Shown here one piece after another: positions 1-64,000 of a DNA stretch of 64,000 nt (its first letter is position 1; each line of letters begins with the position of its first letter). This DNA comes from Lysobacteraceae bacterium (lineage in GTDB: Bacteria; Pseudomonadota; Gammaproteobacteria; Xanthomonadales; Rhodanobacteraceae). Under the pieces are notes generated by a model, which made no database searches, was not told where the DNA came from, and was given only the letters and a program-made list of their open reading frames with translations. Made by a program: the position numbers and the translations under genes. The DNA lies in assembly GCA_004143945.1 (NCBI GenBank), contig SEHB01000007.1:124001-188000 (forward strand). Reading direction: 5' to 3'.

Positions 1-18
1 AGGTTCCCCGCACGGTCC

Positions 19-2442
19 ATGTCCCCACGGCGCTTCCGATTCAACGATTTCGAACTCGATGCGCTCGCGCGCGAGCTTCGCAGCGGCGGCGACGCGGTCG
101 CGTTGCCGCTGAAGTCGTTCGAATGCCTGGTCTACCTGCTCGAACATCGCGAGCGTGCGGTCGGGCGTGACGAGTTGATCAGTGCGGTGTGGGGACGCAT
201 CGACGTCAGCGATGCGCTGCTCGGCCAGACCCTCGCACGTGCGCGTCGCGCGGTGGGGGATACCGGCGACGAGCAACGCGTGATCCGCACCGTGCCGCGC
301 TTCGGTTACCACTGGGTCGCGCCCGTGACGGAGGTCGCGGCGGAATCGGACTTGGCGCCGGAGGCGCCCATCGAACCGACGGCGGTACCCGGATCGTTCG
401 CGCACTCCGATGCGGGCGTGGCGACCCAGGCGGACACGCAGCCCTCGACCCGGCCGATCCGTGCGGGTGCGCGGGCACGCGTGATCGTGCTCGCCGGTGT
501 CGTCGCGCTCGCCGTTCTCGCGATCGTGTCGGGCTTGCGCGTGATCGACCGCCGCGCGGGCTTGCTGTCGAGTGCCGCCGAGGCGGAAGCGCCCGCCACG
601 CAGGCGGCCGGAACGGTCATGGTGCTGCCGGTCGAGGTCGCAGGCGCGGATCCGGATTCGCGCTGGATCCGGCTCGGCGCGATGGACTACCTCGCGTCGC
701 GCATTCGCGAGCGGGCCGAACTGCCCGTGATGCCGAGCGACCAGGCGATCGCCTACGTTGCAGGCCAGGACGAGGCCGCGCTCGCCGATCCGGCGCGTCG
801 CTGGCAACTCGTGCAGGCAGCGGGTGTCACCCGCCTGCTCGCACCGGGGGCGGAACGCACCGCCGTCGGCTGGCATGTCCGGCTCGAAGTCCAGGAGGCC
901 GAGTGGCGCGCGCATTTCGACGGGATCGCCTCGACTCCGCTCGCCGCTGCCGACATCGCGCTTGCAGCGTGGCTCGATACGCTCGGCATGGGCGGCGCGC
1001 TCGCACCTGCACCGCATTCGCCGCTGCTGGAACTGCAGCAGCGCATCGACACCGCGTTCCTCGAGGGCGCCCTCCCGGCGGCGACCGAGCTGATCGAATC
1101 GGCGCCAACGTCACTGCAGCGCGAACCCGCGATCGCGGTGCGCGCGGCGGAGGTCGACGAGCGCAGCGGCCGCTCGGAGCTTGCGTACAAGCAGTTCGCG
1201 CGTATCGCCGAAGGGGGCGAGGGCGTGACGCCGGCCTTGCGCGGGCGTGCGCTCTACGGGCTGTGCGCGATCGGGTTTCGCCGCAACGAACTCGAGGCCG
1301 CGGCGCGTCGCTGCGCGGACGCCCTCGAAGCGCTCGCGGGCCAGCCCGATTCGATCGCGCGCGGGCGCGCCTACATGATGAGCGCGGTCATCGACGACCA
1401 CCTTGGCCATCTCGACGCGGCGCTGGCCGGTTTCGGTCGTGCACGCATCGAATGGCGGCGCGCCGGCAACGCGCCCGGCGAAGCCAGCGTGGATGCGAAC
1501 GAGGGCCTCGCGCTGGCCAACCACGGGCGCTACGCCGAAGCCATCGCGGCATTCGACCGCGCCGCCGCGGTCTTCGAGCGCTTCGGCGTGCGCGATCACC
1601 TCGCCTCGAGCCTCGCGGCCAAATCCGACGCACAGCGCCTCACGCTCGACCTTCCCGGCGCACGCGCGAGCAGCGCGCGCGCGTGGCAGCTGGCTTCGCG
1701 CATCGAAAGCATGCGTGTCGTGCGTTCGATCGGCTACTCGCATGCGCTCGCGCTGCTCGCGGGCGGACACCTCGACGAGGCCATGCACGTGGTCGGCCGC
1801 TTCGACGCGGCGGCGCCGAGCGCGCCGCCCGAGTTCGCGGTGCTGCACAGTGCACTGCTCGCCGCGCGCGGTCGATACGACGAAGCCCTCGCGCCCGCAC
1901 ACGCGATCCTCGATCGCGTGCTCGCGCCGCTGGACCCGACCAGTGACGCGACCCTGTCCCAGGCCGCGGCGGTATTCATCGATGCCGCGATCGACTCGGG
2001 CGATCGCGTGCGTGCAAACGAAATTCTTGCACGACTGCGCGATGCGGGGGCCTCGGTGCAGGACCCCGACCGCGCCTTCGTCGCCGATCTCGCGACGGCC
2101 CGCCTTGCGGCGGCGCGAGGCGACAGCGCGCTCGCCGCGCGCCATTTCGACGCGGCGCTGAAGTACGCGCTCGCGGCCAATTGCCCCGCCCAGGTCGTCG
2201 AAGCGGCGTCGGCATGGGTCATCGACCTGCTCGCGCGCGACGAGATCGACGAAGCCACCCGGATCGCCGGGCATCTCACGCGGTATGCAGACCGCGACTG
2301 GCACGCCGCGCGCGCAATGCTGGCGCTGCACGAACGCCTCGGCGACGTGCGCTCGGCGCAGCGCGCGCGATCCGCGCTGCCGGCGCTCGCCGGCCAGCGC
2401 CTCCCTGCGCCCGCGCCGGACGTCGCGGGCGATAACCGCTGA
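19..2442 (+). CDS. CadC-like winged-helix membrane regulator with TPR-rich C-terminal half
   Basis: Residues 1-104 form an OmpR/CadC-type winged-helix DNA-binding domain: FRFNDFELD at the start, LVYLLEHRERAVGRDELISA in the middle and the family-typical VPRFGYHWVAPV at its end. A low-complexity Ala/Pro linker leads to one membrane helix at about 155-174 (VIVLAGVVALAVLAIVSGL). The remaining 630 residues are alpha-helical, Ala-rich and TPR-like from about residue 330, and should face the periplasm. The design is that of a one-piece membrane sensor-regulator such as CadC. The ATG at 19 gives the usual family N-terminus; the frame stays open to the window edge, so a start further upstream cannot be excluded. 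The ligand and target genes are unknown; the next gene in the same direction encodes a secreted protein. The regulator class is well supported, the TPR assignment moderately. Confidence 0.85.
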   Translation: MSPRRFRFNDFELDALARELRSGGDAVALPLKSFECLVYLLEHRERAVGRDELISAVWGRIDVSDALLGQTLARARRAVGDTGDEQRVIRTVPRFGYHWVAPVTEVAAESDLAPEAPIEPTAVPGSFAHSDAGVATQADTQPSTRPIRAGARARVIVLAGVVALAVLAIVSGLRVIDRRAGLLSSAAEAEAPATQAAGTVMVLPVEVAGADPDSRWIRLGAMDYLASRIRERAELPVMPSDQAIAYVAGQDEAALADPARRWQLVQAAGVTRLLAPGAERTAVGWHVRLEVQEAEWRAHFDGIASTPLAAADIALAAWLDTLGMGGALAPAPHSPLLELQQRIDTAFLEGALPAATELIESAPTSLQREPAIAVRAAEVDERSGRSELAYKQFARIAEGGEGVTPALRGRALYGLCAIGFRRNELEAAARRCADALEALAGQPDSIARGRAYMMSAVIDDHLGHLDAALAGFGRARIEWRRAGNAPGEASVDANEGLALANHGRYAEAIAAFDRAAAVFERFGVRDHLASSLAAKSDAQRLTLDLPGARASSARAWQLASRIESMRVVRSIGYSHALALLAGGHLDEAMHVVGRFDAAAPSAPPEFAVLHSALLAARGRYDEALAPAHAILDRVLAPLDPTSDATLSQAAAVFIDAAIDSGDRVRANEILARLRDAGASVQDPDRAFVADLATARLAAARGDSALAARHFDAALKYALAANCPAQVVEAASAWVIDLLARDEIDEATRIAGHLTRYADRDWHAARAMLALHERLGDVRSAQRARSALPALAGQRLPAPAPDVAGDNR

Positions 2443-2591
2443 CGTCGCCGAGGCGCAGCCGTGGCGCGCATGTCACGCCGATGTCACGGTGCATTCACGC
2501 GCGTTTGATGCGCTGCCGCCCCGTGCGGCTACGGTCGTGGGGTTCGGCGCGGACTGCGCGACGACCTCCTTCCTCCGACAAGGCCTGCATC

Positions 2592-4718
2592 GTGGACGCA
2601 TCCCGCTCCCGTTCCATCCACCGCCTGGCGTTGGCCGGCGCGATCCTCGCCGTTTCGGCGCCGCTCCATGCCGAACCGCCGGCAGCCGGCGGCGGCCTGC
2701 AGCTCGTGGTCGGGGTCGCCCCCGACGACGGCAACCCGGACACCTGCGGCACCGCGACGAGCCTCGCGTTGCACGCGGGCGAGGCGATCAACTTCTGCTA
2801 TACGCTGACCAACGGCACCGGGACGACGCTCGGCTACCACACGCTGGTCGACAGCGTCGACGGCGAGGTGTTCGCGCTGCTGCCGCACGCGCTCGCGCCC
2901 GGCGAGAGCTATCAGGCGAACCGCATCGTGTTCCCGGCCGAAGGCAGCCGCGACTACGTGTCCGAGTGGACGGCGCAGGATTTCGCGCCGGGCTACGCCG
3001 GCATCGCGGGCACGCCCGCCTTCATCGACATCCGCGCGACCGGTACGCCGCTGGCCCTCGGCGACGACACCGCCAGCGGGATCACCCTGCCATTCCAGGT
3101 CACGCTGTACGACAGCACGTCCAGCCTGCTCAGCATCGGCAACAACGGCACGATCGCGCTCGGAACGCTCGACGGCGCCAGCTACGCGTTCAACACGCCG
3201 GTACCCGACCCGTTCGCGGCACCGATGGGCGGCGCGCTGATCCTGCCGTTCTGGGACGACTTCGATGTCTCGACCGGCGGGGTCTACTGGCAGGTGTTCG
3301 GCGATGCGCCCGCGCGTCGCGTGGTGGTGCAGTGGGAGCGAGCGCACTTCCTGCAGGACCAGGGCCAGCCGGCATCGTTTGAAGTGATCCTCGGCGAGGA
3401 CGGTTCGATCTCGTTCCAGTATGCGAACACCGTGCTCGGCGATCCCGACTTCCCGGAGTGGGACGGCGGTGGCAGCGCCACGGTGGGCATGCAGGACGCG
3501 CAGGGCGCGCTCGGCAACCTGTATTCGTTCGACTCGCCGGCGCTCGCGTCCCCGGACGCGATCGACTGGATCGCGACCGATCCGCAGCTGTTCACGGCGC
3601 AGGCGAGCGTGCACCTCGATGTCGCGCCGGCCCTGTTGCCCGCGACGATCCAGCTGACGCCCGACCCCGTCACCGCGACGGGCGCCCCCGGAGGCGCCGC
3701 GGTCAGCGTGCCGCTGCAGATCGCGAACGACGGAGACATCGCGCTCGAATGGTCGCTGCTGGAGGCGCCCGGGAGCGGAACGCCGCGCACTGCGGCGAGG
3801 CCCGCGGCGACACCCGTGCGCTCCACCGACGCGGTGCGCAAGATGGCCGCGAACGAGGCGACGCGCGACAGCTACCGCTCGCACGTCGCGCCGTTCGTGC
3901 CGATGCGCGGCGGCATCACGCCAGGATGTGACGATGCGACGCCCGGCATCCTGATCCACGACGACGGCACGCCCGAAGACGGCTACACCGACGGTTCGGG
4001 ATTGTTTCCGCTCGCGTCTTACGTCGACCGCTTCACGCCGACCTCGTATCCCGCGACCTTCAGCAGCGCCTGCGTGTCGTTCCTGAGCCAGGGCTCGACC
4101 AGCGCCGCGTTCGAACTCGTGGTCTATGACGACAGCGGCTGGGATGGAAGCCCCGGCAACGAACTCGCCGCCGTGCCCGCGCTTGCGACCGGGATCCCGA
4201 GCACCGCGGTCGCCGCGTTCACGCGCGTCGACCTGTCCGGACTCGGCCTCGTGGTCGAGGCGGGCAGCGTGTACATCGGCGTGCGCTTCAACCCGCTGTC
4301 GCCGGGCGACATCTACGTCGCGTCCGATGTCGACGGGGAACCCAACGCCGGCGCCGGCTTCCTCTCGCGCGGTGCGCCCGGCGCGCCGGGCGGGTGGGAC
4401 CCGATCGTCGATCGGTTCGCCGACTACCACGCGCTGCTCGTGCGCGCGGTCGAGCAGCCCGCGCACTGCGCGACGCCCGCGGACCTGCCTTGGCTCTCGC
4501 TCGATGTCGTCGCAGGCAGTGTGGACGCGCATGCCGCCACCACCGTCACCGCGACGTTCGACCCCTCGCAACTCGAGGCAGGCGAGCATGCAGCCACGTT
4601 GTGCATCGACAGCAACGACCCCGCGCGGCCGCACCTCGCGGTGCCCGTGAGGTTCCAAGTGGGCGACACGCTGTTCGCCGACGGTTTCGACGCTGCGGCC
4701 GGCACCCGCACGCGATGA
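2592..4718 (+). CDS. Large secreted beta-rich protein with FADGFD tail
   Basis: Exported protein of 708 residues. With a GTG start at 2592 it opens with a good signal peptide (hydrophobic LALAGAILAVSA, cleavage near residue 27 after LHA). The frame is open further upstream, but that stretch is Arg/Pro-rich and unlike a leader. The body is Gly/Asp/Thr-rich with beta-sandwich character. The C-terminal 90 residues (WLSLDVVAGSVDAHA to LAVPVRFQV) resemble the BACON/ASPM-type Ig-like domains often found in anchored surface proteins. It ends GDTLFADGFD plus eight residues, the tail shared with many other secreted proteins here. Its stop overlaps the next start (ATGA), so the two are probably translated together. 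No enzyme motif was seen; surface or matrix function is inference. Confidence 0.7.
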   Translation: MDASRSRSIHRLALAGAILAVSAPLHAEPPAAGGGLQLVVGVAPDDGNPDTCGTATSLALHAGEAINFCYTLTNGTGTTLGYHTLVDSVDGEVFALLPHALAPGESYQANRIVFPAEGSRDYVSEWTAQDFAPGYAGIAGTPAFIDIRATGTPLALGDDTASGITLPFQVTLYDSTSSLLSIGNNGTIALGTLDGASYAFNTPVPDPFAAPMGGALILPFWDDFDVSTGGVYWQVFGDAPARRVVVQWERAHFLQDQGQPASFEVILGEDGSISFQYANTVLGDPDFPEWDGGGSATVGMQDAQGALGNLYSFDSPALASPDAIDWIATDPQLFTAQASVHLDVAPALLPATIQLTPDPVTATGAPGGAAVSVPLQIANDGDIALEWSLLEAPGSGTPRTAARPAATPVRSTDAVRKMAANEATRDSYRSHVAPFVPMRGGITPGCDDATPGILIHDDGTPEDGYTDGSGLFPLASYVDRFTPTSYPATFSSACVSFLSQGSTSAAFELVVYDDSGWDGSPGNELAAVPALATGIPSTAVAAFTRVDLSGLGLVVEAGSVYIGVRFNPLSPGDIYVASDVDGEPNAGAGFLSRGAPGAPGGWDPIVDRFADYHALLVRAVEQPAHCATPADLPWLSLDVVAGSVDAHAATTVTATFDPSQLEAGEHAATLCIDSNDPARPHLAVPVRFQVGDTLFADGFDAAAGTRTR

Positions 4719-5212
4719 CGTTCGCGCGGACCGCGACGCCTGTCCGCCGCCGACCATTCCTGCTGCTCGCCGCCGCACTGTACGCGGTGGCGAGCGCGGC
4801 TCTCGCGCAGGAGAAGACCGAACCTGCCGTGGTCGCGATCGCGGAGCTGACGCTGGCTGCGGAACATGACGCGCTCGCGACCGCGTCGATCGAGCTGTCC
4901 CGGACCGGCGTGGCGGACCGACCGCTCGCGTTCCGGGTGATGCCCTCTTCGACAACGTGCGATTCGCCCTCGCCGATCGCATGGCTGGTCGCGGAACCGT
5001 CGACCGGTGAAATCGAAACGGGCGCGGTGGCCGTCCTGTCCGTGTACGCGAGCGCGTTCGGCGTATCCGCAGCGCGGCGCACGGGCTTCCTCTGCGTGTC
5101 GACCGACGATGATGCGCAGGCTCCGCGCGAGATCGCCGTCGTGCTGACGATCGGAGCCACCGCGGTGCACCCGCTGACGCGTCCACAGGTGCGAGCCCGC
5201 GCGCGCGATTGA
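4715..5212 (+). CDS. Small secreted BACON-like single-domain protein
   Basis: 165 residues, beginning with ATG at 4715 inside the stop codon of the preceding gene (ATGA overlap), which implies translational coupling. The N-terminus is a signal peptide (RRRPFLLLAAALYAVASAALA, cleavage near residue 31). The mature part is one beta-rich domain. Its pattern WLVAEPSTGEIETGAVAVLS followed by FLCVSTDDDAQAPREIAVVL parallels the C-terminal domain of the upstream protein (WLSLDVVAGSVDAHA, then LCIDSNDPARPHLAVPV). It may therefore be a detached copy of that domain or a partner of the upstream product. It lacks the FADGFD tail. No function is recognised. Confidence 0.6.
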   Translation: MTFARTATPVRRRPFLLLAAALYAVASAALAQEKTEPAVVAIAELTLAAEHDALATASIELSRTGVADRPLAFRVMPSSTTCDSPSPIAWLVAEPSTGEIETGAVAVLSVYASAFGVSAARRTGFLCVSTDDDAQAPREIAVVLTIGATAVHPLTRPQVRARARD

Positions 5213-5438
5213 ACCCTGGCGCCCGCAGGTCCGTCGACGCACGCGATGCCGGCTGCGTCGTCGCGTGGAGCACGCCCGACGAGCTCGTGATCCGGAGCGC
5301 GCGCCAGGGGATCGGTGGAAGGAACCGAGCGCGCCGCCGCGCGCCGGGTGGGCGTTCGTGCCGGCCATGTCGTTTCGACAGCCAGTCATCGTAACTGCGC
5401 TGGACCCGCGCATCCGCGCGCGAACAGCGAGTCTTCCG

Positions 5439-6812
5439 ATGAACCTGTTGCTTCCGATCGTTCCGTATGCGGGCGCCCTGGCGCTGCTCGCCTCGCCCGC
5501 ACTCGCCGCCCCTGGAGACCTCGACCCGGGATTCGGGCTTGATGGCCGCGCACTCGTCGGGTTCGGTCCGGGTGTCGCGCAGGCGCGCGCGATCGCGCGC
5601 TTTCCCGATGGGCGCCTCGTGCTCGCCGGCAGTTCCGGCGGTGCTGTCTTCGACGACGACTGCGCGATCACGGTTCTGACCGCGGAAGGCGCACCGGATC
5701 CGTCGTTCGGCATCGACGGGCGACTCGAGATCGACCTCGACGCCGGGCGCGTCAACACCTGCACGAGCGTTGCGGTGCAACCGGACGGCCGCATCGTGCT
5801 CGCCGGTTCGCGTGACACCGGCACGCCGGCCGGCACGCGCGATTTCGTCGTGATGCGCCTGCACCCCGACGGCGCATTCGACGAGAGCTTCAGCGACAAC
5901 GGTTATGCATTCGTCAATTTCGCGCTGCCCGGGCCCGTCGTCCGTTCGATCGACGAAGCGAACGCGCTCGCGCTGCAGCCGGACGGACGCATCGTCATCG
6001 CAGGCACCGCCGAGCGCGCGCCAGGCGACTACGACTTCGCACTCGTGCGGTTCCTGCCGGACGGCACGCTCGACGACAGCTTCGGGGAAGACGGCCGCGT
6101 CACATTCGGCGTCGACGATGGCGGTCCGACGGTCGACTCCGTCTCGGCGGTGGCGATCTGCCCGGAAGGGCGCATCGCACTCGCGGGTACGTCGGAAAGC
6201 GAGGACAGGCGCATGTTCGTCGCGCGCCTCGCCGCGGACGGCCAGCTCGATCCAGGCTTCAACCTGACGGGCCACCGCCTGGTCCAGTTCGGTTTCGCCC
6301 CCGAATCGATCGGCACGTCACTCGCGCTGCGCAGTGACGGGAGCATGCTCGTCGGTGGATACGTCGCGGATGGCGTGACCGCCGACTTCGCGGTCGCCGC
6401 ACTCGCCCCGGATGGCAGTTACGACGCCGACTTCGGCGTCGACGGCCGTGTCACGCTTGATGTCGGCGAGGAGGACGGCGCGTTCGCGATGACCACCGAT
6501 GCATCCGGGCGCGTGCTGCTCGCTGGCGTGCGGATCGAGCCTGGCCACACCGACATCGCAGCGGTGCGCTTGCTCGCGGACGGCTCGGCAGACGCCGCGT
6601 TCGGCGATGCGGGTCGCGTCGTCATCCCGTTCGACCTCGATGAGTCCGACGACACCGATCTCGCACGAGCGATCCTCGTGCAGCCCGACGGCAACGTCGT
6701 GCTGGCGGGAGCCGCGGTGACGTCGAGCGCACCCGCCGGCGCGGCATTCGCGGTGGTGCGCCTGCAGGGCGACGAAGTTTCGCTGTTCGCGGATGGCTTC
6801 GACGCCGACTGA
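5439..6812 (+). CDS. Secreted delta-60 repeat beta-propeller protein with FADGFD tail
   Basis: 457 residues from the ATG at 5439, chosen because it opens with a clean signal peptide (MNLLLPIVPYAGALALLASP, cleavage near residue 23); the frame upstream is Arg/Pro-rich filler. The mature protein is made of about seven delta-60 repeats, each with a D-x-x-F-G-x-D/N-G turn (DPGFGLDG, DPSFGIDG, DESFSDNG, DDSFGEDG, DADFGVDG, DAAFGDAG) followed by a DGRIVLAG-like strand. Such repeats build propeller or solenoid surface proteins of unknown activity. It ends SLFADGFDAD. It faces the CHAT gene convergently, 75 bp away. Two other delta-60 proteins occur near 33.5 and 35.5 kb. Confidence 0.8.
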   Translation: MNLLLPIVPYAGALALLASPALAAPGDLDPGFGLDGRALVGFGPGVAQARAIARFPDGRLVLAGSSGGAVFDDDCAITVLTAEGAPDPSFGIDGRLEIDLDAGRVNTCTSVAVQPDGRIVLAGSRDTGTPAGTRDFVVMRLHPDGAFDESFSDNGYAFVNFALPGPVVRSIDEANALALQPDGRIVIAGTAERAPGDYDFALVRFLPDGTLDDSFGEDGRVTFGVDDGGPTVDSVSAVAICPEGRIALAGTSESEDRRMFVARLAADGQLDPGFNLTGHRLVQFGFAPESIGTSLALRSDGSMLVGGYVADGVTADFAVAALAPDGSYDADFGVDGRVTLDVGEEDGAFAMTTDASGRVLLAGVRIEPGHTDIAAVRLLADGSADAAFGDAGRVVIPFDLDESDDTDLARAILVQPDGNVVLAGAAVTSSAPAGAAFAVVRLQGDEVSLFADGFDAD

Positions 6813-6887
6813 GGTTCCGGAGGCGAGCGGTCGTCCGCGGTCGCAGGCGCGGCGGAGGTGTGGCGCGGCTGGAGCCTGGTGCCCCGC

Positions 6888-9702
6888 TCAACGCCAATCG
6901 CCGATCGCGAAGAATCCGGCCCAGTACCACGGATGCTCGCTCTGCTTCGCCGCGCGGCGCGCAGCGAGCACGGCGCGTTGCGCATGCTGCATCGCGGCCG
7001 GCGTGTCCATGCTCGCGCGCAGGCGCGCGGCGTACAGCGCTTCGCTCCATTGCGCGGTCGCGTCGTCGTCGACCGGCCACAGGCTCAGCAACACCGTGCG
7101 CGCGCCCGCGAGCCGGAACGCGCGCGCGAGTCCGTAGAGTCCCTCGTAGGCGTGCGTGCTGCCGGCCGCGGTCGAACACGCCGCGAGCACCGCCCATTGC
7201 ACGCCGGACAAGTCGAGCGCGGCGATCTCGAGGCTGCCGAGCAGGCCGTCGTCGGCGCTGTCGCCCGCGGAAGTCGCAGGCGCCGCGAACAGCAACGCAG
7301 TCGATGCTGCGGCCGCCTTCGACGGCGCCTCGTCGGCGCGCAGGCTGAGCCCGCGCGTGCCGCCGACCGCGCAGCCGCTGCCGGCTTCGATGCCGTGCGT
7401 CGCGAGGTGCAGCAACGCGGAGTGCGGCGCTTCGCTGCGAAAGCGCGCTTCGCTCGCGGCCTCGCCGACGAGCGCGAGCATCGTCGCGTCCTGCGCTGCG
7501 CCGAACAACGAAGCCAGTCGCTCGACCTCGCGCCGCGCGCCAGGCAACGGCGGCAGCGCGGACGGATCGGTGCAGTCGCGCAGGGTCGAAGCCGCGTCGC
7601 TCCCGCCGCGCGGATCCGCGACCGCGAGCAGCGCATGGCGCATCGCGCGCGTGGACGTCGCCGCGAGCAGTTCGTGCTCGTGGTTGAGCACGTGGAACTG
7701 GCGATCGCGCTCGACGAGGTAGCCGTCGCGATCGGGCAAGGCCGGCCACGGCATGCGCAGCAGCGGCCCCTCGGCGACGACGAACAGTCGCCTGGCAGGC
7801 ACCGCGCGCGCGATCGGCGCCCATGCGAGCGCCGCGAGCGTCGCGCCGCGCGAGCGCACGAGGTCCAGCGTGCTCGTCGGAGTCGCGAGCGTCGCCTGCC
7901 AGTCGGCGAAGGCACTTGCGATCGCACCTGCGGGACCGAGCCGGATCGCGGTGACCGCACCGTGGCCGGCTTGCAGCACGAAGGCCCAGCTGTCCGGATC
8001 GTCGAGGTCGACCGCCGCGTTCGCGAAATCGGTCGGCTTGACGTGCTGCAGGTCGTGCAGCCAGACCAGTGCGCTGTCCGCCGGCAGGGCCGCGCGCACC
8101 GCGGCGAGATCGGCATCGCCGCGCGCGAGTGCGCGCGCCTGCGGCACTGCCTGCGCGAGCCTTCGTTCCGCACGATCGAGGCGTGCGCGCGCCTGCGCAT
8201 GCTCGGGTTCGCCGGCCTGCAGCTGCGCCCGGTCGAGCGCCGAGCTGGCCCGTTGCCACTCGAGCCACAGCGGCTGCAGCGAAGGTTCGTCACCGGCGCG
8301 CGCACGCGCGAGGCGTTCGGCCTGCATCGCGGTGACCTGCCCACGCGCGCCGATCGCGAGCGCCCACGCGCGTTCGAGCAGATGCGCATCGCCGCTGTCG
8401 AGCGCGATCGCGAGCGCATGGTCGAGCGTGGCGTAGTCCTGCTCCTGGAATGCGAGCGCCTGCTCGTCCGACAGGCCGGCCGCGACTTCGCGCACCGCCT
8501 GCTGGCGCGTCGATTCGGCGAGCGCTGCCGCCTCGAACGCCTCTGCATGCCGGCCTTGGCCCCAGAGCGCCGCGGCGAGTCCATGCTGCGAGAACAGCGG
8601 CGAGATCTCCGAGCCCGCGGGCACGCCGTGCAGTCGATCGAGCATCGTGCGGAATCCGGCTTCCGCCTCGCGGAAGCGGCCTTGCCAGACCCGCACCCAT
8701 CGCGATGTTCGCGAGCGGGTAGTAGTGGCCGGGATCCTCGCTGCGATTGCGCACTGCGATGTCGAGCGCGCGCCGGAACAGCGCGACCGCGGCCTCGCCG
8801 CGACCCGGGCGCAGGCTCTCGGCATTGCCGTAGTTGTTGTAGAGCAGGCTCAACTGCACCGAATCCGCCCCCCAGGCGCGCTCGAACGCGGGCACCGCTT
8901 CGGCGTAGTACGGGATCGCGCGCGCGGGGTCGTCGCGGTTGCGATAGAGGTTGCCGAGTGCGTACAGCACGGTCGCGCCGTTGCGCGCGCTCGGGTCGGG
9001 CGTTGCGCGGTCGAGCGCGAGCGCTTCGCGATAGGCCGCTTCTGCACGTTCGACGTCGCCGCTGATGCGACGCGTCTGGCCGAGCCGGATCAGCACGCCG
9101 GCGAGCGCGACCGCATCGCGCACGGGCTGCCGCCGATGGATCGCGAGCGCGTTCTCGAGCGAGGTCAACGCCGCGCCGTAGTCGGCGGCGACGCGTTGCG
9201 CGAGCGAGAGGTCGGACAGCGCCTGCGCATACGCGAGTTCTTGCGACCCGTGACGCTCGCGCAGCGTGCGTTCGACCTCGCGCAGGTCGGCGAGCGCGTT
9301 CTCAGGCTCGCGCTTGCGCGCCCACGCGACCCCGCGTACCTGGCGTGCCTGCAGCACGGACGCGGCGTGCGCGGGATCCTCGCCGTAGCCCTCGATCGCG
9401 CGCGTCGCTGCCGCGATCGCCTCGTCGTGACGGGTTTCGCCGGTGCCGTGGGTGCGCGCGAGCAGCAGCTGCAGGTCCGCCCGTCGCGAGGCCGGCGCGG
9501 TCGCGGGCAATGCCGCGATCAGCGCCTCGACCCGCGGCAGCGCCTCGGCGTCGGCGCCGCGCGCGAGCAGGCGTTCGATCGCCGCGACTTCGCCGTCGGT
9601 GTCGATCGCGGGCATCGCGTATGCGGCCGCTACGGACGTCGCCGCGAGCAGCCATGCGAGCGCGAACAAGCTTTCGAACATCCGGTGCGCGAGCGTCGCC
9701 AT
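6888..9702 (-). pseudogene. TPR-CHAT protease-like gene of module 1, reading frame broken by one base
   Basis: Two minus-strand frames together encode one protein closely similar to the intact gene at 26521-29415. The first frame starts at 9702 with a signal peptide (MFESLFALAWLLAATSVAAA), runs through TPR repeats and loses homology after NIAM. The second picks up at once with VRVWQGRFREAEAGF and continues to the CHAT domain, with the paired motifs LHLATHG (His) and VLAACSTAAG (Cys) and the family-typical end WYWAGFFAIGDWR. The switch is explained by one extra C in the CCC run at 8696-8698 (GGG on the coding strand). CHAT domains are caspase-like clan CD peptidases. The cause may be a real lesion, a sequencing error or, least likely, programmed shifting. 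Third gene of the sigma-kinase-CHAT set. Confidence 0.8.
8696..8698 (-). other. Probable single-base insertion in the CHAT gene
   Basis: Removing one base from this three-base run joins NIAM directly to VRVWQGRF. The join restores the order seen in the paralogue at 26521-29415, where the same place reads NIAMVRMWQKRY. Nothing else in the two half-frames is disrupted. Confidence 0.75.
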
Positions 9703-9776
9703 GCACGTTCCCGTCCCGCCTGCGCGCAGCATAGCGCGAGCGCGTGCGGCGCCCTGTGCGAGGCGCCTTGGCTTCT

Positions 9777-9921
9777 CCTTCTCCTGCTGGCGGGAGAAGG
9801 TGGCCCGCAGGGGAGGATGAGGGCAGCGCTTGGCCTGCGCTCATCGCGCGAGGACCAGGATCCAGATGAGGAGCGGCCTCCTTCTGCCGCTGCGCGGCAT
9901 CTTGGCCCGCGAACGGGGGAA
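9777..9921. repeat. Dispersed intergenic hairpin element, copy 1
   Basis: The 297 bp between the kinase stop and the CHAT start hold no gene. They contain an exact 8-bp inverted repeat CCTTCTCC/GGAGAAGG (9777-9800) and, about 90 bp further, CTTCTGCCGCT followed by GGGGGAAGCAGGAGCAG (to about 9921). The same two blocks in the same order recur at 40098-40190. It may act as a partial terminator between the genes, but there is no T-run. Confidence 0.55.
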
Positions 9922-9999
9922 GCAGGAGCAGGTCCTGCACGGCGTGATCGACGCAGGCGCGGGAAGCAGACGCACGCGTTGCGACGTCGCGCGCCAGGC

Positions 10000-11607
10000 T
10001 CAACGCCCCGGCGGTGCGGACTCCGGCTCGCGGTGCGGCAGGCGGAAGCGCCAGATGCGCGGCGTGCCGGGAGCGTCCGCGAGTTCCGCCGCCAGTGCGT
10101 CGAGGCGCGTGCCGGGCAGGCCGCTCGTGGCCGGCACCATCAGCGCGGTGCCGCGTGCGCGCACGCCCGCGTCGGCGATCGCGGCATCCTGCGCCAGCGC
10201 TTCGAGTCGTGCGACCGGCGCCGATGCGGCGACCAGCAGGAACTCTTCGGTCGCCGCACTCGAGGACACCTCGAAGCGCATCGCGCGTCCCTGCCAGCGT
10301 CCCGGCACCTCGATCGCGCGACCCGGCGGCAACGGATTGCGGGTCTCCAGCCCCGGCAGCGGAAACAAGCGCTGCAGCGCGCCGCGGTCGTCCGCGTTGT
10401 AGGCGTACAGCCACAGCGGCCGCGTGCCCGTGACCGTGAACGAGAGTCGATCGCCGAGCGCGATCGTGCTGCCGTCGCCGATCGCCTGCGTGAGTTCGCC
10501 GCGATGGCGCAGCAACTGCACGTCTGCCTGCAGCGGCTGCGGCGGGCGCAGCCACCACGCGCCTGCGAGCGCGAGCAGCAATGCGAGCATTCCCAGCGCG
10601 AGCGCGCCGCCGCGGCGCCGCGGCGGTGTTGCTGCGCGTGCTGCGCCGATTGACGCGCCATCGAGGCACGCGGCGAGCGCCTGCTGCATCGAGGCCACAT
10701 CCGCGTAGCGCCGATCCGGATCGGCCGCGCGCGCACGCGCGATCACCTCGCGCAACGGCGCAGGCACGTCGATACGCGCGAGGTCGGCGCCGGGCCGCGC
10801 GGGATCCGGCAAGCGACCGTCGAGCACGAACTGCAGCACGCCGCCGAGCGCGTGCAGGTCGTGCGCTGGCGCGCGCAGCGCGCCCTGCAGGACCTCGGGC
10901 GCGAGCCACGCGAGCGTCGCGGCGCTGCGCAGGCTTGCGTTGACTTCGGCCGGTTCGCCGCCTGCGCCGAGGTCGGCGAGCACGACGCGCCCGCCGCGTT
11001 CGCGCAGCACGTTGTCGGGCTTGACGTCGCCATGCAGCAGGCCCGCCGCATGCACGGCACCGAGCGCGCGACACAGCGCAAGGCCGAGCACGACCGCTTC
11101 GTCCGCGCCGAGCGGTCCCTGCGCCGCGACCTGCCGCGCGAGGCTGTCGCCCTCGATCCATTCGCTCCAGAGGCCAGGCCGGCCGTCATGCACGGCCGCG
11201 CCGTACACGCTGAGCACGTTGTGATGGCGCACCTTCGCGAGTCGGCGTGCCTCGTCGAGGAATGCGCGCGCGCGGACCGGCTGCGCCGCGTCCGATCGCA
11301 GCAACTTCAGCGCGACGTGGGTGCCGAGGCCCGCATCCCATGCGCGGTACACCTCGCTGCTGCCGCCGCTCGCGACCTTGGCTTCGACCTCGAGATGACC
11401 CCAGCGGAACAGTGCGGCGGGGTGCGCGCGTCGCGCGGGTGCATCGAAGCGGCGGAACGCGCGCGCGATGTCCGACAGCGTCTGCAGCGCTTCGAACTCG
11501 CGCTCGCTACCGGGCGGCAGCGGGTCGAGTCGCGGCCAGTCCGCGGGCTCGGCGTCGAGGATGCGTTCGATCAGGCGATCGACCGCGTGCGGGTCATTGC
11601 GCGCCAT
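10000..11607 (-). CDS. Membrane Ser/Thr protein kinase with DUF4384-like outer domain, module 1
   Basis: 535 residues from the ATG at 11607, which lies 14 bp inside the end of the sigma gene, so the two are probably coupled. The Hanks-type kinase domain spans about 70-320: Gly-loop ASGGSSEVYRAWD, Lys101 in VALKLL, catalytic loop HGDVKPDN with Asp194, and DLG at 212-214 instead of DFG. One membrane helix follows (about 333-353, ALALGMLALLLALAGAWW). The C-terminal 180 residues resemble DUF4384 (LWLYAYNADDRGALQRLFP, then NPLPPG) and should be periplasmic. HGD and DLG depart from the HRD/DFG consensus, but Lys and Asp are kept, so activity is likely. Expected role: transmit an envelope signal to the neighbouring sigma factor or other targets (inference). 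Confidence 0.88.
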   Translation of the reverse strand: MARNDPHAVDRLIERILDAEPADWPRLDPLPPGSEREFEALQTLSDIARAFRRFDAPARRAHPAALFRWGHLEVEAKVASGGSSEVYRAWDAGLGTHVALKLLRSDAAQPVRARAFLDEARRLAKVRHHNVLSVYGAAVHDGRPGLWSEWIEGDSLARQVAAQGPLGADEAVVLGLALCRALGAVHAAGLLHGDVKPDNVLRERGGRVVLADLGAGGEPAEVNASLRSAATLAWLAPEVLQGALRAPAHDLHALGGVLQFVLDGRLPDPARPGADLARIDVPAPLREVIARARAADPDRRYADVASMQQALAACLDGASIGAARAATPPRRRGGALALGMLALLLALAGAWWLRPPQPLQADVQLLRHRGELTQAIGDGSTIALGDRLSFTVTGTRPLWLYAYNADDRGALQRLFPLPGLETRNPLPPGRAIEVPGRWQGRAMRFEVSSSAATEEFLLVAASAPVARLEALAQDAAIADAGVRARGTALMVPATSGLPGTRLDALAAELADAPGTPRIWRFRLPHREPESAPPGR

Positions 11608-12169
11608 CGCCCATCGTCCTCGCCAGTTCAGCCACCGCGCGCTTGATCGCCATGCGGATCGCATCGCGGCTCATGCCCGTTTCATCGGCGATGTCCTCGT
11701 AGTCGAGGCCGAACTCGATCCGCATCACGACCAGTTCCTGGCTGCGCCGCGGCAGCGCGGCGAGCGCGGCCTCATAGCGGCGAACGCGTTCGCGTCCGAT
11801 CGTCGCCTCGAGCGGCGATTCGCTCGCTTCGTCGGCGATCGCGTCGGTGAGCCCGGCGCTGCCGCCATGCGTGTTCGAGCGCCGGATCTCGTTGCGCAGG
11901 ACGTTCAGCAGCACGTGGCGCAGGTAACCGAGGAAACAACCGTCGCCCGCATATTCGAATCGCTCGAGCTGGCCGAGCGCGCGCAGCACGGTCGCCTGCA
12001 CGAGGTCGTCGGTATCTCCGAGGTCGCGCGCATGCGACGGCAGGCGTCCGTGCGCCCAGCGCCTGAGCATCGGCAGGTAGCGTGCGAGCAGGCGCTCGCG
12101 CGCGGCCGGATCGCCGGCGCGGATCCGGTGCAGCAGCTGTTGCGTGCTGTCCGCCGACGCGGTTTCCAT
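11594..12169 (-). CDS. ECF-type sigma factor, module 1
   Basis: 191 residues from the ATG at 12169. Region 2 is visible as LLHRIRAGDPAARERLLARY through DLGDTDDLVQATVLRAL and YLRHVLLNVLRNEIRR. Region 4 is ALAALPRRSQELVVMRIEF followed by the helix-turn-helix EDIADETGMSRDAIRMAIKR. It aligns along its length with the sigma factor at 24044 and has the same length there. Earlier starts at 12247 and 12277 exist but would add a tail unlike the paralogue. It is the first gene of the minus-strand set sigma-kinase-CHAT, and the divergent neighbour is a secreted beta-helix protein. No anti-sigma factor is adjacent; the membrane kinase probably takes that control role (inference). Confidence 0.88.
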   Translation of the reverse strand: METASADSTQQLLHRIRAGDPAARERLLARYLPMLRRWAHGRLPSHARDLGDTDDLVQATVLRALGQLERFEYAGDGCFLGYLRHVLLNVLRNEIRRSNTHGGSAGLTDAIADEASESPLEATIGRERVRRYEAALAALPRRSQELVVMRIEFGLDYEDIADETGMSRDAIRMAIKRAVAELARTMGDGAQ

Positions 12170-12288
12170 CGGCGGTTTTATAGCACGCAGCGCCACCGGC
12201 GAAGGCGGCAGCCAGGCTTGCGCGAGCGCGAGGCGGAGGGCGGTCATCGGTGGTCCCTGCGGGCCTACCCCGGACAAACCGGTACGAG

Positions 12289-12312
12289 CGCGCGAACGAA
12301 CAGGTTCGCGCG
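12289..12312. promoter_or_regulatory. Perfect palindrome in the divergent sigma / beta-helix region
   Basis: CGCGCGAAC (12289-12297) and GTTCGCGCG (12304-12312) form an exact 9-bp inverted repeat with a 6-base spacer. It lies roughly midway in the 285-bp region between the divergent sigma and beta-helix genes. The GTTCG core matches the upstream half of the promoter-like motif seen elsewhere in the cluster. An operator is likelier than a terminator at this position (inference). Confidence 0.45.
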
Positions 12313-12399
12313 TTGTTCATTGCGCGGCCGACGCGGGTTTGGGCGTGCGAATGCCCCGTCCACCCAGAGGGGTCGACGTGCCGCTCCCGCCTGCGGCGT

Positions 12400-12425
12400 G
12401 TTCGTTCCCGCGCGGTGCCGGGTTC
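12400..12425 (+). promoter_or_regulatory. Promoter-like motif GTTCG-N15-GGGTTC
   Basis: GTTCG at 12400-12404, 15 bases, then GGGTTC ending 29 bases before the beta-helix start codon. It has the same layout and spacing as three exact GTTCG-N15-GGCTTC sites upstream of other secreted genes, with one mismatch in the second half. The position fits an ECF-type promoter. Confidence 0.5.
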
Positions 12426-12454
12426 ATTTCGCGCAACCAGCACCGGACCCCGCC

Positions 12455-14905
12455 ATGAACGCCCAGCCACGCATTCCGGACTTCGCACGCCGCTGCGCCG
12501 CCCTCGTCGCCGGCGCGTGGCTGGTCCTGGCCGCTCCTGCGGCATTCGCACTCGACGTCTGCGTCGAAACGCTCGGTGATCTCGTCGATGGCCTCGACGC
12601 TGCGTTGTCGCCCCAGCCCGACGGCACCGTGACGCTGCGGCTGGTCGCACAGACCTATGCATGGAACGGCAGCGAAGCGGTCGTCCTCGCCAATCGCCTC
12701 AACCTGCTCGGCGGATACGCACCGGGCTGCGGCGCGCGCACCGTCAATCCCGCGAACACCGTGATCGACGGACTCGGCAGCCTCGACCTCGAGTTCTTCG
12801 AAATGGGCCTCGGGCTCACGATCGAGGGCGTGCGATTCAGCAACGTCGAGTTCCTCCGCCTGCATGGCGCGTCATCCTGCGTCGACCTCGGCAACGCGGT
12901 GACCTGGCGGCGCACGATCGTCGACGGCAACGCGGGCGACCTGCGGGTCGGCAGCGCCTGTGGACCGCTCGTGTTCCAGAACAACCTGCTGCGGCAGGCA
13001 TTCGGCACCGTGCTCGAACTGGTCCCCGGGCAATTGGCGATCGACGCCTACGTCGTGAACAACACGTTCATGGGCGCGAGCTCCGGCGACGGGCTGCGCC
13101 TGTTCCGCGGCGAGGACAGCGCGGTCGCGACATTCCGCGTGAGCAACAACCTGATGTGGGGCAGTGCGGGCACCGACTTCGTGCTGTCGGCGAGTGGCGA
13201 CGTGCCGCTGGTAGAGGCGTGGCACAACACCTGGGGCAGCAGCGCCGTGCCGCTGCAGGGCGGCGGCGGGAACGATTCGACCGACCCGCAGCTCGACGGC
13301 AACGGGATTCCCGCGGTGCCGGGCTCGCCCGCGATCAACAGCGGGCACAACAGCCCGCCGGGCGGCCTGCCCGCGGTCGACATCGTCGGCAACGCGCGCA
13401 TCATCGGCAGTGCGGTCGACCGCGGTGCGTACGAATCGAGCGTCGTCGACGTGACCGAACTCGTGGTCACCCACGCGGGCGACAGCGGCTCGGGCTCGCT
13501 GCGCCAGGCGATCCTCGACGCGAACTCGCTGCCGAACTTCAACACGATCCGTTTCGCGATCCCGGGCGACTTCGGCGCGATCCTGATCCCGCAGTCGCCG
13601 TACCCCGACATCGTGACGCCGATGCGCATCGACGGCTTCACCCAGCCGGGTGCAGCGCCGAATGCGAACACGTGGACCAACAGCGCGACCTACCGCATCA
13701 CGATCGCCGGCGGCGGCCAGGTCGCCTACGCATTCCGCGTGCCATTGAATGCGCCGGCGAGCACCTCGCTCGACCTGCGCGGCCTCGTGATCGGCGGTTT
13801 CACCAATGCCGTGCTGCTGCAGTCCGGCAGCGGCCACCGCGTGCGCGGCAATCATTTCGGCCGCATCTCCGGCGAAGTGCTCGGCGGCAGCGACAACCAC
13901 ACGTCGATCTACGTCAACGGCGGCGCCGACGACGTCGACATCGGCGGCCTCGATCCGGCCGAACGCAACTCGATCGCGGGGCATCCGGACCCGATCGCGG
14001 GCGCAGGCTACGGCATCTACCTCGGCGGCAGCGGCCACGGCCATCTGGTCGCGGGCAACCTGATCGGCACGTTTCCGAATGGCAACGAGGCGCATGGCAA
14101 CCGCGTCGGCATCCGCATCGACGGCGACCTCGGCGTCGTGCTGCAGAACGTGATTTCCGGCAACGTGACGGGCGTCCAACTGCTCGGCAACGACAACATC
14201 ATCGCCTCCAACCGCATCGGCCTGAAGGCGTTCGCGTTCTGCCTCCCGCCGTGCGTACCCGACTACGCCTTGCCGAACACGCACGGCATCCACGTGCAGT
14301 CCGATGCCGAAGGCAACGACATCAACCAGAACGAGGTCGCCTGGAACGGCTACAGCGGCCTGATCCTGTTCGCGGGCACGCGGCAGACGACATTGTCGGC
14401 CAACCGCGTGCATGCCAACCAGGTGTTCGACCTCGACCTGCGCGAACCGGCCGGCATCAATCCGATCGATGGCGACGACGTATTGCCCGGCGGCTGCGAG
14501 CAGGCCAATTGCGACCAGAACTTCCCGCTGCTCGACGCCGCGTTCGGCGTGCGCAACGCGGGCCGCGTGCAGGGTTCGCTGTCGACGACGAACGGCGAGT
14601 ACCGCGTCGAGTTCTTCTCGGGCGCGAGCTGCGGCGCGGGCGGGCAGGGCGGCGCGACCCGCTACCTCGGCGCGCGCAACGTCGTCGTCACGGGCGGCTC
14701 GACGTTCCCGCCGAGCAATGGCAGCGCGCTGTTCGACCTGCCGGTGGCGAGCGCCGGCACGCTGTACGGAACCTTCGTCACGGCGACCGCGACCAGCGCG
14801 GGTGGCGACTCCTCGGAGTACTCGGCTTGCGTCGCGTATGCCTGCGACCAGATCTTCGGCCACGGATTCGACGGCGCTTACGCACAAGTCTGTCCCGCAC
14901 CGTGA
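12455..14905 (+). CDS. Secreted right-handed parallel beta-helix protein with CX15C tail
   Basis: 816 residues. Signal peptide 1-32 (LVAGAWLVLAAPAAFA). The body carries the short, Asn/Gly-rich turns of a right-handed parallel beta-helix, including GGYAPGCGARTVNP, GSGSLRQAILDANSLPNFN and IRFAIPGDF, then many NxI/GNxIG turns. It ends with a 20-residue unit CDQIFGHGFDGAYAQVCPAP, with cysteines 16 positions apart. It is a full-length paralogue of the protein at 17273-19735, sharing for example NRIGLKAFA and DYAL. Many such folds bind or cleave polysaccharide, but no catalytic set was recognised. It is divergent from the module 1 sigma gene and preceded by the shared promoter-like motif, suggesting co-regulation. 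Confidence 0.85.
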   Translation: MNAQPRIPDFARRCAALVAGAWLVLAAPAAFALDVCVETLGDLVDGLDAALSPQPDGTVTLRLVAQTYAWNGSEAVVLANRLNLLGGYAPGCGARTVNPANTVIDGLGSLDLEFFEMGLGLTIEGVRFSNVEFLRLHGASSCVDLGNAVTWRRTIVDGNAGDLRVGSACGPLVFQNNLLRQAFGTVLELVPGQLAIDAYVVNNTFMGASSGDGLRLFRGEDSAVATFRVSNNLMWGSAGTDFVLSASGDVPLVEAWHNTWGSSAVPLQGGGGNDSTDPQLDGNGIPAVPGSPAINSGHNSPPGGLPAVDIVGNARIIGSAVDRGAYESSVVDVTELVVTHAGDSGSGSLRQAILDANSLPNFNTIRFAIPGDFGAILIPQSPYPDIVTPMRIDGFTQPGAAPNANTWTNSATYRITIAGGGQVAYAFRVPLNAPASTSLDLRGLVIGGFTNAVLLQSGSGHRVRGNHFGRISGEVLGGSDNHTSIYVNGGADDVDIGGLDPAERNSIAGHPDPIAGAGYGIYLGGSGHGHLVAGNLIGTFPNGNEAHGNRVGIRIDGDLGVVLQNVISGNVTGVQLLGNDNIIASNRIGLKAFAFCLPPCVPDYALPNTHGIHVQSDAEGNDINQNEVAWNGYSGLILFAGTRQTTLSANRVHANQVFDLDLREPAGINPIDGDDVLPGGCEQANCDQNFPLLDAAFGVRNAGRVQGSLSTTNGEYRVEFFSGASCGAGGQGGATRYLGARNVVVTGGSTFPPSNGSALFDLPVASAGTLYGTFVTATATSAGGDSSEYSACVAYACDQIFGHGFDGAYAQVCPAP

Positions 14906-14994
14906 TGCATGCGGCCGCGTTCGCGGTGGCCGGTTAGACCACGATCGCGCAATGGACTACCTTTGCGGCATCGATCCCGCCGCGGAGCCCTGCG

Positions 14995-16128
14995 ATGAAC
15001 CTGCGTGCCTCGATGATCACCCTCGCCCTCGTGCTGGGCCTCGCCTGCAGCGGCTGCAACGGTGCGACCGTGCAGGCATCGGCCAAGCCGTTCGAGGCGA
15101 CCGCGGTCGCGACGTTCGACGAGCCATGGGCGATGGCCTTCCTCCCCGACGGGCGCGTGCTCGTGACCGAGAAGAAGGGCCGCCTGAAGCTGCTCGCTCC
15201 GGGTGCGCAGCCGCTCGACATCCGCGGCGTGCCCGAGGTCGCGTACGGCGGGCAGGGCGGTCTCGGTGACGTCGCCCTGCATCCACGCTTCGCGGACAAC
15301 CACCGCATCTACCTCAGCTATGTCGAGAAGGGCGAACGCGGCACGCGCGGCGCCGCGGTCGCGCGCGCGACGCTGACGCTCGATGCGGGCGGCGGTTCGC
15401 TGTCGGACGTGGGCGTGATCTGGCGCCAGCTGCCGAAGGTGTCGGGCAACGGACATTTCGGCCATCGGCTGCTGTTCGGTCCCGACGGAAAACTCTGGAT
15501 CTCCTCGGGCGACCGCCAGAAGTTCGATCCCGCGCAGGACATGCGCGGCAACCTCGGCAAGATCCTGCGCCTCGATGACGACGGCCGCGTGCCGGCCGAC
15601 AATCCGTTCGTGCAGGACGGCGACGTCGCCGCGCAGGTGTGGACGCTGGGCCATCGCAATCCGCTCGGCATCGCGTTCGATCGTGCTGGACGCCTGTGGG
15701 AAGTCGAGATGGGGCCGCAGGGAGGCGACGAACTCAACCTCGTGGTGCGCGGCGCCAACTATGGCTACCCGATCGTTTCCAATGGCGACCACTACGACGG
15801 TCGCGACATCCCCGACCATTCGACGCGACCCGAATTCGCGGCGCCGAAGCTGAGCTGGACGCCGGTGATCTCGCCCTCGAGCCTCGTCATCCATTCGGGC
15901 AGGCAGTTCGCCGACTGGCGTGGCCAGGCATTGATCGGCGGGCTGTCGTCGCAAGCGCTCGTGCGCGTCGCGTTCGACGGCGACAGCGCGCGCGAAGCCG
16001 CGCGTTACGACATGGGGTCGCGCATCCGCGGCGTGGCCGAGGCGCCCGATGGCAGCGTGTGGCTGCTCGAGGATGGCGAACGAGCGCGCTTGCTGAAGCT
16101 TGCGCCGACCACCGCAACATCCCCGTAG
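14995..16128 (+). CDS. PQQ-dependent aldose sugar dehydrogenase-type protein
   Basis: 377 residues. The N-terminus is a hydrophobic leader ending in a Cys-containing LGLACSGCNG stretch, so it is exported and possibly a lipoprotein, though the lipobox is not canonical. The rest is a six-bladed propeller of the soluble glucose dehydrogenase/YliI family: PWAMAFLPDGRVLVTEKKGR, GGQGGLGDVALHPRF, GNGHFGHRLLFGPDGK, SSGDRQ, GHRNPLGIAFD and EMGPQGGDELNL. The invariant His of GHFGHR and the GGDELN loop typical of PQQ and calcium sites are present. The family oxidises aldose sugars in the periplasm, passing electrons to the respiratory chain; the actual substrate is unknown. It stands alone between convergent and divergent neighbours. 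No PQQ biosynthesis genes are in the window. Confidence 0.88.
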   Translation: MNLRASMITLALVLGLACSGCNGATVQASAKPFEATAVATFDEPWAMAFLPDGRVLVTEKKGRLKLLAPGAQPLDIRGVPEVAYGGQGGLGDVALHPRFADNHRIYLSYVEKGERGTRGAAVARATLTLDAGGGSLSDVGVIWRQLPKVSGNGHFGHRLLFGPDGKLWISSGDRQKFDPAQDMRGNLGKILRLDDDGRVPADNPFVQDGDVAAQVWTLGHRNPLGIAFDRAGRLWEVEMGPQGGDELNLVVRGANYGYPIVSNGDHYDGRDIPDHSTRPEFAAPKLSWTPVISPSSLVIHSGRQFADWRGQALIGGLSSQALVRVAFDGDSAREAARYDMGSRIRGVAEAPDGSVWLLEDGERARLLKLAPTTATSP

Positions 16129-16227
16129 GCACGGCCGCGACCGTCCTGTTGCGATCGAGCGCGTGACCACGGTTTCGCGGCTGCGCGCATCGCGCCCGCG
16201 TGGACGCGCGCCCACCCCACTACCGCA

Positions 16228-17157
16228 TCACGGGTATGCCACCGTCTGCCTTCCGGCGAGCTCCCACGCGTCGCCGTCGCGGCTGACGAGCACCGCGCCG
16301 CGTTCGGTCCAGCCGATGCCGTTGCGCGCTTCGATCACCAGCACGGCGTCGTCCCCGAGCTGGTAGCCGCCCTGCACCTTCACGTCGCGCAGCATGCGCA
16401 GTGCCTGCACCTCGAGCTTGCGCTGGCGCAGGGCCTTCGCGATCGGCTTGCCGTCGTAACCCTTTTCCGCGAACACCCTGCGCGCCCAGGTGCCGCCCGC
16501 GCGCATCGCCGCGTCGGGATCGCGCGCATCGACCGCCGCAGCCATCGCCGTGGTCTGGCGCACGAACGCCTGGCCGGGCGCGCCGCCATCGGCGGGCAGT
16601 CGCGTCGCGACGTGCGCCCAGTCGGTGCGGCGCTCGCCCTTCGCGCTGTCGTAGATGCCTGCCGCGACCATCTCGTGCATGAGCTGCTCGCCGGTCATGG
16701 CGCGACGCCTCGCGAATTCCGCATCGGTATAGCCCATCGATGCCAGCCGGTATTCGCCGCCGACCTTCGCATACGGCATCTTCATCGAGCCCGATCCGCT
16801 GCCGTCGCGGCTCTTCGTCGTGACCACGACCAGGCCGGCCGGCTCGACCGGCTCGGCACCGGCCTCCTGTGCCTGCTGCTTCAGCGATTCACGGTATTCC
16901 GCGTCGATCGGAGCGAGCGAGGTCGTGCAGGTCGCCTCGGTCGCGCACTCGCGGACCTGGTCGAAGTAGAAGAAGTGCAGCTCCGCCGGTGCGCGCTCGA
17001 TCGCGGCGAGCTTGCGCGCGGCCTTCATGTCGCCGGCCTGCAGCGCCTTCTGCAGGTCGCGCGCGAGCGCTTCGGGCGACGACGCGGCCATCGCGGGAGA
17101 CAGCGGGCAGGCGACCAGCGCCGCCAGCAGGGTCAACGGGATCATCTCGATGCGCAC
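16228..17157 (-). CDS. Exported protein of unknown function
   Basis: 309 residues from a GTG at 17157, chosen because AAGGAG lies six bases before it and a signal peptide follows at once (MIPLTLLAALVACPLSPAMA). Longer readings lack a ribosome site. The mature part is mostly helical: ALARDLQKALQAGDMKAARK near the start, two cysteines in RECATEATCTTS, and a beta-rich end with RNGIGWTERGAVLVSRDGD. No family was recognised. It converges on the sugar dehydrogenase and follows the large beta-helix gene in the same direction, separated by a strong hairpin, so it is probably transcribed on its own. Confidence is in the gene, not in a function. Confidence 0.7.
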   Translation of the reverse strand: MRIEMIPLTLLAALVACPLSPAMAASSPEALARDLQKALQAGDMKAARKLAAIERAPAELHFFYFDQVRECATEATCTTSLAPIDAEYRESLKQQAQEAGAEPVEPAGLVVVTTKSRDGSGSGSMKMPYAKVGGEYRLASMGYTDAEFARRRAMTGEQLMHEMVAAGIYDSAKGERRTDWAHVATRLPADGGAPGQAFVRQTTAMAAAVDARDPDAAMRAGGTWARRVFAEKGYDGKPIAKALRQRKLEVQALRMLRDVKVQGGYQLGDDAVLVIEARNGIGWTERGAVLVSRDGDAWELAGRQTVAYP

Positions 17158-17244
17158 CGGGCTCTCCTTCGGGTCTGCCTGCGATGGTTCACGCAGATCG
17201 GCGAGCCCGGGTGCCAGCGTGGGTGCGCGGGTTCGCGGCGCGTA

Positions 17245-17272
17245 GCGGGCGGGCCACAGGTGGCCCGCCCGC
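17245..17272 (-). terminator. Strong hairpin directly after the beta-helix stop codon
   Basis: GCGGGCGGGCCAC (17245-17257) and GTGGCCCGCCCGC (17260-17272) form a perfect 13-bp stem with a two-base loop, touching the stop codon at 17273. There is no T-run, as is common at this base composition. Confidence 0.6.
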
Positions 17273-19735
17273 TCACGGCTGAGGACACCGCTCCGCGCTG
17301 GCCGAGTCGAAGCCATGCGCGAAGATCGTGTCGCACTGGTAGGGCACGCAGTTGGAGAACTCGGAACTGTTGCCGTCGAGGTCGAACCAGGTCGTCGTGA
17401 TGAAGCGCGGCTGCAGGTTCGCCGCCGATTCGACCGACATCGAGAATTGCGCGGTGCCGCCGGTGCCGGGCGCGCCCGGGATCTCGATGATCGCGAGCCC
17501 GATGCGCGCCTCGCCCTCGCCGAATCCGCTCGCGTCGCAGGACGAGCTGCCGAATGCCTCCATGATGTAGCTGCCGCTGGTGGTCTCGACGAGGCCGGTC
17601 AGTCGTCCCGAATGCTGTCCGCCGCGCGCGGCGGCGAGCGTGGGCGCATTGATGCCGTGGTTGGCGAGCTGGTCGCTGCCGGTGCCCGGGTATTCGGGGT
17701 TGACGCCGGCCACGCCGACGTCGATGCCGAGCGAGGCATTGCGATGGACACCGTTGCCGAGCAGGCGGTTGCGCAGTCCGTCGAACAGCCGGATGCCCTT
17801 CTGCCCGTTGTGCGCGACCTCGTTGTACTGGATGCGGTTGTCGCTGCCACCACCCTGCACGAGCACGCCCATCTCGACGTTGCCGAGCGCGTAGTCCTCC
17901 GGGTCGCACGGTGGCGGGAAGCACAGTGCGAACGCCTTGAGACCGATGCGGTTGGACGTGACGAGGTTGTCGTCGGCGAGCGGCCCTTCGATCAGGATGC
18001 CGTGGGTCTGGTTGCCCGAGATCACGTTGTCCTCGATCACGTTCTCGTGCGTGCGCACGCGCACGCCGAGGTTGTTCGAGGCCATGCCGCCGCCGACCGC
18101 GGTGGTGCCGATGAAGTTGTTGGTCACGCGGTTGCCGTAGCCTTCGGCGCCGCCGCTGTTGTCGAGCAGCTCGATACCCGCGTTCCACGCGAACATGATC
18201 AGGTTGCGCTGCGCGGGGTCGTCGCCGCCGACGACGTTGTCGTGGCTGGTGCCACCGATGCGCACGTTGACCGCGCTGTTGCCGAGCGCGACGGCACCGA
18301 GCGAACCACCGAACTGGTTGCCGTGGATGTGCGAGCCGGCGCCGCCGGCGAGCCGGATCGCCGCGACGTCGAAGCCGCCGAATCCGATTCCGCTGACGTC
18401 GAGGAACTCGGACGCGCCGACGCTGATCGGCATCTGCAGCGCGTGGTTGGTCGAGAGGTCGCCGCGCAGTCCGATGCAGATCGTCGCGTCGAAGAACAAC
18501 GAGGTGTCGGAGGGTTCGCTGCCGGGCTGGGTGTAGCCTTCGATCTTCACGAGGTCGGTGATGTCGGGCAGCGGTCCGGCGAGGTCGATGATGCGCGGAC
18601 AACTGCCGCCGATCGCGAAGCGGATTCGATTGAACCCGGGGTCCGCGTTCGCCTGGTTGATCGCCCAGCGCAACGAGCCACTTGCGGGCGCGGCGATCGA
18701 ATCGCTGGTGTTGGTCACGAGGATGATGCTGCTGTCGGCGGAGGCGGATTCGTAAGGACCCCGGTCGGGCGATGGGCCGATCCAGCGCGTGCCGCCCTCG
18801 ATGTCGCGCGTCGGCAGCGACAGCGGGACCAGCAGGCCGGTGTTGACGGCCGGCGAGTCGTTCTGCAGGTGGTAGTTGCGCGCGCCCGCATCCACGAACT
18901 GCGGGTCGACGCTGATCGTGCCGACCGGCGGGTCGTCCGGCGCGGGCGAGGTGTCGAGCGACTGGTACAGGTTGTTGTAGAGGCTGAGGTCGGACGAGAC
19001 GCGCGTGACGATGTCGTCGCCGGCGTTGTCCCAGAACACGTTGTTCAGCGCGAACAGCCGGAAATCCTCGACGTTATCGGTGCGGGTCAGGCACAGCCCG
19101 TCGCCGCCGTTGTCGGCGAACAGCGAGAACGAGACCGAGGCGAGGTTGAGATCGTACGTGTCGATCTCGAGCGCGCAGCGCGAGCCCGCATGGCCGACGA
19201 CGGCCACCTGCGACAACGACACGTCGTTCGCGTTGACCGAGGCGCGGGCGCCGCTGCCGCTGCAGTTGCCGTTGCCGCAGAGGTTCTCGAGCCAGACGCG
19301 GCTCAAGGTCACGCGCTCGTCCGGGCCATTGCCGCCGTAGGACTCCGCGCGGAAGCCGACGTTGCCGGTATCGACGAACGCGATCGACTCGACCACGATC
19401 GAGTCGTAGCTTAGGACGCTGAACGAGGGCGTCGATCCGGTGACCACGGTGAGCAGCGGGTCGTACTCGCGCGTGCCGCAGCCCGCGGCGTAGCCGCCGG
19501 TGATGCGCACGTTGTGGCCGAGCGAGGGCTCGGGCGCGGCGTCCATCGGGTCGCTGGCGAACGAGTAGGTGCCGCGCACGACGTTGATCTGCACGTCATC
19601 GTCGTCCGCCGCGAGCAGTGCGTTGCGGAATTCCGTGGGGGTGTCGACGCAGCGCGTCTCCAGCGCGATCGCCGGCACGACGAATGCGCAGAGCGCGAGT
19701 CCGGCGAGTCGCAGCAGGGTGGATGAGGCAGGCAT
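17273..19735 (-). CDS. Secreted right-handed parallel beta-helix protein with CX15C tail
   Basis: 820 residues. Signal peptide 1-24 (LLRLAGLALCAFVVPAIA). Repeated beta-helix turns fill the body, with the motifs GSLRWAINQANADPGFNRIR and IEGYTQPGSEP, then a long run of N-x-V/I-x-G-N turns. It is a paralogue of the protein at 12455-14905: NRIGLKAFALCFPPPCDPED here corresponds to NRIGLKAFAFCLPPCVPD there. The last 20 residues are CDTIFAHGFDSASAERCPQP, with the same cysteine spacing as in the paralogue. GGAG precedes the ATG by five bases, and the promoter-like motif lies 30 bases upstream. Substrate and partner are unknown. Confidence 0.85.
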   Translation of the reverse strand: MPASSTLLRLAGLALCAFVVPAIALETRCVDTPTEFRNALLAADDDDVQINVVRGTYSFASDPMDAAPEPSLGHNVRITGGYAAGCGTREYDPLLTVVTGSTPSFSVLSYDSIVVESIAFVDTGNVGFRAESYGGNGPDERVTLSRVWLENLCGNGNCSGSGARASVNANDVSLSQVAVVGHAGSRCALEIDTYDLNLASVSFSLFADNGGDGLCLTRTDNVEDFRLFALNNVFWDNAGDDIVTRVSSDLSLYNNLYQSLDTSPAPDDPPVGTISVDPQFVDAGARNYHLQNDSPAVNTGLLVPLSLPTRDIEGGTRWIGPSPDRGPYESASADSSIILVTNTSDSIAAPASGSLRWAINQANADPGFNRIRFAIGGSCPRIIDLAGPLPDITDLVKIEGYTQPGSEPSDTSLFFDATICIGLRGDLSTNHALQMPISVGASEFLDVSGIGFGGFDVAAIRLAGGAGSHIHGNQFGGSLGAVALGNSAVNVRIGGTSHDNVVGGDDPAQRNLIMFAWNAGIELLDNSGGAEGYGNRVTNNFIGTTAVGGGMASNNLGVRVRTHENVIEDNVISGNQTHGILIEGPLADDNLVTSNRIGLKAFALCFPPPCDPEDYALGNVEMGVLVQGGGSDNRIQYNEVAHNGQKGIRLFDGLRNRLLGNGVHRNASLGIDVGVAGVNPEYPGTGSDQLANHGINAPTLAAARGGQHSGRLTGLVETTSGSYIMEAFGSSSCDASGFGEGEARIGLAIIEIPGAPGTGGTAQFSMSVESAANLQPRFITTTWFDLDGNSSEFSNCVPYQCDTIFAHGFDSASAERCPQP

Positions 19736-19765
19736 GGCGCGCTCCAGGGGGACGTCCCACGACTG

Positions 19766-19791
19766 GAAGCCTGCCGGGCGCGCAATCGAAC
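19766..19791 (-). promoter_or_regulatory. Promoter-like motif GTTCG-N15-GGCTTC
   Basis: On the minus strand GTTCG (19787-19791), 15 bases, then GGCTTC (19766-19771), ending 30 bases before the beta-helix start. Conservation with the site at 21272-21297 continues downstream as GGCTTCC, then GTCG and GGGACGTCC. The position fits a -35/-10 pair. Confidence 0.55.
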
Positions 19792-19793
19792 AC

Positions 19794-19819
19794 GCGCGCG
19801 CCGCGTTGCCGGCGCGCGC
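19794..19819 (-). terminator. GC hairpin downstream of the FG-GAP gene
   Basis: GCGCGCGCCG (19794-19803) and CGGCGCGCGC (19810-19819) form a perfect 10-bp stem with a six-base loop, about 10 bases beyond the FG-GAP stop codon and just upstream of the next gene's promoter-like motif. Confidence 0.5.
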
Positions 19820-19829
19820 GCCGGCCAGG

Positions 19830-21191
19830 TCAAGGCAACGCGCAGGCCTCGCCCGAGCCGGCCTCGATGCCGTCGCTGAAGATGCGGTCGCAGGCGTAAG
19901 CGGTCGCGAGTCCGCCGCTGATCGCAGGCGCGCCGACCACGAGCATGCCGCCGCTCATTTCGACGCCGCGGCCGAAGTTCACGTTGTTCGATCCGACGAA
20001 TTCGATGCGCTGGCGAACCTGCCACTCGGTGTCGCCGGGCACGAGCCGGCGCTCGAGCAGGTAGGCCGCGCCCTGGTCGGCGTGCCCGTCGACCTCGCGC
20101 CGGTCCGCTCCAGCCAGCACGCGGCCCCGATGTACGGCGACCGCGATGCCGAAGCGGTCACCGCCTTCGCTCTCGCCGGAATCGATCTCGTCGTCCAATC
20201 CGAACATCTCGTCGCCTGGGCCGCGCATGTGCACGAACACGCGACCGCCCCCGCCGCGGCCCGGCGCACCGAGCGCGACGATCGCGGTCTCCTCGGGCGA
20301 CGGATGCTCGATCGCGACGCTGTACCCCATGAGATCCGCGAGTCCCGCCGTCGGGTTGTCGAACTGCGCGCGCAGCGTCCACGTGCCCGATTCGAACGAC
20401 GGGCGCTCGTAGAGCCAAGCGCGCCCTGCGATCGAGAGGCTGCCGGCGTTCACGTATGCGGGCGCACCGACCAGCAGCGACCGCAGGCCATGCACCGCGG
20501 GTGGCGTGCGCGCGAAGGCCATCGCGAGCGAGAATCCGAACCAGTTTCCCGCGGCGGTTTCGGGTCCGAACAGGATGGCGTCCCATTCCACCGAGGTTCC
20601 GACCAAGCGGCCGACCGCGACGCCTCCACGCTCCACGCCGCCGACGCTGCTGCGCGCGAGCGGTGCGCCGATCGCGACGGTGGTGCCGCTCATCGCGACG
20701 GCCGCGCCGATGCCGAGCTCCGGATCGCTCGCGCTGATCAGCGCCGGATGCAACGCGTAGCAGACCGGTTGCGCAGGCAGCGGATCGGCGAGTTCGATGA
20801 TGCAGGCCTTCGGACGCGGGCTTTCGCAACCCGGGCAGCCGACCAGCAGCCGATTGTCCTGCAGCGCGAGCGCGGCACCGAAGCGCGCCCCGGATTGAGG
20901 CGCGAGGCCCGCGAGCGAGGCCAGCGACAACTGGCGCACGGATTGCCACTGCGCACCGGTCCAGCGGAACACGGACACGACGCCGGTTGCGACGTCGGTA
21001 CCCTGGTCGTAGTCGGGCCCGCCGATCGCGAGCCATGCGCCATCGCGCGCGATCACGCTGCCGAACTGCGCGCCCGGCGTGCCGCCCGAGAAGTTGTGGA
21101 TCGGCACGTAGGCGGGTGGCTCCTGCGCAGCCGCCGAGAACGGCAGCGCGGCGACGAGGCAAAGCAGTCGGACCAGCATGGCGCGTCGCAT
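19830..21191 (-). CDS. Secreted FG-GAP repeat protein with CX15C tail
   Basis: 453 residues. AAAGGA precedes the ATG by about eight bases. Signal peptide 1-22 (LVRLLCLVAALPFSAAA). FG-GAP/integrin-like propeller blades recur: GAQFGSVIARDGAWLAIGGP, GARFGAALALQDNRLLVGCP, NWFGFSLAMAF then LLVGAP, DRFGIAVAVHRGRVLAGA and NFGRGVEMSGGMLVVGAP. Such propellers usually mediate adhesion or structure. The last 20 residues are CDRIFSDGIEAGSGEACALP, matching in length and cysteine spacing the tails of the two large beta-helix proteins. The promoter-like motif sits 80 bases upstream, farther than at the other sites. Function beyond a surface or secreted role is not indicated. Confidence 0.8.
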   Translation of the reverse strand: MRRAMLVRLLCLVAALPFSAAAQEPPAYVPIHNFSGGTPGAQFGSVIARDGAWLAIGGPDYDQGTDVATGVVSVFRWTGAQWQSVRQLSLASLAGLAPQSGARFGAALALQDNRLLVGCPGCESPRPKACIIELADPLPAQPVCYALHPALISASDPELGIGAAVAMSGTTVAIGAPLARSSVGGVERGGVAVGRLVGTSVEWDAILFGPETAAGNWFGFSLAMAFARTPPAVHGLRSLLVGAPAYVNAGSLSIAGRAWLYERPSFESGTWTLRAQFDNPTAGLADLMGYSVAIEHPSPEETAIVALGAPGRGGGGRVFVHMRGPGDEMFGLDDEIDSGESEGGDRFGIAVAVHRGRVLAGADRREVDGHADQGAAYLLERRLVPGDTEWQVRQRIEFVGSNNVNFGRGVEMSGGMLVVGAPAISGGLATAYACDRIFSDGIEAGSGEACALP

Positions 21192-21271
21192 GGCATTTTC
21201 CTTTCGAGGGATGGAATGCGCCGCGGTCGTGGACCGCGATTGCAGCGGCCGACGCCCGGACGTCCCGACCG

Positions 21272-21297
21272 GAAGCCCGCGCTGGACCAGGGCGAAC
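21272..21297 (-). promoter_or_regulatory. Promoter-like motif GTTCG-N15-GGCTTC
   Basis: Minus-strand GTTCG (21293-21297), 15 bases, GGCTTC (21272-21277), 80 bases before the FG-GAP start. Both halves and the spacing match the sites at 19766-19791 and 23843-23868 exactly. Confidence 0.5.
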
Positions 21298-21353
21298 GCG
21301 CGGCCATGACTCCCGCCTGTTCGCGAGGGATACTCAGGCGCTCGCGCTGGGGA

Positions 21354-22658
21354 TCAGTCCGCGCAGTCGTGTCCGTAGCGGAACACGCGATCGTCGAGCG
21401 ACAGGCTGACGCGGCCCGCGCCCGGAATCGCGTTGACGTTGGCCCCGATCGCGCCCGCTGCGAGCAGGCTGCCGCCGGCCACGACCCACCCATGCCGCGC
21501 GTCCGTCTGCGGGAGCGACGGCGGCCCGATGCCGCCATCGGCCACCCAGCCCGGCGAGCACGCGAGCGGCGTCGGATCGAGCACGTAGCGCAGTGCACCG
21601 CCGGCATCGATGTAATCGGAGAACGGCGGATTCGAGATGTCGCGGTCGGGTGCACCGACCAGCGCGAGGCGCGAGGTCGGCAGCGCGACGCTGCGGCCGA
21701 AGCGATCGTTCGCGCGCGGCTCGGCCAGCGTGAGGGTGGCCGACAACAGCCACGGGAAATCGCCGCTGCCTTCGCGTCGCCAGATCGCGGCGCGACCGCT
21801 GTCGTCGACCTGCGCGCTCGCGTCGAATCCCGCCGCGCCCGCGATCAGGCTGTCGCCGCTGATGGCGACCGTGAAACCGAGTCCATCGTCGATCTGCGCG
21901 GCCGCCAGTTGAAGGCGTTGCTCCTGCTGCCAGCCGCCCGCGTCCTGCACGAACACGTAGACCGCGCCGCGCGACGCATCTCTTCCCGGCGCACCGACTG
22001 CGAGGCGCAACGCGCCATCACTGCCGCGGGCGATCGCGCCCGCCGCCCCGAAGTTGTCGCCGGGCAGGGTGTCGAGTCCGGTGATGGGCTGGTCGACCAC
22101 CCAGTCGTCGCCCGTGCGCCGGTACGCCTGCAGCGGGATCTCGAGCACGCCCGAGGCGAAGGTCGCGAAAACCAGCAAGTCGCCGTCGAGTTCGACCAGC
22201 CACGGCATCCGGCCAGGTCCAGGCGCCTCGATCTCGATGGTCTGGCTGTGGAGCCAGAGCGCGCCGTTGCGCCGGTAAATGGAAACGACAGGCGGCACCT
22301 GGCTGGATACCGCGAGCCAGTCGCCGGACAGGCGAACGGCCATGCCGAACGCGCCGTTTTCCGCCGGCTCGCTCGAGACGATGCGCTGCGCACGCACGGC
22401 GCCTGCGCCCTCCCGACGCCAGATCTCGACCGCGCCTCCGATCACCGTCGGAGCGCTCGTGGATAGGCCGCCCGGCTCGGCGATCGCGATGTAGGCGCCA
22501 TCGGTCGAGGCGTCGTAGCCGTACAGGGCGTCTTCGCGCGCGTTGACGCCCGCATTCGCGTTCACGAGGAAGATCGACGCCGCGCGTGCGTCGGGCGCCA
22601 CCATTGCGAGCCATGCAGCGCCCGCCAGCATTGCGTTCCTGATCCAGTGCGTGCGCAT
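21354..22658 (-). CDS. Secreted FG-GAP-like propeller protein with divergent tail
   Basis: 434 residues from the ATG at 22658, preferred because GAGG lies six bases upstream; an ATG four codons earlier (22670) is possible. Signal peptide 1-26 (MLAGAAWLAMVAPDARA). Blade motifs include GAFGMAVRLSGDWLAVSSQ, DNFGAAGAIARG then LAVGAPGRD, GLGFTVAISGDSLIAGA and DRFGRSVALPTSRLALVGAP. It ends DDRVFRYGHDCAD, a weak form of the tail seen on its neighbours: D-x-V-F-x-x-G is kept, FD is changed to HD, and one Cys remains. It lies in a run of four minus-strand secreted-protein genes. No GTTCG-N15-GGCTTC site was found upstream. Confidence 0.75.
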   Translation of the reverse strand: MRTHWIRNAMLAGAAWLAMVAPDARAASIFLVNANAGVNAREDALYGYDASTDGAYIAIAEPGGLSTSAPTVIGGAVEIWRREGAGAVRAQRIVSSEPAENGAFGMAVRLSGDWLAVSSQVPPVVSIYRRNGALWLHSQTIEIEAPGPGRMPWLVELDGDLLVFATFASGVLEIPLQAYRRTGDDWVVDQPITGLDTLPGDNFGAAGAIARGSDGALRLAVGAPGRDASRGAVYVFVQDAGGWQQEQRLQLAAAQIDDGLGFTVAISGDSLIAGAAGFDASAQVDDSGRAAIWRREGSGDFPWLLSATLTLAEPRANDRFGRSVALPTSRLALVGAPDRDISNPPFSDYIDAGGALRYVLDPTPLACSPGWVADGGIGPPSLPQTDARHGWVVAGGSLLAAGAIGANVNAIPGAGRVSLSLDDRVFRYGHDCAD

Positions 22659-22777
22659 GCGTAGCCTCATGATGGCGCCGGCGGCCGGCACGGCATGCGG
22701 CACCGGTCCGCATCGGTGGAGGGGTGGCCGTGCGCGAATATCGTGTCACAGCCGCAGGCGCGGAGCGCGGGTCGCGG

Positions 22778-23809
22778 TCAGTCGAACCCGTCCGCGAACA
22801 GCAGGTCGTTCTCGTACGCGCCGATGTCGACGTGCGCCCCGATCGCGCGCGGCTTGCCGGCGAGATCGGTCGCGGTCATGCCGCCCGCGGGCGCGTCTTC
22901 GCCCATGTCGACGAGCGGCGAGCCGCGCTCGAGCTCGAAACCGATGCAGAGGAAACCGCAGTCGGCGAACTGCGGGTCGACGCTGAGCTCGCCGAGGACT
23001 TCGACCGCCTGCGTGTTCTGGTTGACCACGCCGATGTCATTCGAGTAGCGGCTGTGGCTGGTCGCGAAGCTCGAGAAATCGCTCTGGAACGGTCCGGGTG
23101 ATTCGGACAGGTTGTTCCAGACGATGTTGTTCGCGACTACCCAGTGCGAGTCGCCGCCGATCCAGAGGCCGCCGGGCAGGAAGTCGCCCTCGCTCTGGTT
23201 CGCGACGATCGTGTTCCCGGTCACATGACCTTCGCCCTGGTTCTGCAGCAGCTCGAATGCGCCGATGTTCGCGCTGCTGTTCGCGAATGCGAGGTTGTTG
23301 CGCACCGTGACCGCGCCGTTCGTCGTCGTCAGCGTGGCCGCGCCTCCGAAGTCGTCGGCGCGGTTGGCGAGGAACACGCTGCGGTCGAGCCGGATGTCGC
23401 CGTCGGTGCTCGACACGCGCAGGCCGCCGCCGCGGTTGTTGGTCGAGAGGCCGCGCGCGAACGTGAGGTTCTCGACCGCGACGTCGCCTTGCTCGTTGAT
23501 CACGAACAGGCCGCGCCGTGCGTTCTCGCCGTCGATCCGGGTCGGCTCGTCGCCGGGACCCGTGCAGTTGGCCGAGTAGCCACCGGAGAACGCGATCGAA
23601 TGCGACTCGGAGGACTGGAAATTGAACGCAGGCGTCGCGGCATAGGTACCGCCGACGAGGCGAATCTCGTCGTTCTCGCCGTTCGCCGTCGCCAGCGCGA
23701 TCGCGGCCTTGAACGTGGCGGCGGTGTCGACGCAATGCACCGCCGCATCGACCGGCGAGGCCAGCAGCGCGGCGAACGGCAGGACATGTCGAAGGAGGCG
23801 CAGGTTCAT
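22778..23809 (-). CDS. Secreted beta-helix (choice-of-anchor-Q-like) protein with FADGFD tail
   Basis: 343 residues from the ATG at 23809, chosen for its signal peptide (MNLRLLRHVLPFAALLASPV, cleavage near 22). The beta-helix shows CVDTAATFKAAIALATANGE, then turns such as RLDRSVFLANRADDFGGAA and VTGNTIVANQSEGDF. Near the end, VDPQFADCGF then GAHVDIGAYE is typical of polymorphic, choice-of-anchor-Q-type surface proteins. It terminates exactly in NDLLFADGFD. It is divergent from the module 2 sigma gene, just as the beta-helix gene at 12455 is divergent from module 1's, and the promoter-like motif lies 33 bases upstream. No enzymatic residues recognised. Confidence 0.8.
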   Translation of the reverse strand: MNLRLLRHVLPFAALLASPVDAAVHCVDTAATFKAAIALATANGENDEIRLVGGTYAATPAFNFQSSESHSIAFSGGYSANCTGPGDEPTRIDGENARRGLFVINEQGDVAVENLTFARGLSTNNRGGGLRVSSTDGDIRLDRSVFLANRADDFGGAATLTTTNGAVTVRNNLAFANSSANIGAFELLQNQGEGHVTGNTIVANQSEGDFLPGGLWIGGDSHWVVANNIVWNNLSESPGPFQSDFSSFATSHSRYSNDIGVVNQNTQAVEVLGELSVDPQFADCGFLCIGFELERGSPLVDMGEDAPAGGMTATDLAGKPRAIGAHVDIGAYENDLLFADGFD

Positions 23810-23842
23810 CGGATGGCTTCCGGCAGTGGCTGTGGATGCTGC

Positions 23843-23868
23843 GAAGCCCGCCGGGAACGGAACCGAAC
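23843..23868 (-). promoter_or_regulatory. Promoter-like motif GTTCG-N15-GGCTTC facing the beta-helix gene
   Basis: Minus-strand GTTCG (23864-23868), 15 bases, GGCTTC (23843-23848), 33 bases before the start at 23809. It sits back to back with a plus-strand copy at 23881-23906, so the pair forms a symmetric divergent promoter region. Confidence 0.55.
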
Positions 23869-23880
23869 GCCTCGGGCGCC

Positions 23881-23906
23881 GTTCGATCGCCGTCGAGGCG
23901 GGCTTT
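23881..23906 (+). promoter_or_regulatory. Promoter-like motif GTTCG-N15-GGCTTT facing the sigma gene
   Basis: GTTCG (23881-23885), 15 bases, GGCTTT (23901-23906), one mismatch from the consensus and pointing at the module 2 sigma gene. Its second half and the GAAGCCCGCC of the minus-strand site form an inverted repeat. If functional it would let the sigma factor control its own operon (inference). Confidence 0.45.
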
Positions 23907-24043
23907 GCAGGGAAAGCCGACTGCGTCACAGGGGAGCCGCCATGCACGTCTCGCACCGCCCGCCCGCCGCCCGACTAGAATCGGCGCCGTCGCCCCGTCG
24001 GGCCCCGCAGGATCGGGCCGCGCTCATCGCGCGGACCGCGCGC

Positions 24044-24619
24044 ATGACCGAACCGACCGAACTGTTGCTGCGGCGCATCCGCGAAGGCGATGCGGAAGCA
24101 CGCCAGGCGCTCTACGACCGCAGCCTGCCGCTGCTGCTGCGCTGGGCGCATGGTCGCCTGCCGCAGTACGCGCGCACCGCGAGCGACACCGAGGACCTCG
24201 TGCAGACCACGCTGATGCGCGCGCTGCGCCACCTCGACGCGTTCAAGGCGAGCGGCAGCGGCGCGTTCCTCGCGTACCTGCGCCAGATCCTGCTCAACGA
24301 AGTGCGCCACGAGATCCGCAGCCAGCGTCGCCATGGCGGCGCGCACCTCGCGGTCGAGGACGTCGAGATCATCGACGAGGGGCGATCGGCGATCGAGCAA
24401 CTGGCCGGCGAGCAACGCCTGCGCGCGTACGAGAACGCACTCGCGACGCTCAACCGGCGCCAGCAGGAACTGGTCGTGTTGCGCATTGAGTTCGGGCTGT
24501 CGTGGCAGGAGATCGCGCTCGAAGTAGGCGGCAGCGTCGATGCGGTGCGCATGACGGTCACGCGCGCGCTGCAGCGGATGGCGGAGGCGATCGGCGAGGA
24601 GCATCGCGATGGCGACTGA
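24044..24619 (+). CDS. ECF-type sigma factor, module 2
   Basis: 191 residues, the same length as its paralogue at 11594-12169. Region 2: LLRRIREGDAEARQALYDRS through ASDTEDLVQTTLMRAL and YLRQILLNEVRHEIRS. Region 4: ALATLNRRQQELVVLRIEFG then the helix-turn-helix SWQEIALEVGGSVDAVRM. The start follows homology and a TAGAAT -10-like box at 23976-23981. An alternative ATG at 23942 has a better ribosome site (GGGGAG, five bases away) and lies 35 bases after the promoter-like motif; it would add 34 residues without a counterpart in the paralogue. The end overlaps the kinase start by 11 bases, indicating coupling. First gene of the intact sigma-kinase-CHAT set. Confidence 0.88.
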   Translation: MTEPTELLLRRIREGDAEARQALYDRSLPLLLRWAHGRLPQYARTASDTEDLVQTTLMRALRHLDAFKASGSGAFLAYLRQILLNEVRHEIRSQRRHGGAHLAVEDVEIIDEGRSAIEQLAGEQRLRAYENALATLNRRQQELVVLRIEFGLSWQEIALEVGGSVDAVRMTVTRALQRMAEAIGEEHRDGD

Positions 24620-26219
24620 GGCGAAGCTCATCGAGGCGCGCTTCGCGACCACCCGCATCGCCGAGGCGATCGCGGACGAGCGCCCGGTCGACTGGTCGCC
24701 GGCCGAGCGTGCGCTCGGCGCCGATGCCCGCACGATCGACAACCTGCGCCTGCTCGACGACGTCGCGCGCGCGTTCCGCAGCGTCGGCGACCAGGCCGTT
24801 CGCGCCGATGCGCCGCAGCCGCTGTTCCACTGGGGACCGCTGGAAGTCTCCTCGCGCCTCGGCGAGGGGCATTCGGGCGAAGTATTCCGCGCCTGGGACC
24901 CGACCCTGCAGCGCGAGGTCGCGCTGAAACTGCGCGCGCATCGCAATCCGCTGTCGGACCCCGCCAATGCGCAACTCATGGCGGAGGCGCGCCAGCTCGC
25001 GCGCATCCGCCACCGCAACGTGCTCGCCGTCTACGGCGCGGCCGTGCACGAAGGCCGCGCGGGCATCTGGAGCGAACTGATCGAAGGCCGCACGCTCGCG
25101 CAGGTCGTCGCCGCCGACGGCCCGCTCGGCGCGGACGAGGCGCTCGGCATCGCACTCGAGGTCGCGCGTGCGCTCGGCGTCGTGCACTCGGCCGGACTCG
25201 TGCACGGCGACGTCAAGGCCGAGAACGTGATGCGCGAACGCGGCGGGCGCATCGTGCTGATGGACTTCGGTGCGAGTGGCCGGCGCGAGGATCTCGCCGC
25301 GCGCAGCGTGGTCAGCGGCACGCGACGCTATCTCTCGCCCGAGGTGCTGGCCGGCCAGCCGCCGAATGCGCAGAGCGATCTCTACGCCCTTGGCGTGCTC
25401 ATGCACTACCTGCTCGGCGGCGACTTTCCGCGCGACGACGCGGGCGCGCGCGTCGCGCTCGCGCAGCGCCGCCCGGACTTGCCGGGCGCGCTCTGCGCCT
25501 CCCTCGATCGCCTCGTTGCGGATGACGCGCAGGCGCGCCCGCGCAACGCGGCGGCGTTCGCCGACGTGCTGCTCGGCCTGCTGCCCGGCAAAGCGGCGGC
25601 GCCAGCGCGCTCGCGCTGGCTGCCGGCCGCCGCGGTGGCGTTCGCGCTCGCCGCGATCGCGATCGCCGCGATGTCGATGCGCGCGCCGGCCTGGCAGATC
25701 GATGCAGCCTTCATCGATCCCGCGAACGCGAAGTCGATCGCCGACGGCACGCCCGTGCGCATCGGCGACGCGCTCGCGCTGCGCGTCAGCGCGACGCGAG
25801 CAACTTACGTCTACGTGCTCAACGGCGATGCCGACGGCGAGCTCAACGTGCTGTTCCCGCTGGCCGGCCTCGACGTGCAGAACCCTTTGCCAGCCGACCG
25901 CGAGATGCAACTGCCCGGCAATGCCGGCGGCGCCGAGCTGAGCTGGCGGATCAGCAGCCCGACCACGAGCGAGGAGTTCGTGATGATCGCCTCGCCGAGC
26001 GCGCTGCCCGCGTTCGAACGCGTGCTCGCCGACACGCGCGAGGCCCGCATCGCGACCGACACCGCCACGCGCGGCGCGTCGCAGCTGCGCGCCGCGCCCG
26101 CGTCGAGCTACGGCCTCGAAGGCACGCACCTCGTCGAACTCATCGAACTCGCGCGCCGCGAAGCCGGCGACGCGGAGGCCTTCGAGGTGCGCACCCTGCG
26201 GCTGCCACACGCACGTTGA
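24609..26219 (+). CDS. Membrane Ser/Thr protein kinase with DUF4384-like outer domain, module 2
   Basis: 536 residues; GAGGAG sits just before the ATG, inside the end of the sigma gene. The kinase domain is at about 77-330: Gly-loop LGEGHSGEVFRAWD, Lys107 in VALKL, HGDVKAEN with Asp201, DFG at 219-221, then YLSPEVLAG. HGD replaces HRD, as in the module 1 paralogue. A single membrane helix (about 337-357, WLPAAAVAFALAAIAIAAMS) leads to a 179-residue outer domain with the DUF4384-like TYVYVLNGDADGELNVLFPL and NPLPADREMQLPG. The arrangement suits a receptor kinase reading an envelope signal and acting on the co-encoded sigma factor; that link is inferred from gene order, not shown. Confidence 0.9.
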   Translation: MATEAKLIEARFATTRIAEAIADERPVDWSPAERALGADARTIDNLRLLDDVARAFRSVGDQAVRADAPQPLFHWGPLEVSSRLGEGHSGEVFRAWDPTLQREVALKLRAHRNPLSDPANAQLMAEARQLARIRHRNVLAVYGAAVHEGRAGIWSELIEGRTLAQVVAADGPLGADEALGIALEVARALGVVHSAGLVHGDVKAENVMRERGGRIVLMDFGASGRREDLAARSVVSGTRRYLSPEVLAGQPPNAQSDLYALGVLMHYLLGGDFPRDDAGARVALAQRRPDLPGALCASLDRLVADDAQARPRNAAAFADVLLGLLPGKAAAPARSRWLPAAAVAFALAAIAIAAMSMRAPAWQIDAAFIDPANAKSIADGTPVRIGDALALRVSATRATYVYVLNGDADGELNVLFPLAGLDVQNPLPADREMQLPGNAGGAELSWRISSPTTSEEFVMIASPSALPAFERVLADTREARIATDTATRGASQLRAAPASSYGLEGTHLVELIELARREAGDAEAFEVRTLRLPHAR

Positions 26220-26267
26220 CCGGATTTCCTGCGATCGGTTGCCGCTCGCGATGAGGCCGCGTTTTTT

Positions 26268-26431
26268 CCTGCAGGAGCGTTGCAGGCGCGATCGGCGAAG
26301 CGGCGAAACCGAATGCGCGGCGAGATGGCGACGGGACGGTCGGGGCTTTGCCGCTCCTACAGTTGGCCATGAAGCCACGTCTCCCTCTGCAGGAGCGCCG
26401 CAGGCGCGATCGGCGGAGCGGCGAAACCGAA
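26268..26431. repeat. Composite intergenic repeat upstream of the CHAT gene
   Basis: The 301 bp between kinase and CHAT gene hold no gene. Two 45-base direct repeats (26269-26313 and 26387-26431) differ at three positions; both contain GCAGGCGCGATCGGCG and end GCGGCGAAACCGAA. Between them (26334-26362) is a second unit, GGGGCTTTGCCGCTCCTACA. The whole A-B-A arrangement reappears inverted downstream of the CHAT gene at 29478-29612. Confidence 0.7.
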
Positions 26432-26520
26432 CGGCCCGGGCCAGAGCCCGCCCGCGCTCGCCCGAGGCGCTAGACTGCGCCCGCGAAGGCGCGGCGGGCG
26501 TTCCGCGCGGGAGGGCAGTC

Positions 26521-29415
26521 GTGAAGCGACGCGTAGCCTGGCTGATGGGCCTGCTGCTGGTGCCGGCTGCCGCATCCGCTGTGCCACCGGAGTGCCTCGC
26601 AGGCGCGTCGCCGGCTGCGTGGGCCGAGGCGTTCGAACGCTGGTGGCTCGCGGGTCGACTGCACGAAGGCGGTGCGCGGCAGTGTCTCGACCGCCTGCGC
26701 GCAGCCGAAGGCGACTCCGCCGCGAACCGCTTGCGACAGGCGCGCAGGCACGCCGCCTCGGGCGACTTCGATGCGGCACTCGCGCTGGCCGAAACCGAGA
26801 CCCAGCGCGCCGACCTCGACGCGGTCGACCGCATCGACGCGGCCGTCACGCTTGCCGATCTCATGACCTGGCGCGACCGCCTCGACGAAGCGCGCGCGCA
26901 TGTGCGCATCGATCTCGCCGGCGCCGGGCGCTACCTGCGGCTGCGCGGGCTGCTCGTGCGCGCGCGCTTCACGGTGCTCGACCGCGACACCACGCAATGC
27001 GTCGTCGACGCAGAGGGCGCGATCGCGGAAAGCCGCACGCAGTTCGCGGGTGACCCGAACGCGCTCGGGCATGCGCTGCTCTCGCTCGGGCTGTGCCAGC
27101 GCAACGGCGGCGACCACGGCGCGGCGCTCGCGACGCTGCAGCGCGCGCTCGACGTGGAACGTGCGGGCCCCGAGCCCGCCGGCAGCACGCTGGTCGCGCA
27201 CACGCTGGTGTCGCAGGCGCAGACCTGGAAGATCGCGGGCGACTACGAGCGCGCGGCGCGCGGTTACGACGAGGCACTGGCCTGGCTGCGCGCGCATCCG
27301 GAGCCGTTCGCCGCGCAGCTGAGTTCGCTGCTGCACGGCATGGCCAACCTCGATCGCGCCTCGACCGATCCGGCCTTGCGCGAGCGTTCGCTCGCCCGCT
27401 ACGCGGAGGCGATCGAGACGGCCGGGCGCGTGTACGGCGCCGACTCGGAGCGCGTCTCGCACGTCTGGAACAACTACGGCAATGCACTCGGCCTGGTCGG
27501 TCGCTGGGACGACGCGGTCGCGGCCTACAAGCGCGCGCTCGCGATCGCCGAGCGCAACGGCGAGGAGAATTCGGCCGCGATGATGCCGGTCTCGAACATC
27601 GCGATGGTGCGCATGTGGCAGAAGCGCTATGCCGATGCCGAGGCCGGTTTCCGCCGCAGCCTGCCGTCGAGCGTGGGCCAGCCGGCCGGCGCCGAAACCA
27701 GTTCGGTGTTCTCGCGCCTCGGCCTCGCGGCCGCGCTCTGGGGCCAGAGGCGGTTTTCCGAAGCCTACGCCGAGGCGGAACGCGCCGAACGCGACCGCCA
27801 ACTCGCGCTCGCGCTTGCGCTTGCCTCGATGTCCGAAGCCTCCGCGATCCGTTACCAGGAAAAGCAGTGGCCGGGCCTCGACCTGGCGTTGGCGATCGCT
27901 GCCGCGAGCGATGATCCCGCACTGATCGCGCGTGCGTGGAGTCTGGCAATGGCCGCACGCGGGCAGGTGTCGGCGGGTATCGCGGCGCGCCTCGCGCAGG
28001 CACGCGCCGCACGCACGCCGGGCATCCGGGCACGCTACGAGGCCTGGCGTGAACATGGGGAGCGGCTGGCCGCACTGCGGCTCGATGCTGCGGCGACGCC
28101 GGGGGCGTTACGCGCGGCGGAGGACGCCTTCGACGGCGCGGCCCAGGCGCTTGCGGTCGTGCTGCCCGGCGCCGAGGTCGCGCGCGACGCGATCGACCCG
28201 GCCGAGCTTTTCGCGGCGCTGCAGCCGCTCCAGGCGAGCCTCGCCGCGTTCATTTCGACCGGCACGCTCGCACCCCACGAATACCAGCAGGGCATGCTCG
28301 ATACGCGCCCACGCGAGGTGTATGCGTTCATCGCAACGCCCGGCCGGCCCCTGCGCCTCGTGCGTATCGCCGACGAACAGGTCGTCGGTGCGGCGGTGCA
28401 GACCTGGCGCGACGCCGCGGGCGATGCGACGACGCCATCGGCGGCGGTGCGGCGCGCCGGCGAGCGCGTGCGCCGCATCGTGTTCGATCCACTCGGGATC
28501 GCGCCCGACGCGCGCCTGCTGCTCGTGCCCTACGGCGACCTGCACCAGCTCAATTTCGCGGCCTTGCCCGATGGCGAGGGTTATCTCGTCGATCGCGGGC
28601 TGCGCGCGCACGCATTGAACCACGAGCGCGAATTGCTGCAGCCGGCGCATTCTTCGGGCGAGCCGTTGCGCGTGCTGGCGGTCAGCGATCCGCGCTACGG
28701 CGATGCGATCGAGGGCGGCGCGGCGCGCGCGGATCCCTGCGGCGCATCCGGCTGGCGTGCGCTGCCCGGCACGCGCAAGGAAGTCGATGCGATCGAGCGA
28801 CTGCTGCCCGCATCGGTGCGCCTCACCGACCTGCGTGGCGCGGAGGCGATGAAGGCGCGCGTGGTCTCGGCTCTGCCCGGGCAGGACATCGTGCACATCG
28901 CCGCGCATGGCCTGCGCCGTGACGTCGACTGCACGCCGGCTGCGCTCGCGCAGCGCGGCGCCGGCCTCGCGCCTGCGGATGCGCCGACGGCATCGGGCCA
29001 GGGCGGGCTCGGCGTGCTCGTGCTCGCCGTCAGTGGACCGCAAGGCGCCGCACAGGCGTTCCTCGGCGAGCAGGACATCCTGCAGCTTTCGCTCGAAGGG
29101 ACAGCATGGGTCGTTCTGTCGGCCTGCGACAGCGGGCTCGGCGACAGCCGCGCGTACGAAGGCGCATTCGGGTTGCGCCGCGCGTTCCGCCTCGCCGGCG
29201 CTCGCAGCGTGATCATGAGCCTGTGGCGCGTGGACGACGCGGCGACGGCGGACTGGATGGCTGCGCTCTACGCCGCGCGCCTGCGCGATCGCGCGAGCAC
29301 GATCGACGCGATCGCCGCCGCGCAGCGTGCGACGCTCGCCGCCCGCCGCGCGGCCGGCCGCGACACGCATCCGTACTGGTGGGCCGGGTTCGTCGCGGCG
29401 GGCGACTGGCGCTGA
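26521..29415 (+). CDS. Exported TPR-CHAT domain protease-like protein, module 2
   Basis: 964 residues from a GTG at 26521 with GGGAGGG just upstream. It opens with a signal peptide (AWLMGLLLVPAAASA, cleavage near 20), so export to the periplasm is expected. Residues 25-500 are TPR repeats (for example ALGHALLSLGLCQRNGGDHG and WNNYGNALGLVGRWDDAVAA). The C-terminal 380 residues are a CHAT domain: LLVPYGDLHQLNFAALP, the His motif DIVHIAAHGLR and the Cys motif WVVLSACDSGLGDSRAYEG, ending PYWWAGFVAAGDWR. CHAT domains are caspase/separase-like cysteine peptidases, often activated through attached repeats. The His-Cys pair is intact, so activity is likely. Last gene of the sigma-kinase-CHAT set and intact paralogue of the broken gene at 6888-9702. 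Confidence 0.88.
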   Translation: MKRRVAWLMGLLLVPAAASAVPPECLAGASPAAWAEAFERWWLAGRLHEGGARQCLDRLRAAEGDSAANRLRQARRHAASGDFDAALALAETETQRADLDAVDRIDAAVTLADLMTWRDRLDEARAHVRIDLAGAGRYLRLRGLLVRARFTVLDRDTTQCVVDAEGAIAESRTQFAGDPNALGHALLSLGLCQRNGGDHGAALATLQRALDVERAGPEPAGSTLVAHTLVSQAQTWKIAGDYERAARGYDEALAWLRAHPEPFAAQLSSLLHGMANLDRASTDPALRERSLARYAEAIETAGRVYGADSERVSHVWNNYGNALGLVGRWDDAVAAYKRALAIAERNGEENSAAMMPVSNIAMVRMWQKRYADAEAGFRRSLPSSVGQPAGAETSSVFSRLGLAAALWGQRRFSEAYAEAERAERDRQLALALALASMSEASAIRYQEKQWPGLDLALAIAAASDDPALIARAWSLAMAARGQVSAGIAARLAQARAARTPGIRARYEAWREHGERLAALRLDAAATPGALRAAEDAFDGAAQALAVVLPGAEVARDAIDPAELFAALQPLQASLAAFISTGTLAPHEYQQGMLDTRPREVYAFIATPGRPLRLVRIADEQVVGAAVQTWRDAAGDATTPSAAVRRAGERVRRIVFDPLGIAPDARLLLVPYGDLHQLNFAALPDGEGYLVDRGLRAHALNHERELLQPAHSSGEPLRVLAVSDPRYGDAIEGGAARADPCGASGWRALPGTRKEVDAIERLLPASVRLTDLRGAEAMKARVVSALPGQDIVHIAAHGLRRDVDCTPAALAQRGAGLAPADAPTASGQGGLGVLVLAVSGPQGAAQAFLGEQDILQLSLEGTAWVVLSACDSGLGDSRAYEGAFGLRRAFRLAGARSVIMSLWRVDDAATADWMAALYAARLRDRASTIDAIAAAQRATLAARRAAGRDTHPYWWAGFVAAGDWR

Positions 29416-29477
29416 TCCCGCATTCGACCGCGAGCGGCACGATCGCGAGCGTCCCTTCGCCACTTGGCCGCGTCGTA

Positions 29478-29612
29478 GGGTTTCGCGAATTCGCCAATCG
29501 CGCCTGCCGAAGCCCCTGTGGGAGCGGCGAAGCCGCGACCGTCCCGCCGCAACGTGGACGCGTCATCGCGCGGTTTCGCGCCTTCGTCGACCGCGCCTGC
29601 GGCGCTGCTACG
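29478..29612. repeat. Inverted copy of the composite repeat downstream of the CHAT gene
   Basis: The 358 bp from 29416 to 29773 hold no gene. Read on the minus strand, this block repeats the A-B-A order of 26268-26431. The A units are at 29478-29516 (containing CAATCGCGCCTGC) and 29568-29612 (containing CGACCGCGCCTGC). The B unit GTGGGAGCGGCGAAGCCGCG is at about 29518-29537. Similarity is lower than between the two upstream A units. Confidence 0.6.
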
Positions 29613-29773
29613 GGGGGTGGTCGCCGCATTCGGCAAGCATTTCGTCACCGTGCCACGATGGCCGCGCGTGTGCGTGAGGAGTCGCGACGCGGGCTTGCTG
29701 CATGCCCGGCGCGAGTGGCCGGATTGCCGCAATCGGTCGCGCGTGGCACTGTGCCGGCGCGGCGGAGGGAAAC

Positions 29774-30325
29774 GTGGCGGAAATCACCGAACTGATCGGC
29801 CAGGCGCGCGGCGGCGACGCGCAGGCATCCGAGCGCCTGTTCGCGGTGCTCTATGACGAATTGCGCCGGCTCGCGGCTGGGCAACTGCGCGGTGAGGACG
29901 CGATGCGCGCGACCTCGCTCGTGCACGAGGCCTATCTCAAGCTCGCACACCACGGCGCGCTCGAGGTCAACGATCGCGGGCATTACTTCGCGGTCGCTGC
30001 GCGCGTGATGCGCCAGATCGTGATCGACCACGTGCGCGCGCGATCCGCGCAGCGCCGCGGCGGCGGCCAGCCGATCGCGTCGCTCGACACCACCGCGATG
30101 CAGGCGGCTGCGGCCGAGCGCGACGACGAGGTGCTCGCGCTCGACGCGGCGCTCGTGCGCCTTGCGCAGATCGACGCGCCGCTCGCCGCGCTGGTCGAGA
30201 TGCGCTTCTATGCGGGACTCGAGCTCAGCGAGATCGCTGGCGTGCAGGACCGTTCGGAACGCTCGCTCAAGCGCGACTGGCGCCGGGCGCGCGCGTTCCT
30301 GCAGCGCGAGATGACCGCGGCCTGA
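29774..30325 (+). CDS. ECF-like sigma-70 factor, unpaired
   Basis: 183 residues from a GTG at 29774 with GGAGGG nearby. Motifs of the ECF group usually paired with TPR kinases: ITELIGQARGGDAQASERLF, LYDELRRLAAGQLRGE, ATSLVHEAYLKL, GHYFAVAARVMRQIVIDHVR and, in region 4, LAALVEMRFYAGLELSEIAG. It is more like the factor at 55672-56250 than the two module sigma factors. No kinase is adjacent: upstream is the CHAT gene and downstream a tagged beta-helix protein. The TPR kinase at 40241 has no sigma neighbour and could be its partner (inference). Confidence 0.85.
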   Translation: MAEITELIGQARGGDAQASERLFAVLYDELRRLAAGQLRGEDAMRATSLVHEAYLKLAHHGALEVNDRGHYFAVAARVMRQIVIDHVRARSAQRRGGGQPIASLDTTAMQAAAAERDDEVLALDAALVRLAQIDAPLAALVEMRFYAGLELSEIAGVQDRSERSLKRDWRRARAFLQREMTAA

Positions 30326-30341
30326 CGGAATTCGCAGCCTT

Positions 30342-30370
30342 GCAGGCCGCAAGCGCGCAGCGCGGCCTGC
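30342..30370 (+). terminator. Hairpin after the unpaired sigma gene
   Basis: GCAGGCCGC (30342-30350) and GCGGCCTGC (30362-30370) form a perfect 9-bp stem with an 11-base loop, 17 bases past the stop codon. No T-run follows. Confidence 0.5.
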
Positions 30371-30485
30371 CCCGGTCCACCCGGGTGGCCAGCGACCTGC
30401 CACCCGTCAGCCCGCACCGCGCCGGCGTGGCCCCTGCGTGCGCGTCCCTGCGTGGATACTCCCATTCCATCCCGGTCGTCGATTC

Positions 30486-32033
30486 ATGATGCGATTCTTC
30501 CTGCTCGTTCCGTTCGCGCTTGCGCTCGCCGCGCCGGCGACGGCCGATGTGTTCGACGTGACGCGCGCGGACGATCCCGTGCCGGACGGCTGCCTCGCCG
30601 CCGATTGCTCGCTGCGCGAAGCGCTCGAGGCCGCGCAGGCGACGCCCGGGCCGGACACGATCCTGCTCGGCGCGGGCCAGTACTTCGTCACGCGCGGCGA
30701 CCTCGCGGTGTTCGGCAACGTGACGATCGAAGGCGCCGGGCGCGACGCCACCGATCTCGTCGCAAGCGGGTCCCCCGCGGCGATGCGCGTGGCGGCGCAA
30801 TCGCGCTTCGTGTTGCGCGATCTCGCCTGGGCCGCGATCGGTGGCACCGCGGTCGCCGGCGATGCCGACCAGGCTTCGATCACGCTCGAACGCGTCGACG
30901 TACCCGTCGGCGAAGTCGTCATCGGCACGGGGTCGGGCGGGGAAGGCGACCTGCAGGTCCGGCACGCGGAGATCGGCCAGGTCGTGGGTTGCCTGGTGGC
31001 AGACGGCGTGTGCGAAGTGTCCGACAGCCGCACCGGCTTCATCGCGGCGATGGGCGAGCGCGTCGCGCTGCACGTGTCGCGCTGCGAGACCACCCGCAGC
31101 GAAGCGGGCGTGATCGCCTACGGCGGCGGCACGGTGCTGGTCGAGGACAGCACGATCCGCGGCGCGGCGCGGCCGCTCGAGGTGCTGCAGTTCGGCGTTC
31201 CCGAAGCGACCGACGTCATCGTCCGCCGCACGCGCTTCATCGGCAACACCGGCCCCTTGCGCGTGCAGCGCGCGGCCACGGTGCGCATGGACGACGTCGA
31301 GTTCCGTGACAACGTGGTCGCCGGCGACAGCCTCGCCGAGGGCGATCCGGCCGTGCTGCTCGCCGATGCCGGCGCAGCATGGCGCATCAATCGCGCGCTG
31401 TTCGTCGGCAACCGCGGCGGGTCGGGCCTCGATGGCGCGGTCGTGCGCGTGCTCGGCGGCGCGAACGTCGTGATGAACCAGGTCACCTTCGACGACAACA
31501 CCTTCCATCCCGATGCCGGTTCCGGATTCGGCCACTCGATCGGCGTGTACGCGAACAGCGCGGAGGCGACGGTCTTCTGGCTGTTCCACGCGACGTTGCG
31601 CGCGGCGCCTTCGCTGCCCGCCGGGACGCAGGGATCGGTGCTCACGGTGCGTGGAGGCACCGCGAACGTGCGCGTGTTCAACAGCCTGGTCCATGGCAGT
31701 TGTGCGTTCGGCGGCGGCGGCGTGCTGTTCCAGGCCGAAGGCAACATCGAATCGCCCGGCGATACCTGCGGCCTCGACGGCAGCAACGAAGTCGACGTTG
31801 CCCCGATCCAGTTGCACCTGGGTGCGCTCGGCGACCATGGCGGCTTCACGCACACCTACCTGCCGGCGCTCGGCAGTGCGATGATCGACCAAGCGAAGGC
31901 GACCTGGTGCCTGTTCGCGGCGCTCGACCAGCGTCGCCATCTGCGCCCCGTCGATGGCGAATCCTGCGACATCGGCGCGGTCGAAGCCGGCGCGCCGAGC
32001 GACTCGCTTTTCGCAGACGGTTTCGACGTTTGA
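30486..32033 (+). CDS. Secreted beta-helix protein with FADGFD tail
   Basis: 515 residues. Signal peptide 1-20 (MMRFFLLVPFALALAAPATA). The mature start has the CSLREALEAA motif typical of polymorphic/CSLREA-type beta-helix surface proteins, followed by helix turns such as GNVTIEGAGRDATDLVASG and VLVEDSTIRGAARPLEV. A late segment (GGFTHTYLPALGSAMIDQAK, then CDIGAVEAG) is typical of choice-of-anchor-Q proteins. It ends SDSLFADGFDV. No GTTCG-N15-GGCTTC motif is upstream, so it may be controlled differently, possibly by the sigma gene just before it. No catalytic motif recognised. Confidence 0.82.
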   Translation: MMRFFLLVPFALALAAPATADVFDVTRADDPVPDGCLAADCSLREALEAAQATPGPDTILLGAGQYFVTRGDLAVFGNVTIEGAGRDATDLVASGSPAAMRVAAQSRFVLRDLAWAAIGGTAVAGDADQASITLERVDVPVGEVVIGTGSGGEGDLQVRHAEIGQVVGCLVADGVCEVSDSRTGFIAAMGERVALHVSRCETTRSEAGVIAYGGGTVLVEDSTIRGAARPLEVLQFGVPEATDVIVRRTRFIGNTGPLRVQRAATVRMDDVEFRDNVVAGDSLAEGDPAVLLADAGAAWRINRALFVGNRGGSGLDGAVVRVLGGANVVMNQVTFDDNTFHPDAGSGFGHSIGVYANSAEATVFWLFHATLRAAPSLPAGTQGSVLTVRGGTANVRVFNSLVHGSCAFGGGGVLFQAEGNIESPGDTCGLDGSNEVDVAPIQLHLGALGDHGGFTHTYLPALGSAMIDQAKATWCLFAALDQRRHLRPVDGESCDIGAVEAGAPSDSLFADGFDV

Positions 32034-32151
32034 GCTGAATGCGCGCCGTATCGGGTAGCTGAAGCCGCGACGCGCTCACTCACCTCAGGTTCAATCCACG
32101 CGCCGGATCGTGGTCGGCGGCGCGACCGCGCCGTCGAAGCGAGAACGTTCC

Positions 32152-33570
32152 ATGCCGCACCCCTCAGCCACGCTCGCCGCGTGCGCGATCGCGCTCGCAC
32201 TGGTCGCCGCGTGCTCGACGCGCCCGGTCGCGAACGCGACGCAGCCTTACGGGAGCGACCCGCAGCTGGTCGCGCCGCAGCGCGCACGACTGGTGCCGAC
32301 CGTGAACATCGCGCCTGCACGCGGCTGGCCGGAAGGCGGGCACCCGCAGCCGGCCGCGGGCCTTGCGGTCGCGCCGTTCGCGTGCGGGCTCGCGCACCCT
32401 CGGTGGTTGCACGTGTTGCCGAACGGTGACGTGCTCGTCGCGGAGACCGATGCGCCCGTGCGCACGGAGGACAACCAGGGGCTGCGCGGCTGGATCATGA
32501 AGCGCGTGATGAAGCGCGCGGGATCGGGTACGCCGAGTGCCGACCGCATCCGGCTGCTTCGCGACGCCGATCGCGACGGCGTCGCCGAGTTCCAGCCGGT
32601 TTTCATCGCCGGTCTCCACTCGCCGTTCGGCATGGCGCTGGTGGCAGACGCGCTGTATGTCGCGAACACCGACGCGCTGCTGCGGTTCGCGTACCGCGAA
32701 GGCGCGACGTCGATCGAGACCGCGGCGACGCGCGTCGCCGTGCTGCCCGGCGGCGACCTCAACCATCACTGGACCAAGAGCCTCGTCGCGAGGCCCGACG
32801 GACGGCGGCTCTACGTCGGCGTCGGCTCCAACAGCAACATCGCGGAGAACGGCATCGAGCAGGAGCGCGATCGCGCCGCGATCCTCGAGATCGATCCGGC
32901 CGACGGCGCCACGCGCGTGTTCGCGTCCGGCCTGCGCAATCCGGTCGGCATGGCCTGGGAGCCGCACTCCGGCGCGCTCTGGGTCGCGGTCAACGAACGT
33001 GACGAACTCGGCGACGACCTCGTGCCCGACTACATGACGTCGGTGCGCGAGGGCGGCTTCTACGGTTGGCCCTGGAGTTACTGGGGCAACCACGTCGACG
33101 CACGCGTCCAGCCGCAGCGCGCGGATCTGGTCGCGCGCGCGATCGCGCCGGACTACGCGCTCGGCGCGCACACCGCCTCGCTCGGCCTCGCGTTCGCGCA
33201 CGGCGATGCGTTGCCCGCGCGTTTCCGCGCGGGCGCGTTCGTCGGCCAGCACGGATCGTGGAACCGGCGTGTTCCGAGTGGCTACAAGGTCGTGTTCGTG
33301 CCCTTCATCGCCGGCAAGCCCGCAGGCCCGCCCGAAGACGTGCTCGGCGGGTTCCTCGATGGTGACGGCGACGCCTACGGCCGTCCGGTCGGTGTCGAGA
33401 TCGCGCGCGATGGTGCGCTGCTCGTCGCCGACGACGTCGGAGGGTGCGTCTGGCGCGTATATGCGTCCGCGGCCGAACAGCGTACGGGCGAGGCGCAGGC
33501 GGCCGCGCTGGGCGCTGACGCCTTGCGCCGCGCGCAACGGCCTCAGTCGAATGAGTCGACGAACAGGTAG
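32152..33570 (+). CDS. PQQ-type sorbosone dehydrogenase family lipoprotein
   Basis: 472 residues from the ATG at 32152. The lipobox LVAAC at residues 17-21 predicts a lipoprotein. The propeller belongs to the L-sorbosone/aldose dehydrogenase family: HPRWLHVLPNGDVLVAET, GLHSPFGMALVADALYVANT, GGDLNHHWTKSLVARPDGR, GSNSNIAENG, SGLRNPVGMAWEP, EGGFYGWPWSYWG and GQHGSWNRRVPSGYKVVFVP. The LNHHWTK and QHGSWNR motifs are family hallmarks near the cofactor and substrate site. Expected to oxidise a sugar or aldehyde in the periplasm with PQQ; substrate not known. Its last 28 bases overlap the end of the convergent delta-60 gene. Confidence 0.87.
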   Translation: MPHPSATLAACAIALALVAACSTRPVANATQPYGSDPQLVAPQRARLVPTVNIAPARGWPEGGHPQPAAGLAVAPFACGLAHPRWLHVLPNGDVLVAETDAPVRTEDNQGLRGWIMKRVMKRAGSGTPSADRIRLLRDADRDGVAEFQPVFIAGLHSPFGMALVADALYVANTDALLRFAYREGATSIETAATRVAVLPGGDLNHHWTKSLVARPDGRRLYVGVGSNSNIAENGIEQERDRAAILEIDPADGATRVFASGLRNPVGMAWEPHSGALWVAVNERDELGDDLVPDYMTSVREGGFYGWPWSYWGNHVDARVQPQRADLVARAIAPDYALGAHTASLGLAFAHGDALPARFRAGAFVGQHGSWNRRVPSGYKVVFVPFIAGKPAGPPEDVLGGFLDGDGDAYGRPVGVEIARDGALLVADDVGGCVWRVYASAAEQRTGEAQAAALGADALRRAQRPQSNESTNR

Positions 33571-34919
33571 TCCGACTGCAACCGCAGCGCAAACGCGTCG
33601 AAATCCGTCCCGCGATCGGCGTAGCCCGCGATCACGGGCTTGCCGGCGCTGAATGCGAGCGCGCTGGCCATGTCGGTATCCGGCCCCAGTTCGAATCGCA
33701 CGACGCCATTGCCATCGAATCCCGGATCGAGGCTGCCGTTCGCGCGCAGGCGCGCGACCAGCACGTCGGTGCCACCGCCGGTGGGCTGGATCTTGCCGGT
33801 CGCGAGGATGCGGCCATCGCCGCGCAGCGCGAGCGCGTCGATGCGCGTGCCGTTCTCGAGATCGAGCGGACGCAGCCCGCCGATGCCGAAGCCCGTGTCG
33901 AGCGTGCCGTTCGCGCGCACGCGCACGATGCCGGCAGCCATGCCGTCCAGATCCTCGTCGACGGTCAGCGCCAGCAGCAGCGAGCCGTCGCGGTCGGCGG
34001 CGAGCGCATTGCTGATCCAGCCACCCTGCGGCGGCGCGGATGGCACGTCGACGAGGCGCACGTAGCCGGTGCCGATGCCGAACGACGCATCGGGCGAGCC
34101 GTCCGGCAGGAAGCGCGCGAGCAGCGGCACGTGCGCGGTGTTGGAGAGATCGCCGTCCCAGCCCGCGAGCACGATGCGTGCGTCCGCATCGAGCGCGATC
34201 GATTTGAACTGCGAGGGCCACGGCACCGGCAGCGACGCCCAGCCTGCGTCGCCGAACGCGGGGTCGGGCACGCCCTCGGCATCGACGCGAAGCACGATCG
34301 CGCTGCGCTGCTGCGGCGCGGTATCACCCCAGCCACCGAACAGGACCTTGCCATCGCGCTGGCGCGCGACGAACCGGATGTCGATGTCGGCCAGCGGCCA
34401 CGGTGCCGACGCGATCACGCGACGGCCATTCGAGCCGAACGCGGGATCGGCATTTCCGGCCGCGGTGAGCCGGACCAGCGCGGGCGCGGAGGCGTTGCCC
34501 GGCATTTCCGCGGTGCCGAGCATCATCAGGCGCGAACCGGGCAGCACGAATGCGCCGAGCGCGATATCCGCGCCTTCCTCGACGAGGTCGATCTGGATCG
34601 TGCGCAGGCCCTGGAAACCGAAGCTGGAATCTGCGCTGCCGTCTGCGCGGAACTTCGCCGCGGCGAAGCGATAGTCGAAGCTTCCACTGGCGGTCGCAGC
34701 CGCAGTGACGAACACGGCACCCGCCGGATCCACGGCGAGCTGCACGCGCGTGGTCGAAAGCGTGGCCCAGTGCGCGTAGGCGACGCCGCCGCCGAACGCA
34801 GGATCGAGGTCCCCGTCCGCAGCGCGCGCGAGGGCGATGCCGGTCAGCACGGCCAGTGCGAGCGAGCCGGCAACGCGGGCTACGGGCGAAAAGCGGCGGG
34901 TGTTCGACACGGGCGACAT
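33543..34919 (-). CDS. Secreted delta-60 repeat protein with FVDSFD tail
   Basis: 458 residues from the ATG at 34919. The N-terminus is a signal peptide (GSLALAVLTGIALARA, cleavage near 33). Delta-60 repeats follow: DPAFGGGV, DSSFGFQG, DPAFGSNG, DPAFGDAG, DASFGIGT, DTGFGIGG and DPGFDGNG, each with a strand like DGRILATGKI. It ends exactly SDYLFVDSFD, a variant of the common tail. The codons for that tail overlap the end of the convergent sorbosone dehydrogenase gene (28 bp shared). A hairpin separates it from the DUF805 gene upstream. Confidence 0.8.
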   Translation of the reverse strand: MSPVSNTRRFSPVARVAGSLALAVLTGIALARAADGDLDPAFGGGVAYAHWATLSTTRVQLAVDPAGAVFVTAAATASGSFDYRFAAAKFRADGSADSSFGFQGLRTIQIDLVEEGADIALGAFVLPGSRLMMLGTAEMPGNASAPALVRLTAAGNADPAFGSNGRRVIASAPWPLADIDIRFVARQRDGKVLFGGWGDTAPQQRSAIVLRVDAEGVPDPAFGDAGWASLPVPWPSQFKSIALDADARIVLAGWDGDLSNTAHVPLLARFLPDGSPDASFGIGTGYVRLVDVPSAPPQGGWISNALAADRDGSLLLALTVDEDLDGMAAGIVRVRANGTLDTGFGIGGLRPLDLENGTRIDALALRGDGRILATGKIQPTGGGTDVLVARLRANGSLDPGFDGNGVVRFELGPDTDMASALAFSAGKPVIAGYADRGTDFDAFALRLQSDYLFVDSFD

Positions 34920-34936
34920 GCAGCTTCCTCGCAAAT

Positions 34937-34967
34937 CCTGCCACGGAGCGGGCAGCCCCGTGGCAGG
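34937..34967 (-). terminator. Hairpin between the DUF805 gene and the delta-60 gene
   Basis: CCTGCCACGG (34937-34946) and CCGTGGCAGG (34958-34967) form a perfect 10-bp stem, 16 bases past the DUF805 stop codon and ahead of the next start. Confidence 0.5.
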
Positions 34968-34983
34968 GCCGTACGCGATGCGC

Positions 34984-35379
34984 TCAGGCGGCGCTGGCGC
35001 GCGCGGGGGCGGTCGCCGCAGGTGGCGCGCCGAAGCGGTTCGTGCCCGGCGTGCCCGCGACGAAGCCGTTGAACACCAGCGCGATCAGGCCGCCGACCAA
35101 GGGCACCAGGTTGATCAGGATCCACCAGGCCGACTTGTCGACATCGTGCCAGCGCTTGGCCTGGATCGCGAGTGCGGGCCACAGGAACAGCAGGCCAGCG
35201 ACAGCCATCGCGGTGCTCATGCCGCCGGCGGCGGCCGTCGGATCGGCACCGTTGAACATGCTCATCACGCTGGCGCCGCCGAGCACGCCGAACAGCACCA
35301 GCGATGCGACGACGAGGGCCCAGTAGGGTCCACGGCCGACCCGCCCTTCGAACGAGAACAACAGGTGTTTCAGGTCCAC
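34984..35379 (-). CDS. DUF805 family inner-membrane protein
   Basis: 131 residues, close to the normal family length. It begins with the typical FSFEGRVGRGPYWALVV and has three or four membrane segments (VVASLVLFGVLGGASV, MAVAGLLFLWPALAIQAK, WWILINLVPLVGGLIALVF). The conserved loop AKRWHDVDKSAWW lies between segments two and three, followed by the end motif GTPGTNRFG. The family (E. coli YhaH/YhaI type) has no established function. A different strand-mate lies on each side, and no operon is apparent. Confidence 0.9.
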   Translation of the reverse strand: MDLKHLLFSFEGRVGRGPYWALVVASLVLFGVLGGASVMSMFNGADPTAAAGGMSTAMAVAGLLFLWPALAIQAKRWHDVDKSAWWILINLVPLVGGLIALVFNGFVAGTPGTNRFGAPPAATAPARASAA

Positions 35380-35490
35380 GGCTTCCTCTCCCAGATGGGG
35401 ACGCGGCGGAGTGCCGCGTCATGCACTACCACGGCCGCGCGCGGCGTCCGGGGCCAACATCCGAACACCGGGCCGCACGCGATCGAACGC

Positions 35491-35516
35491 CGCCCGGCGC
35501 TCCCGCCTGCCGGGCG
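35491..35516 (-). terminator. Hairpin directly after a delta-60 gene stop codon
   Basis: CGCCCGGC (35491-35498) and GCCGGGCG (35509-35516) form a perfect 8-bp stem two bases beyond the stop at 35518. Another stem, GACGCGGC/GCCGCGTC (35400-35420), lies farther along, before the DUF805 start. Confidence 0.45.
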
Positions 35517-35517
35517 C

Positions 35518-36918
35518 TCAGGGCTCGAGCCCGTCGGCGAAGATCCGATCCGACTGCAGGCGCGCGATCCCCGTTGCGAAGCGCGACCCGACCACGTCGT
35601 AGAGCGAACCCGCGAGTACCGGGCGGCCACCCGACAGGCCGATCGCTGACGCGCGCGCATGCGTGTTGGTGTCGATCGGCATCGCGAGCTGGCACACGCC
35701 GTTGCCGTCGAACGACGCGTCGAGCGTCCCGTCGTGCAGGACGCGCGCGGCGAAGAAGTAGGCCTCCGCGGCGCCGTCTGGATCGACCCAGCCTGCCGCG
35801 TTGATGCGACGCTCCGCATCGATCGCGAGCGCATGCACCGCGTTGCCTTCGGCCCATTGCAGCCCGACCAGTCCGCCCTCGCCGAAAACGGTGTCGAGCA
35901 CGCCGGTGCTGCGCACGCGCACGAGGAACGTCGCCGGCACCACCGCCGGCATGTGGGTCGTGTTGAGTGCGAGCATCACCGAGTCATTGCCCGGATCCGC
36001 CGCGAGCGCGGAGGCGTCCCAGCTACCGAGCATGTCGAGCACGACGTGCCCGCCGTTGCCGAAGGTCGCATCCGGCACGCCTGCCGGCGTGAGGCGCAGC
36101 AGCAGCGGACGCTGGCGTTCGTCCGGATCGGTATAGGTTTCCTCGTGGCCGGCGAGCAGCACGCGACCCTGGCGATCGATCGCGACACCGCTGGCGCGCT
36201 CGACCATCCAGGATCCGTCCGGTCCTTCGCGACCGAAGCTCGCGTAGCCGTCGTTGCCGAATGTCGCGTCGGCTGCGCCGGTCGTGGTCAGGCGCATCGC
36301 GACGAAGTCCGGCAATCCACCCTGGCCGCAGTTCGTGCAGAGGCCCGCGAGCACGATGCGTCCTGCGGCATCCTGCGCCGCGTGCGCGAACACGAAACTC
36401 GGGGAGTTCCACGGCGTGTCGGTCACCCACGCCTTGCCGCCGGTGCCGTACGTCGCATCGAGTTGCCCGTCCGCATGCAGGCGCAGGCTGGCCGGAAGCG
36501 CGTACGGCGCCGCGTCGATCCCGGCACTGCCGGCAACCAGCAACTTGCCGTCGGATCGTTCGAACACGCCGAACGCGCGGTCGTCGCCGCCCGCGACGAG
36601 GTCGAACGCGACGACGCGCGTCCCCTGGACGCCGAAGGTCGTATCGAGGCTGCCGTCGCTGCGGAACTTCACGAGCGCGAAGTCGCGGTTGTCGTCGCCG
36701 CGGTCGACCCATCCGGCGGCGACGACGCTGCCGTCGCGAAGCGTCGCGACCGCGGTCGTTTCGGCCTGCACGAAATCCGCGGGCCACACATGCCAGGCGC
36801 GGCCATCGACGTCGAACGTCGGGTCGGGATCGCCGTCGTCGGCACGTGCCCCCGCAGTCGGCAGCGTGAGCGCGAGGCAGGCCAATGCGGCGTGGATCAC
36901 GGTAGGTCGGGCGGTCAT
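35518..36918 (-). CDS. Secreted delta-60 repeat protein with FADGLE tail
   Basis: 466 residues. Signal peptide 1-26 (VIHAALACLALTLPTAGARA). Repeats carry DPTFDVDG, DTTFGVQG, DATYGTGG, DATFGNDG, DATFGNGG, DTVFGEGG and DASFDGNG turns with DGKLLVAGSA-like strands. A CTNCGQGG loop could form a local disulfide. It ends LQSDRIFADGLEP, the common tail with Leu-Glu in place of Phe-Asp. It shares family and the LQSD lead-in with the delta-60 protein just downstream, suggesting a fairly recent duplication. Function unknown beyond a secreted propeller-like protein. Confidence 0.82.
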   Translation of the reverse strand: MTARPTVIHAALACLALTLPTAGARADDGDPDPTFDVDGRAWHVWPADFVQAETTAVATLRDGSVVAAGWVDRGDDNRDFALVKFRSDGSLDTTFGVQGTRVVAFDLVAGGDDRAFGVFERSDGKLLVAGSAGIDAAPYALPASLRLHADGQLDATYGTGGKAWVTDTPWNSPSFVFAHAAQDAAGRIVLAGLCTNCGQGGLPDFVAMRLTTTGAADATFGNDGYASFGREGPDGSWMVERASGVAIDRQGRVLLAGHEETYTDPDERQRPLLLRLTPAGVPDATFGNGGHVVLDMLGSWDASALAADPGNDSVMLALNTTHMPAVVPATFLVRVRSTGVLDTVFGEGGLVGLQWAEGNAVHALAIDAERRINAAGWVDPDGAAEAYFFAARVLHDGTLDASFDGNGVCQLAMPIDTNTHARASAIGLSGGRPVLAGSLYDVVGSRFATGIARLQSDRIFADGLEP

Positions 36919-36995
36919 GCGGACGATCCCTTGTGGCGTGACTGCATCCACGGCGCACCGCGGCCTCGGGGGCCAGCCGCGTCGAAGCCCGATCG

Positions 36996-38357
36996 TCAGT
37001 CGAAGTCGTCGGCGAAGATGCGATCGCCAGCGACATCGGTGCGGAAGATGTCGCTGACCGCGCCGTTCGGATCGGATTCGACGAGATCGGCCGAGGTGGA
37101 TTCGAACGCGAGACGGCGCCCGTCGCCCGAGAGGCCGCAGTTCTCCGCGATGCCGTCGCCATTGCCGCCGTCGAGCGCGCGGTTCGCTCGCCAGGTCACG
37201 CCGCTGGCGACGTCGTGGACGAACACGTCGCGGCCGCTGCCGTTCGCGTCGTCGACCGCCAGGTTCGAGGCATCGGAGTGGAACGCGATGATCGAGCCGT
37301 CGTCGGAGATGCACGGGTTGTAGGAGTGCTCGTCCGCGGGCGCTCCATCGTGGCCGCGCGAGACGAGCGTGGTGGTGCCGGTCTCGAGATCGCGCACGAA
37401 CACGTCGGTGAACGCGTTGCCGTCGTCGGCGACGAGGTCGGACGCACTGCTCGTGAAGACCACGTAGCGCCCGCTCGCGGAGATCGCGGCCGAATCGCTG
37501 TGGCCGTCGGAACTTCCGCCGTCGTCGGCGACGCTGACGAGCTCCGTGGTGGCCGACGCCAGGTGGCGCACGAACACGTCATCGCGGCCGTTCACGTCGC
37601 CCGCAACGAGATTGGTCGCGCGGCTGTGGAAAGCCACGTGCTCGCCATCGGCGGAGATCGCGGGCGCGTGGCTGAAGAAGTCGGCGTTCGGGGTCAGCTT
37701 GGTCGTGGTGCCGGTTGCGCGGTCATGCACGAAGATGTCGTCGTGGTTGTCCTGCGCGTCGCCCGCAGCGAGATCGCTCGCGGCCGAGTGGAACGCGATC
37801 ATGCTCCCGTCGGCCGACAGGTCGGGGCTGGAACTGGCCCCGTCCGGCGCGCTGGTGCCGTCCAGCGCGAGCGTGATGCGCTCGATCACGCCGGCGTCGA
37901 GGTCGCGCACGTAGATGTCGCTGCCGAAGCCCGGCGGGTCGTCCGGAATCAGGTCGCTCGCATGCGACACGAACGCGACGATGCGCCCGTTCGCCGAGAT
38001 CGAGGGCGAGGTACTGCGCGCGTTCGCATAGTCGCCGCCGTCGGCCGGATCGCTCACGCGCACGGTCGTGCCGAGCAGCAAGTCGCGCACGTAGACGTCG
38101 GGCTGGTTGTCGTTCGGATTCGGCATCGGGTCGGTGAGGTTAGACGCCCACGACGTGAATGCGATGAAGCGCCCGTCCGCCGACAGCGAAGGCGTCGGCA
38201 GCACATGGTCGTTGCCACCGTCGGCAGGATCGAGCGCGACCGAGACGAGCACGGTGTCGGCGGCCGCGGGCGCGCCTGCAAGGCAGGCAGCCAATGCTGC
38301 GGCGCGGGCCGTCGACCCGGGCACGCGCTTGCGACCGCGAGGTGGAGGCAGGGTCAT
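36996..38357 (-). CDS. Secreted PD40/TolB-like propeller protein with FADDFD tail
   Basis: 453 residues from the ATG at 38357, which has GAAGGAAG upstream; an ATG six codons earlier is possible but has no such site. The signal peptide ends near 33 (AALAACLAGAPAAA). Six or seven repeats of about 60 residues follow the pattern S-x-D-G-R-x-I-A-F-x-S-x-A-S-D-L then DVFVRDL-x-T-G-T-T, as in SADGRFIAFTSWASNL and SGRYVVFTSSASDL, typical of PD40 (TolB-type) blades. It ends GDRIFADDFD. The neighbouring gene in the same direction is a tagged delta-60 protein 77 bp downstream, so the two may be co-transcribed. Confidence 0.82.
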   Translation of the reverse strand: MTLPPPRGRKRVPGSTARAAALAACLAGAPAAADTVLVSVALDPADGGNDHVLPTPSLSADGRFIAFTSWASNLTDPMPNPNDNQPDVYVRDLLLGTTVRVSDPADGGDYANARSTSPSISANGRIVAFVSHASDLIPDDPPGFGSDIYVRDLDAGVIERITLALDGTSAPDGASSSPDLSADGSMIAFHSAASDLAAGDAQDNHDDIFVHDRATGTTTKLTPNADFFSHAPAISADGEHVAFHSRATNLVAGDVNGRDDVFVRHLASATTELVSVADDGGSSDGHSDSAAISASGRYVVFTSSASDLVADDGNAFTDVFVRDLETGTTTLVSRGHDGAPADEHSYNPCISDDGSIIAFHSDASNLAVDDANGSGRDVFVHDVASGVTWRANRALDGGNGDGIAENCGLSGDGRRLAFESTSADLVESDPNGAVSDIFRTDVAGDRIFADDFD

Positions 38358-38495
38358 CACGGGCTTCCTTCGCATGGGTGCGTATCCAGGGGGTCACGCG
38401 ATGCGGCGGCCGCAGGGGCCACTCGGTTGCCGTCGTGGCGACATCGCCGCCTTCGCGCTAGGCTGCGCGCACCACATCCCGGGGAGGGGACGGCC

Positions 38496-40088
38496 ATGGC
38501 ACGCACCGCATTCGTGGACCTGCTGCGGCGCGCCGCAGTGCTCGCCGCGATGTCGCATCGCACCGGAGAACCGCTCGGCGAACTCGTCGCGCGCGAGCGC
38601 GAGCACCGCATCGATGCGGGCAGGCGCCGATTCGTGCGGCAGGCGGCGGGCGCGGCGGGCCTGCTCACGCTCGCGGCCTGCGCGCGCGTGCCGCTGCCGC
38701 GCGCGACCTTGCCCGGCGACGACGTCGTGATCGTCGGCGCCGGCATCGCGGGACTCGCCTGCGCGCATCGGCTGCGCGAGGCCGGCCGCGGCGTTCGCGT
38801 CTACGAGGCGCAATCGCGCATCGGTGGCCGCATGCTGTCGCTGCGCGGCCACTTCGCGGATGCGCAGGTGTGCGAACTCGGCGGCGAACTCATCGACTCC
38901 GGGCACGTGCGCATGCGCGCGCTCGCGGCCGAACTCGGCCTCGAACTCGACGACCTCGCGCAGGATCCGACCGCGGGCTTCGGCGACATCTGGTTCCATG
39001 GCGGGCGCCGCCATTCCGAACACGAGATCCTGCAGGCGTTCGCGCCGCTCGCCGACGCGATCGCACGCGATGCGGCCACATTGCCGGACGCGCAGATCAC
39101 CTATGCCGCGCCCGGCGGCGCCGAAGCGCTCGACCGCGAATCGATGACGCAATGGCTCGACCGCCAGGGTGCCTCGGGCTGGTTGCGCGAACTCATCGAA
39201 GTCGCCTACGCGACCGAGATGGGCCTCGAGTGCGACGAGCAGTCGGCGCTGAATTTCCTGACCTTCATCGACCCCGGCAACGAGACGTTCCGGATCTTCG
39301 GCGAGAGCGACGAGCGTTTCCACGTGCGTGGAGGCAACGATCGCGTCGTGCACGGACTCGGCGCCAAGCTCGACGATGCGATCGAGACCGGCGCGGTCCT
39401 CGAAGCCGTGCGCGAGGACGCTGGCGGCCGCTACGTGCTCTCGTTCAAGCGCGGCACCGGCGCCTTCGAGGCGCGCGCCTCGCAGGTGGTGCTCGCGGTG
39501 CCGTTCACGACGCTGCGCCAGGTACGCCTCGACGTCGACCTGCCGCGCGCGAAGCGCCGCGCGATCGCCGAACTCGGTTACGGGACCAATGCGAAGCTCA
39601 TGATCGGATTCGACGAGCGCGTCTGGCGCACGCGCCACGCGAGTGGCGGCGCGAGCTACAGCGACCTGCCGCTGCAGACGACCTGGGAAACGAGCCGCAT
39701 GCAGCCCGGTACGGCGGGCATCCTGACCAACTTCTGCGGCGGCCGCCACGGCGTCGCGATCGGCGAGGGCACGCCGAAGCAGCAGGCCGACGATGCGGTG
39801 CGCCAGCTCGAGGCGATCTTCCCCGGCATCGGCAGCGCGCGCGCAGGCATGCGCGAAGCGCGCTTCCACTGGCCGAGCCATCCGTGGTCGCTCGGCAGCT
39901 ATGCGTGCCTGCGTCCAGGCCAGTGGACCACGCTGCGCGGAGCGATGGGCGAGCGCGTCGGCAACCTCCACTTCGCCGGCGAGCATTGCGCGTTCGACAA
40001 CCAGGGCTTCATGGAAGGCGGCGTCGAAAGTGGCGAGTGGGTCGCGCAGGCGATCCTCGCGGAGGCCGCGCAGAAGCGCGCGGCCTGA
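38496..40088 (+). CDS. Tat-exported flavin monoamine oxidase-like lipoprotein
   Basis: 530 residues; GGGGAGGGG stands before the ATG. A 40-residue charged n-region precedes a Tat-like signal (RRRFVRQAAGAAGLLTLAAC) with a lipobox ending at Cys62, so the protein is probably folded first and then exported as a lipoprotein. The FAD-binding start is VIVGAGIAGLACAHRL (GAGIAG 81-86), then YEAQSRIGGRM, and the C-terminal flavin motif is HFAGEHCAFDNQGFMEGGVE, as in amine oxidases. Expected reaction: FAD-dependent oxidation of an amine to an aldehyde and ammonia, with hydrogen peroxide; the substrate is unknown. It ends in an intergenic hairpin element convergent with a TPR kinase. Confidence 0.87.
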   Translation: MARTAFVDLLRRAAVLAAMSHRTGEPLGELVAREREHRIDAGRRRFVRQAAGAAGLLTLAACARVPLPRATLPGDDVVIVGAGIAGLACAHRLREAGRGVRVYEAQSRIGGRMLSLRGHFADAQVCELGGELIDSGHVRMRALAAELGLELDDLAQDPTAGFGDIWFHGGRRHSEHEILQAFAPLADAIARDAATLPDAQITYAAPGGAEALDRESMTQWLDRQGASGWLRELIEVAYATEMGLECDEQSALNFLTFIDPGNETFRIFGESDERFHVRGGNDRVVHGLGAKLDDAIETGAVLEAVREDAGGRYVLSFKRGTGAFEARASQVVLAVPFTTLRQVRLDVDLPRAKRRAIAELGYGTNAKLMIGFDERVWRTRHASGGASYSDLPLQTTWETSRMQPGTAGILTNFCGGRHGVAIGEGTPKQQADDAVRQLEAIFPGIGSARAGMREARFHWPSHPWSLGSYACLRPGQWTTLRGAMGERVGNLHFAGEHCAFDNQGFMEGGVESGEWVAQAILAEAAQKRAA

Positions 40089-40097
40089 GCGTCGGTA

Positions 40098-40190
40098 CCT
40101 TCTCCGCCTGCCGGAGAAGGGGTCTCCGCGACGGCCCCCTTCTGCCGCTTCGCCGCACCTTCCCCCGCAAGCGGCGGAAGCAGGAGCAGG
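40098..40190. repeat. Dispersed intergenic hairpin element, copy 2, between convergent genes
   Basis: CCTTCTCC/GGAGAAGG (40098-40120) is a perfect 8-bp stem; CTTCTGCCGCTT and AAGCGGCGGAAG (40139-40180) pair at 11 of 12 positions; GCAGGAGCAGGAGCAG follows. It lies between two convergent stops, so it could terminate both. The same blocks occur at 9777-9921. Confidence 0.6.
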
Positions 40191-40240
40191 AGCAGCAGAA
40201 GCAGCGCAAGCGGCGCAACGGACGCGGGCCGCGCCTAAGC

Positions 40241-43045
<2,805 letters not shown>

Positions 43046-43156
43046 GCAAGGCTCGCGAGGTCGGTCATTCCTGCGAAAACGCCGGAACGGGCCCGGTTGG
43101 GACAACCATCAGTCTAGCGCGGAGGGGCGGGCGGACGCCCGAGGCGCAGAGAGATG

Positions 43157-43230
43157 GAAACACGGAGCACGCCGAGCACACCCGGAACGCGCTTCAGGGT
43201 GAAGCGCCTTCTGCGTGTGCTCCGTGGTTC
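43157..43230. repeat. Palindromic intergenic element, copy 1
   Basis: Arms GAAACACGGAGCAC (43157-43170) and GTGCTCCGTGGTTC (43217-43230) pair at 13 of 14 positions around a core hairpin GCGCTTC/GAAGCGC. A related element is at 61276-61377. It lies in a 215-bp gap between two minus-strand genes that holds no gene. Confidence 0.6.
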
Positions 43231-43260
43231 AGGTTCTGGAACTCCGGCGCACCGCGCCGA

Positions 43261-45090
43261 TCAGCCGCGATCGGGTTCGCTGCGGGGCAGGGCCGCGAGG
43301 CCGAGCGTTTCGCCGAGCACCTCGTCGAGCTCGCCGCGCAGGTGCAGGCGCGCGATCGCGTGCATGCCTGCGGCGGTGGCAGGATCGTCCGGATCGAAGT
43401 CGGGCGAACGCGCGAGCGAAGCGAGCAGGTTGAAGTAGGCGTCGTCACGGATGCCGGCCGCGTCGAGCAGCAGCGCGGGCAGCATCCACGCGTGCGCGTC
43501 GCGGCGATGCTGGCGCGGGTTCCTGCTGTCGAACAGCAGCCACGGCACCGGCTGCTGGGCCGCGTCGCGGCCATCATCGAAACCGAGCTGGAAGTACACC
43601 GGCGCAAGCCCCGGCAGGTGGTCGCCGTAGAACAGCAGCAGCGTGCGCCGCTCGCGCTTGGCCAATGCGCTCGCGAGGCGGCCGAGTTCGCGGTCGGCGT
43701 CGTCGAGCAGGTACAGGTAGTTGCCGAACCACAGGCGCCCGCCCGCGTCGAGCTGCTCGGGCATCGGCAGCTTCGCGAGGCGCTCCTGGTCGAGGTTCGG
43801 GCGCCAGTCGAACGGACCGTGGTTCTCCATGCTCACCGCGAACAGGAACTGCGGCGGGCCCTCGTCCGAGAGCTCCTCGAGCACGCGGTCGGTCATCGCC
43901 TCGTCGGAGGTGAACAGACCGACGATGCGTTCCGGATCGAACGCGCTGCCGTCAATGAAGCGGTCGAAGCCGAGCGCGGGATAGGCGCGCGAGCGGTTCC
44001 AGAACGCGGCCGCGTTCGGATGCACCGCGAGGCGGCGGTAGCCGCGCTCGCCGAGCACGCTCGCGATGCCCGGGTAGTGGTCGAGCGACAGCTCCAGCCA
44101 CGGGTACTGCACGCCGCCGAGGCTCGCGAGCGGGGCGCCGGTCAGCACCTCGAACTCGGTGCGGATCGTCCCGCCGACGAAGGTCGGCACGGTCAGCTCG
44201 CCATGGCTCGACTTGCGCGCGAGGCGATGGAACTGCGGCAGCCAGCGGCCACTGAGCACGCCTTGGAGGCGCGCCGGGTCGAACAGCGACTCGCTCTGCA
44301 CGACGACGATGTCGGGCAGCTCCCCGGCGCTGGTCGCGTTGGCCAGGCCCGCGCGCAGCTCGGGCGCATGCGCCGAGAGCAGAGCGAGCGCGGCCGCGCG
44401 GTCGGCCGATGGCACGTCGCCGCCGCCGATCTGCCAGTGGTAGAGCAGCAGGCTGCCGATGAGTCCGGTGTGCACCGAGCTCTCGGTCAGCGCCCACGGC
44501 TGGAACGTCGCCTCGGCCGACTGGTACATGCGCCGCCACGGCGAGGCACCCGCCATCAGGCTTGCACCGAGCACGCAGGTGGCAGCGCCTAGCACCACGG
44601 CACGCCAGCCGGCCAGTGCCTTGAGCGGGCGCTCGCGCACGAGCGCGACGGTCAATGCCGCGCCGACCGCGATCAGCATCCAGCGCAGCGCATCGACGTG
44701 CAGGTACTTGGAGAACAGCTCGATCGCTGGACCGGGTTCGGCGAGGAACCGCAGGTCCGCCGGCAGCAGCGGGGTTTCGAGCATGCCGAGCTTGGCGGTG
44801 TTGGCGCCGTACAGCGCGCCGATCGACAGCAGCACCAGCCAGCTCGACAGCACCAGCCGCCGCGTCAGCGCGAGCAGCAGCGAGAACAGCGCGAGGGCCG
44901 GCACCATGTTCAGCATCAGCAGCCGCAGGCCGTCGCGCAGGCCGCCGCCCGACAGCTCGATGCCGGGGTCCAGTCGTGCGACGAGCAGCATCAGCATCAG
45001 CACGCACGCGACCACGCCCGCGCTTTCGCGCAGGAGCGGGGGGCGCGAGAGCCAGAGCGCCGCGAGCGAGGGGGATGGAGTCGTTCTCAT
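43261..45090 (-). CDS. LTA synthase / MdoB-like membrane phosphoglycerol transferase or sulfatase
   Basis: 609 residues from the ATG at 45090. The N-terminal third has about five membrane helices (VVACVLMLMLLVARLD, LMLNMVPALALFSLLLAL, LVLLSIGALYGAN and others). The rest is an alkaline-phosphatase-superfamily domain facing the periplasm, with the metal-site start VVVQSESLFDP, the nucleophile region VPTFVGGTIRTEFEVLTG with a candidate catalytic Thr, a later SMENHGPFDWRP motif and the metal ligands in LLLFYGDHLPG. In Gram-negative bacteria such proteins add phosphoglycerol or similar groups to glucans or cell-surface glycans. The precise acceptor is unknown. It is divergent from glnE. Confidence 0.83.
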   Translation of the reverse strand: MRTTPSPSLAALWLSRPPLLRESAGVVACVLMLMLLVARLDPGIELSGGGLRDGLRLLMLNMVPALALFSLLLALTRRLVLSSWLVLLSIGALYGANTAKLGMLETPLLPADLRFLAEPGPAIELFSKYLHVDALRWMLIAVGAALTVALVRERPLKALAGWRAVVLGAATCVLGASLMAGASPWRRMYQSAEATFQPWALTESSVHTGLIGSLLLYHWQIGGGDVPSADRAAALALLSAHAPELRAGLANATSAGELPDIVVVQSESLFDPARLQGVLSGRWLPQFHRLARKSSHGELTVPTFVGGTIRTEFEVLTGAPLASLGGVQYPWLELSLDHYPGIASVLGERGYRRLAVHPNAAAFWNRSRAYPALGFDRFIDGSAFDPERIVGLFTSDEAMTDRVLEELSDEGPPQFLFAVSMENHGPFDWRPNLDQERLAKLPMPEQLDAGGRLWFGNYLYLLDDADRELGRLASALAKRERRTLLLFYGDHLPGLAPVYFQLGFDDGRDAAQQPVPWLLFDSRNPRQHRRDAHAWMLPALLLDAAGIRDDAYFNLLASLARSPDFDPDDPATAAGMHAIARLHLRGELDEVLGETLGLAALPRSEPDRG

Positions 45091-45210
45091 GACAGGGGCG
45101 CGACAATGCCATGACAGCGGCAACGGCGCGTTAACCGAACGTCAGGATCGGTGTCGCGCGGGCGCCGCCTCCGGCTGACGCGGCGCGCCGGCTGCTGCCA
45201 CAATCGGCGC

Positions 45211-48138
45211 ATGCTGCAACCTGCCCAGTGGCCGCGCCCGGTCGCCGCTTTCCTGAACGATCGCCTGTCACGGCTCGAGGCCGCTTGCCGCGAGGCCGCG
45301 GTGCCGTTCCACGACGACGCGGGCGTCGACGACCACCTGCAGCGCGTGCTGCTCGCGAGCGATTTCGCGTACCAGAGCTTCCTGCGCGATCCCGGCCTGC
45401 TCGGGCCGGAGTTGCTGCTGCTGATGAGCGACCCGCGCCACGCCGACGCGCGCGCGGGTCCGCTGATGGCGCTGCAAGGCGACGCGCTGCGGATGGAGCT
45501 GCGCCGCTTCCGGCTGCGCGAAGCGTTGCGGCTGATCTGGCGCGACGTCAATGGCGACGATGGCGTGGAGACCACGCTTGCGGGCGCCTCGGTGCTCGCC
45601 GATGCCTGCCTCGAGGCCGCGCTGCGCGGCGCCGAACACGAGGTCGTGCAGCGCCACGGCGTCGTGCGCGGCGCGAACGGGCAGCCGCAACGCCTCGTCG
45701 TGTTCGCGCTCGGCAAGCTCGGCGGCGCAGAACTCAATTTCTCGTCCGACGTCGATCTCGTGTTCGCGTATGCGGAAGGCGGCAGCAGCGACGGCGCGCG
45801 CCCGCTCGACGCAGGTGCGTACTACGCGCGCATCGGCCAGGCGCTGGTCGCGCTGATCGCCGGGCGCGATGCGGACGGCTACGTCTATCGCGTCGACCTG
45901 CGCCTGCGGCCTTTCGGCAATGCGGGTCGGCCCGCGCTCTCGTTCATCGCGATGGAGCAGTATTTCCAGCGCGAGGGACGCGACTGGGAACGCTATGCGT
46001 GGATCAAGGCGCGGCCGGCTGCCGGCGATCGGGCCGCGGGCGCACGCATGCTCGACACGCTGCGCCCGTTCGTGTTCCGGCGCTACCTCGACTATGGCGC
46101 GTTCGCGGGCCTGCGCGAGATGAAGGCGCTGATCGACGCCGAGGTCGCGCGCAAGGATCTCTCCGACCATCTCAAGCTCGGCCCCGGCGGCATCCGCGAA
46201 ATCGAGTTCATCGTGCAGCTCGTGCAGCTGATCCGCGGCGGACGCGAGCCGACGCTGCGCGTGCGCGGCCTGCTGCCGGCGCTCGCGGCCTGCGAGCAGC
46301 TCGGTTTCATCCCGGGCGGCCGCGCGCGACGCCTGCGCGAGGCGTACCGGTTCCTGCGCCGGCTCGAGAACCGCGTGCAGATGTTCGGCGACCAGCAGAC
46401 GCACGAGATCCCGGCTGACGCCTCGACGCGCGAGCGCATCGCGCTCGCACTCGGCCATCGCGACTGGCACGCGCTCGCAGGTGAACTCGAGGCGCATCGC
46501 AGTGCGGTCGCGGACGAGTTCGCCGCGTTGATGGCGGTCGAGGCGCGCGGCGACGCGCGTCGCGAGCAGGCCGAGTGGCCGGCGTTCTGGCGCCAGCTCG
46601 TGGTCGGTGACGGCATCGACACGGCGATGCTCGAATCCGCGGGTTTCGCGCCCGCCGCCGAGGCGGCGGCCGAGCTCGAAGCGCTGGTCGGCGGCAGCAC
46701 GCTGCGCACGATGTCGGCGCGCGCGCGCGAGCGGCTCGATCGCGTGATGCCCGCGATCTTCGCCGCGGCGGCCGCGCAGCCCGAACCCCTGCGCTGCCTC
46801 GTGCGCCTGCTGCGGCTCGTGCAGGCGGTCGCGCGTCGCTCTGTCTATCTCGCGCTGCTCGACGAGCAGCCCGCCGCGATGAAGCGGCTTGCCGCGGTGT
46901 TCGCCGCGAGTGCGTTCCTCGCCGACCGCGTGGTCGCGCATCCGATGCTGCTCGACGATCTGTTCGACGACCGCGTCGACGCGATGCCCGCGCGCGACCT
47001 CGACGACGAACTCGCGCGCCGGCTCGCGACCCTCGGTGACGCCGATCCCGAGGCCGAGATCGATGCGATCCAGGAAGTGCGCCAGTCGGCCCTGTTCCGC
47101 ATCGGCCTCGCGTTCATCGGCCGGCGCCTCGATGCGGTCAGCGCCGCGCGCAGCCTGTCCGACGTCGCCGCCGCGGTGTTGCGCGCGGTGCTGCGCATTG
47201 CCGAGCGCGAACTCGCGTTCGCGCATGGATGGCCCGGCGGCGACGCGGCCGCTGTCCCGGCCCCGCTCGTGGCCGCGCCCGGCGGTCTGGAACGAGCGAT
47301 CGCGGCGTCGCCGTCGGGACTCGCGGTCGTGGCCTACGGCAGCCTCGGCGGGGCGGAACTCGGGTTCGGCTCGGATCTCGACCTCGTGTTCCTCTACGAT
47401 CCGGCGCGTGCGCGCGGCGAATCGGGCGGACCCAAGCCGATCGACGGCACGCGCTGGTACGCACGGCTCGCGCAGCGCATCGTGCACCTGCTCGGCATGC
47501 TCACGCGCGCGGGGCGACTCTACGAAGTGGACGTGCGGCTGCGACCGGACGGCAGCAAGGGCATGCTCGTGCAGAGCCTGGATGCGTACGCGGGCTACCA
47601 GCGCGAGCGCGCCTGGACCTGGGAACTGCAGGCGCTGGTGCGCGCGCGCGCGATCGCCGGCGACGCCGCGCTGTCGCGCCGCTTCGCGCTCCTGCGTGCC
47701 GAACTGCTCGCGGTCGATCGCGATCCCGCCGCGCTGCTCGGCGAGATCGCCGCGATGCGCGAACGCTGGCGCGCCGAGCGCGATCGTTCCGACGCGGCAC
47801 GCTTCGACCTCAAGCAGGGCGCGGGCGGGCTCGTCGACATCGAGTTCCTGCTGCAGTGGCTGGTGCTGCGCCACGCGGCCAGCCATCCGACGCTGCTCGC
47901 GAGCGGCAATTCGGCCGACCTGATCGCGGCCGCGCAGGCGGCCGGCGTGCTCGATCCCGGTGACGCCTCGGCACTCGCGAAGGCGCATGCCGCGCTGCTC
48001 GCGCGCGCCGTGCGCTGCACGCTCGACGCGCGCCCGCGCGTGGTGCCGCGCGGCGACGAGGTCGAGCGCGCGATCGCGCCGGTCCGCTCGGTGCTCGCGC
48101 GACACGGGCTCGCGAGCGACGCGCAGACGCCGGCGTGA
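45211..48138 (+). CDS. glnE: Bifunctional glutamine synthetase adenylyltransferase / adenylyl-removing enzyme
   Basis: 975 residues, near the family's usual 950. Two nucleotidyltransferase domains are clear: the first with GKLGGAELNFSSDVDLVF (about 168-188) and the second with GSLGGAELGFGSDLDLVFLY (about 708-730). Each is followed by its GlnD/PII-uridylyltransferase-like helical region (LKLGPGGIREIEFIVQLVQL in the first, DLKQGAGGLVDIEFLLQWLV in the second). The enzyme attaches AMP to, or removes it from, a tyrosine of glutamine synthetase in response to nitrogen state relayed by PII. The ATG at 45211 gives the normal N-terminus; the 20 codons before it are Arg-rich and lack a ribosome site. 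It is the best-recognised housekeeping gene in the window. Confidence 0.97.
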   Translation: MLQPAQWPRPVAAFLNDRLSRLEAACREAAVPFHDDAGVDDHLQRVLLASDFAYQSFLRDPGLLGPELLLLMSDPRHADARAGPLMALQGDALRMELRRFRLREALRLIWRDVNGDDGVETTLAGASVLADACLEAALRGAEHEVVQRHGVVRGANGQPQRLVVFALGKLGGAELNFSSDVDLVFAYAEGGSSDGARPLDAGAYYARIGQALVALIAGRDADGYVYRVDLRLRPFGNAGRPALSFIAMEQYFQREGRDWERYAWIKARPAAGDRAAGARMLDTLRPFVFRRYLDYGAFAGLREMKALIDAEVARKDLSDHLKLGPGGIREIEFIVQLVQLIRGGREPTLRVRGLLPALAACEQLGFIPGGRARRLREAYRFLRRLENRVQMFGDQQTHEIPADASTRERIALALGHRDWHALAGELEAHRSAVADEFAALMAVEARGDARREQAEWPAFWRQLVVGDGIDTAMLESAGFAPAAEAAAELEALVGGSTLRTMSARARERLDRVMPAIFAAAAAQPEPLRCLVRLLRLVQAVARRSVYLALLDEQPAAMKRLAAVFAASAFLADRVVAHPMLLDDLFDDRVDAMPARDLDDELARRLATLGDADPEAEIDAIQEVRQSALFRIGLAFIGRRLDAVSAARSLSDVAAAVLRAVLRIAERELAFAHGWPGGDAAAVPAPLVAAPGGLERAIAASPSGLAVVAYGSLGGAELGFGSDLDLVFLYDPARARGESGGPKPIDGTRWYARLAQRIVHLLGMLTRAGRLYEVDVRLRPDGSKGMLVQSLDAYAGYQRERAWTWELQALVRARAIAGDAALSRRFALLRAELLAVDRDPAALLGEIAAMRERWRAERDRSDAARFDLKQGAGGLVDIEFLLQWLVLRHAASHPTLLASGNSADLIAAAQAAGVLDPGDASALAKAHAALLARAVRCTLDARPRVVPRGDEVERAIAPVRSVLARHGLASDAQTPA

Positions 48139-48179
48139 TCGGCGAGAATCCGACTACCTGACCGAAGGAATCCCGACGC

Positions 48180-49094
48180 ATGGCCGGTGGAAGCCTGTTC
48201 CTGCTGCTCGACGACATCGCGAGCGTGCTCGACGACGTCGCGGTGCTGACCAAGGTCGCCGCGAAGAAGACCGCGGGCGTGCTCGGCGACGACCTCGCGC
48301 TCAATGCGCAGCAGGTCACCGGCGTGAGCGCGAGCCGCGAACTGCCGGTGGTGTGGGCGGTCGCGCGCGGCTCGCTGGTGAACAAGGCGATCCTGGTGCC
48401 GGCCGCACTCGCGATCAGCGCGTGGCTGCCGTGGGCGATCACGCCGTTGATGATGATCGGCGGCGCCTACCTCTGCTACGAAGGCGTGGAGAAGCTCGCC
48501 CACCGCTTCCTGCACGGCAAGGACGAAGACGCGCACCGGGCCGAGCACCTGCGTGCCCTCGTGGATGCGCACACCGACGTGGTCGCGCTCGAGAAGGACA
48601 AGATCAAGGGTGCGATCCGCACCGACTTCATCCTGTCGGCCGAGATCATCGTGCTCTCGCTCGGCGTGGTCGGTGGCCAGCCGTTCCTGCAGCAGGTGCT
48701 CGTGCTGGTCGCGATCGCACTCGCGATGACGGTCGGCGTGTACGGCTTCGTCGCCGGCATCGTCAAGCTCGACGACCTCGGCCTCTGGCTCACGCGCAAG
48801 GGGCGGGCCGCCGCCGCGTTCGGGCGCGCGATCCTGGTGTCGGCGCCGTGGCTCATGAAAGGCCTTTCGTTCGCGGGCACCGCCGCGATGTTCCTCGTCG
48901 GCGGCGGCATCCTCGTGCACAGCGTGCCGCCGTTGCACCACGCGATCGAGGGCCTGTTGCCGGACGGCACCTGGGGCAGCGTGGTCGGCGCGCTCGCCAA
49001 TGCGCTGGTCGGCATCGTCGCGGGTGCGCTCGTGCTCGGCGTCGTCACGCTGTTCCAGCGCCTGCGCGGCACGCCGTCGCCGAAACACGAGTAG
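48180..49094 (+). CDS. yedI: DUF808 family inner-membrane protein YedI
   Basis: 304 residues, matching the family length. The signature start is nearly invariant: [20 protein letters not shown], then [20 protein letters not shown] and [18 protein letters not shown]. Several membrane segments follow ([58 protein letters not shown] and two near the end). The family is widespread in Proteobacteria but its function is not established. It lies 41 bp after glnE in the same direction, so co-transcription is possible though not implied by function. Confidence 0.92.
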
Positions 49095-49123
49095 GCGCTG
49101 CCCCCACGCGAATGCGCCGGAAG

Positions 49124-49151
49124 CCCTTGTGGGAGGGGCTTCAGCCTCGAG
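49124..49151. repeat. Single B unit of the dispersed repeat
   Basis: TTGTGGGAGGGGCTTCAGCC resembles the central unit of the composite repeats at 26334-26362 and 29515-29546 (GTGGGAGCGGCGAAGCCGCG). It lies in a 207-bp gap that holds no gene. Confidence 0.4.
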
Positions 49152-49301
49152 CCTTTCGCGCGACGAACCCGGGGCCGCGGCTCCGCGCGCGGCGGGCACG
49201 ATGCGCGTGCCGTCGATGCCGTGAAGCGTCGCGCCTTCCGGTGCTGCAGCACGGAGTATCGTGGCGGCGCGCGGGCGACGCGCGACGGACGGGAGCACGA
49301 C

Positions 49302-51191
49302 ATGGAACGGGCCGCAGGGGCATCGATGCCCGAATGCGACGTCGTGATGAAGGGCGGCATCACGAGCGGGATCGTCTACCCGCGCGCGATCGCGAAACTC
49401 GCGGCCCACTACCGGTTGCGCGCACTCGGCGGCGCCTCCGCCGGCGCGATCGCGGCGGCCGCGGCGGCGGCGGCCGAATACGGGCGCGCGGGCGGCGGAT
49501 TCGAGCGGCTCGCCGCGTTGCCGGACGAGCTCGCGAGCCCGGTGGTGGAGGGCCGCGCCGGCGACACGCGCCTGTTCGGCCTGTTCCAGCCCGATGCCTC
49601 GACGCGCGAACTGTTCGCACTGCTCGTCGCAGGCCTGATGCCCGAACGGCCGCGCTGGGGCCTTGCCGCATGGCGCTGGCTGCTCGCGGCCGTGCGCAGT
49701 TTCCCGGCGACCGCGCTGCTCGCGCTCGCGGTGGTCGCCGCCGCGTTCCTGCTGCTGTTCGCACGCACCGACTTCGTCTGGGACGACCCGGTCTCGTGGG
49801 CCGCGCTGCTCGCGGGGATGTTCGTCGCGGCCGTCGTCTACTTCGTCGCGCTCGCGGCTGCGATCGTGCTGAGCGCATTGCGGCGCATCCCGGCCAATGG
49901 CTACGGCCTGTGCTCCGGACTCGGCGACGCGGACGCGCTGACGCCGTGGTTGCATGCGACGCTGCAGTCGCTGGCGGGACTCGCGGTCGATCGCCCGCTG
50001 CGCTTCGGTGATCTCTGGCGCGGCCCGCACGCGCGCGCGGACTACATCGCGGCCGAGGCCTGCCACCGCGCGGGCATGCGCGCGATCGACCTGCGGCTGA
50101 TGACGACGTCGCTCAGCCATGGCAGGCCCTACAGCTTTCCGCTCGAGAGCGAGGCGTTCTGCTTCGATGAAGCCGAGATGCGGCGCGTGTTCCCGCCGAT
50201 CATCGTCGATGCACTGATCGCGGACTCGCCGGGCCGCATCGAGGGTGGGGTGCTCGCGGGCCGCTACCGCCTGCCCGCGATGCAGGACCTGCCGGTGCTC
50301 GTGCCGCTGCGCATGAGCCTGGCGTTCCCGCTGCTGCTCTCGGCGGTGCCGCTGTGGCGCCAGCGGCGGGATCCCGATCGCGCGCGACGCGGCGCGTGGG
50401 TCAGCGTCGCCGAGCGCATCTGGTTTTCCGACGGCGGCATCTGCAGCAACTTCCCGATCCACTATTTCGATGCGCTGCTGCCCGCGCGGCCGACGTTCGG
50501 CATCAACCTCGTCGACGCGAGCTTCATCCCGCAGGATCCGGTCGATCCCGACGACTATGTCTGGATGCCCGCGCACAACGGCAGCGGCGCGACCACGCGC
50601 GTGATCGAGGTCGAGCGCGGCGGCCGCCGCGGACTCGGCGGCTTCATCGGCGCGATCATCGAGACGATGCAAGGCTGGGGCGACAGCACCCAGCTCGCGA
50701 TCCCGGGCTACCGCGACCGCATCGTCGCGGTACGCCTCGAATCCACCGAAGGCGGCCTCAACCTGCGCATGGGCGCGCCGTTGATCCGGCGCGTCGCGGT
50801 GCGTGGCGAGCGCGCGGGCCAGCTGCTGCTCGACCACTACGCGCACCCCGAACCACCGCCCGGCACGGTCACGGGCTGGCGCAACCATCGATGGGTGCGC
50901 TACCGCGTCGCGATGCGCGTGCTCGGCGAAGCGCTCGCGGACCTGCGCGCCGCCGAGGCGGAATCGGCCGGCACCGACGCCGCCCTGCAACCGATGCACG
51001 CGAAGCCGCCGAGCTATGACTTCCGATCCGAGCGCCAGCGCGATGCCGCGCTCGCGGCGTATCGCGAGCTGCTCGCGCTCGCCGATCGTCATGCGGCCAT
51101 GCGCGAAGAACTCGGGTATCCGCCGTTCGACCACGATCCGAAGGACGGCCCGCGGCCGCGGCCGGAGCTGCGCGTCCGGCCGCCGTTGTAG
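49302..51191 (+). CDS. Patatin-like phospholipase with internal membrane segments
   Basis: 629 residues from the ATG at 49302. Patatin features: oxyanion loop MKGGITSGIVYP (about 15-26), nucleophile elbow GGASAG with Ser45, and the dyad Asp in SDGGICSNFP (about 377). Between them are two membrane helices (FPATALLALAVVAAAFLLLF and LLAGMFVAAVVYFVALAAAI, about 133-195), which ordinary soluble patatins lack. The extended C-terminal part includes HNGSGATTRVIEVERGGR. Expected to hydrolyse lipid acyl esters at the inner membrane. It stops 12 bp before the convergent intradiol-dioxygenase-like gene. Activity is likely from the intact Ser-Asp pair; the substrate is unknown. Confidence 0.82.
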   Translation: MERAAGASMPECDVVMKGGITSGIVYPRAIAKLAAHYRLRALGGASAGAIAAAAAAAAEYGRAGGGFERLAALPDELASPVVEGRAGDTRLFGLFQPDASTRELFALLVAGLMPERPRWGLAAWRWLLAAVRSFPATALLALAVVAAAFLLLFARTDFVWDDPVSWAALLAGMFVAAVVYFVALAAAIVLSALRRIPANGYGLCSGLGDADALTPWLHATLQSLAGLAVDRPLRFGDLWRGPHARADYIAAEACHRAGMRAIDLRLMTTSLSHGRPYSFPLESEAFCFDEAEMRRVFPPIIVDALIADSPGRIEGGVLAGRYRLPAMQDLPVLVPLRMSLAFPLLLSAVPLWRQRRDPDRARRGAWVSVAERIWFSDGGICSNFPIHYFDALLPARPTFGINLVDASFIPQDPVDPDDYVWMPAHNGSGATTRVIEVERGGRRGLGGFIGAIIETMQGWGDSTQLAIPGYRDRIVAVRLESTEGGLNLRMGAPLIRRVAVRGERAGQLLLDHYAHPEPPPGTVTGWRNHRWVRYRVAMRVLGEALADLRAAEAESAGTDAALQPMHAKPPSYDFRSERQRDAALAAYRELLALADRHAAMREELGYPPFDHDPKDGPRPRPELRVRPPL

Positions 51192-51203
51192 CGCGTAGGT
51201 GCT

Positions 51204-52106
51204 TCAGCGCGTGCCGTGCGGCTGGAACCCGGCCGCCACCGGGGTCGCGCAGGCACCGACCGTCGACACGAGGAACCTGCGACCGTCGCTGACCTCCCAT
51301 TCGAGCACGTGCAGGCCCGAGCCCACGTCGCGCGCGGCGGGGCCGAGCCGTTCGACGATGGTGCGTGTGTCGAGTCGGCGATCGATGCCGATGAAGCGCG
51401 AGGGATCGAGGGGCTCGGCGCGTGGATCGACGAGCGTCGCGTCGTGCGTCGAACACGTCGCATCGGCCTGCCCCGCCGTGCCCGCGGCTGCGCACGCGAC
51501 GTAGCCTGGTACCGCGGCGCCGACACGGATGTCGCGCGTGACCTGCCATCGACCTTGCTCGCGCACCGGCGTCGTGATGCCGTCGCCGCCACGGCCGACG
51601 GCGTGCGCGCGACGCTGCGCAGGCGTCAGCAGCGGATCGTCGGTGAACAGCACGTCGTCGATGTAGTACGTGCTGCAGCCCGGTTCGAGCACGTGCATGT
51701 GGATGTGCGCGGGCACGTCGCGGGTCGGATAACTCGCCGGGCGGATCGTGTCGAAGCGATAACGCCCGTCGGCGTCGCTGATCGCCCACCCGCGCAGACG
51801 CCCGTGGCGGTTCGCGGCGCCGTCGCGCGCACCGGGAATCGGCGGATAGAGGCCGTGCGTGTCGGTGTGGTAGGCGTAGACGACGATACCCGCGCGCGGC
51901 GCGCCGCCTGCATCGAGCACGCGACCCTCGAGCACGAGGGGTTCGCCGGGTTCACCGGCCGGCGCGATGCGCGCATGCGAGGTCGGCGCGGCGGGCAGGC
52001 CTTCGAATACCGCCTCGCAGCCTTCGCAGGGCAGGCCGACGATGGGCTCGCGCGCGTGGGCGGCGGCAGTCGCGAACACGAAGAGCAGGGCGGTCAGTGC
52101 GCGCAT
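51204..52106 (-). CDS. Exported intradiol ring-cleavage dioxygenase-like protein
   Basis: 300 residues from the ATG at 52106 with GGAGGA five bases upstream. Signal peptide 1-18 (MRALTALLFVFATAAAHA). The core is the intradiol-dioxygenase beta-sandwich: LEGRVLDAGGAPRAGIVVYA, then HTDTHGLYPP, GRLRGWAISDADGRYRFDTI, RPASYPTRDVPAHIHMHVLE. The expected Fe(III) ligands are two Tyr and two His; the Tyr of ASYPTRD and the His residues of PAHIHMHV fit. Cytoplasmic relatives open catechol or protocatechuate; exported relatives are poorly studied. Several cysteines (PCEGCEA, CSTYY, CAAAG, CSTHD) suit an exported fold. It could instead be a non-catalytic relative. Confidence 0.78.
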   Translation of the reverse strand: MRALTALLFVFATAAAHAREPIVGLPCEGCEAVFEGLPAAPTSHARIAPAGEPGEPLVLEGRVLDAGGAPRAGIVVYAYHTDTHGLYPPIPGARDGAANRHGRLRGWAISDADGRYRFDTIRPASYPTRDVPAHIHMHVLEPGCSTYYIDDVLFTDDPLLTPAQRRAHAVGRGGDGITTPVREQGRWQVTRDIRVGAAVPGYVACAAAGTAGQADATCSTHDATLVDPRAEPLDPSRFIGIDRRLDTRTIVERLGPAARDVGSGLHVLEWEVSDGRRFLVSTVGACATPVAAGFQPHGTR

Positions 52107-52286
52107 GGGATCCTCCGCGGCGGGTCGCTGGTGCAGACGCCGCGCGGCGACGGAAGTTGCATGCGCAAGCCATCCGCGGCTGGACGCACTCGGCACGAGG
52201 GCGCCGTTGCCGCCTTTGCGCGTCCAGCCTGCGCGTGGGCCAACGCACGCGCAACCTGACCGCCGGCCCGATCGCCTTGGGAGGGG

Positions 52287-55589
<3,303 letters not shown>

Positions 55590-55671
55590 GGGCAACAGTC
55601 CCCTGATGGTGATCGACCCGATCTTAGGCGATGCGGTCGCCGCGGCACCGGGCCGAAAGTCCCGCAATGAC

Positions 55672-56250
55672 TCAGTCGGGCGCGGGGCCGCGATCGGTCG
55701 AGGACGGGCCGAGCGCGTCGCTGAGCCAGGCGCGCGCGGCCTGCCAGTGGCGCTTCACGGTCGCGGCCGACTGCCCGATCGCCTCCGCCGTCTCCTCGAT
55801 GCTGAGGCCGCCGAAATACCGCAGCTCGACCACGCGCGCCTTCGTCGGGTCGATGCGATCGAGTCGTCGCAGCGCCGCATCGAGATCGACGAGGTCGAGG
55901 TCTCCGGACCTGCCGTCCTCGAGGCCACTCAGCGTCACGCGCTCGCCGCCATCGCGCTTGAGTCGCGCGCGCTGGCGGGCGTGGTCGATCAGGATCTCGC
56001 GCATCAGGCGCGCCGCAATCGCGAACAGGTGGCCGCGATCGACGCTCGTGATCGGATCGGCACCGGACAGCCGCAGCCAGGCCTCGTTGACGAGCGCAGT
56101 GGGTTGCAGCGTGTGGTTGCGGCGCTCGGACCGGAACACCTGCTCGGCGAGCCGGTGCAACTCGGGATACAGGCATTCGACGAGGCGATCGCGCGCGCCG
56201 GTGTCCCCGTCGCGCCAGTCCGACAGCAGTTCGGTGATGCGGTGGGCCAT
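55672..56250 (-). CDS. ECF-like sigma-70 factor paired with a divergent TPR kinase
   Basis: 192 residues from the ATG at 56250. Motifs: ITELLSDWRDGDTGARDRLV, LYPELHRLAEQVFRSERR, LQPTALVNEAWLRLSG, GHLFAIAARLMREILIDHAR, then region 4 ARVVELRYFGGLSIEETAEA and SAATVKRHWQAARAWL. It belongs to the ECF group that accompanies PknB-TPR kinases, and such a kinase starts 69 bp away on the opposite strand, so the two share a promoter region. Its 3' end lies 82 bp from the upstream region of the amidohydrolase gene. Partnership with the kinase is inference from position and family habit. Confidence 0.88.
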   Translation of the reverse strand: MAHRITELLSDWRDGDTGARDRLVECLYPELHRLAEQVFRSERRNHTLQPTALVNEAWLRLSGADPITSVDRGHLFAIAARLMREILIDHARQRARLKRDGGERVTLSGLEDGRSGDLDLVDLDAALRRLDRIDPTKARVVELRYFGGLSIEETAEAIGQSAATVKRHWQAARAWLSDALGPSSTDRGPAPD

Positions 56251-56319
56251 GCCGAAGTCTAGCGCGCGCCGCCGCCGGGCGAGGGCTACACTTGCGTCGC
56301 CATCGCGACAGGGGACGCC

Positions 56320-58671
56320 ATGGAAACCCGCTTCGAAGCCGACGTCATGCGCGTGTTCGAGCGCGCGCTGGCGCTCGCGCCGGAACAGCGCGATGCATGG
56401 CTGCGCGCGCAGGATGCCGCGCCCGCGCTGATCCGTCGCGTCGAGGCACTGCTCGAGCGCGAAGCCTCGCTGACGCGGTTCCTCGAGCAGCCCGCGGCCG
56501 CGGACTCGGCGGCGCAGCCGCGCATGCCCAGCGCCGGCGACGAGGTTGGCGCATGGCGACTGCTGCGCGAGATCGACTCGGGCGGCATGGGCGTCGTGCA
56601 CTTGGCCGAACGCGCCGACGGTGCCTACCAGCAGCGTGCGGCGGTGAAGTTCGTGCGCGTGGATCCCTTGCTCGACGCGCGCAGGCGCGCAGGCCTGCTC
56701 GCGCGATTCCAGGACGAGCGACGCCTGCTCGCGCGCGTCGAGCATCCGAACGTCGCGCGCGTGCTCGACGGCGGCAGCGTCGAGGGCGTGCCATTCCTCG
56801 TCATGGAATACGTCGAAGGCCTCGCGCTCGACGCGTGGTGCGAGCGGGCGCGCCTCGACACCGATGCGCGCATCGCGCTCTTCTGCAAGGTCTGCGACGG
56901 CGTCCAGGCCGCGCATGCGCACCTGATCGTGCACCGCGACCTCAAGCCGCAGAACGTCCTCGTCGGCGCCGACGGCGAGCCGCGCCTGCTCGACTTCGGC
57001 ATCGCGCGGCTGCTCGATCGCGACGACGCGCCCGGCGCGATGCGTACCGCGCTGCATGCGATGACGCCGGCTTATGCCAGTCCCGAACAGATGCGGCTGG
57101 AACCCCTGACCACCGCATCCGACGTGTACTCGCTCGGCGTGGTGCTGTACGAATTGCTGAGCGGTGCGCGACCGTATTCGCTGGACGGACTCAGCCCCGC
57201 GCAGAGCGAACGCGTCGTCTGCGACACCGAGCCGCGCACGCTGCGCCGGGCGCTGGATGCGGCCGACCTGCCGCTGCCCGAGCGGCGCGCGCGGCTCGCG
57301 CGCATCGGCGGCGATCTCGAGCGCATCGTGGCGAAGGCGTTGCACAAGGAGCCCGCGCGTCGCTACGACTCGGCGCGCGCGCTCGCCGATGACCTGCGCC
57401 GCTGGCTCGCGGGCCGCCCGGTGCTCGCGCATCCCGACTCGATCGCGTATCGCGCCTCGAAGTTCGTGCGCCGCCATCGCATCGGCAGCGCCGCCGCGCT
57501 CGTCGCACTCGTCGCGGTGCTCGCGGCCGGCGCGACCGCACTGGTGCAGGCGCGCAACGCGCGCCGCGCCGCCGCCGACACCGAACTCGTGAATGCGTTC
57601 CTCGTCGACGTGCTCAAGCAGTCCAACCCCTACGCGACGGGCTCGGAGATCACGCTCGGCGAGGCGCTGGATGACGCCGCGGCCAGGGTCGACGAACGCT
57701 TCGCGGCGCGCCCCGATCTCGCGGTCGCGATCCGCACCGCGCTCGGCGAGAGCATGTTCGCGCGCTTCCGGCTCGAGGCCGCGGAGGCGCAACTGCTGCG
57801 CGCGCGGGAAGATGCGGAACGCCTGTTCGGACCCGACGACCGCCGCACCGTCACGGCGATCGCGACGCTCGCGAGCGTGCGCAAGGACCAGGACCGCATC
57901 GAGGAGGCGCAGGCGCTGTTCGACGAGGCGCTCGCGCGCATCGAACGCAGCGGCGACGTCGCGCATCCGTTGTACGCGACCGTGCTCAACGACGTCGGCG
58001 TGATGCACCTCGTGCAGGAGGATTTCGCGAAGGCGAAGGCGTACCTCGAACGCGCGGTCGCGGCCGATACCGGATCCTCGCAACGCGCCGCGGCCGAAGA
58101 GCGCGCGCGCACGCTCGCGAACCTCGCGCAGGCCGCGCGCGGCACCGGCGACCTCGATCGCGCCGACGCGCTGTACCGCCAGGCGCAGCCCGTGCTCGAG
58201 GCCTTGTATCCGCAGGGCGGCCCGCATCTCGCCGTGATCCTCAACAACCGCGCGCGCCTCGCCTGGGTGCGCGGGAACCGGGACGAGGCGATCGCACTGC
58301 AGCAGCAAGCGGTCGCGATGCACCGGCGTTCGTTCGAAGGCGACCACGCGATGGTGCTCGTGCCGATGACCAACCTCGCGCGCCAGTCGCTCGACACCGG
58401 CAAGCTCGAGCTCGCCGACGAATGGGCCACGCAGGCCGCCGCGATGGGCGACCGGCTGTATGCGGCGCAGGGCCACCACTACCAGGTCAATGCGATCGCG
58501 GCGCTCGCGGCCGTGCGCATCGAGCAGGCGCGGTTGCCCGAGGCCCGCGCGCTGCTGCTGCGTGCACAGGCCATCCTCGCCAGGCTCGACGACGTGCCGG
58601 AGTCGACGCGCAGCTTCGTGTCGCGCCTCGCGGCGCGCGCCTGCGCGCCCGATGCCGAGTGCGTGGACTGA
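56320..58671 (+). CDS. Membrane Ser/Thr protein kinase with TPR C-terminal half
   Basis: 783 residues. Kinase domain from about 78 to 350: Gly-loop DSGGMGVVHLAERAD, Lys110 in AAVKFVRV, HRDLKPQN with Asp207, DFG at 225-227, and TPAYASPEQ; all canonical. A membrane helix (IGSAAALVALVAVLAAGATA, about 388-408) is followed by some 370 residues of TPR repeats (LNDVGVMHLVQEDFAKAKAY, LANLAQAARGTGDLDRADAL). It has the same domain order as the kinase at 40241 but is shorter. It is divergent from an ECF sigma gene with which it probably forms a signalling pair. The signal is unknown; TPRs outside the membrane suggest binding of a protein or peptide (inference). Confidence 0.9.
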   Translation: METRFEADVMRVFERALALAPEQRDAWLRAQDAAPALIRRVEALLEREASLTRFLEQPAAADSAAQPRMPSAGDEVGAWRLLREIDSGGMGVVHLAERADGAYQQRAAVKFVRVDPLLDARRRAGLLARFQDERRLLARVEHPNVARVLDGGSVEGVPFLVMEYVEGLALDAWCERARLDTDARIALFCKVCDGVQAAHAHLIVHRDLKPQNVLVGADGEPRLLDFGIARLLDRDDAPGAMRTALHAMTPAYASPEQMRLEPLTTASDVYSLGVVLYELLSGARPYSLDGLSPAQSERVVCDTEPRTLRRALDAADLPLPERRARLARIGGDLERIVAKALHKEPARRYDSARALADDLRRWLAGRPVLAHPDSIAYRASKFVRRHRIGSAAALVALVAVLAAGATALVQARNARRAAADTELVNAFLVDVLKQSNPYATGSEITLGEALDDAAARVDERFAARPDLAVAIRTALGESMFARFRLEAAEAQLLRAREDAERLFGPDDRRTVTAIATLASVRKDQDRIEEAQALFDEALARIERSGDVAHPLYATVLNDVGVMHLVQEDFAKAKAYLERAVAADTGSSQRAAAEERARTLANLAQAARGTGDLDRADALYRQAQPVLEALYPQGGPHLAVILNNRARLAWVRGNRDEAIALQQQAVAMHRRSFEGDHAMVLVPMTNLARQSLDTGKLELADEWATQAAAMGDRLYAAQGHHYQVNAIAALAAVRIEQARLPEARALLLRAQAILARLDDVPESTRSFVSRLAARACAPDAECVD

Positions 58672-58749
58672 AGGACCGCGGCACGCGGCGTGAGCCGATC
58701 GGTGCCGTTACGTCGCATGAAGCCGGGACTCCCGCACGACGAGGCCCGC

Positions 58750-59460
58750 ATGAACATGCTCCATTGCTTCCCGCTAGTCGCCGCCTGCGCCGTGGCGCAG
58801 GCCAAAGCCGCCCCGTTCATGGACCGTGCGCCCGTGCGCGCGGCGATCGTGCAGGGCCTGCCCGCGGGTGGCTGCCCGCTGTATGCCGATGGCTTCGACG
58901 AAAACGGCGTCGGCGAGCCGCTCGAGCACGTCACGCACGGCGGCTACGTGATCCGGATCGATCGGCACACGATCACCGTGGTCGACACGCTCGCGCTCAA
59001 CGCGGTGGAGCACTGGGGCGATCCGCACGAGAATCTCAACGGCAAGCACATCAAGGATTGGGGCGGCGAGCCCGAGTGGAGCGGTTCGCGCCGCAGCCTC
59101 GTGCTCGGTGACGGCACCAAGCTCACGCTCGAAGCCGAGGGCGCGCAGGGCATCGTGCTCCACACCTCGATCTACGACGGTGACGAAAACCTGCAGTTCG
59201 ACAACTGCAGGAACGCGCTCGAGCACCACGGCATCGATGCGGGCGACACCGCGCTGCGCGACGCGGACCAGCACGATGGCGAAACCGCGACGTTCTCGAC
59301 CGACATCGACAGCGGCGTCGCGAACTACACCAACGCCTACGACGAGAACGCGTCGTTCGAGCTCGTCGAGTTCGAGGTGCCGCTCGGACGCACCGGGGGC
59401 TACGCGAATCCCAACCAGGTCACCGACTACTACGACGATCCGCGGCTCGGCCACACCTGA
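58750..59460 (+). CDS. Exported protein with GDPH motif, DUF1521/autocleavage-like
   Basis: 236 residues from the ATG at 58750. Signal peptide 1-20 (MLHCFPLVAACAVAQAKA). The central region reads GGYVIRIDRHTITVVDT, then EHWGDPHENLNGKHIKDWGG and VLGDGTKLTLEAEGAQGIVL. This resembles DUF1521 domains such as that of the Bradyrhizobium effector NopE1, which cut themselves between Asp and Pro of a GDPH site when calcium is bound. Here GDPH is at 90-93 and Asp/Asn-rich stretches (YDGDENLQFDN, DADQHDGE) could bind metal. A tail-like LYADGFD occurs at 44-50 instead of at the C-terminus. The last 31 bases overlap the convergent ELM1-like gene. The family link rests on motif memory only. Confidence 0.6.
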   Translation: MNMLHCFPLVAACAVAQAKAAPFMDRAPVRAAIVQGLPAGGCPLYADGFDENGVGEPLEHVTHGGYVIRIDRHTITVVDTLALNAVEHWGDPHENLNGKHIKDWGGEPEWSGSRRSLVLGDGTKLTLEAEGAQGIVLHTSIYDGDENLQFDNCRNALEHHGIDAGDTALRDADQHDGETATFSTDIDSGVANYTNAYDENASFELVEFEVPLGRTGGYANPNQVTDYYDDPRLGHT

Positions 59461-60428
59461 GCGCGGGCCGCGCGCGCGGCGTGCCAGCGCTCGCGCACGA
59501 GTTCGGCGATCGCGGCGGTTTCGGCCAGCGGCGGAGGCTGCGGTTGCGCCGCTGCCTCGCCCGGCGCGCGCAAGTGGCCGCTCGCCGCGAGTTCGGCGTG
59601 GAACCGCGCGAGCTTGCCCCGAATCGGACGCGGCGCGAACGTGCTGACCGGGCGACCGGTCGCGCAGGCCTCGCTCAGCATGTTGACCGAGTCGGGCGTG
59701 ACGACGAAGCGATCGGCCCAGCCCAGCATGCCCGCATACGGATTGGCGCCGTCGTCGCTCCCGCCCCAGAACACGCCGGGATACGGCGCGAACGCCGCGC
59801 GTAGCCGCGCGGCTGTCGCCGGCGGCGTGCGGCGCGAGACGCTGACGAGGAAACTTCCGGGGGGACGTCGAGTCAGTCGGTCGAGCAGCGCGTCGAAGTA
59901 CGCACCGTCGAGGCGCTGCGCCCGCGTGCTTGCGCCGACCAGCACCGCGGTGCGCGGCGCAGGCAGCTCGCCGAACGCCGGGAACCTGCGCCGACCTTCG
60001 GCCAGCCATCGCGCATCGACCGGATTCAGCGCGCCGATGCTGCGGATCACGTTCGGTGCATCGACGCCGTCGTGTTGCGGCGCGACCACGAGGTCCCAGG
60101 CGCGGGTATCGATGCGTGGATCGAGCACCTGCACCGCGTAACAGCGACCGTCGCTCCACGCGCGCAGCAGGCGCGTCGCGAGCGCCGCGCGCCGGCCGCA
60201 GCCGATCGCGATCGCCGGCCACGGTGGCTGCAGCGTATGGCCATCAGCGTCCCGGATCGCGCCGCGCGCGCCTGCGAGCAGGCGTGGCGCGAACAGGTCC
60301 CAGGGCTGGGCGACGCGCAGGCGCAGCACGCGCGGCGCGAAGCCGAGCGACTCGGCGAGCGCGCGGGCCTGCCGCTCGTTGCCGGCGGCGCCGTCACTGA
60401 TGGCCCAGCAGGTGTCCTCGTCGATCAT
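59430..60428 (-). CDS. ELM1/GtrOC1-like (mitochondrial fission ELM1 family) protein
   Basis: 332 residues from the ATG at 60428, which gives the family's normal start WAISDGAAGNERQARALAES. Other hallmarks: WPAIAIGCGRRAALATRLLR, QVLDPRIDTRAWDLVVAPQH, DGVDAPNVIRSIGALNPVDA and FVVTPDSVNMLSEACATGRP. The fold is GT-B-like, and bacterial members are thought to act in surface glycan assembly, although the family is named after a plant mitochondrial fission protein. No enzymatic activity is assigned. It is transcribed toward the GDPH-motif gene with a 31-bp overlap and away from yceI. Confidence 0.85.
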   Translation of the reverse strand: MIDEDTCWAISDGAAGNERQARALAESLGFAPRVLRLRVAQPWDLFAPRLLAGARGAIRDADGHTLQPPWPAIAIGCGRRAALATRLLRAWSDGRCYAVQVLDPRIDTRAWDLVVAPQHDGVDAPNVIRSIGALNPVDARWLAEGRRRFPAFGELPAPRTAVLVGASTRAQRLDGAYFDALLDRLTRRPPGSFLVSVSRRTPPATAARLRAAFAPYPGVFWGGSDDGANPYAGMLGWADRFVVTPDSVNMLSEACATGRPVSTFAPRPIRGKLARFHAELAASGHLRAPGEAAAQPQPPPLAETAAIAELVRERWHAARAARAQVWPSRGSS

Positions 60429-60641
60429 GCGCAGAGCGTAATGCACGGCCAGCGGCGCGGCGAAATCCCGGCATTGTTGCTCCTCGGGAAACGATCCTTC
60501 CGGGACACGCCCCTTGCCCGCGGTCGCCACCGCCAGCATTCTTCGGGTTGTAGCCTGGCCGCGCGCCTGTCCGCGCCGGCCGTTCACGACCGGTTTCGTC
60601 CGAGCCGGTTCTCATGCACGCACTCCACCGGAGGGATTTCC

Positions 60642-61247
60642 ATGATCCGTCGCATCGCCCTTTCCGCCGCGCTGGCCTTCGCCATTGCGCCGGCCGCCTT
60701 CGCCGCCACCACCTATACGCTCGACCCGGGTCATACGCAGGTCGTCTTCAGCTGGAGCCACTTCGGCTACTCGAACCCGACCGCGCAGTTCGGCGACATC
60801 CAGGGCACGCTCGTCTACGACGAGGCGGATCCGACCAAGTCGTCGGTGAAGGTGGCGATCGACCTCGGCAGCGTCAACAGCAACGTGCCCAAGCTCGACG
60901 AACACCTCGAGGCGCCGGACTTCTTCGATGCGGCGAAATTCCCGCAGGCGACCTTCACGAGCACCAAGGTCGAGAAGGGCGCCGCGCCCGGCACGCTCAA
61001 GGTCACCGGCGACCTCGATCTGCACGGCGTCAAGCGCCCGGTGGTGCTCGACGTAACCGTCAACAAGGTGGCCGCCCATCCGATGAGCAAGGCGCAGTCG
61101 GCCGGCTTCGACGCGACTGCGACGATCAAGCGCACGGATTGGGGCATCGACAAGTACGCGCCGAACGTCAGCGACGAGATCAAGCTGCGCATCACGACCG
61201 AAGCGGTCGAATCCAAGGCCTGGGCCGAGATGCGCAAGAAGGGCTGA
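60642..61247 (+). CDS. yceI: YceI family periplasmic lipid-binding protein
   Basis: 201 residues; GGAGGG stands eight bases before the ATG. Signal peptide 1-21 (MIRRIALSAALAFAIAPAAF). The mature protein is a lipocalin-like barrel with family motifs: TYTLDPGHTQVVFSWSHFGY, DEHLEAPDFFDAAKFPQATF, LKVTGDLDLHGVKRPVVLDV, and DWGIDKYAPNVSDEIKLRI. Family members bind polyisoprenoids or similar lipids; some are induced by high pH or acid. It stands alone, followed by a palindromic intergenic element. Confidence 0.95.
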   Translation: MIRRIALSAALAFAIAPAAFAATTYTLDPGHTQVVFSWSHFGYSNPTAQFGDIQGTLVYDEADPTKSSVKVAIDLGSVNSNVPKLDEHLEAPDFFDAAKFPQATFTSTKVEKGAAPGTLKVTGDLDLHGVKRPVVLDVTVNKVAAHPMSKAQSAGFDATATIKRTDWGIDKYAPNVSDEIKLRITTEAVESKAWAEMRKKG

Positions 61248-61275
61248 CGTCGAAGAAGGCAGAAGCGTCAAGATC

Positions 61276-61377
61276 GAAACACGGAGTACACGTAGAACAC
61301 CGAGAAAACGCGAGCGCATCGAGGCAAGGCGCCTTGCTTCTCGCTTCCCTCCGTGTTCTCCGTGTGCCCGGTGTTTC
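61276..61377. repeat. Palindromic intergenic element, copy 2
   Basis: Arms beginning GAAACACGGAGTACACG (61276 on) and ending TCTCCGTGTGCCCGGTGTTTC (to 61377) pair imperfectly around a perfect palindromic core GCAAGGCGCCTTGC. It shares the GAAACACGGAG arm ends and the arm-core-arm plan with the element at 43157-43230. It lies between convergent genes and could act as a bidirectional terminator. Confidence 0.6.
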
Positions 61378-61444
61378 AGTCTTTGACGATCGTGCTTCCG
61401 GCGCGCGGCCCCGTCTGCTGGCGCCCGACCGCGCGCGGGCGCGA

Positions 61445-62695
61445 TCAGCCGTTCTTGACGCCGTGGTGCTTCATCGCTTCGAGGCCGGCAAGGTCGAGGC
61501 TGGATGCGGCTGCCTTGATCTCGTCGAAGCTGTCGGCATCGCCGGAGACCTTCACGTTGAAGCGTTCGCCGAGCACGATGCTGAATTCACCATGGCGGCC
61601 CTGCGCATCCCATTGTTCCTGCACGATGCGGCCGTCCTGCTTGTAGGTCTTCTCGTACCCGTGTTCGGTCTGGCGCTCGCTCTCGACGCCGACGAGGCCG
61701 GCGAGGCCCATCAGGCCCTTCGCGCTGCCCATGTCGATGACTTCGAGCTGCAGCCGGCGTTGTGCGCCATCCGAATACGTCGCGCGTGCTTCCGACACCT
61801 GCATGCCCATCGCGCCATTGCGTTCGGCCGAGATCTCGGTGCGCGCGAGGCCGCCGAGGGTATCGGGCACGAAAGGCTTCAGCAGGTCCGGAGCAAGCGC
61901 TTCGACTTCCGATCCGCCGCCGAGCGTGGCGCCCATCATCGCGCCGAGCGCGGCCGATTGCGCGTCCGCATCGCCGGACTTCTGCGCCGCCTCGAGCTTC
62001 TGCCCCGCGGCTTCGACCTTCTTGCTCCACGCATCGAGCTGGCCGAGCGCGCTGTCCTTGTCGACCGTGACGATGCTTCCGTTTCCGCTGCCGATGGCGG
62101 CCTGCGTGAGCGCGGACGTTCCGATCATGCCGGCACCCACGAGTCCTATGATCCAGTTGAGCAGGAACGCGAGGATCACCGTGACCACGGTGTAGCCGAC
62201 CGCCTTCTCCTGCGGCGCCTTCATCGTCGCGGGCAGGCCGAGGTAGAGCAGGTAGATGCCGTAGATGCCGCCGGCGATCGCGACCAGCACGCCGATCACG
62301 GGCAGGACCAGCGCGATGCTGGCGACCCAGCTCGCGGTGAACGAATAGGCGACGGCCTTGAGCGCCTGCACCGGGTTCTTCTCGCCGCCGAACGTCGGCG
62401 CCAGCGCGTCGATGATCAACGCGAGCACGTAGGCGAGGCCCAGCGTCAGCAGGTAGGTGACGATCGCGACCGTGAGGCCGGAGCCGATCGGGTTGCGCAC
62501 GTGGATGCCGAAACCGCTGTATCCGATCAGGCTGCCCTTGATGAATCCTGCCACTGCGGGGATCGCGGCGAGCACGACAATGTAATTCTTGTACAAATCG
62601 GCCACGCTGGCCGGTTCAGCCGCGATCACCGGCCATTCGGTTTTCGGCGTCATCAGGATCGCCTTGACCCGCGCGATCAGCTTGTTCATGTCCAC
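61445..62695 (-). CDS. Yip1-domain-like inner-membrane protein
   Basis: 416 residues from a GTG at 62695 with GGAGG five bases upstream; the ATG two codons later is the alternative. It opens DMNKLIARVKAILMTPKTEW followed by PVIAAEP, then five membrane helices (YIVVLAAIPAVAGFIKGSL, VAIVTYLLTLGLAYVLALII, ASIALVLPVIGVLVAIAGGI, YTVVTVILAFLLNWIIGLVG). The C-terminal 190 residues are soluble, with a low-complexity Ala/Gly/Ser part and a domain containing RRLQLEVIDMGSAKGLMGLA. The family (Yip1 in bacteria) has no assigned role. It is divergent from a small zinc-finger gene. Confidence 0.8.
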   Translation of the reverse strand: MDMNKLIARVKAILMTPKTEWPVIAAEPASVADLYKNYIVVLAAIPAVAGFIKGSLIGYSGFGIHVRNPIGSGLTVAIVTYLLTLGLAYVLALIIDALAPTFGGEKNPVQALKAVAYSFTASWVASIALVLPVIGVLVAIAGGIYGIYLLYLGLPATMKAPQEKAVGYTVVTVILAFLLNWIIGLVGAGMIGTSALTQAAIGSGNGSIVTVDKDSALGQLDAWSKKVEAAGQKLEAAQKSGDADAQSAALGAMMGATLGGGSEVEALAPDLLKPFVPDTLGGLARTEISAERNGAMGMQVSEARATYSDGAQRRLQLEVIDMGSAKGLMGLAGLVGVESERQTEHGYEKTYKQDGRIVQEQWDAQGRHGEFSIVLGERFNVKVSGDADSFDEIKAAASSLDLAGLEAMKHHGVKNG

Positions 62696-62861
62696 GTGCA
62701 CCTCCCCTCGAGCCAGATTGTCCGGGCATTCTAGGCCAGGCGGCGCGCGCGGGTGTCCGGCGTGTTCCACGTTGCTCGCGTGAGCCGCGTCACGGCACGA
62801 ATGTGCAATGGTTGGCACGGCTCGTGCTGGTAAACTGGATGGCCTTTTGGAGGACCCGAGC

Positions 62862-63071
62862 ATGTCGCGACCCGATCCCGCGGCGGAGAAGCGCATTCCC
62901 GCCAATGCCGAGAACCGCTACCAGGTCGTCCGCGCCGACCTGCCGCTGTCGTGCCCGATGCCCGCGATGTCGCTGTGGAATTCGCATCCGAAGGTGTACC
63001 TGCCGATCGCCGAGCAGGGCGGCCACGCGAAGTGCCCGTACTGCGGCGCCGAATACGACCTGGTCGGCTGA
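62862..63071 (+). CDS. Small zinc-finger (zf-CHCC / NDUFS6-like) protein
   Basis: 69 residues; TTTTGGAGGACC precedes the ATG. The metal-binding pattern is LSCPMPAM, NSHPKVYLP, then KCPYCGAEYDLV: Cys, His, Cys, Cys, as in the zf-CHCC domain of the mitochondrial complex I subunit NDUFS6. Bacterial members of this length are common in Gammaproteobacteria near cell-envelope glycan genes; their function is not established. The glycosyltransferase start follows 18 bp later in the same direction, suggesting an operon. Confidence 0.88.
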   Translation: MSRPDPAAEKRIPANAENRYQVVRADLPLSCPMPAMSLWNSHPKVYLPIAEQGGHAKCPYCGAEYDLVG

Positions 63072-63089
63072 TCCCGGAACCCCGCGCAC

Positions 63090-64000
63090 GTGCAGCCTTC
63101 GCGCCGCCTGACCGTCGTCCAGCTGTTGCCCGCGCTCGTCGCGGGGGGCGCCGAGCGCTCGGCGCTCGAGATCGCGCACGCGCTGGTCGCGGCAGGCCAT
63201 CGCTCGATCGTCGTATCCGGCGGTGGCCGGCTGGTCGAGCGCCTCGTCGCCGATGGCAGCGAGCATGTCGAGCTGCCGATCGGACGCAAGTCGATCGCTT
63301 CGCTCGCCCAGGTGCCGAGGCTGCGCGCGCTGTTCCGGCGCGAGCAGGTCGACATCGTGCACGCACGCTCGCGCATGCCGGCCTGGCTCGGCTGGCTCGC
63401 GCTGCGCGGGCTCGCGGCGCGACCTCGCTTCGTCACGACCGCGCACGGGCTCAACTCGCCCGGCTGGTACAGCTCGATCATGGCGCGCGGCGAGCGCGTG
63501 ATCTGCGTTTCCAACACCGTGCGCGACCACCTGCTGCGCAACTACAGCATTCCCGATCCCACGGCCCTGGTCGTGATCCCGCGCGGAGTCGATCCGGACG
63601 ACTACCCGTACGGCCACCTGCCGGACGCTTCCTGGCGCGAATGGTTCTTCGCCGAGTTCGGCAAGCTCGCGGGCGCGCCGCTGCTGACGCTGCCGGGTCG
63701 CGGCACGCGGCTCAAGGGCCACGCAGATGCGATCGAACTCGTCGCGGACCTGCGCGATCGCGGCATCCCGACGCGCCTGCTGCTGCTCGGTGCGCGCCAG
63801 GTCGGGCGCGAGGCCTACGTCGCCGAACTCGAGCGCCTTGCCGAACAGCGCGGCGTCGCCGACTGGGTGGTCATCAGCGCCCAGCGTGACGACACGCGCG
63901 ACGTCTACGCGGCGTCGTCGCTGGTGCTGCAGCTGTCGAACAAGCCGGAGTCGTTCGGCCGAACCGTGGTCGAGGCACTCGCGCTGTGCCGGCCCGTGCT
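63090..64000 (+). CDS. GT4-type glycosyltransferase, truncated by the window end
   Basis: Starts with GTG at 63090 and is open to the last base, giving at least 303 residues. The start follows the family: RLTVVQLLPALVAGGAERSA, where GGAERS is the typical donor-domain entry of GT4 enzymes. Then VDIVHARSRMPAWLGWLA, TTAHGLNSPGW, ERVICVSNTVRDHLL and VVIPRGVDPDDY. The C-terminal nucleotide-sugar site is LLTLPGRGTRLKGHADAIEL, and the EX7E motif is ESFGRTVVEALALCRPV. It probably transfers a sugar during lipopolysaccharide or exopolysaccharide assembly. The 18-bp gap to the zinc-finger gene suggests co-transcription. Confidence 0.9.
   Translation, partial: MQPSRRLTVVQLLPALVAGGAERSALEIAHALVAAGHRSIVVSGGGRLVERLVADGSEHVELPIGRKSIASLAQVPRLRALFRREQVDIVHARSRMPAWLGWLALRGLAARPRFVTTAHGLNSPGWYSSIMARGERVICVSNTVRDHLLRNYSIPDPTALVVIPRGVDPDDYPYGHLPDASWREWFFAEFGKLAGAPLLTLPGRGTRLKGHADAIELVADLRDRGIPTRLLLLGARQVGREAYVAELERLAEQRGVADWVVISAQRDDTRDVYAASSLVLQLSNKPESFGRTVVEALALCRPV

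Follow-up and report, generated by a model that had tools for sequence, protein, structure and literature searches.

The locus studied here raises the question of why eleven secreted proteins, encoded in one window (the whole stretch of 64,000 nucleotides that was analysed), should finish in nearly the same few residues while being otherwise unrelated. A nine-residue end peptide of this kind turned out to be shared by dozens of exported proteins of the source bacterium whose bodies are unrelated. Among relatives, it is almost confined to species with a second export machine for proteins, so it has the look of an address label, either of this machine or of the site to which the machine delivers.

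The tail in the window and in the source genome

All eleven proteins listed in an earlier note on this DNA are present with the endings it gave. Exact FADGFD cores occur in four of them: tail protein 1 (2592..4718, + strand; core at 4674-4691), whose end weakly resembles choice-of-anchor D, below the cut-off of that family; tail protein 2, a delta-60 repeat propeller (5439..6812, +; 6786-6803); tail protein 7, a choice-of-anchor Q protein (22778..23809, -; 22781-22798); and tail protein 8, a choice-of-anchor Q beta-helix (30486..32033, +; 32010-32027). Related cores are found in two delta-60 propellers, tail protein 9 (33543..34919, -; FVDSFD at 33546-33563) and tail protein 10 (35518..36900, -; FADGLE at 35524-35541), and in a PD40 propeller, tail protein 11 (36996..38375, -; FADDFD at 36999-37016). 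Tail proteins 3, 4, and 5 share a variant in which the core, with 10 further residues after it, lies between two cysteines separated by 15 residues; these are a beta-helix with choice-of-anchor Q (12455..14905, +; FGHGFD at 14855-14872), a beta-helix (17273..19735, -; FAHGFD at 17306-17323), and an FG-GAP protein (19830..21179, -; FSDGIE at 19863-19880). The weakest of the eleven is tail protein 6, also of the FG-GAP type (21354..22631, -), whose core FRYGHD (21366-21383) is too divergent to count alone.

The earlier note had also claimed signal peptides on all eleven, unrelated folds, and ends with neither a membrane helix nor basic residues, and these points stood. Signal peptides were recognised by eye in 11/11, and a rule applied to ten of the proteins called eight; family matches assigned the bodies to delta-60/DUF5122, Beta_helix/NosD, FG-GAP, PD40, and choice-of-anchor Q, which are unrelated folds; and the printed tail ends show neither helix nor basic end. 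The two proteins missed by the rule (5439 and 22778) have what look by eye like ordinary signal peptides. No tail model was matched by ten window proteins compared with Pfam and NCBIfam, by seven tail fragments compared with family models, or among the 25 commonest of 44 Pfam and the 25 commonest of 40 NCBIfam families matched by 60 tail proteins of the genome, and the peptide was not found in the literature when searched by the core strings of its short and long forms.

The consensus of the tail is D-x-[ILV]-F-A-D-G-F-[DE]. Across the 3.67-Mb genome, the pattern F[AG]DGF[DE] has 60 matches, which are in frame partly by construction, the frame having been read from the motif itself, and the reversed pattern has none. 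A stop codon lies within 25 residues in 50 of the 60, so that the C-terminal location previously proposed describes most proteins but is not strict, the other ten matches being internal; none of the seven internal-tag proteins read to the end carries a second, terminal tag. Since 14/60 tags stop exactly at D/E and the rest continue by variable lengths, the tag can do without a free C-terminus. Of 391 genes sampled without bias, 19 bear the C-terminal tail, compared with 0.39 expected after shuffling and a maximum of 3 in 200 shuffles; a chance origin is excluded. All 12 tight matches in this sample are C-terminal. The earlier note would have abandoned its reading had the motif been just as frequent within proteins or in those of the cytoplasm, and this was not the case. 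A signal peptide without a further helix, as in substrates of the type II secretion system (T2SS), was called by rule in 17/19 sampled tail proteins versus 100/372 of the other sampled genes. Tail genes are also clustered, with 10 by rule (11 with the divergent one) in the 64-kb window, whereas 400 kb examined elsewhere hold 9.

That one genome has so many near-identical copies could also point to a repeat at the DNA level or a mobile element in which genes happen to end. This explanation was judged very unlikely, to the point of being almost negligible, because the 60 DNA sites comprise 35 different 18-mers, with codon-like variation at the positions not fixed by the pattern, and the bodies are unrelated: their mean column identity is 7%, they match 44 Pfam families, and each tail is preceded by an open reading frame 76 to 1333 residues long. 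Enzymes are among these bodies: the claim that exported enzymes lack the tail fails genome-wide, as Peptidase_S8 matches were found in four of the 60 proteins and Endonuclease_1, Peptidase_M64, and Glyco_hydro_44 matches in one each. In an AlphaFold model of the secreted endonuclease I, confidence is low for the tag, as the last 11 residues have a pLDDT of 58 and below versus 86.6 overall.

Co-occurrence with the canonical T2SS

The source genome encodes a canonical T2SS core, with gspC, gspD, gspE, and gspF on contig 3 and gspG, gspH, gspI, and gspK on contig 28; gspJ, gspL, and gspM were not confirmed by family model. Its GspC scores 98.4, just under the NCBIfam cut-off of 101.6, with PDZ matches under the Pfam cut-off, and it is the protein of genome G029 that clearly matches a solved GspC PDZ. 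The divergent neighbour of gspC in the source genome is a tail gene.

In a set of 249 genomes from the order, three or more C-terminal tails were found in 63/103 genomes with a canonical T2SS secretin versus 4/142 without it, in raw counts uncorrected for relatedness, four genomes with partial matches being set aside and 18 genomes of family f2 with an intermediate (Xcs-like) secretin being scored as without. The C-terminal pattern gave 1428 matches over these 249 genomes, and the tail is at background level outside the order. Within the window's own family, the corresponding counts are 6/8 versus 0/50, and within family f2 they are 2/2 versus 0/58; the GspD tree separates the two secretin types at 100/100. 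The four genomes with at least three tails and no canonical secretin are three fragmented assemblies (G434, G506, and G560) and G480. Fewer than three tails despite a canonical secretin were found in 40/103 genomes, including 30/35 in family f10 and 4/6 in family f8, so that the tag is dispensable to the T2SS. The canonical T2SS of other gammaproteobacteria is known to function without the tail. A canonical T2SS looks necessary for the tag, but not sufficient. Endonuclease I is tailed in 26/34 readable copies from canonical-T2SS genomes (24 by the strict pattern and two by eye), the other eight copies being untailed; by genome, it is tailed in 23/24 with a canonical T2SS versus 0/9 copies and genomes without. 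Even where the enzyme stays the same, the presence of the tag follows that of one T2SS lineage.

From these comparisons, the leading explanation, to which we give even odds, is that D-x-[ILV]-F-x-[DN]-G-F-[DE] is a short linear cargo tag of the order's canonical (Out/Pul-like) T2SS. Tagged proteins would be taken across the inner membrane by virtue of their signal peptide. Once folded in the periplasm, they would present the flexible tag, usually the last residues and sometimes a linker or loop, to periplasmic parts of the T2SS, and its binding there would recruit the cargo; the most plausible binders are the PDZ-like end of GspC, the N-domains of GspD, or both. Within this proposal, the role of the tag may best be read as recognition, or as retention after export. 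One study describes an exposed 9-residue loop of PelI that touches both GspC and GspD and acts as a signal for the T2SS (PMC7949064), and a 2025 paper reports that the PDZ domain of EpsC is required for one substrate, offers a precedent for the reading of an internal loop by a GspC PDZ, and presents T2SS substrates as having no linear universal signal (PMC12369372). A recurrent nine-residue tag brings the choice of T2SS cargo within reach of tag-swap experiments; the tag is also a simple sequence rule for predicting exported proteins of the order and could be an export handle.

Alternatively, the tag might act after export, by the T2SS or otherwise, and hold the protein on the surface or matrix through a surface component or covalent attachment, which we regard as unlikely though deserving of serious attention. 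Tail bodies match families that bear anchoring tags elsewhere: choice-of-anchor Q was found in 7/60 and choice-of-anchor B in 2/60 tail proteins, and there are partial matches to M36 families that depend on myxosortase, rhombosortase, or the T9SS and to a family anchored by MYXO-CTERM. All these matches have E up to 0.001, and several are under curated cut-offs. Retention would explain how a T2SS manages without the tag, why the tag may lie internally or just after the signal peptide (L299, L331, L166, and L162), and its presence in Acidobacteriota without a canonical T2SS. However, its receptor or transferase is purely postulated, the tag has none of the helix, conserved cysteine, or basic end typical of known anchoring routes, and the tie to one T2SS lineage requires an extra assumption. 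It appears improbable that the tag instead marks proteins as substrates of a protease or modifying enzyme in the periplasm or outside the cell, serving processing, folding quality control, or glycosylation. The shortness, apparent exposure, and position tolerance of the tag are compatible with such a mark, as is the variation at its free DNA sites, but the short form has no invariant Ser/Thr/Asn acceptor and, since relatives without the tail should likewise have general PDZ proteases in the periplasm, the patchy distribution would be left unexplained. The original suggestion of a sorting, secretion, or anchoring signal gains comparative support from the signal-peptide bias, the mostly terminal position, the unrelated bodies, the kinship with anchor families, and the co-occurrence with the T2SS, and as a reading it is borne out in part.

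Long form of the tail outside the order

Acidobacteriota have many copies of a longer form, FADGFESGDTSAWSxxxP followed directly by the stop, and for the most part no canonical T2SS can be recognised in them, which speaks against the cargo-tag reading. In genomes rich in this form, most of them titled Acidobacteriota, GspD was over the cut-off in 1/13 and GspG in 0/21, and the link between tag and T2SS was not found there. By eye, in the two loci viewed out of four retrieved from long-tail genomes, the secretin lies in a pilMNOPQ-like operon, and the GspG-like and secretin loci of Acidobacteriota resemble type IV pilus regions; no partner of the Acidobacteriota tail was identified from GspD, GspG, and inspection of secretin loci. 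If the tail were an anchoring tag instead, it would be of a helix-free kind, with counterparts in Acidobacteriota. A scan of viral contigs gave 92 stretches, in 23 of which the match lies within 25 residues of a stop, and six have a tail of the extended type; these were left out of the evidence.

At six Chloroflexota loci, the string FADGFESGxxSxW starts an all-beta domain. Because these domains begin with the same string, a strand-donor idea was considered, in which the tail would complete a jelly-roll receptor that is without its first strand. The tail might also be a vestige of that first strand, with no present function, but this seems very improbable, as 1428 matches over 249 genomes would imply repeated independent truncation at one place. 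An AlphaFold model of the Chloroflexota domain leaves its first 50 residues unresolved and so does not explain the resemblance between the strings. Returning to recognition by the T2SS, a wider proposal, which we put forward tentatively and with some doubt, is that the tail could be a linear, transferable, and position-tolerant T2SS recognition signal on dozens of unrelated cargos per genome, a sister form on a different machine serving Acidobacteriota.

Comparison with known systems

Two types of known signal were rejected as models of the tail. A sortase-like C-terminal signal does not fit a tail that has no helix or basic end, matches no curated model, and is not strictly C-terminal, and a classical PDZ C-terminal ligand, with its free carboxylate and hydrophobic last residue, does not fit tags that end in D/E or continue variably. 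MYXO-CTERM, PEP-CTERM, and LPXTG tags, like the tail, recur many times in a genome and on exported bodies of various kinds, and tags of this type sit on related bodies (the MXAN_5453 family and choice-of-anchor domains) in other bacteria; the tail differs in having no Cys, PEP, or LPXTG motif with a membrane helix. The GlyGly-CTERM/rhombosortase system likewise tags varied exported proteins at the C-terminus in genomes that have a T2SS, and the M36 family that depends on rhombosortase is matched in part by 2/60 tail proteins, whereas the tail lacks a hydrophobic helix, a basic end, and any run of glycine and serine and also occurs internally. The C-terminal domains of the T9SS are likewise C-terminal addresses on beta-rich exported proteins, but they are folded and of 70-100 residues, while the tail has only about nine. 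Loop 3 of PelI/Pel3 and the Ig domain of VesB are protein-specific signals for secretion by the T2SS, read by GspC and GspD. Like the tail, they are short and flexible, lie exposed on a protein that is folded and exported, and go with a T2SS of the OutC/PulC kind; however, these are features of single proteins, whereas the tail is one linear consensus on dozens of unrelated bodies within a single genome.

The C-terminal tag and the proteins that carry it

Reading the sequences confirmed the endings given in the earlier note for the eleven window proteins; four carry FADGFD exactly and the remaining seven are variants, with the core of the protein at 21354 (FRYGHD) being weak. The host genome comprises 3,669,871 bases in 29 contigs, the window being positions 124001-188000 of contig 29. 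A scan of it with a DNA pattern for F-[AG]-D-G-F-[DE] gave 60 matches, and the reversed control gave none. Read in the motif's own frame, each match is preceded by an open frame of 76 to 1333 residues, the two shortest of which, at loci L060 and L011, are the least certain. Outside the core fixed by the pattern, Asp occupies position -3 in 52 of the 60, and Ile, Val or Leu position -1 in 59; the host consensus reads D-x-[ILV]-F-A-D-G-F-[DE], with the last D/E forming the very end of the protein in 14. The matches represent 35 different 18-mers, attached to bodies (up to 520 residues each) that match 44 Pfam families and have a mean column identity of 7%. In addition, three adjoining tail proteins of the window (12455-21179) show a cysteine-flanked variant, C-D-x-I-F-x-x-G-[FI]-[DE], followed by six residues and a terminal C-[PA]-x-P.

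The earlier note had proposed to test whether the motif is restricted to the C-termini of signal-peptide proteins. It largely was in an unbiased sample of 391 genes, called by a simple codon model from the window and a 400-kb stretch of contig 17, where all 12 matches to the tight motif F[AGSTVR]DG[FIL][DE] are no more than 25 residues from the C-terminus. A looser C-terminal rule found the tail in 19 of the 391 genes (shuffled C-termini averaged 0.39, with a maximum of 3 in 200), and a rule-based signal peptide without a further helix was called in 17 of these 19 vs 100 of the 372 others (p = 5e-8); an earlier, looser signal-peptide rule, which called 215 of the 391 genes, was discarded as unspecific. 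Among signal-peptide proteins of at least 300 residues without a further helix, the tail is present on 17 and missing from 49, and it thus marks a subset of exported proteins.

The strict form of the restriction did not hold genome-wide, since 50 of the 60 matches sit at most 25 residues before the stop and 10 are internal. Some of these are inside proteins that look by eye like subtilases (L022, L033) or form a linker between domains (L062), and in seven of the 10 proteins, each read to its stop, no second, terminal tag was found. In other genomes the tag also occurs directly after the signal peptide (L166, L162, L299, L331). Such placements suggest that the tag behaves as a module needing exposure, and not as an end needing cleavage.

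Distribution of the tag among bacteria

The window's genus is rich in the tag, with 6 to 72 matches in 15 of 16 genomes, and its distribution across the window's order, inferred to be Xanthomonadales, is patchy (at least one match in 130 of 249 genomes). In the class outside the order, 18 of 364 genomes had one or two matches to the C-terminal pattern and none had more, which is the reversed-control level, and a broader pattern, allowed anywhere in proteins, gave at most 6 per genome. A long-tail pattern, F-A-D-G-F-E-[ST]-G-[DN] with a few other residues allowed at degenerate sites, had at least 117 matches; among the matches listed, 94 of 117 lie within 30 residues of the stop and the typical form is FADGFESGDTSAWSxxxP*. 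A related pattern counted in 28 of the genomes behind these loci showed 31-110 matches in 21 of them; by title, 19 of these 21 belong to Acidobacteriota lineages (Thermoanaerobaculia, Holophagae and others), one to Deltaproteobacteria, and one is an uncultured bacterium. Within the phylum of one long-tail genome (119 genomes, itself included), two genomes are rich and two have one copy.

At six Chloroflexota loci (L236, L238, L247, L286, L289, L292) the same string, FADGFESGxxSxW, is the start of an all-beta domain, which occurs more than once in L236 and L289 and often follows Thr/Pro-rich linkers; one 54-residue piece of this domain had no Pfam match. Extended-type tails were also seen at gene ends on contigs filed as viral (L090, L115, L123, L124, L133, L147), which are perhaps host DNA inside the viral collection.

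Co-occurrence with the canonical type II secretin

We favour the reading that the tag, once on an exported protein, would be read in the periplasm as a cargo tag of the canonical type II secretion system (T2SS). Precedents are PelI, in which a nine-residue loop contacts GspC and GspD (PMC7949064), and VesB, which depends on a PDZ domain (PMC12369372); the latter source states that T2SS substrates lack a linear universal signal.

A search for the secretin GspD in 80 genomes, judged by bit score, found two copies in tail-rich members of the window's family and one in tail-poor members. The two types form separate groups with 100/100 support in a tree of 23 sequences, in which the position of two long branches (G601p1, G632) is unsure. 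Solved GspD proteins match type A from end to end (best 439 bits); for type B, taken for the Xps type, the matches (best 146 bits) fall mainly in the secretin part. A type-A profile detected this secretin in 103 of the 249 order genomes (E below 1e-147) and not in 142, including 18 genomes of family f2 with an intermediate, Xcs-like secretin; four genomes with partial matches were set aside. At least three C-terminal matches occurred in 63 of the 103 type-A genomes vs 4 of the 142 others (p = 7e-26, not corrected for relatedness). The corresponding counts were 6/8 vs 0/50 in the window's family, 2/2 vs 0/58 in f2 and, counted by hand per genus over these two families, 6/8 vs 0/32 (p = 7e-6). 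Fewer than three tails were found in 40 type-A genomes, 30 of them in family f10; because these genomes own the system but few tails, they show that the canonical T2SS can do without the tag.

The extracellular-type endonuclease I (PF04231) of the host genome ends in DSIFADGFE, and a search of 76 genomes found this enzyme in 37, with 51 listed matches representing 50 gene copies, all of which were fetched; three of these are cut off by the edge of the fetched stretch (one copy each from G422 and G636, and that of G642). Where the canonical secretin is present, the tag is found on 26 of 34 readable copies, 24 by strict pattern and two by eye (G037, LFAWGFED; one copy of G528, EIFHGDFE), and 23 of the 24 genomes, all except G028, have one or more tagged copies; the secretin type of G009, G013 and G015 was set by score alone. 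In genomes without this secretin it is on none of nine copies (Fisher p of 4e-5 by copy and 3e-7 by genome, not corrected for relatedness). Seven of these nine, all from f2, stop about a dozen residues past the body (e.g., CQLAN), six of them from genomes with an Xcs-like secretin, and six of the eight untagged copies in T2SS genomes share an end about ten residues past the body (e.g., VACLFQNVCQ). The extended tail occurs on copies of G630 and G638 and on one of G636, and is absent from another G636 copy. AlphaFold (25 sequences) modelled the body confidently (mean pLDDT 86.6), with a poorly defined end (58 for residues 281-290 and 48 at residue 291).

Secretion genes, possible surface retention and known tags

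The host carries gspC, gspE, gspF and gspD on contig 3 and gspG, gspH, gspI and gspK on contig 28. PDZ matches in its GspC fall under the Pfam cut-off; the corresponding protein of genome G029 matches solved OutC and the PDZ domain of PulC. The divergent neighbour of gspC in the host is a tail gene, followed by genes for an ECF sigma factor and a Ser/Thr kinase, and in genome G442 gspCDE is flanked by two proteins ending in DDLIFSDNFE and TDLIFENGFE. This adjacency is weak evidence for a T2SS link, as each genome has dozens of tail genes. The canonical gspCDE cluster of the host lies in L342 (contig 3, 74001-94000); the Ser/Thr kinase encoded next to it along with the sigma factor has TPRs, and two other genera show a similar neighbourhood (L344, L359). 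A cassette of ECF sigma factor, Ser/Thr kinase with DUF4384 and CHAT-domain protein occurs twice in the window, in opposite orientation (6888-12247 and 24044-29415), with tail genes nearby.

The chief alternative is that, once exported, proteins are retained at the surface by the tag. This agrees with the long-tail genomes, where searches mostly did not detect a canonical T2SS (over cut-off: GspD in 1 of 13, GspG in 0 of 21) and where the secretin lies in PilQ-type operons at both loci displayed. It also fits the choice-of-anchor bodies of tail proteins, with domain Q in seven and B in two of the 60. Long-tail genomes share a conserved locus (L422, L423, L424, L425) in which some 2 kb separate two GspG-like pseudopilins; by eye, most copies of the locus also have a prepilin-peptidase-like gene, and some have minor-pilin-like genes.

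No curated model of the tail came up in the family searches. Tail bodies match parts of M36 families that depend on myxosortase, rhombosortase or T9SS, and part of a family with a MYXO-CTERM anchor; such kinds of body carry tags elsewhere, and the tail occupies the place of a sorting signal. However, its main form differs from known anchoring tags, as it has no conserved cysteine and, as the earlier note had observed, neither a membrane helix nor a basic end.
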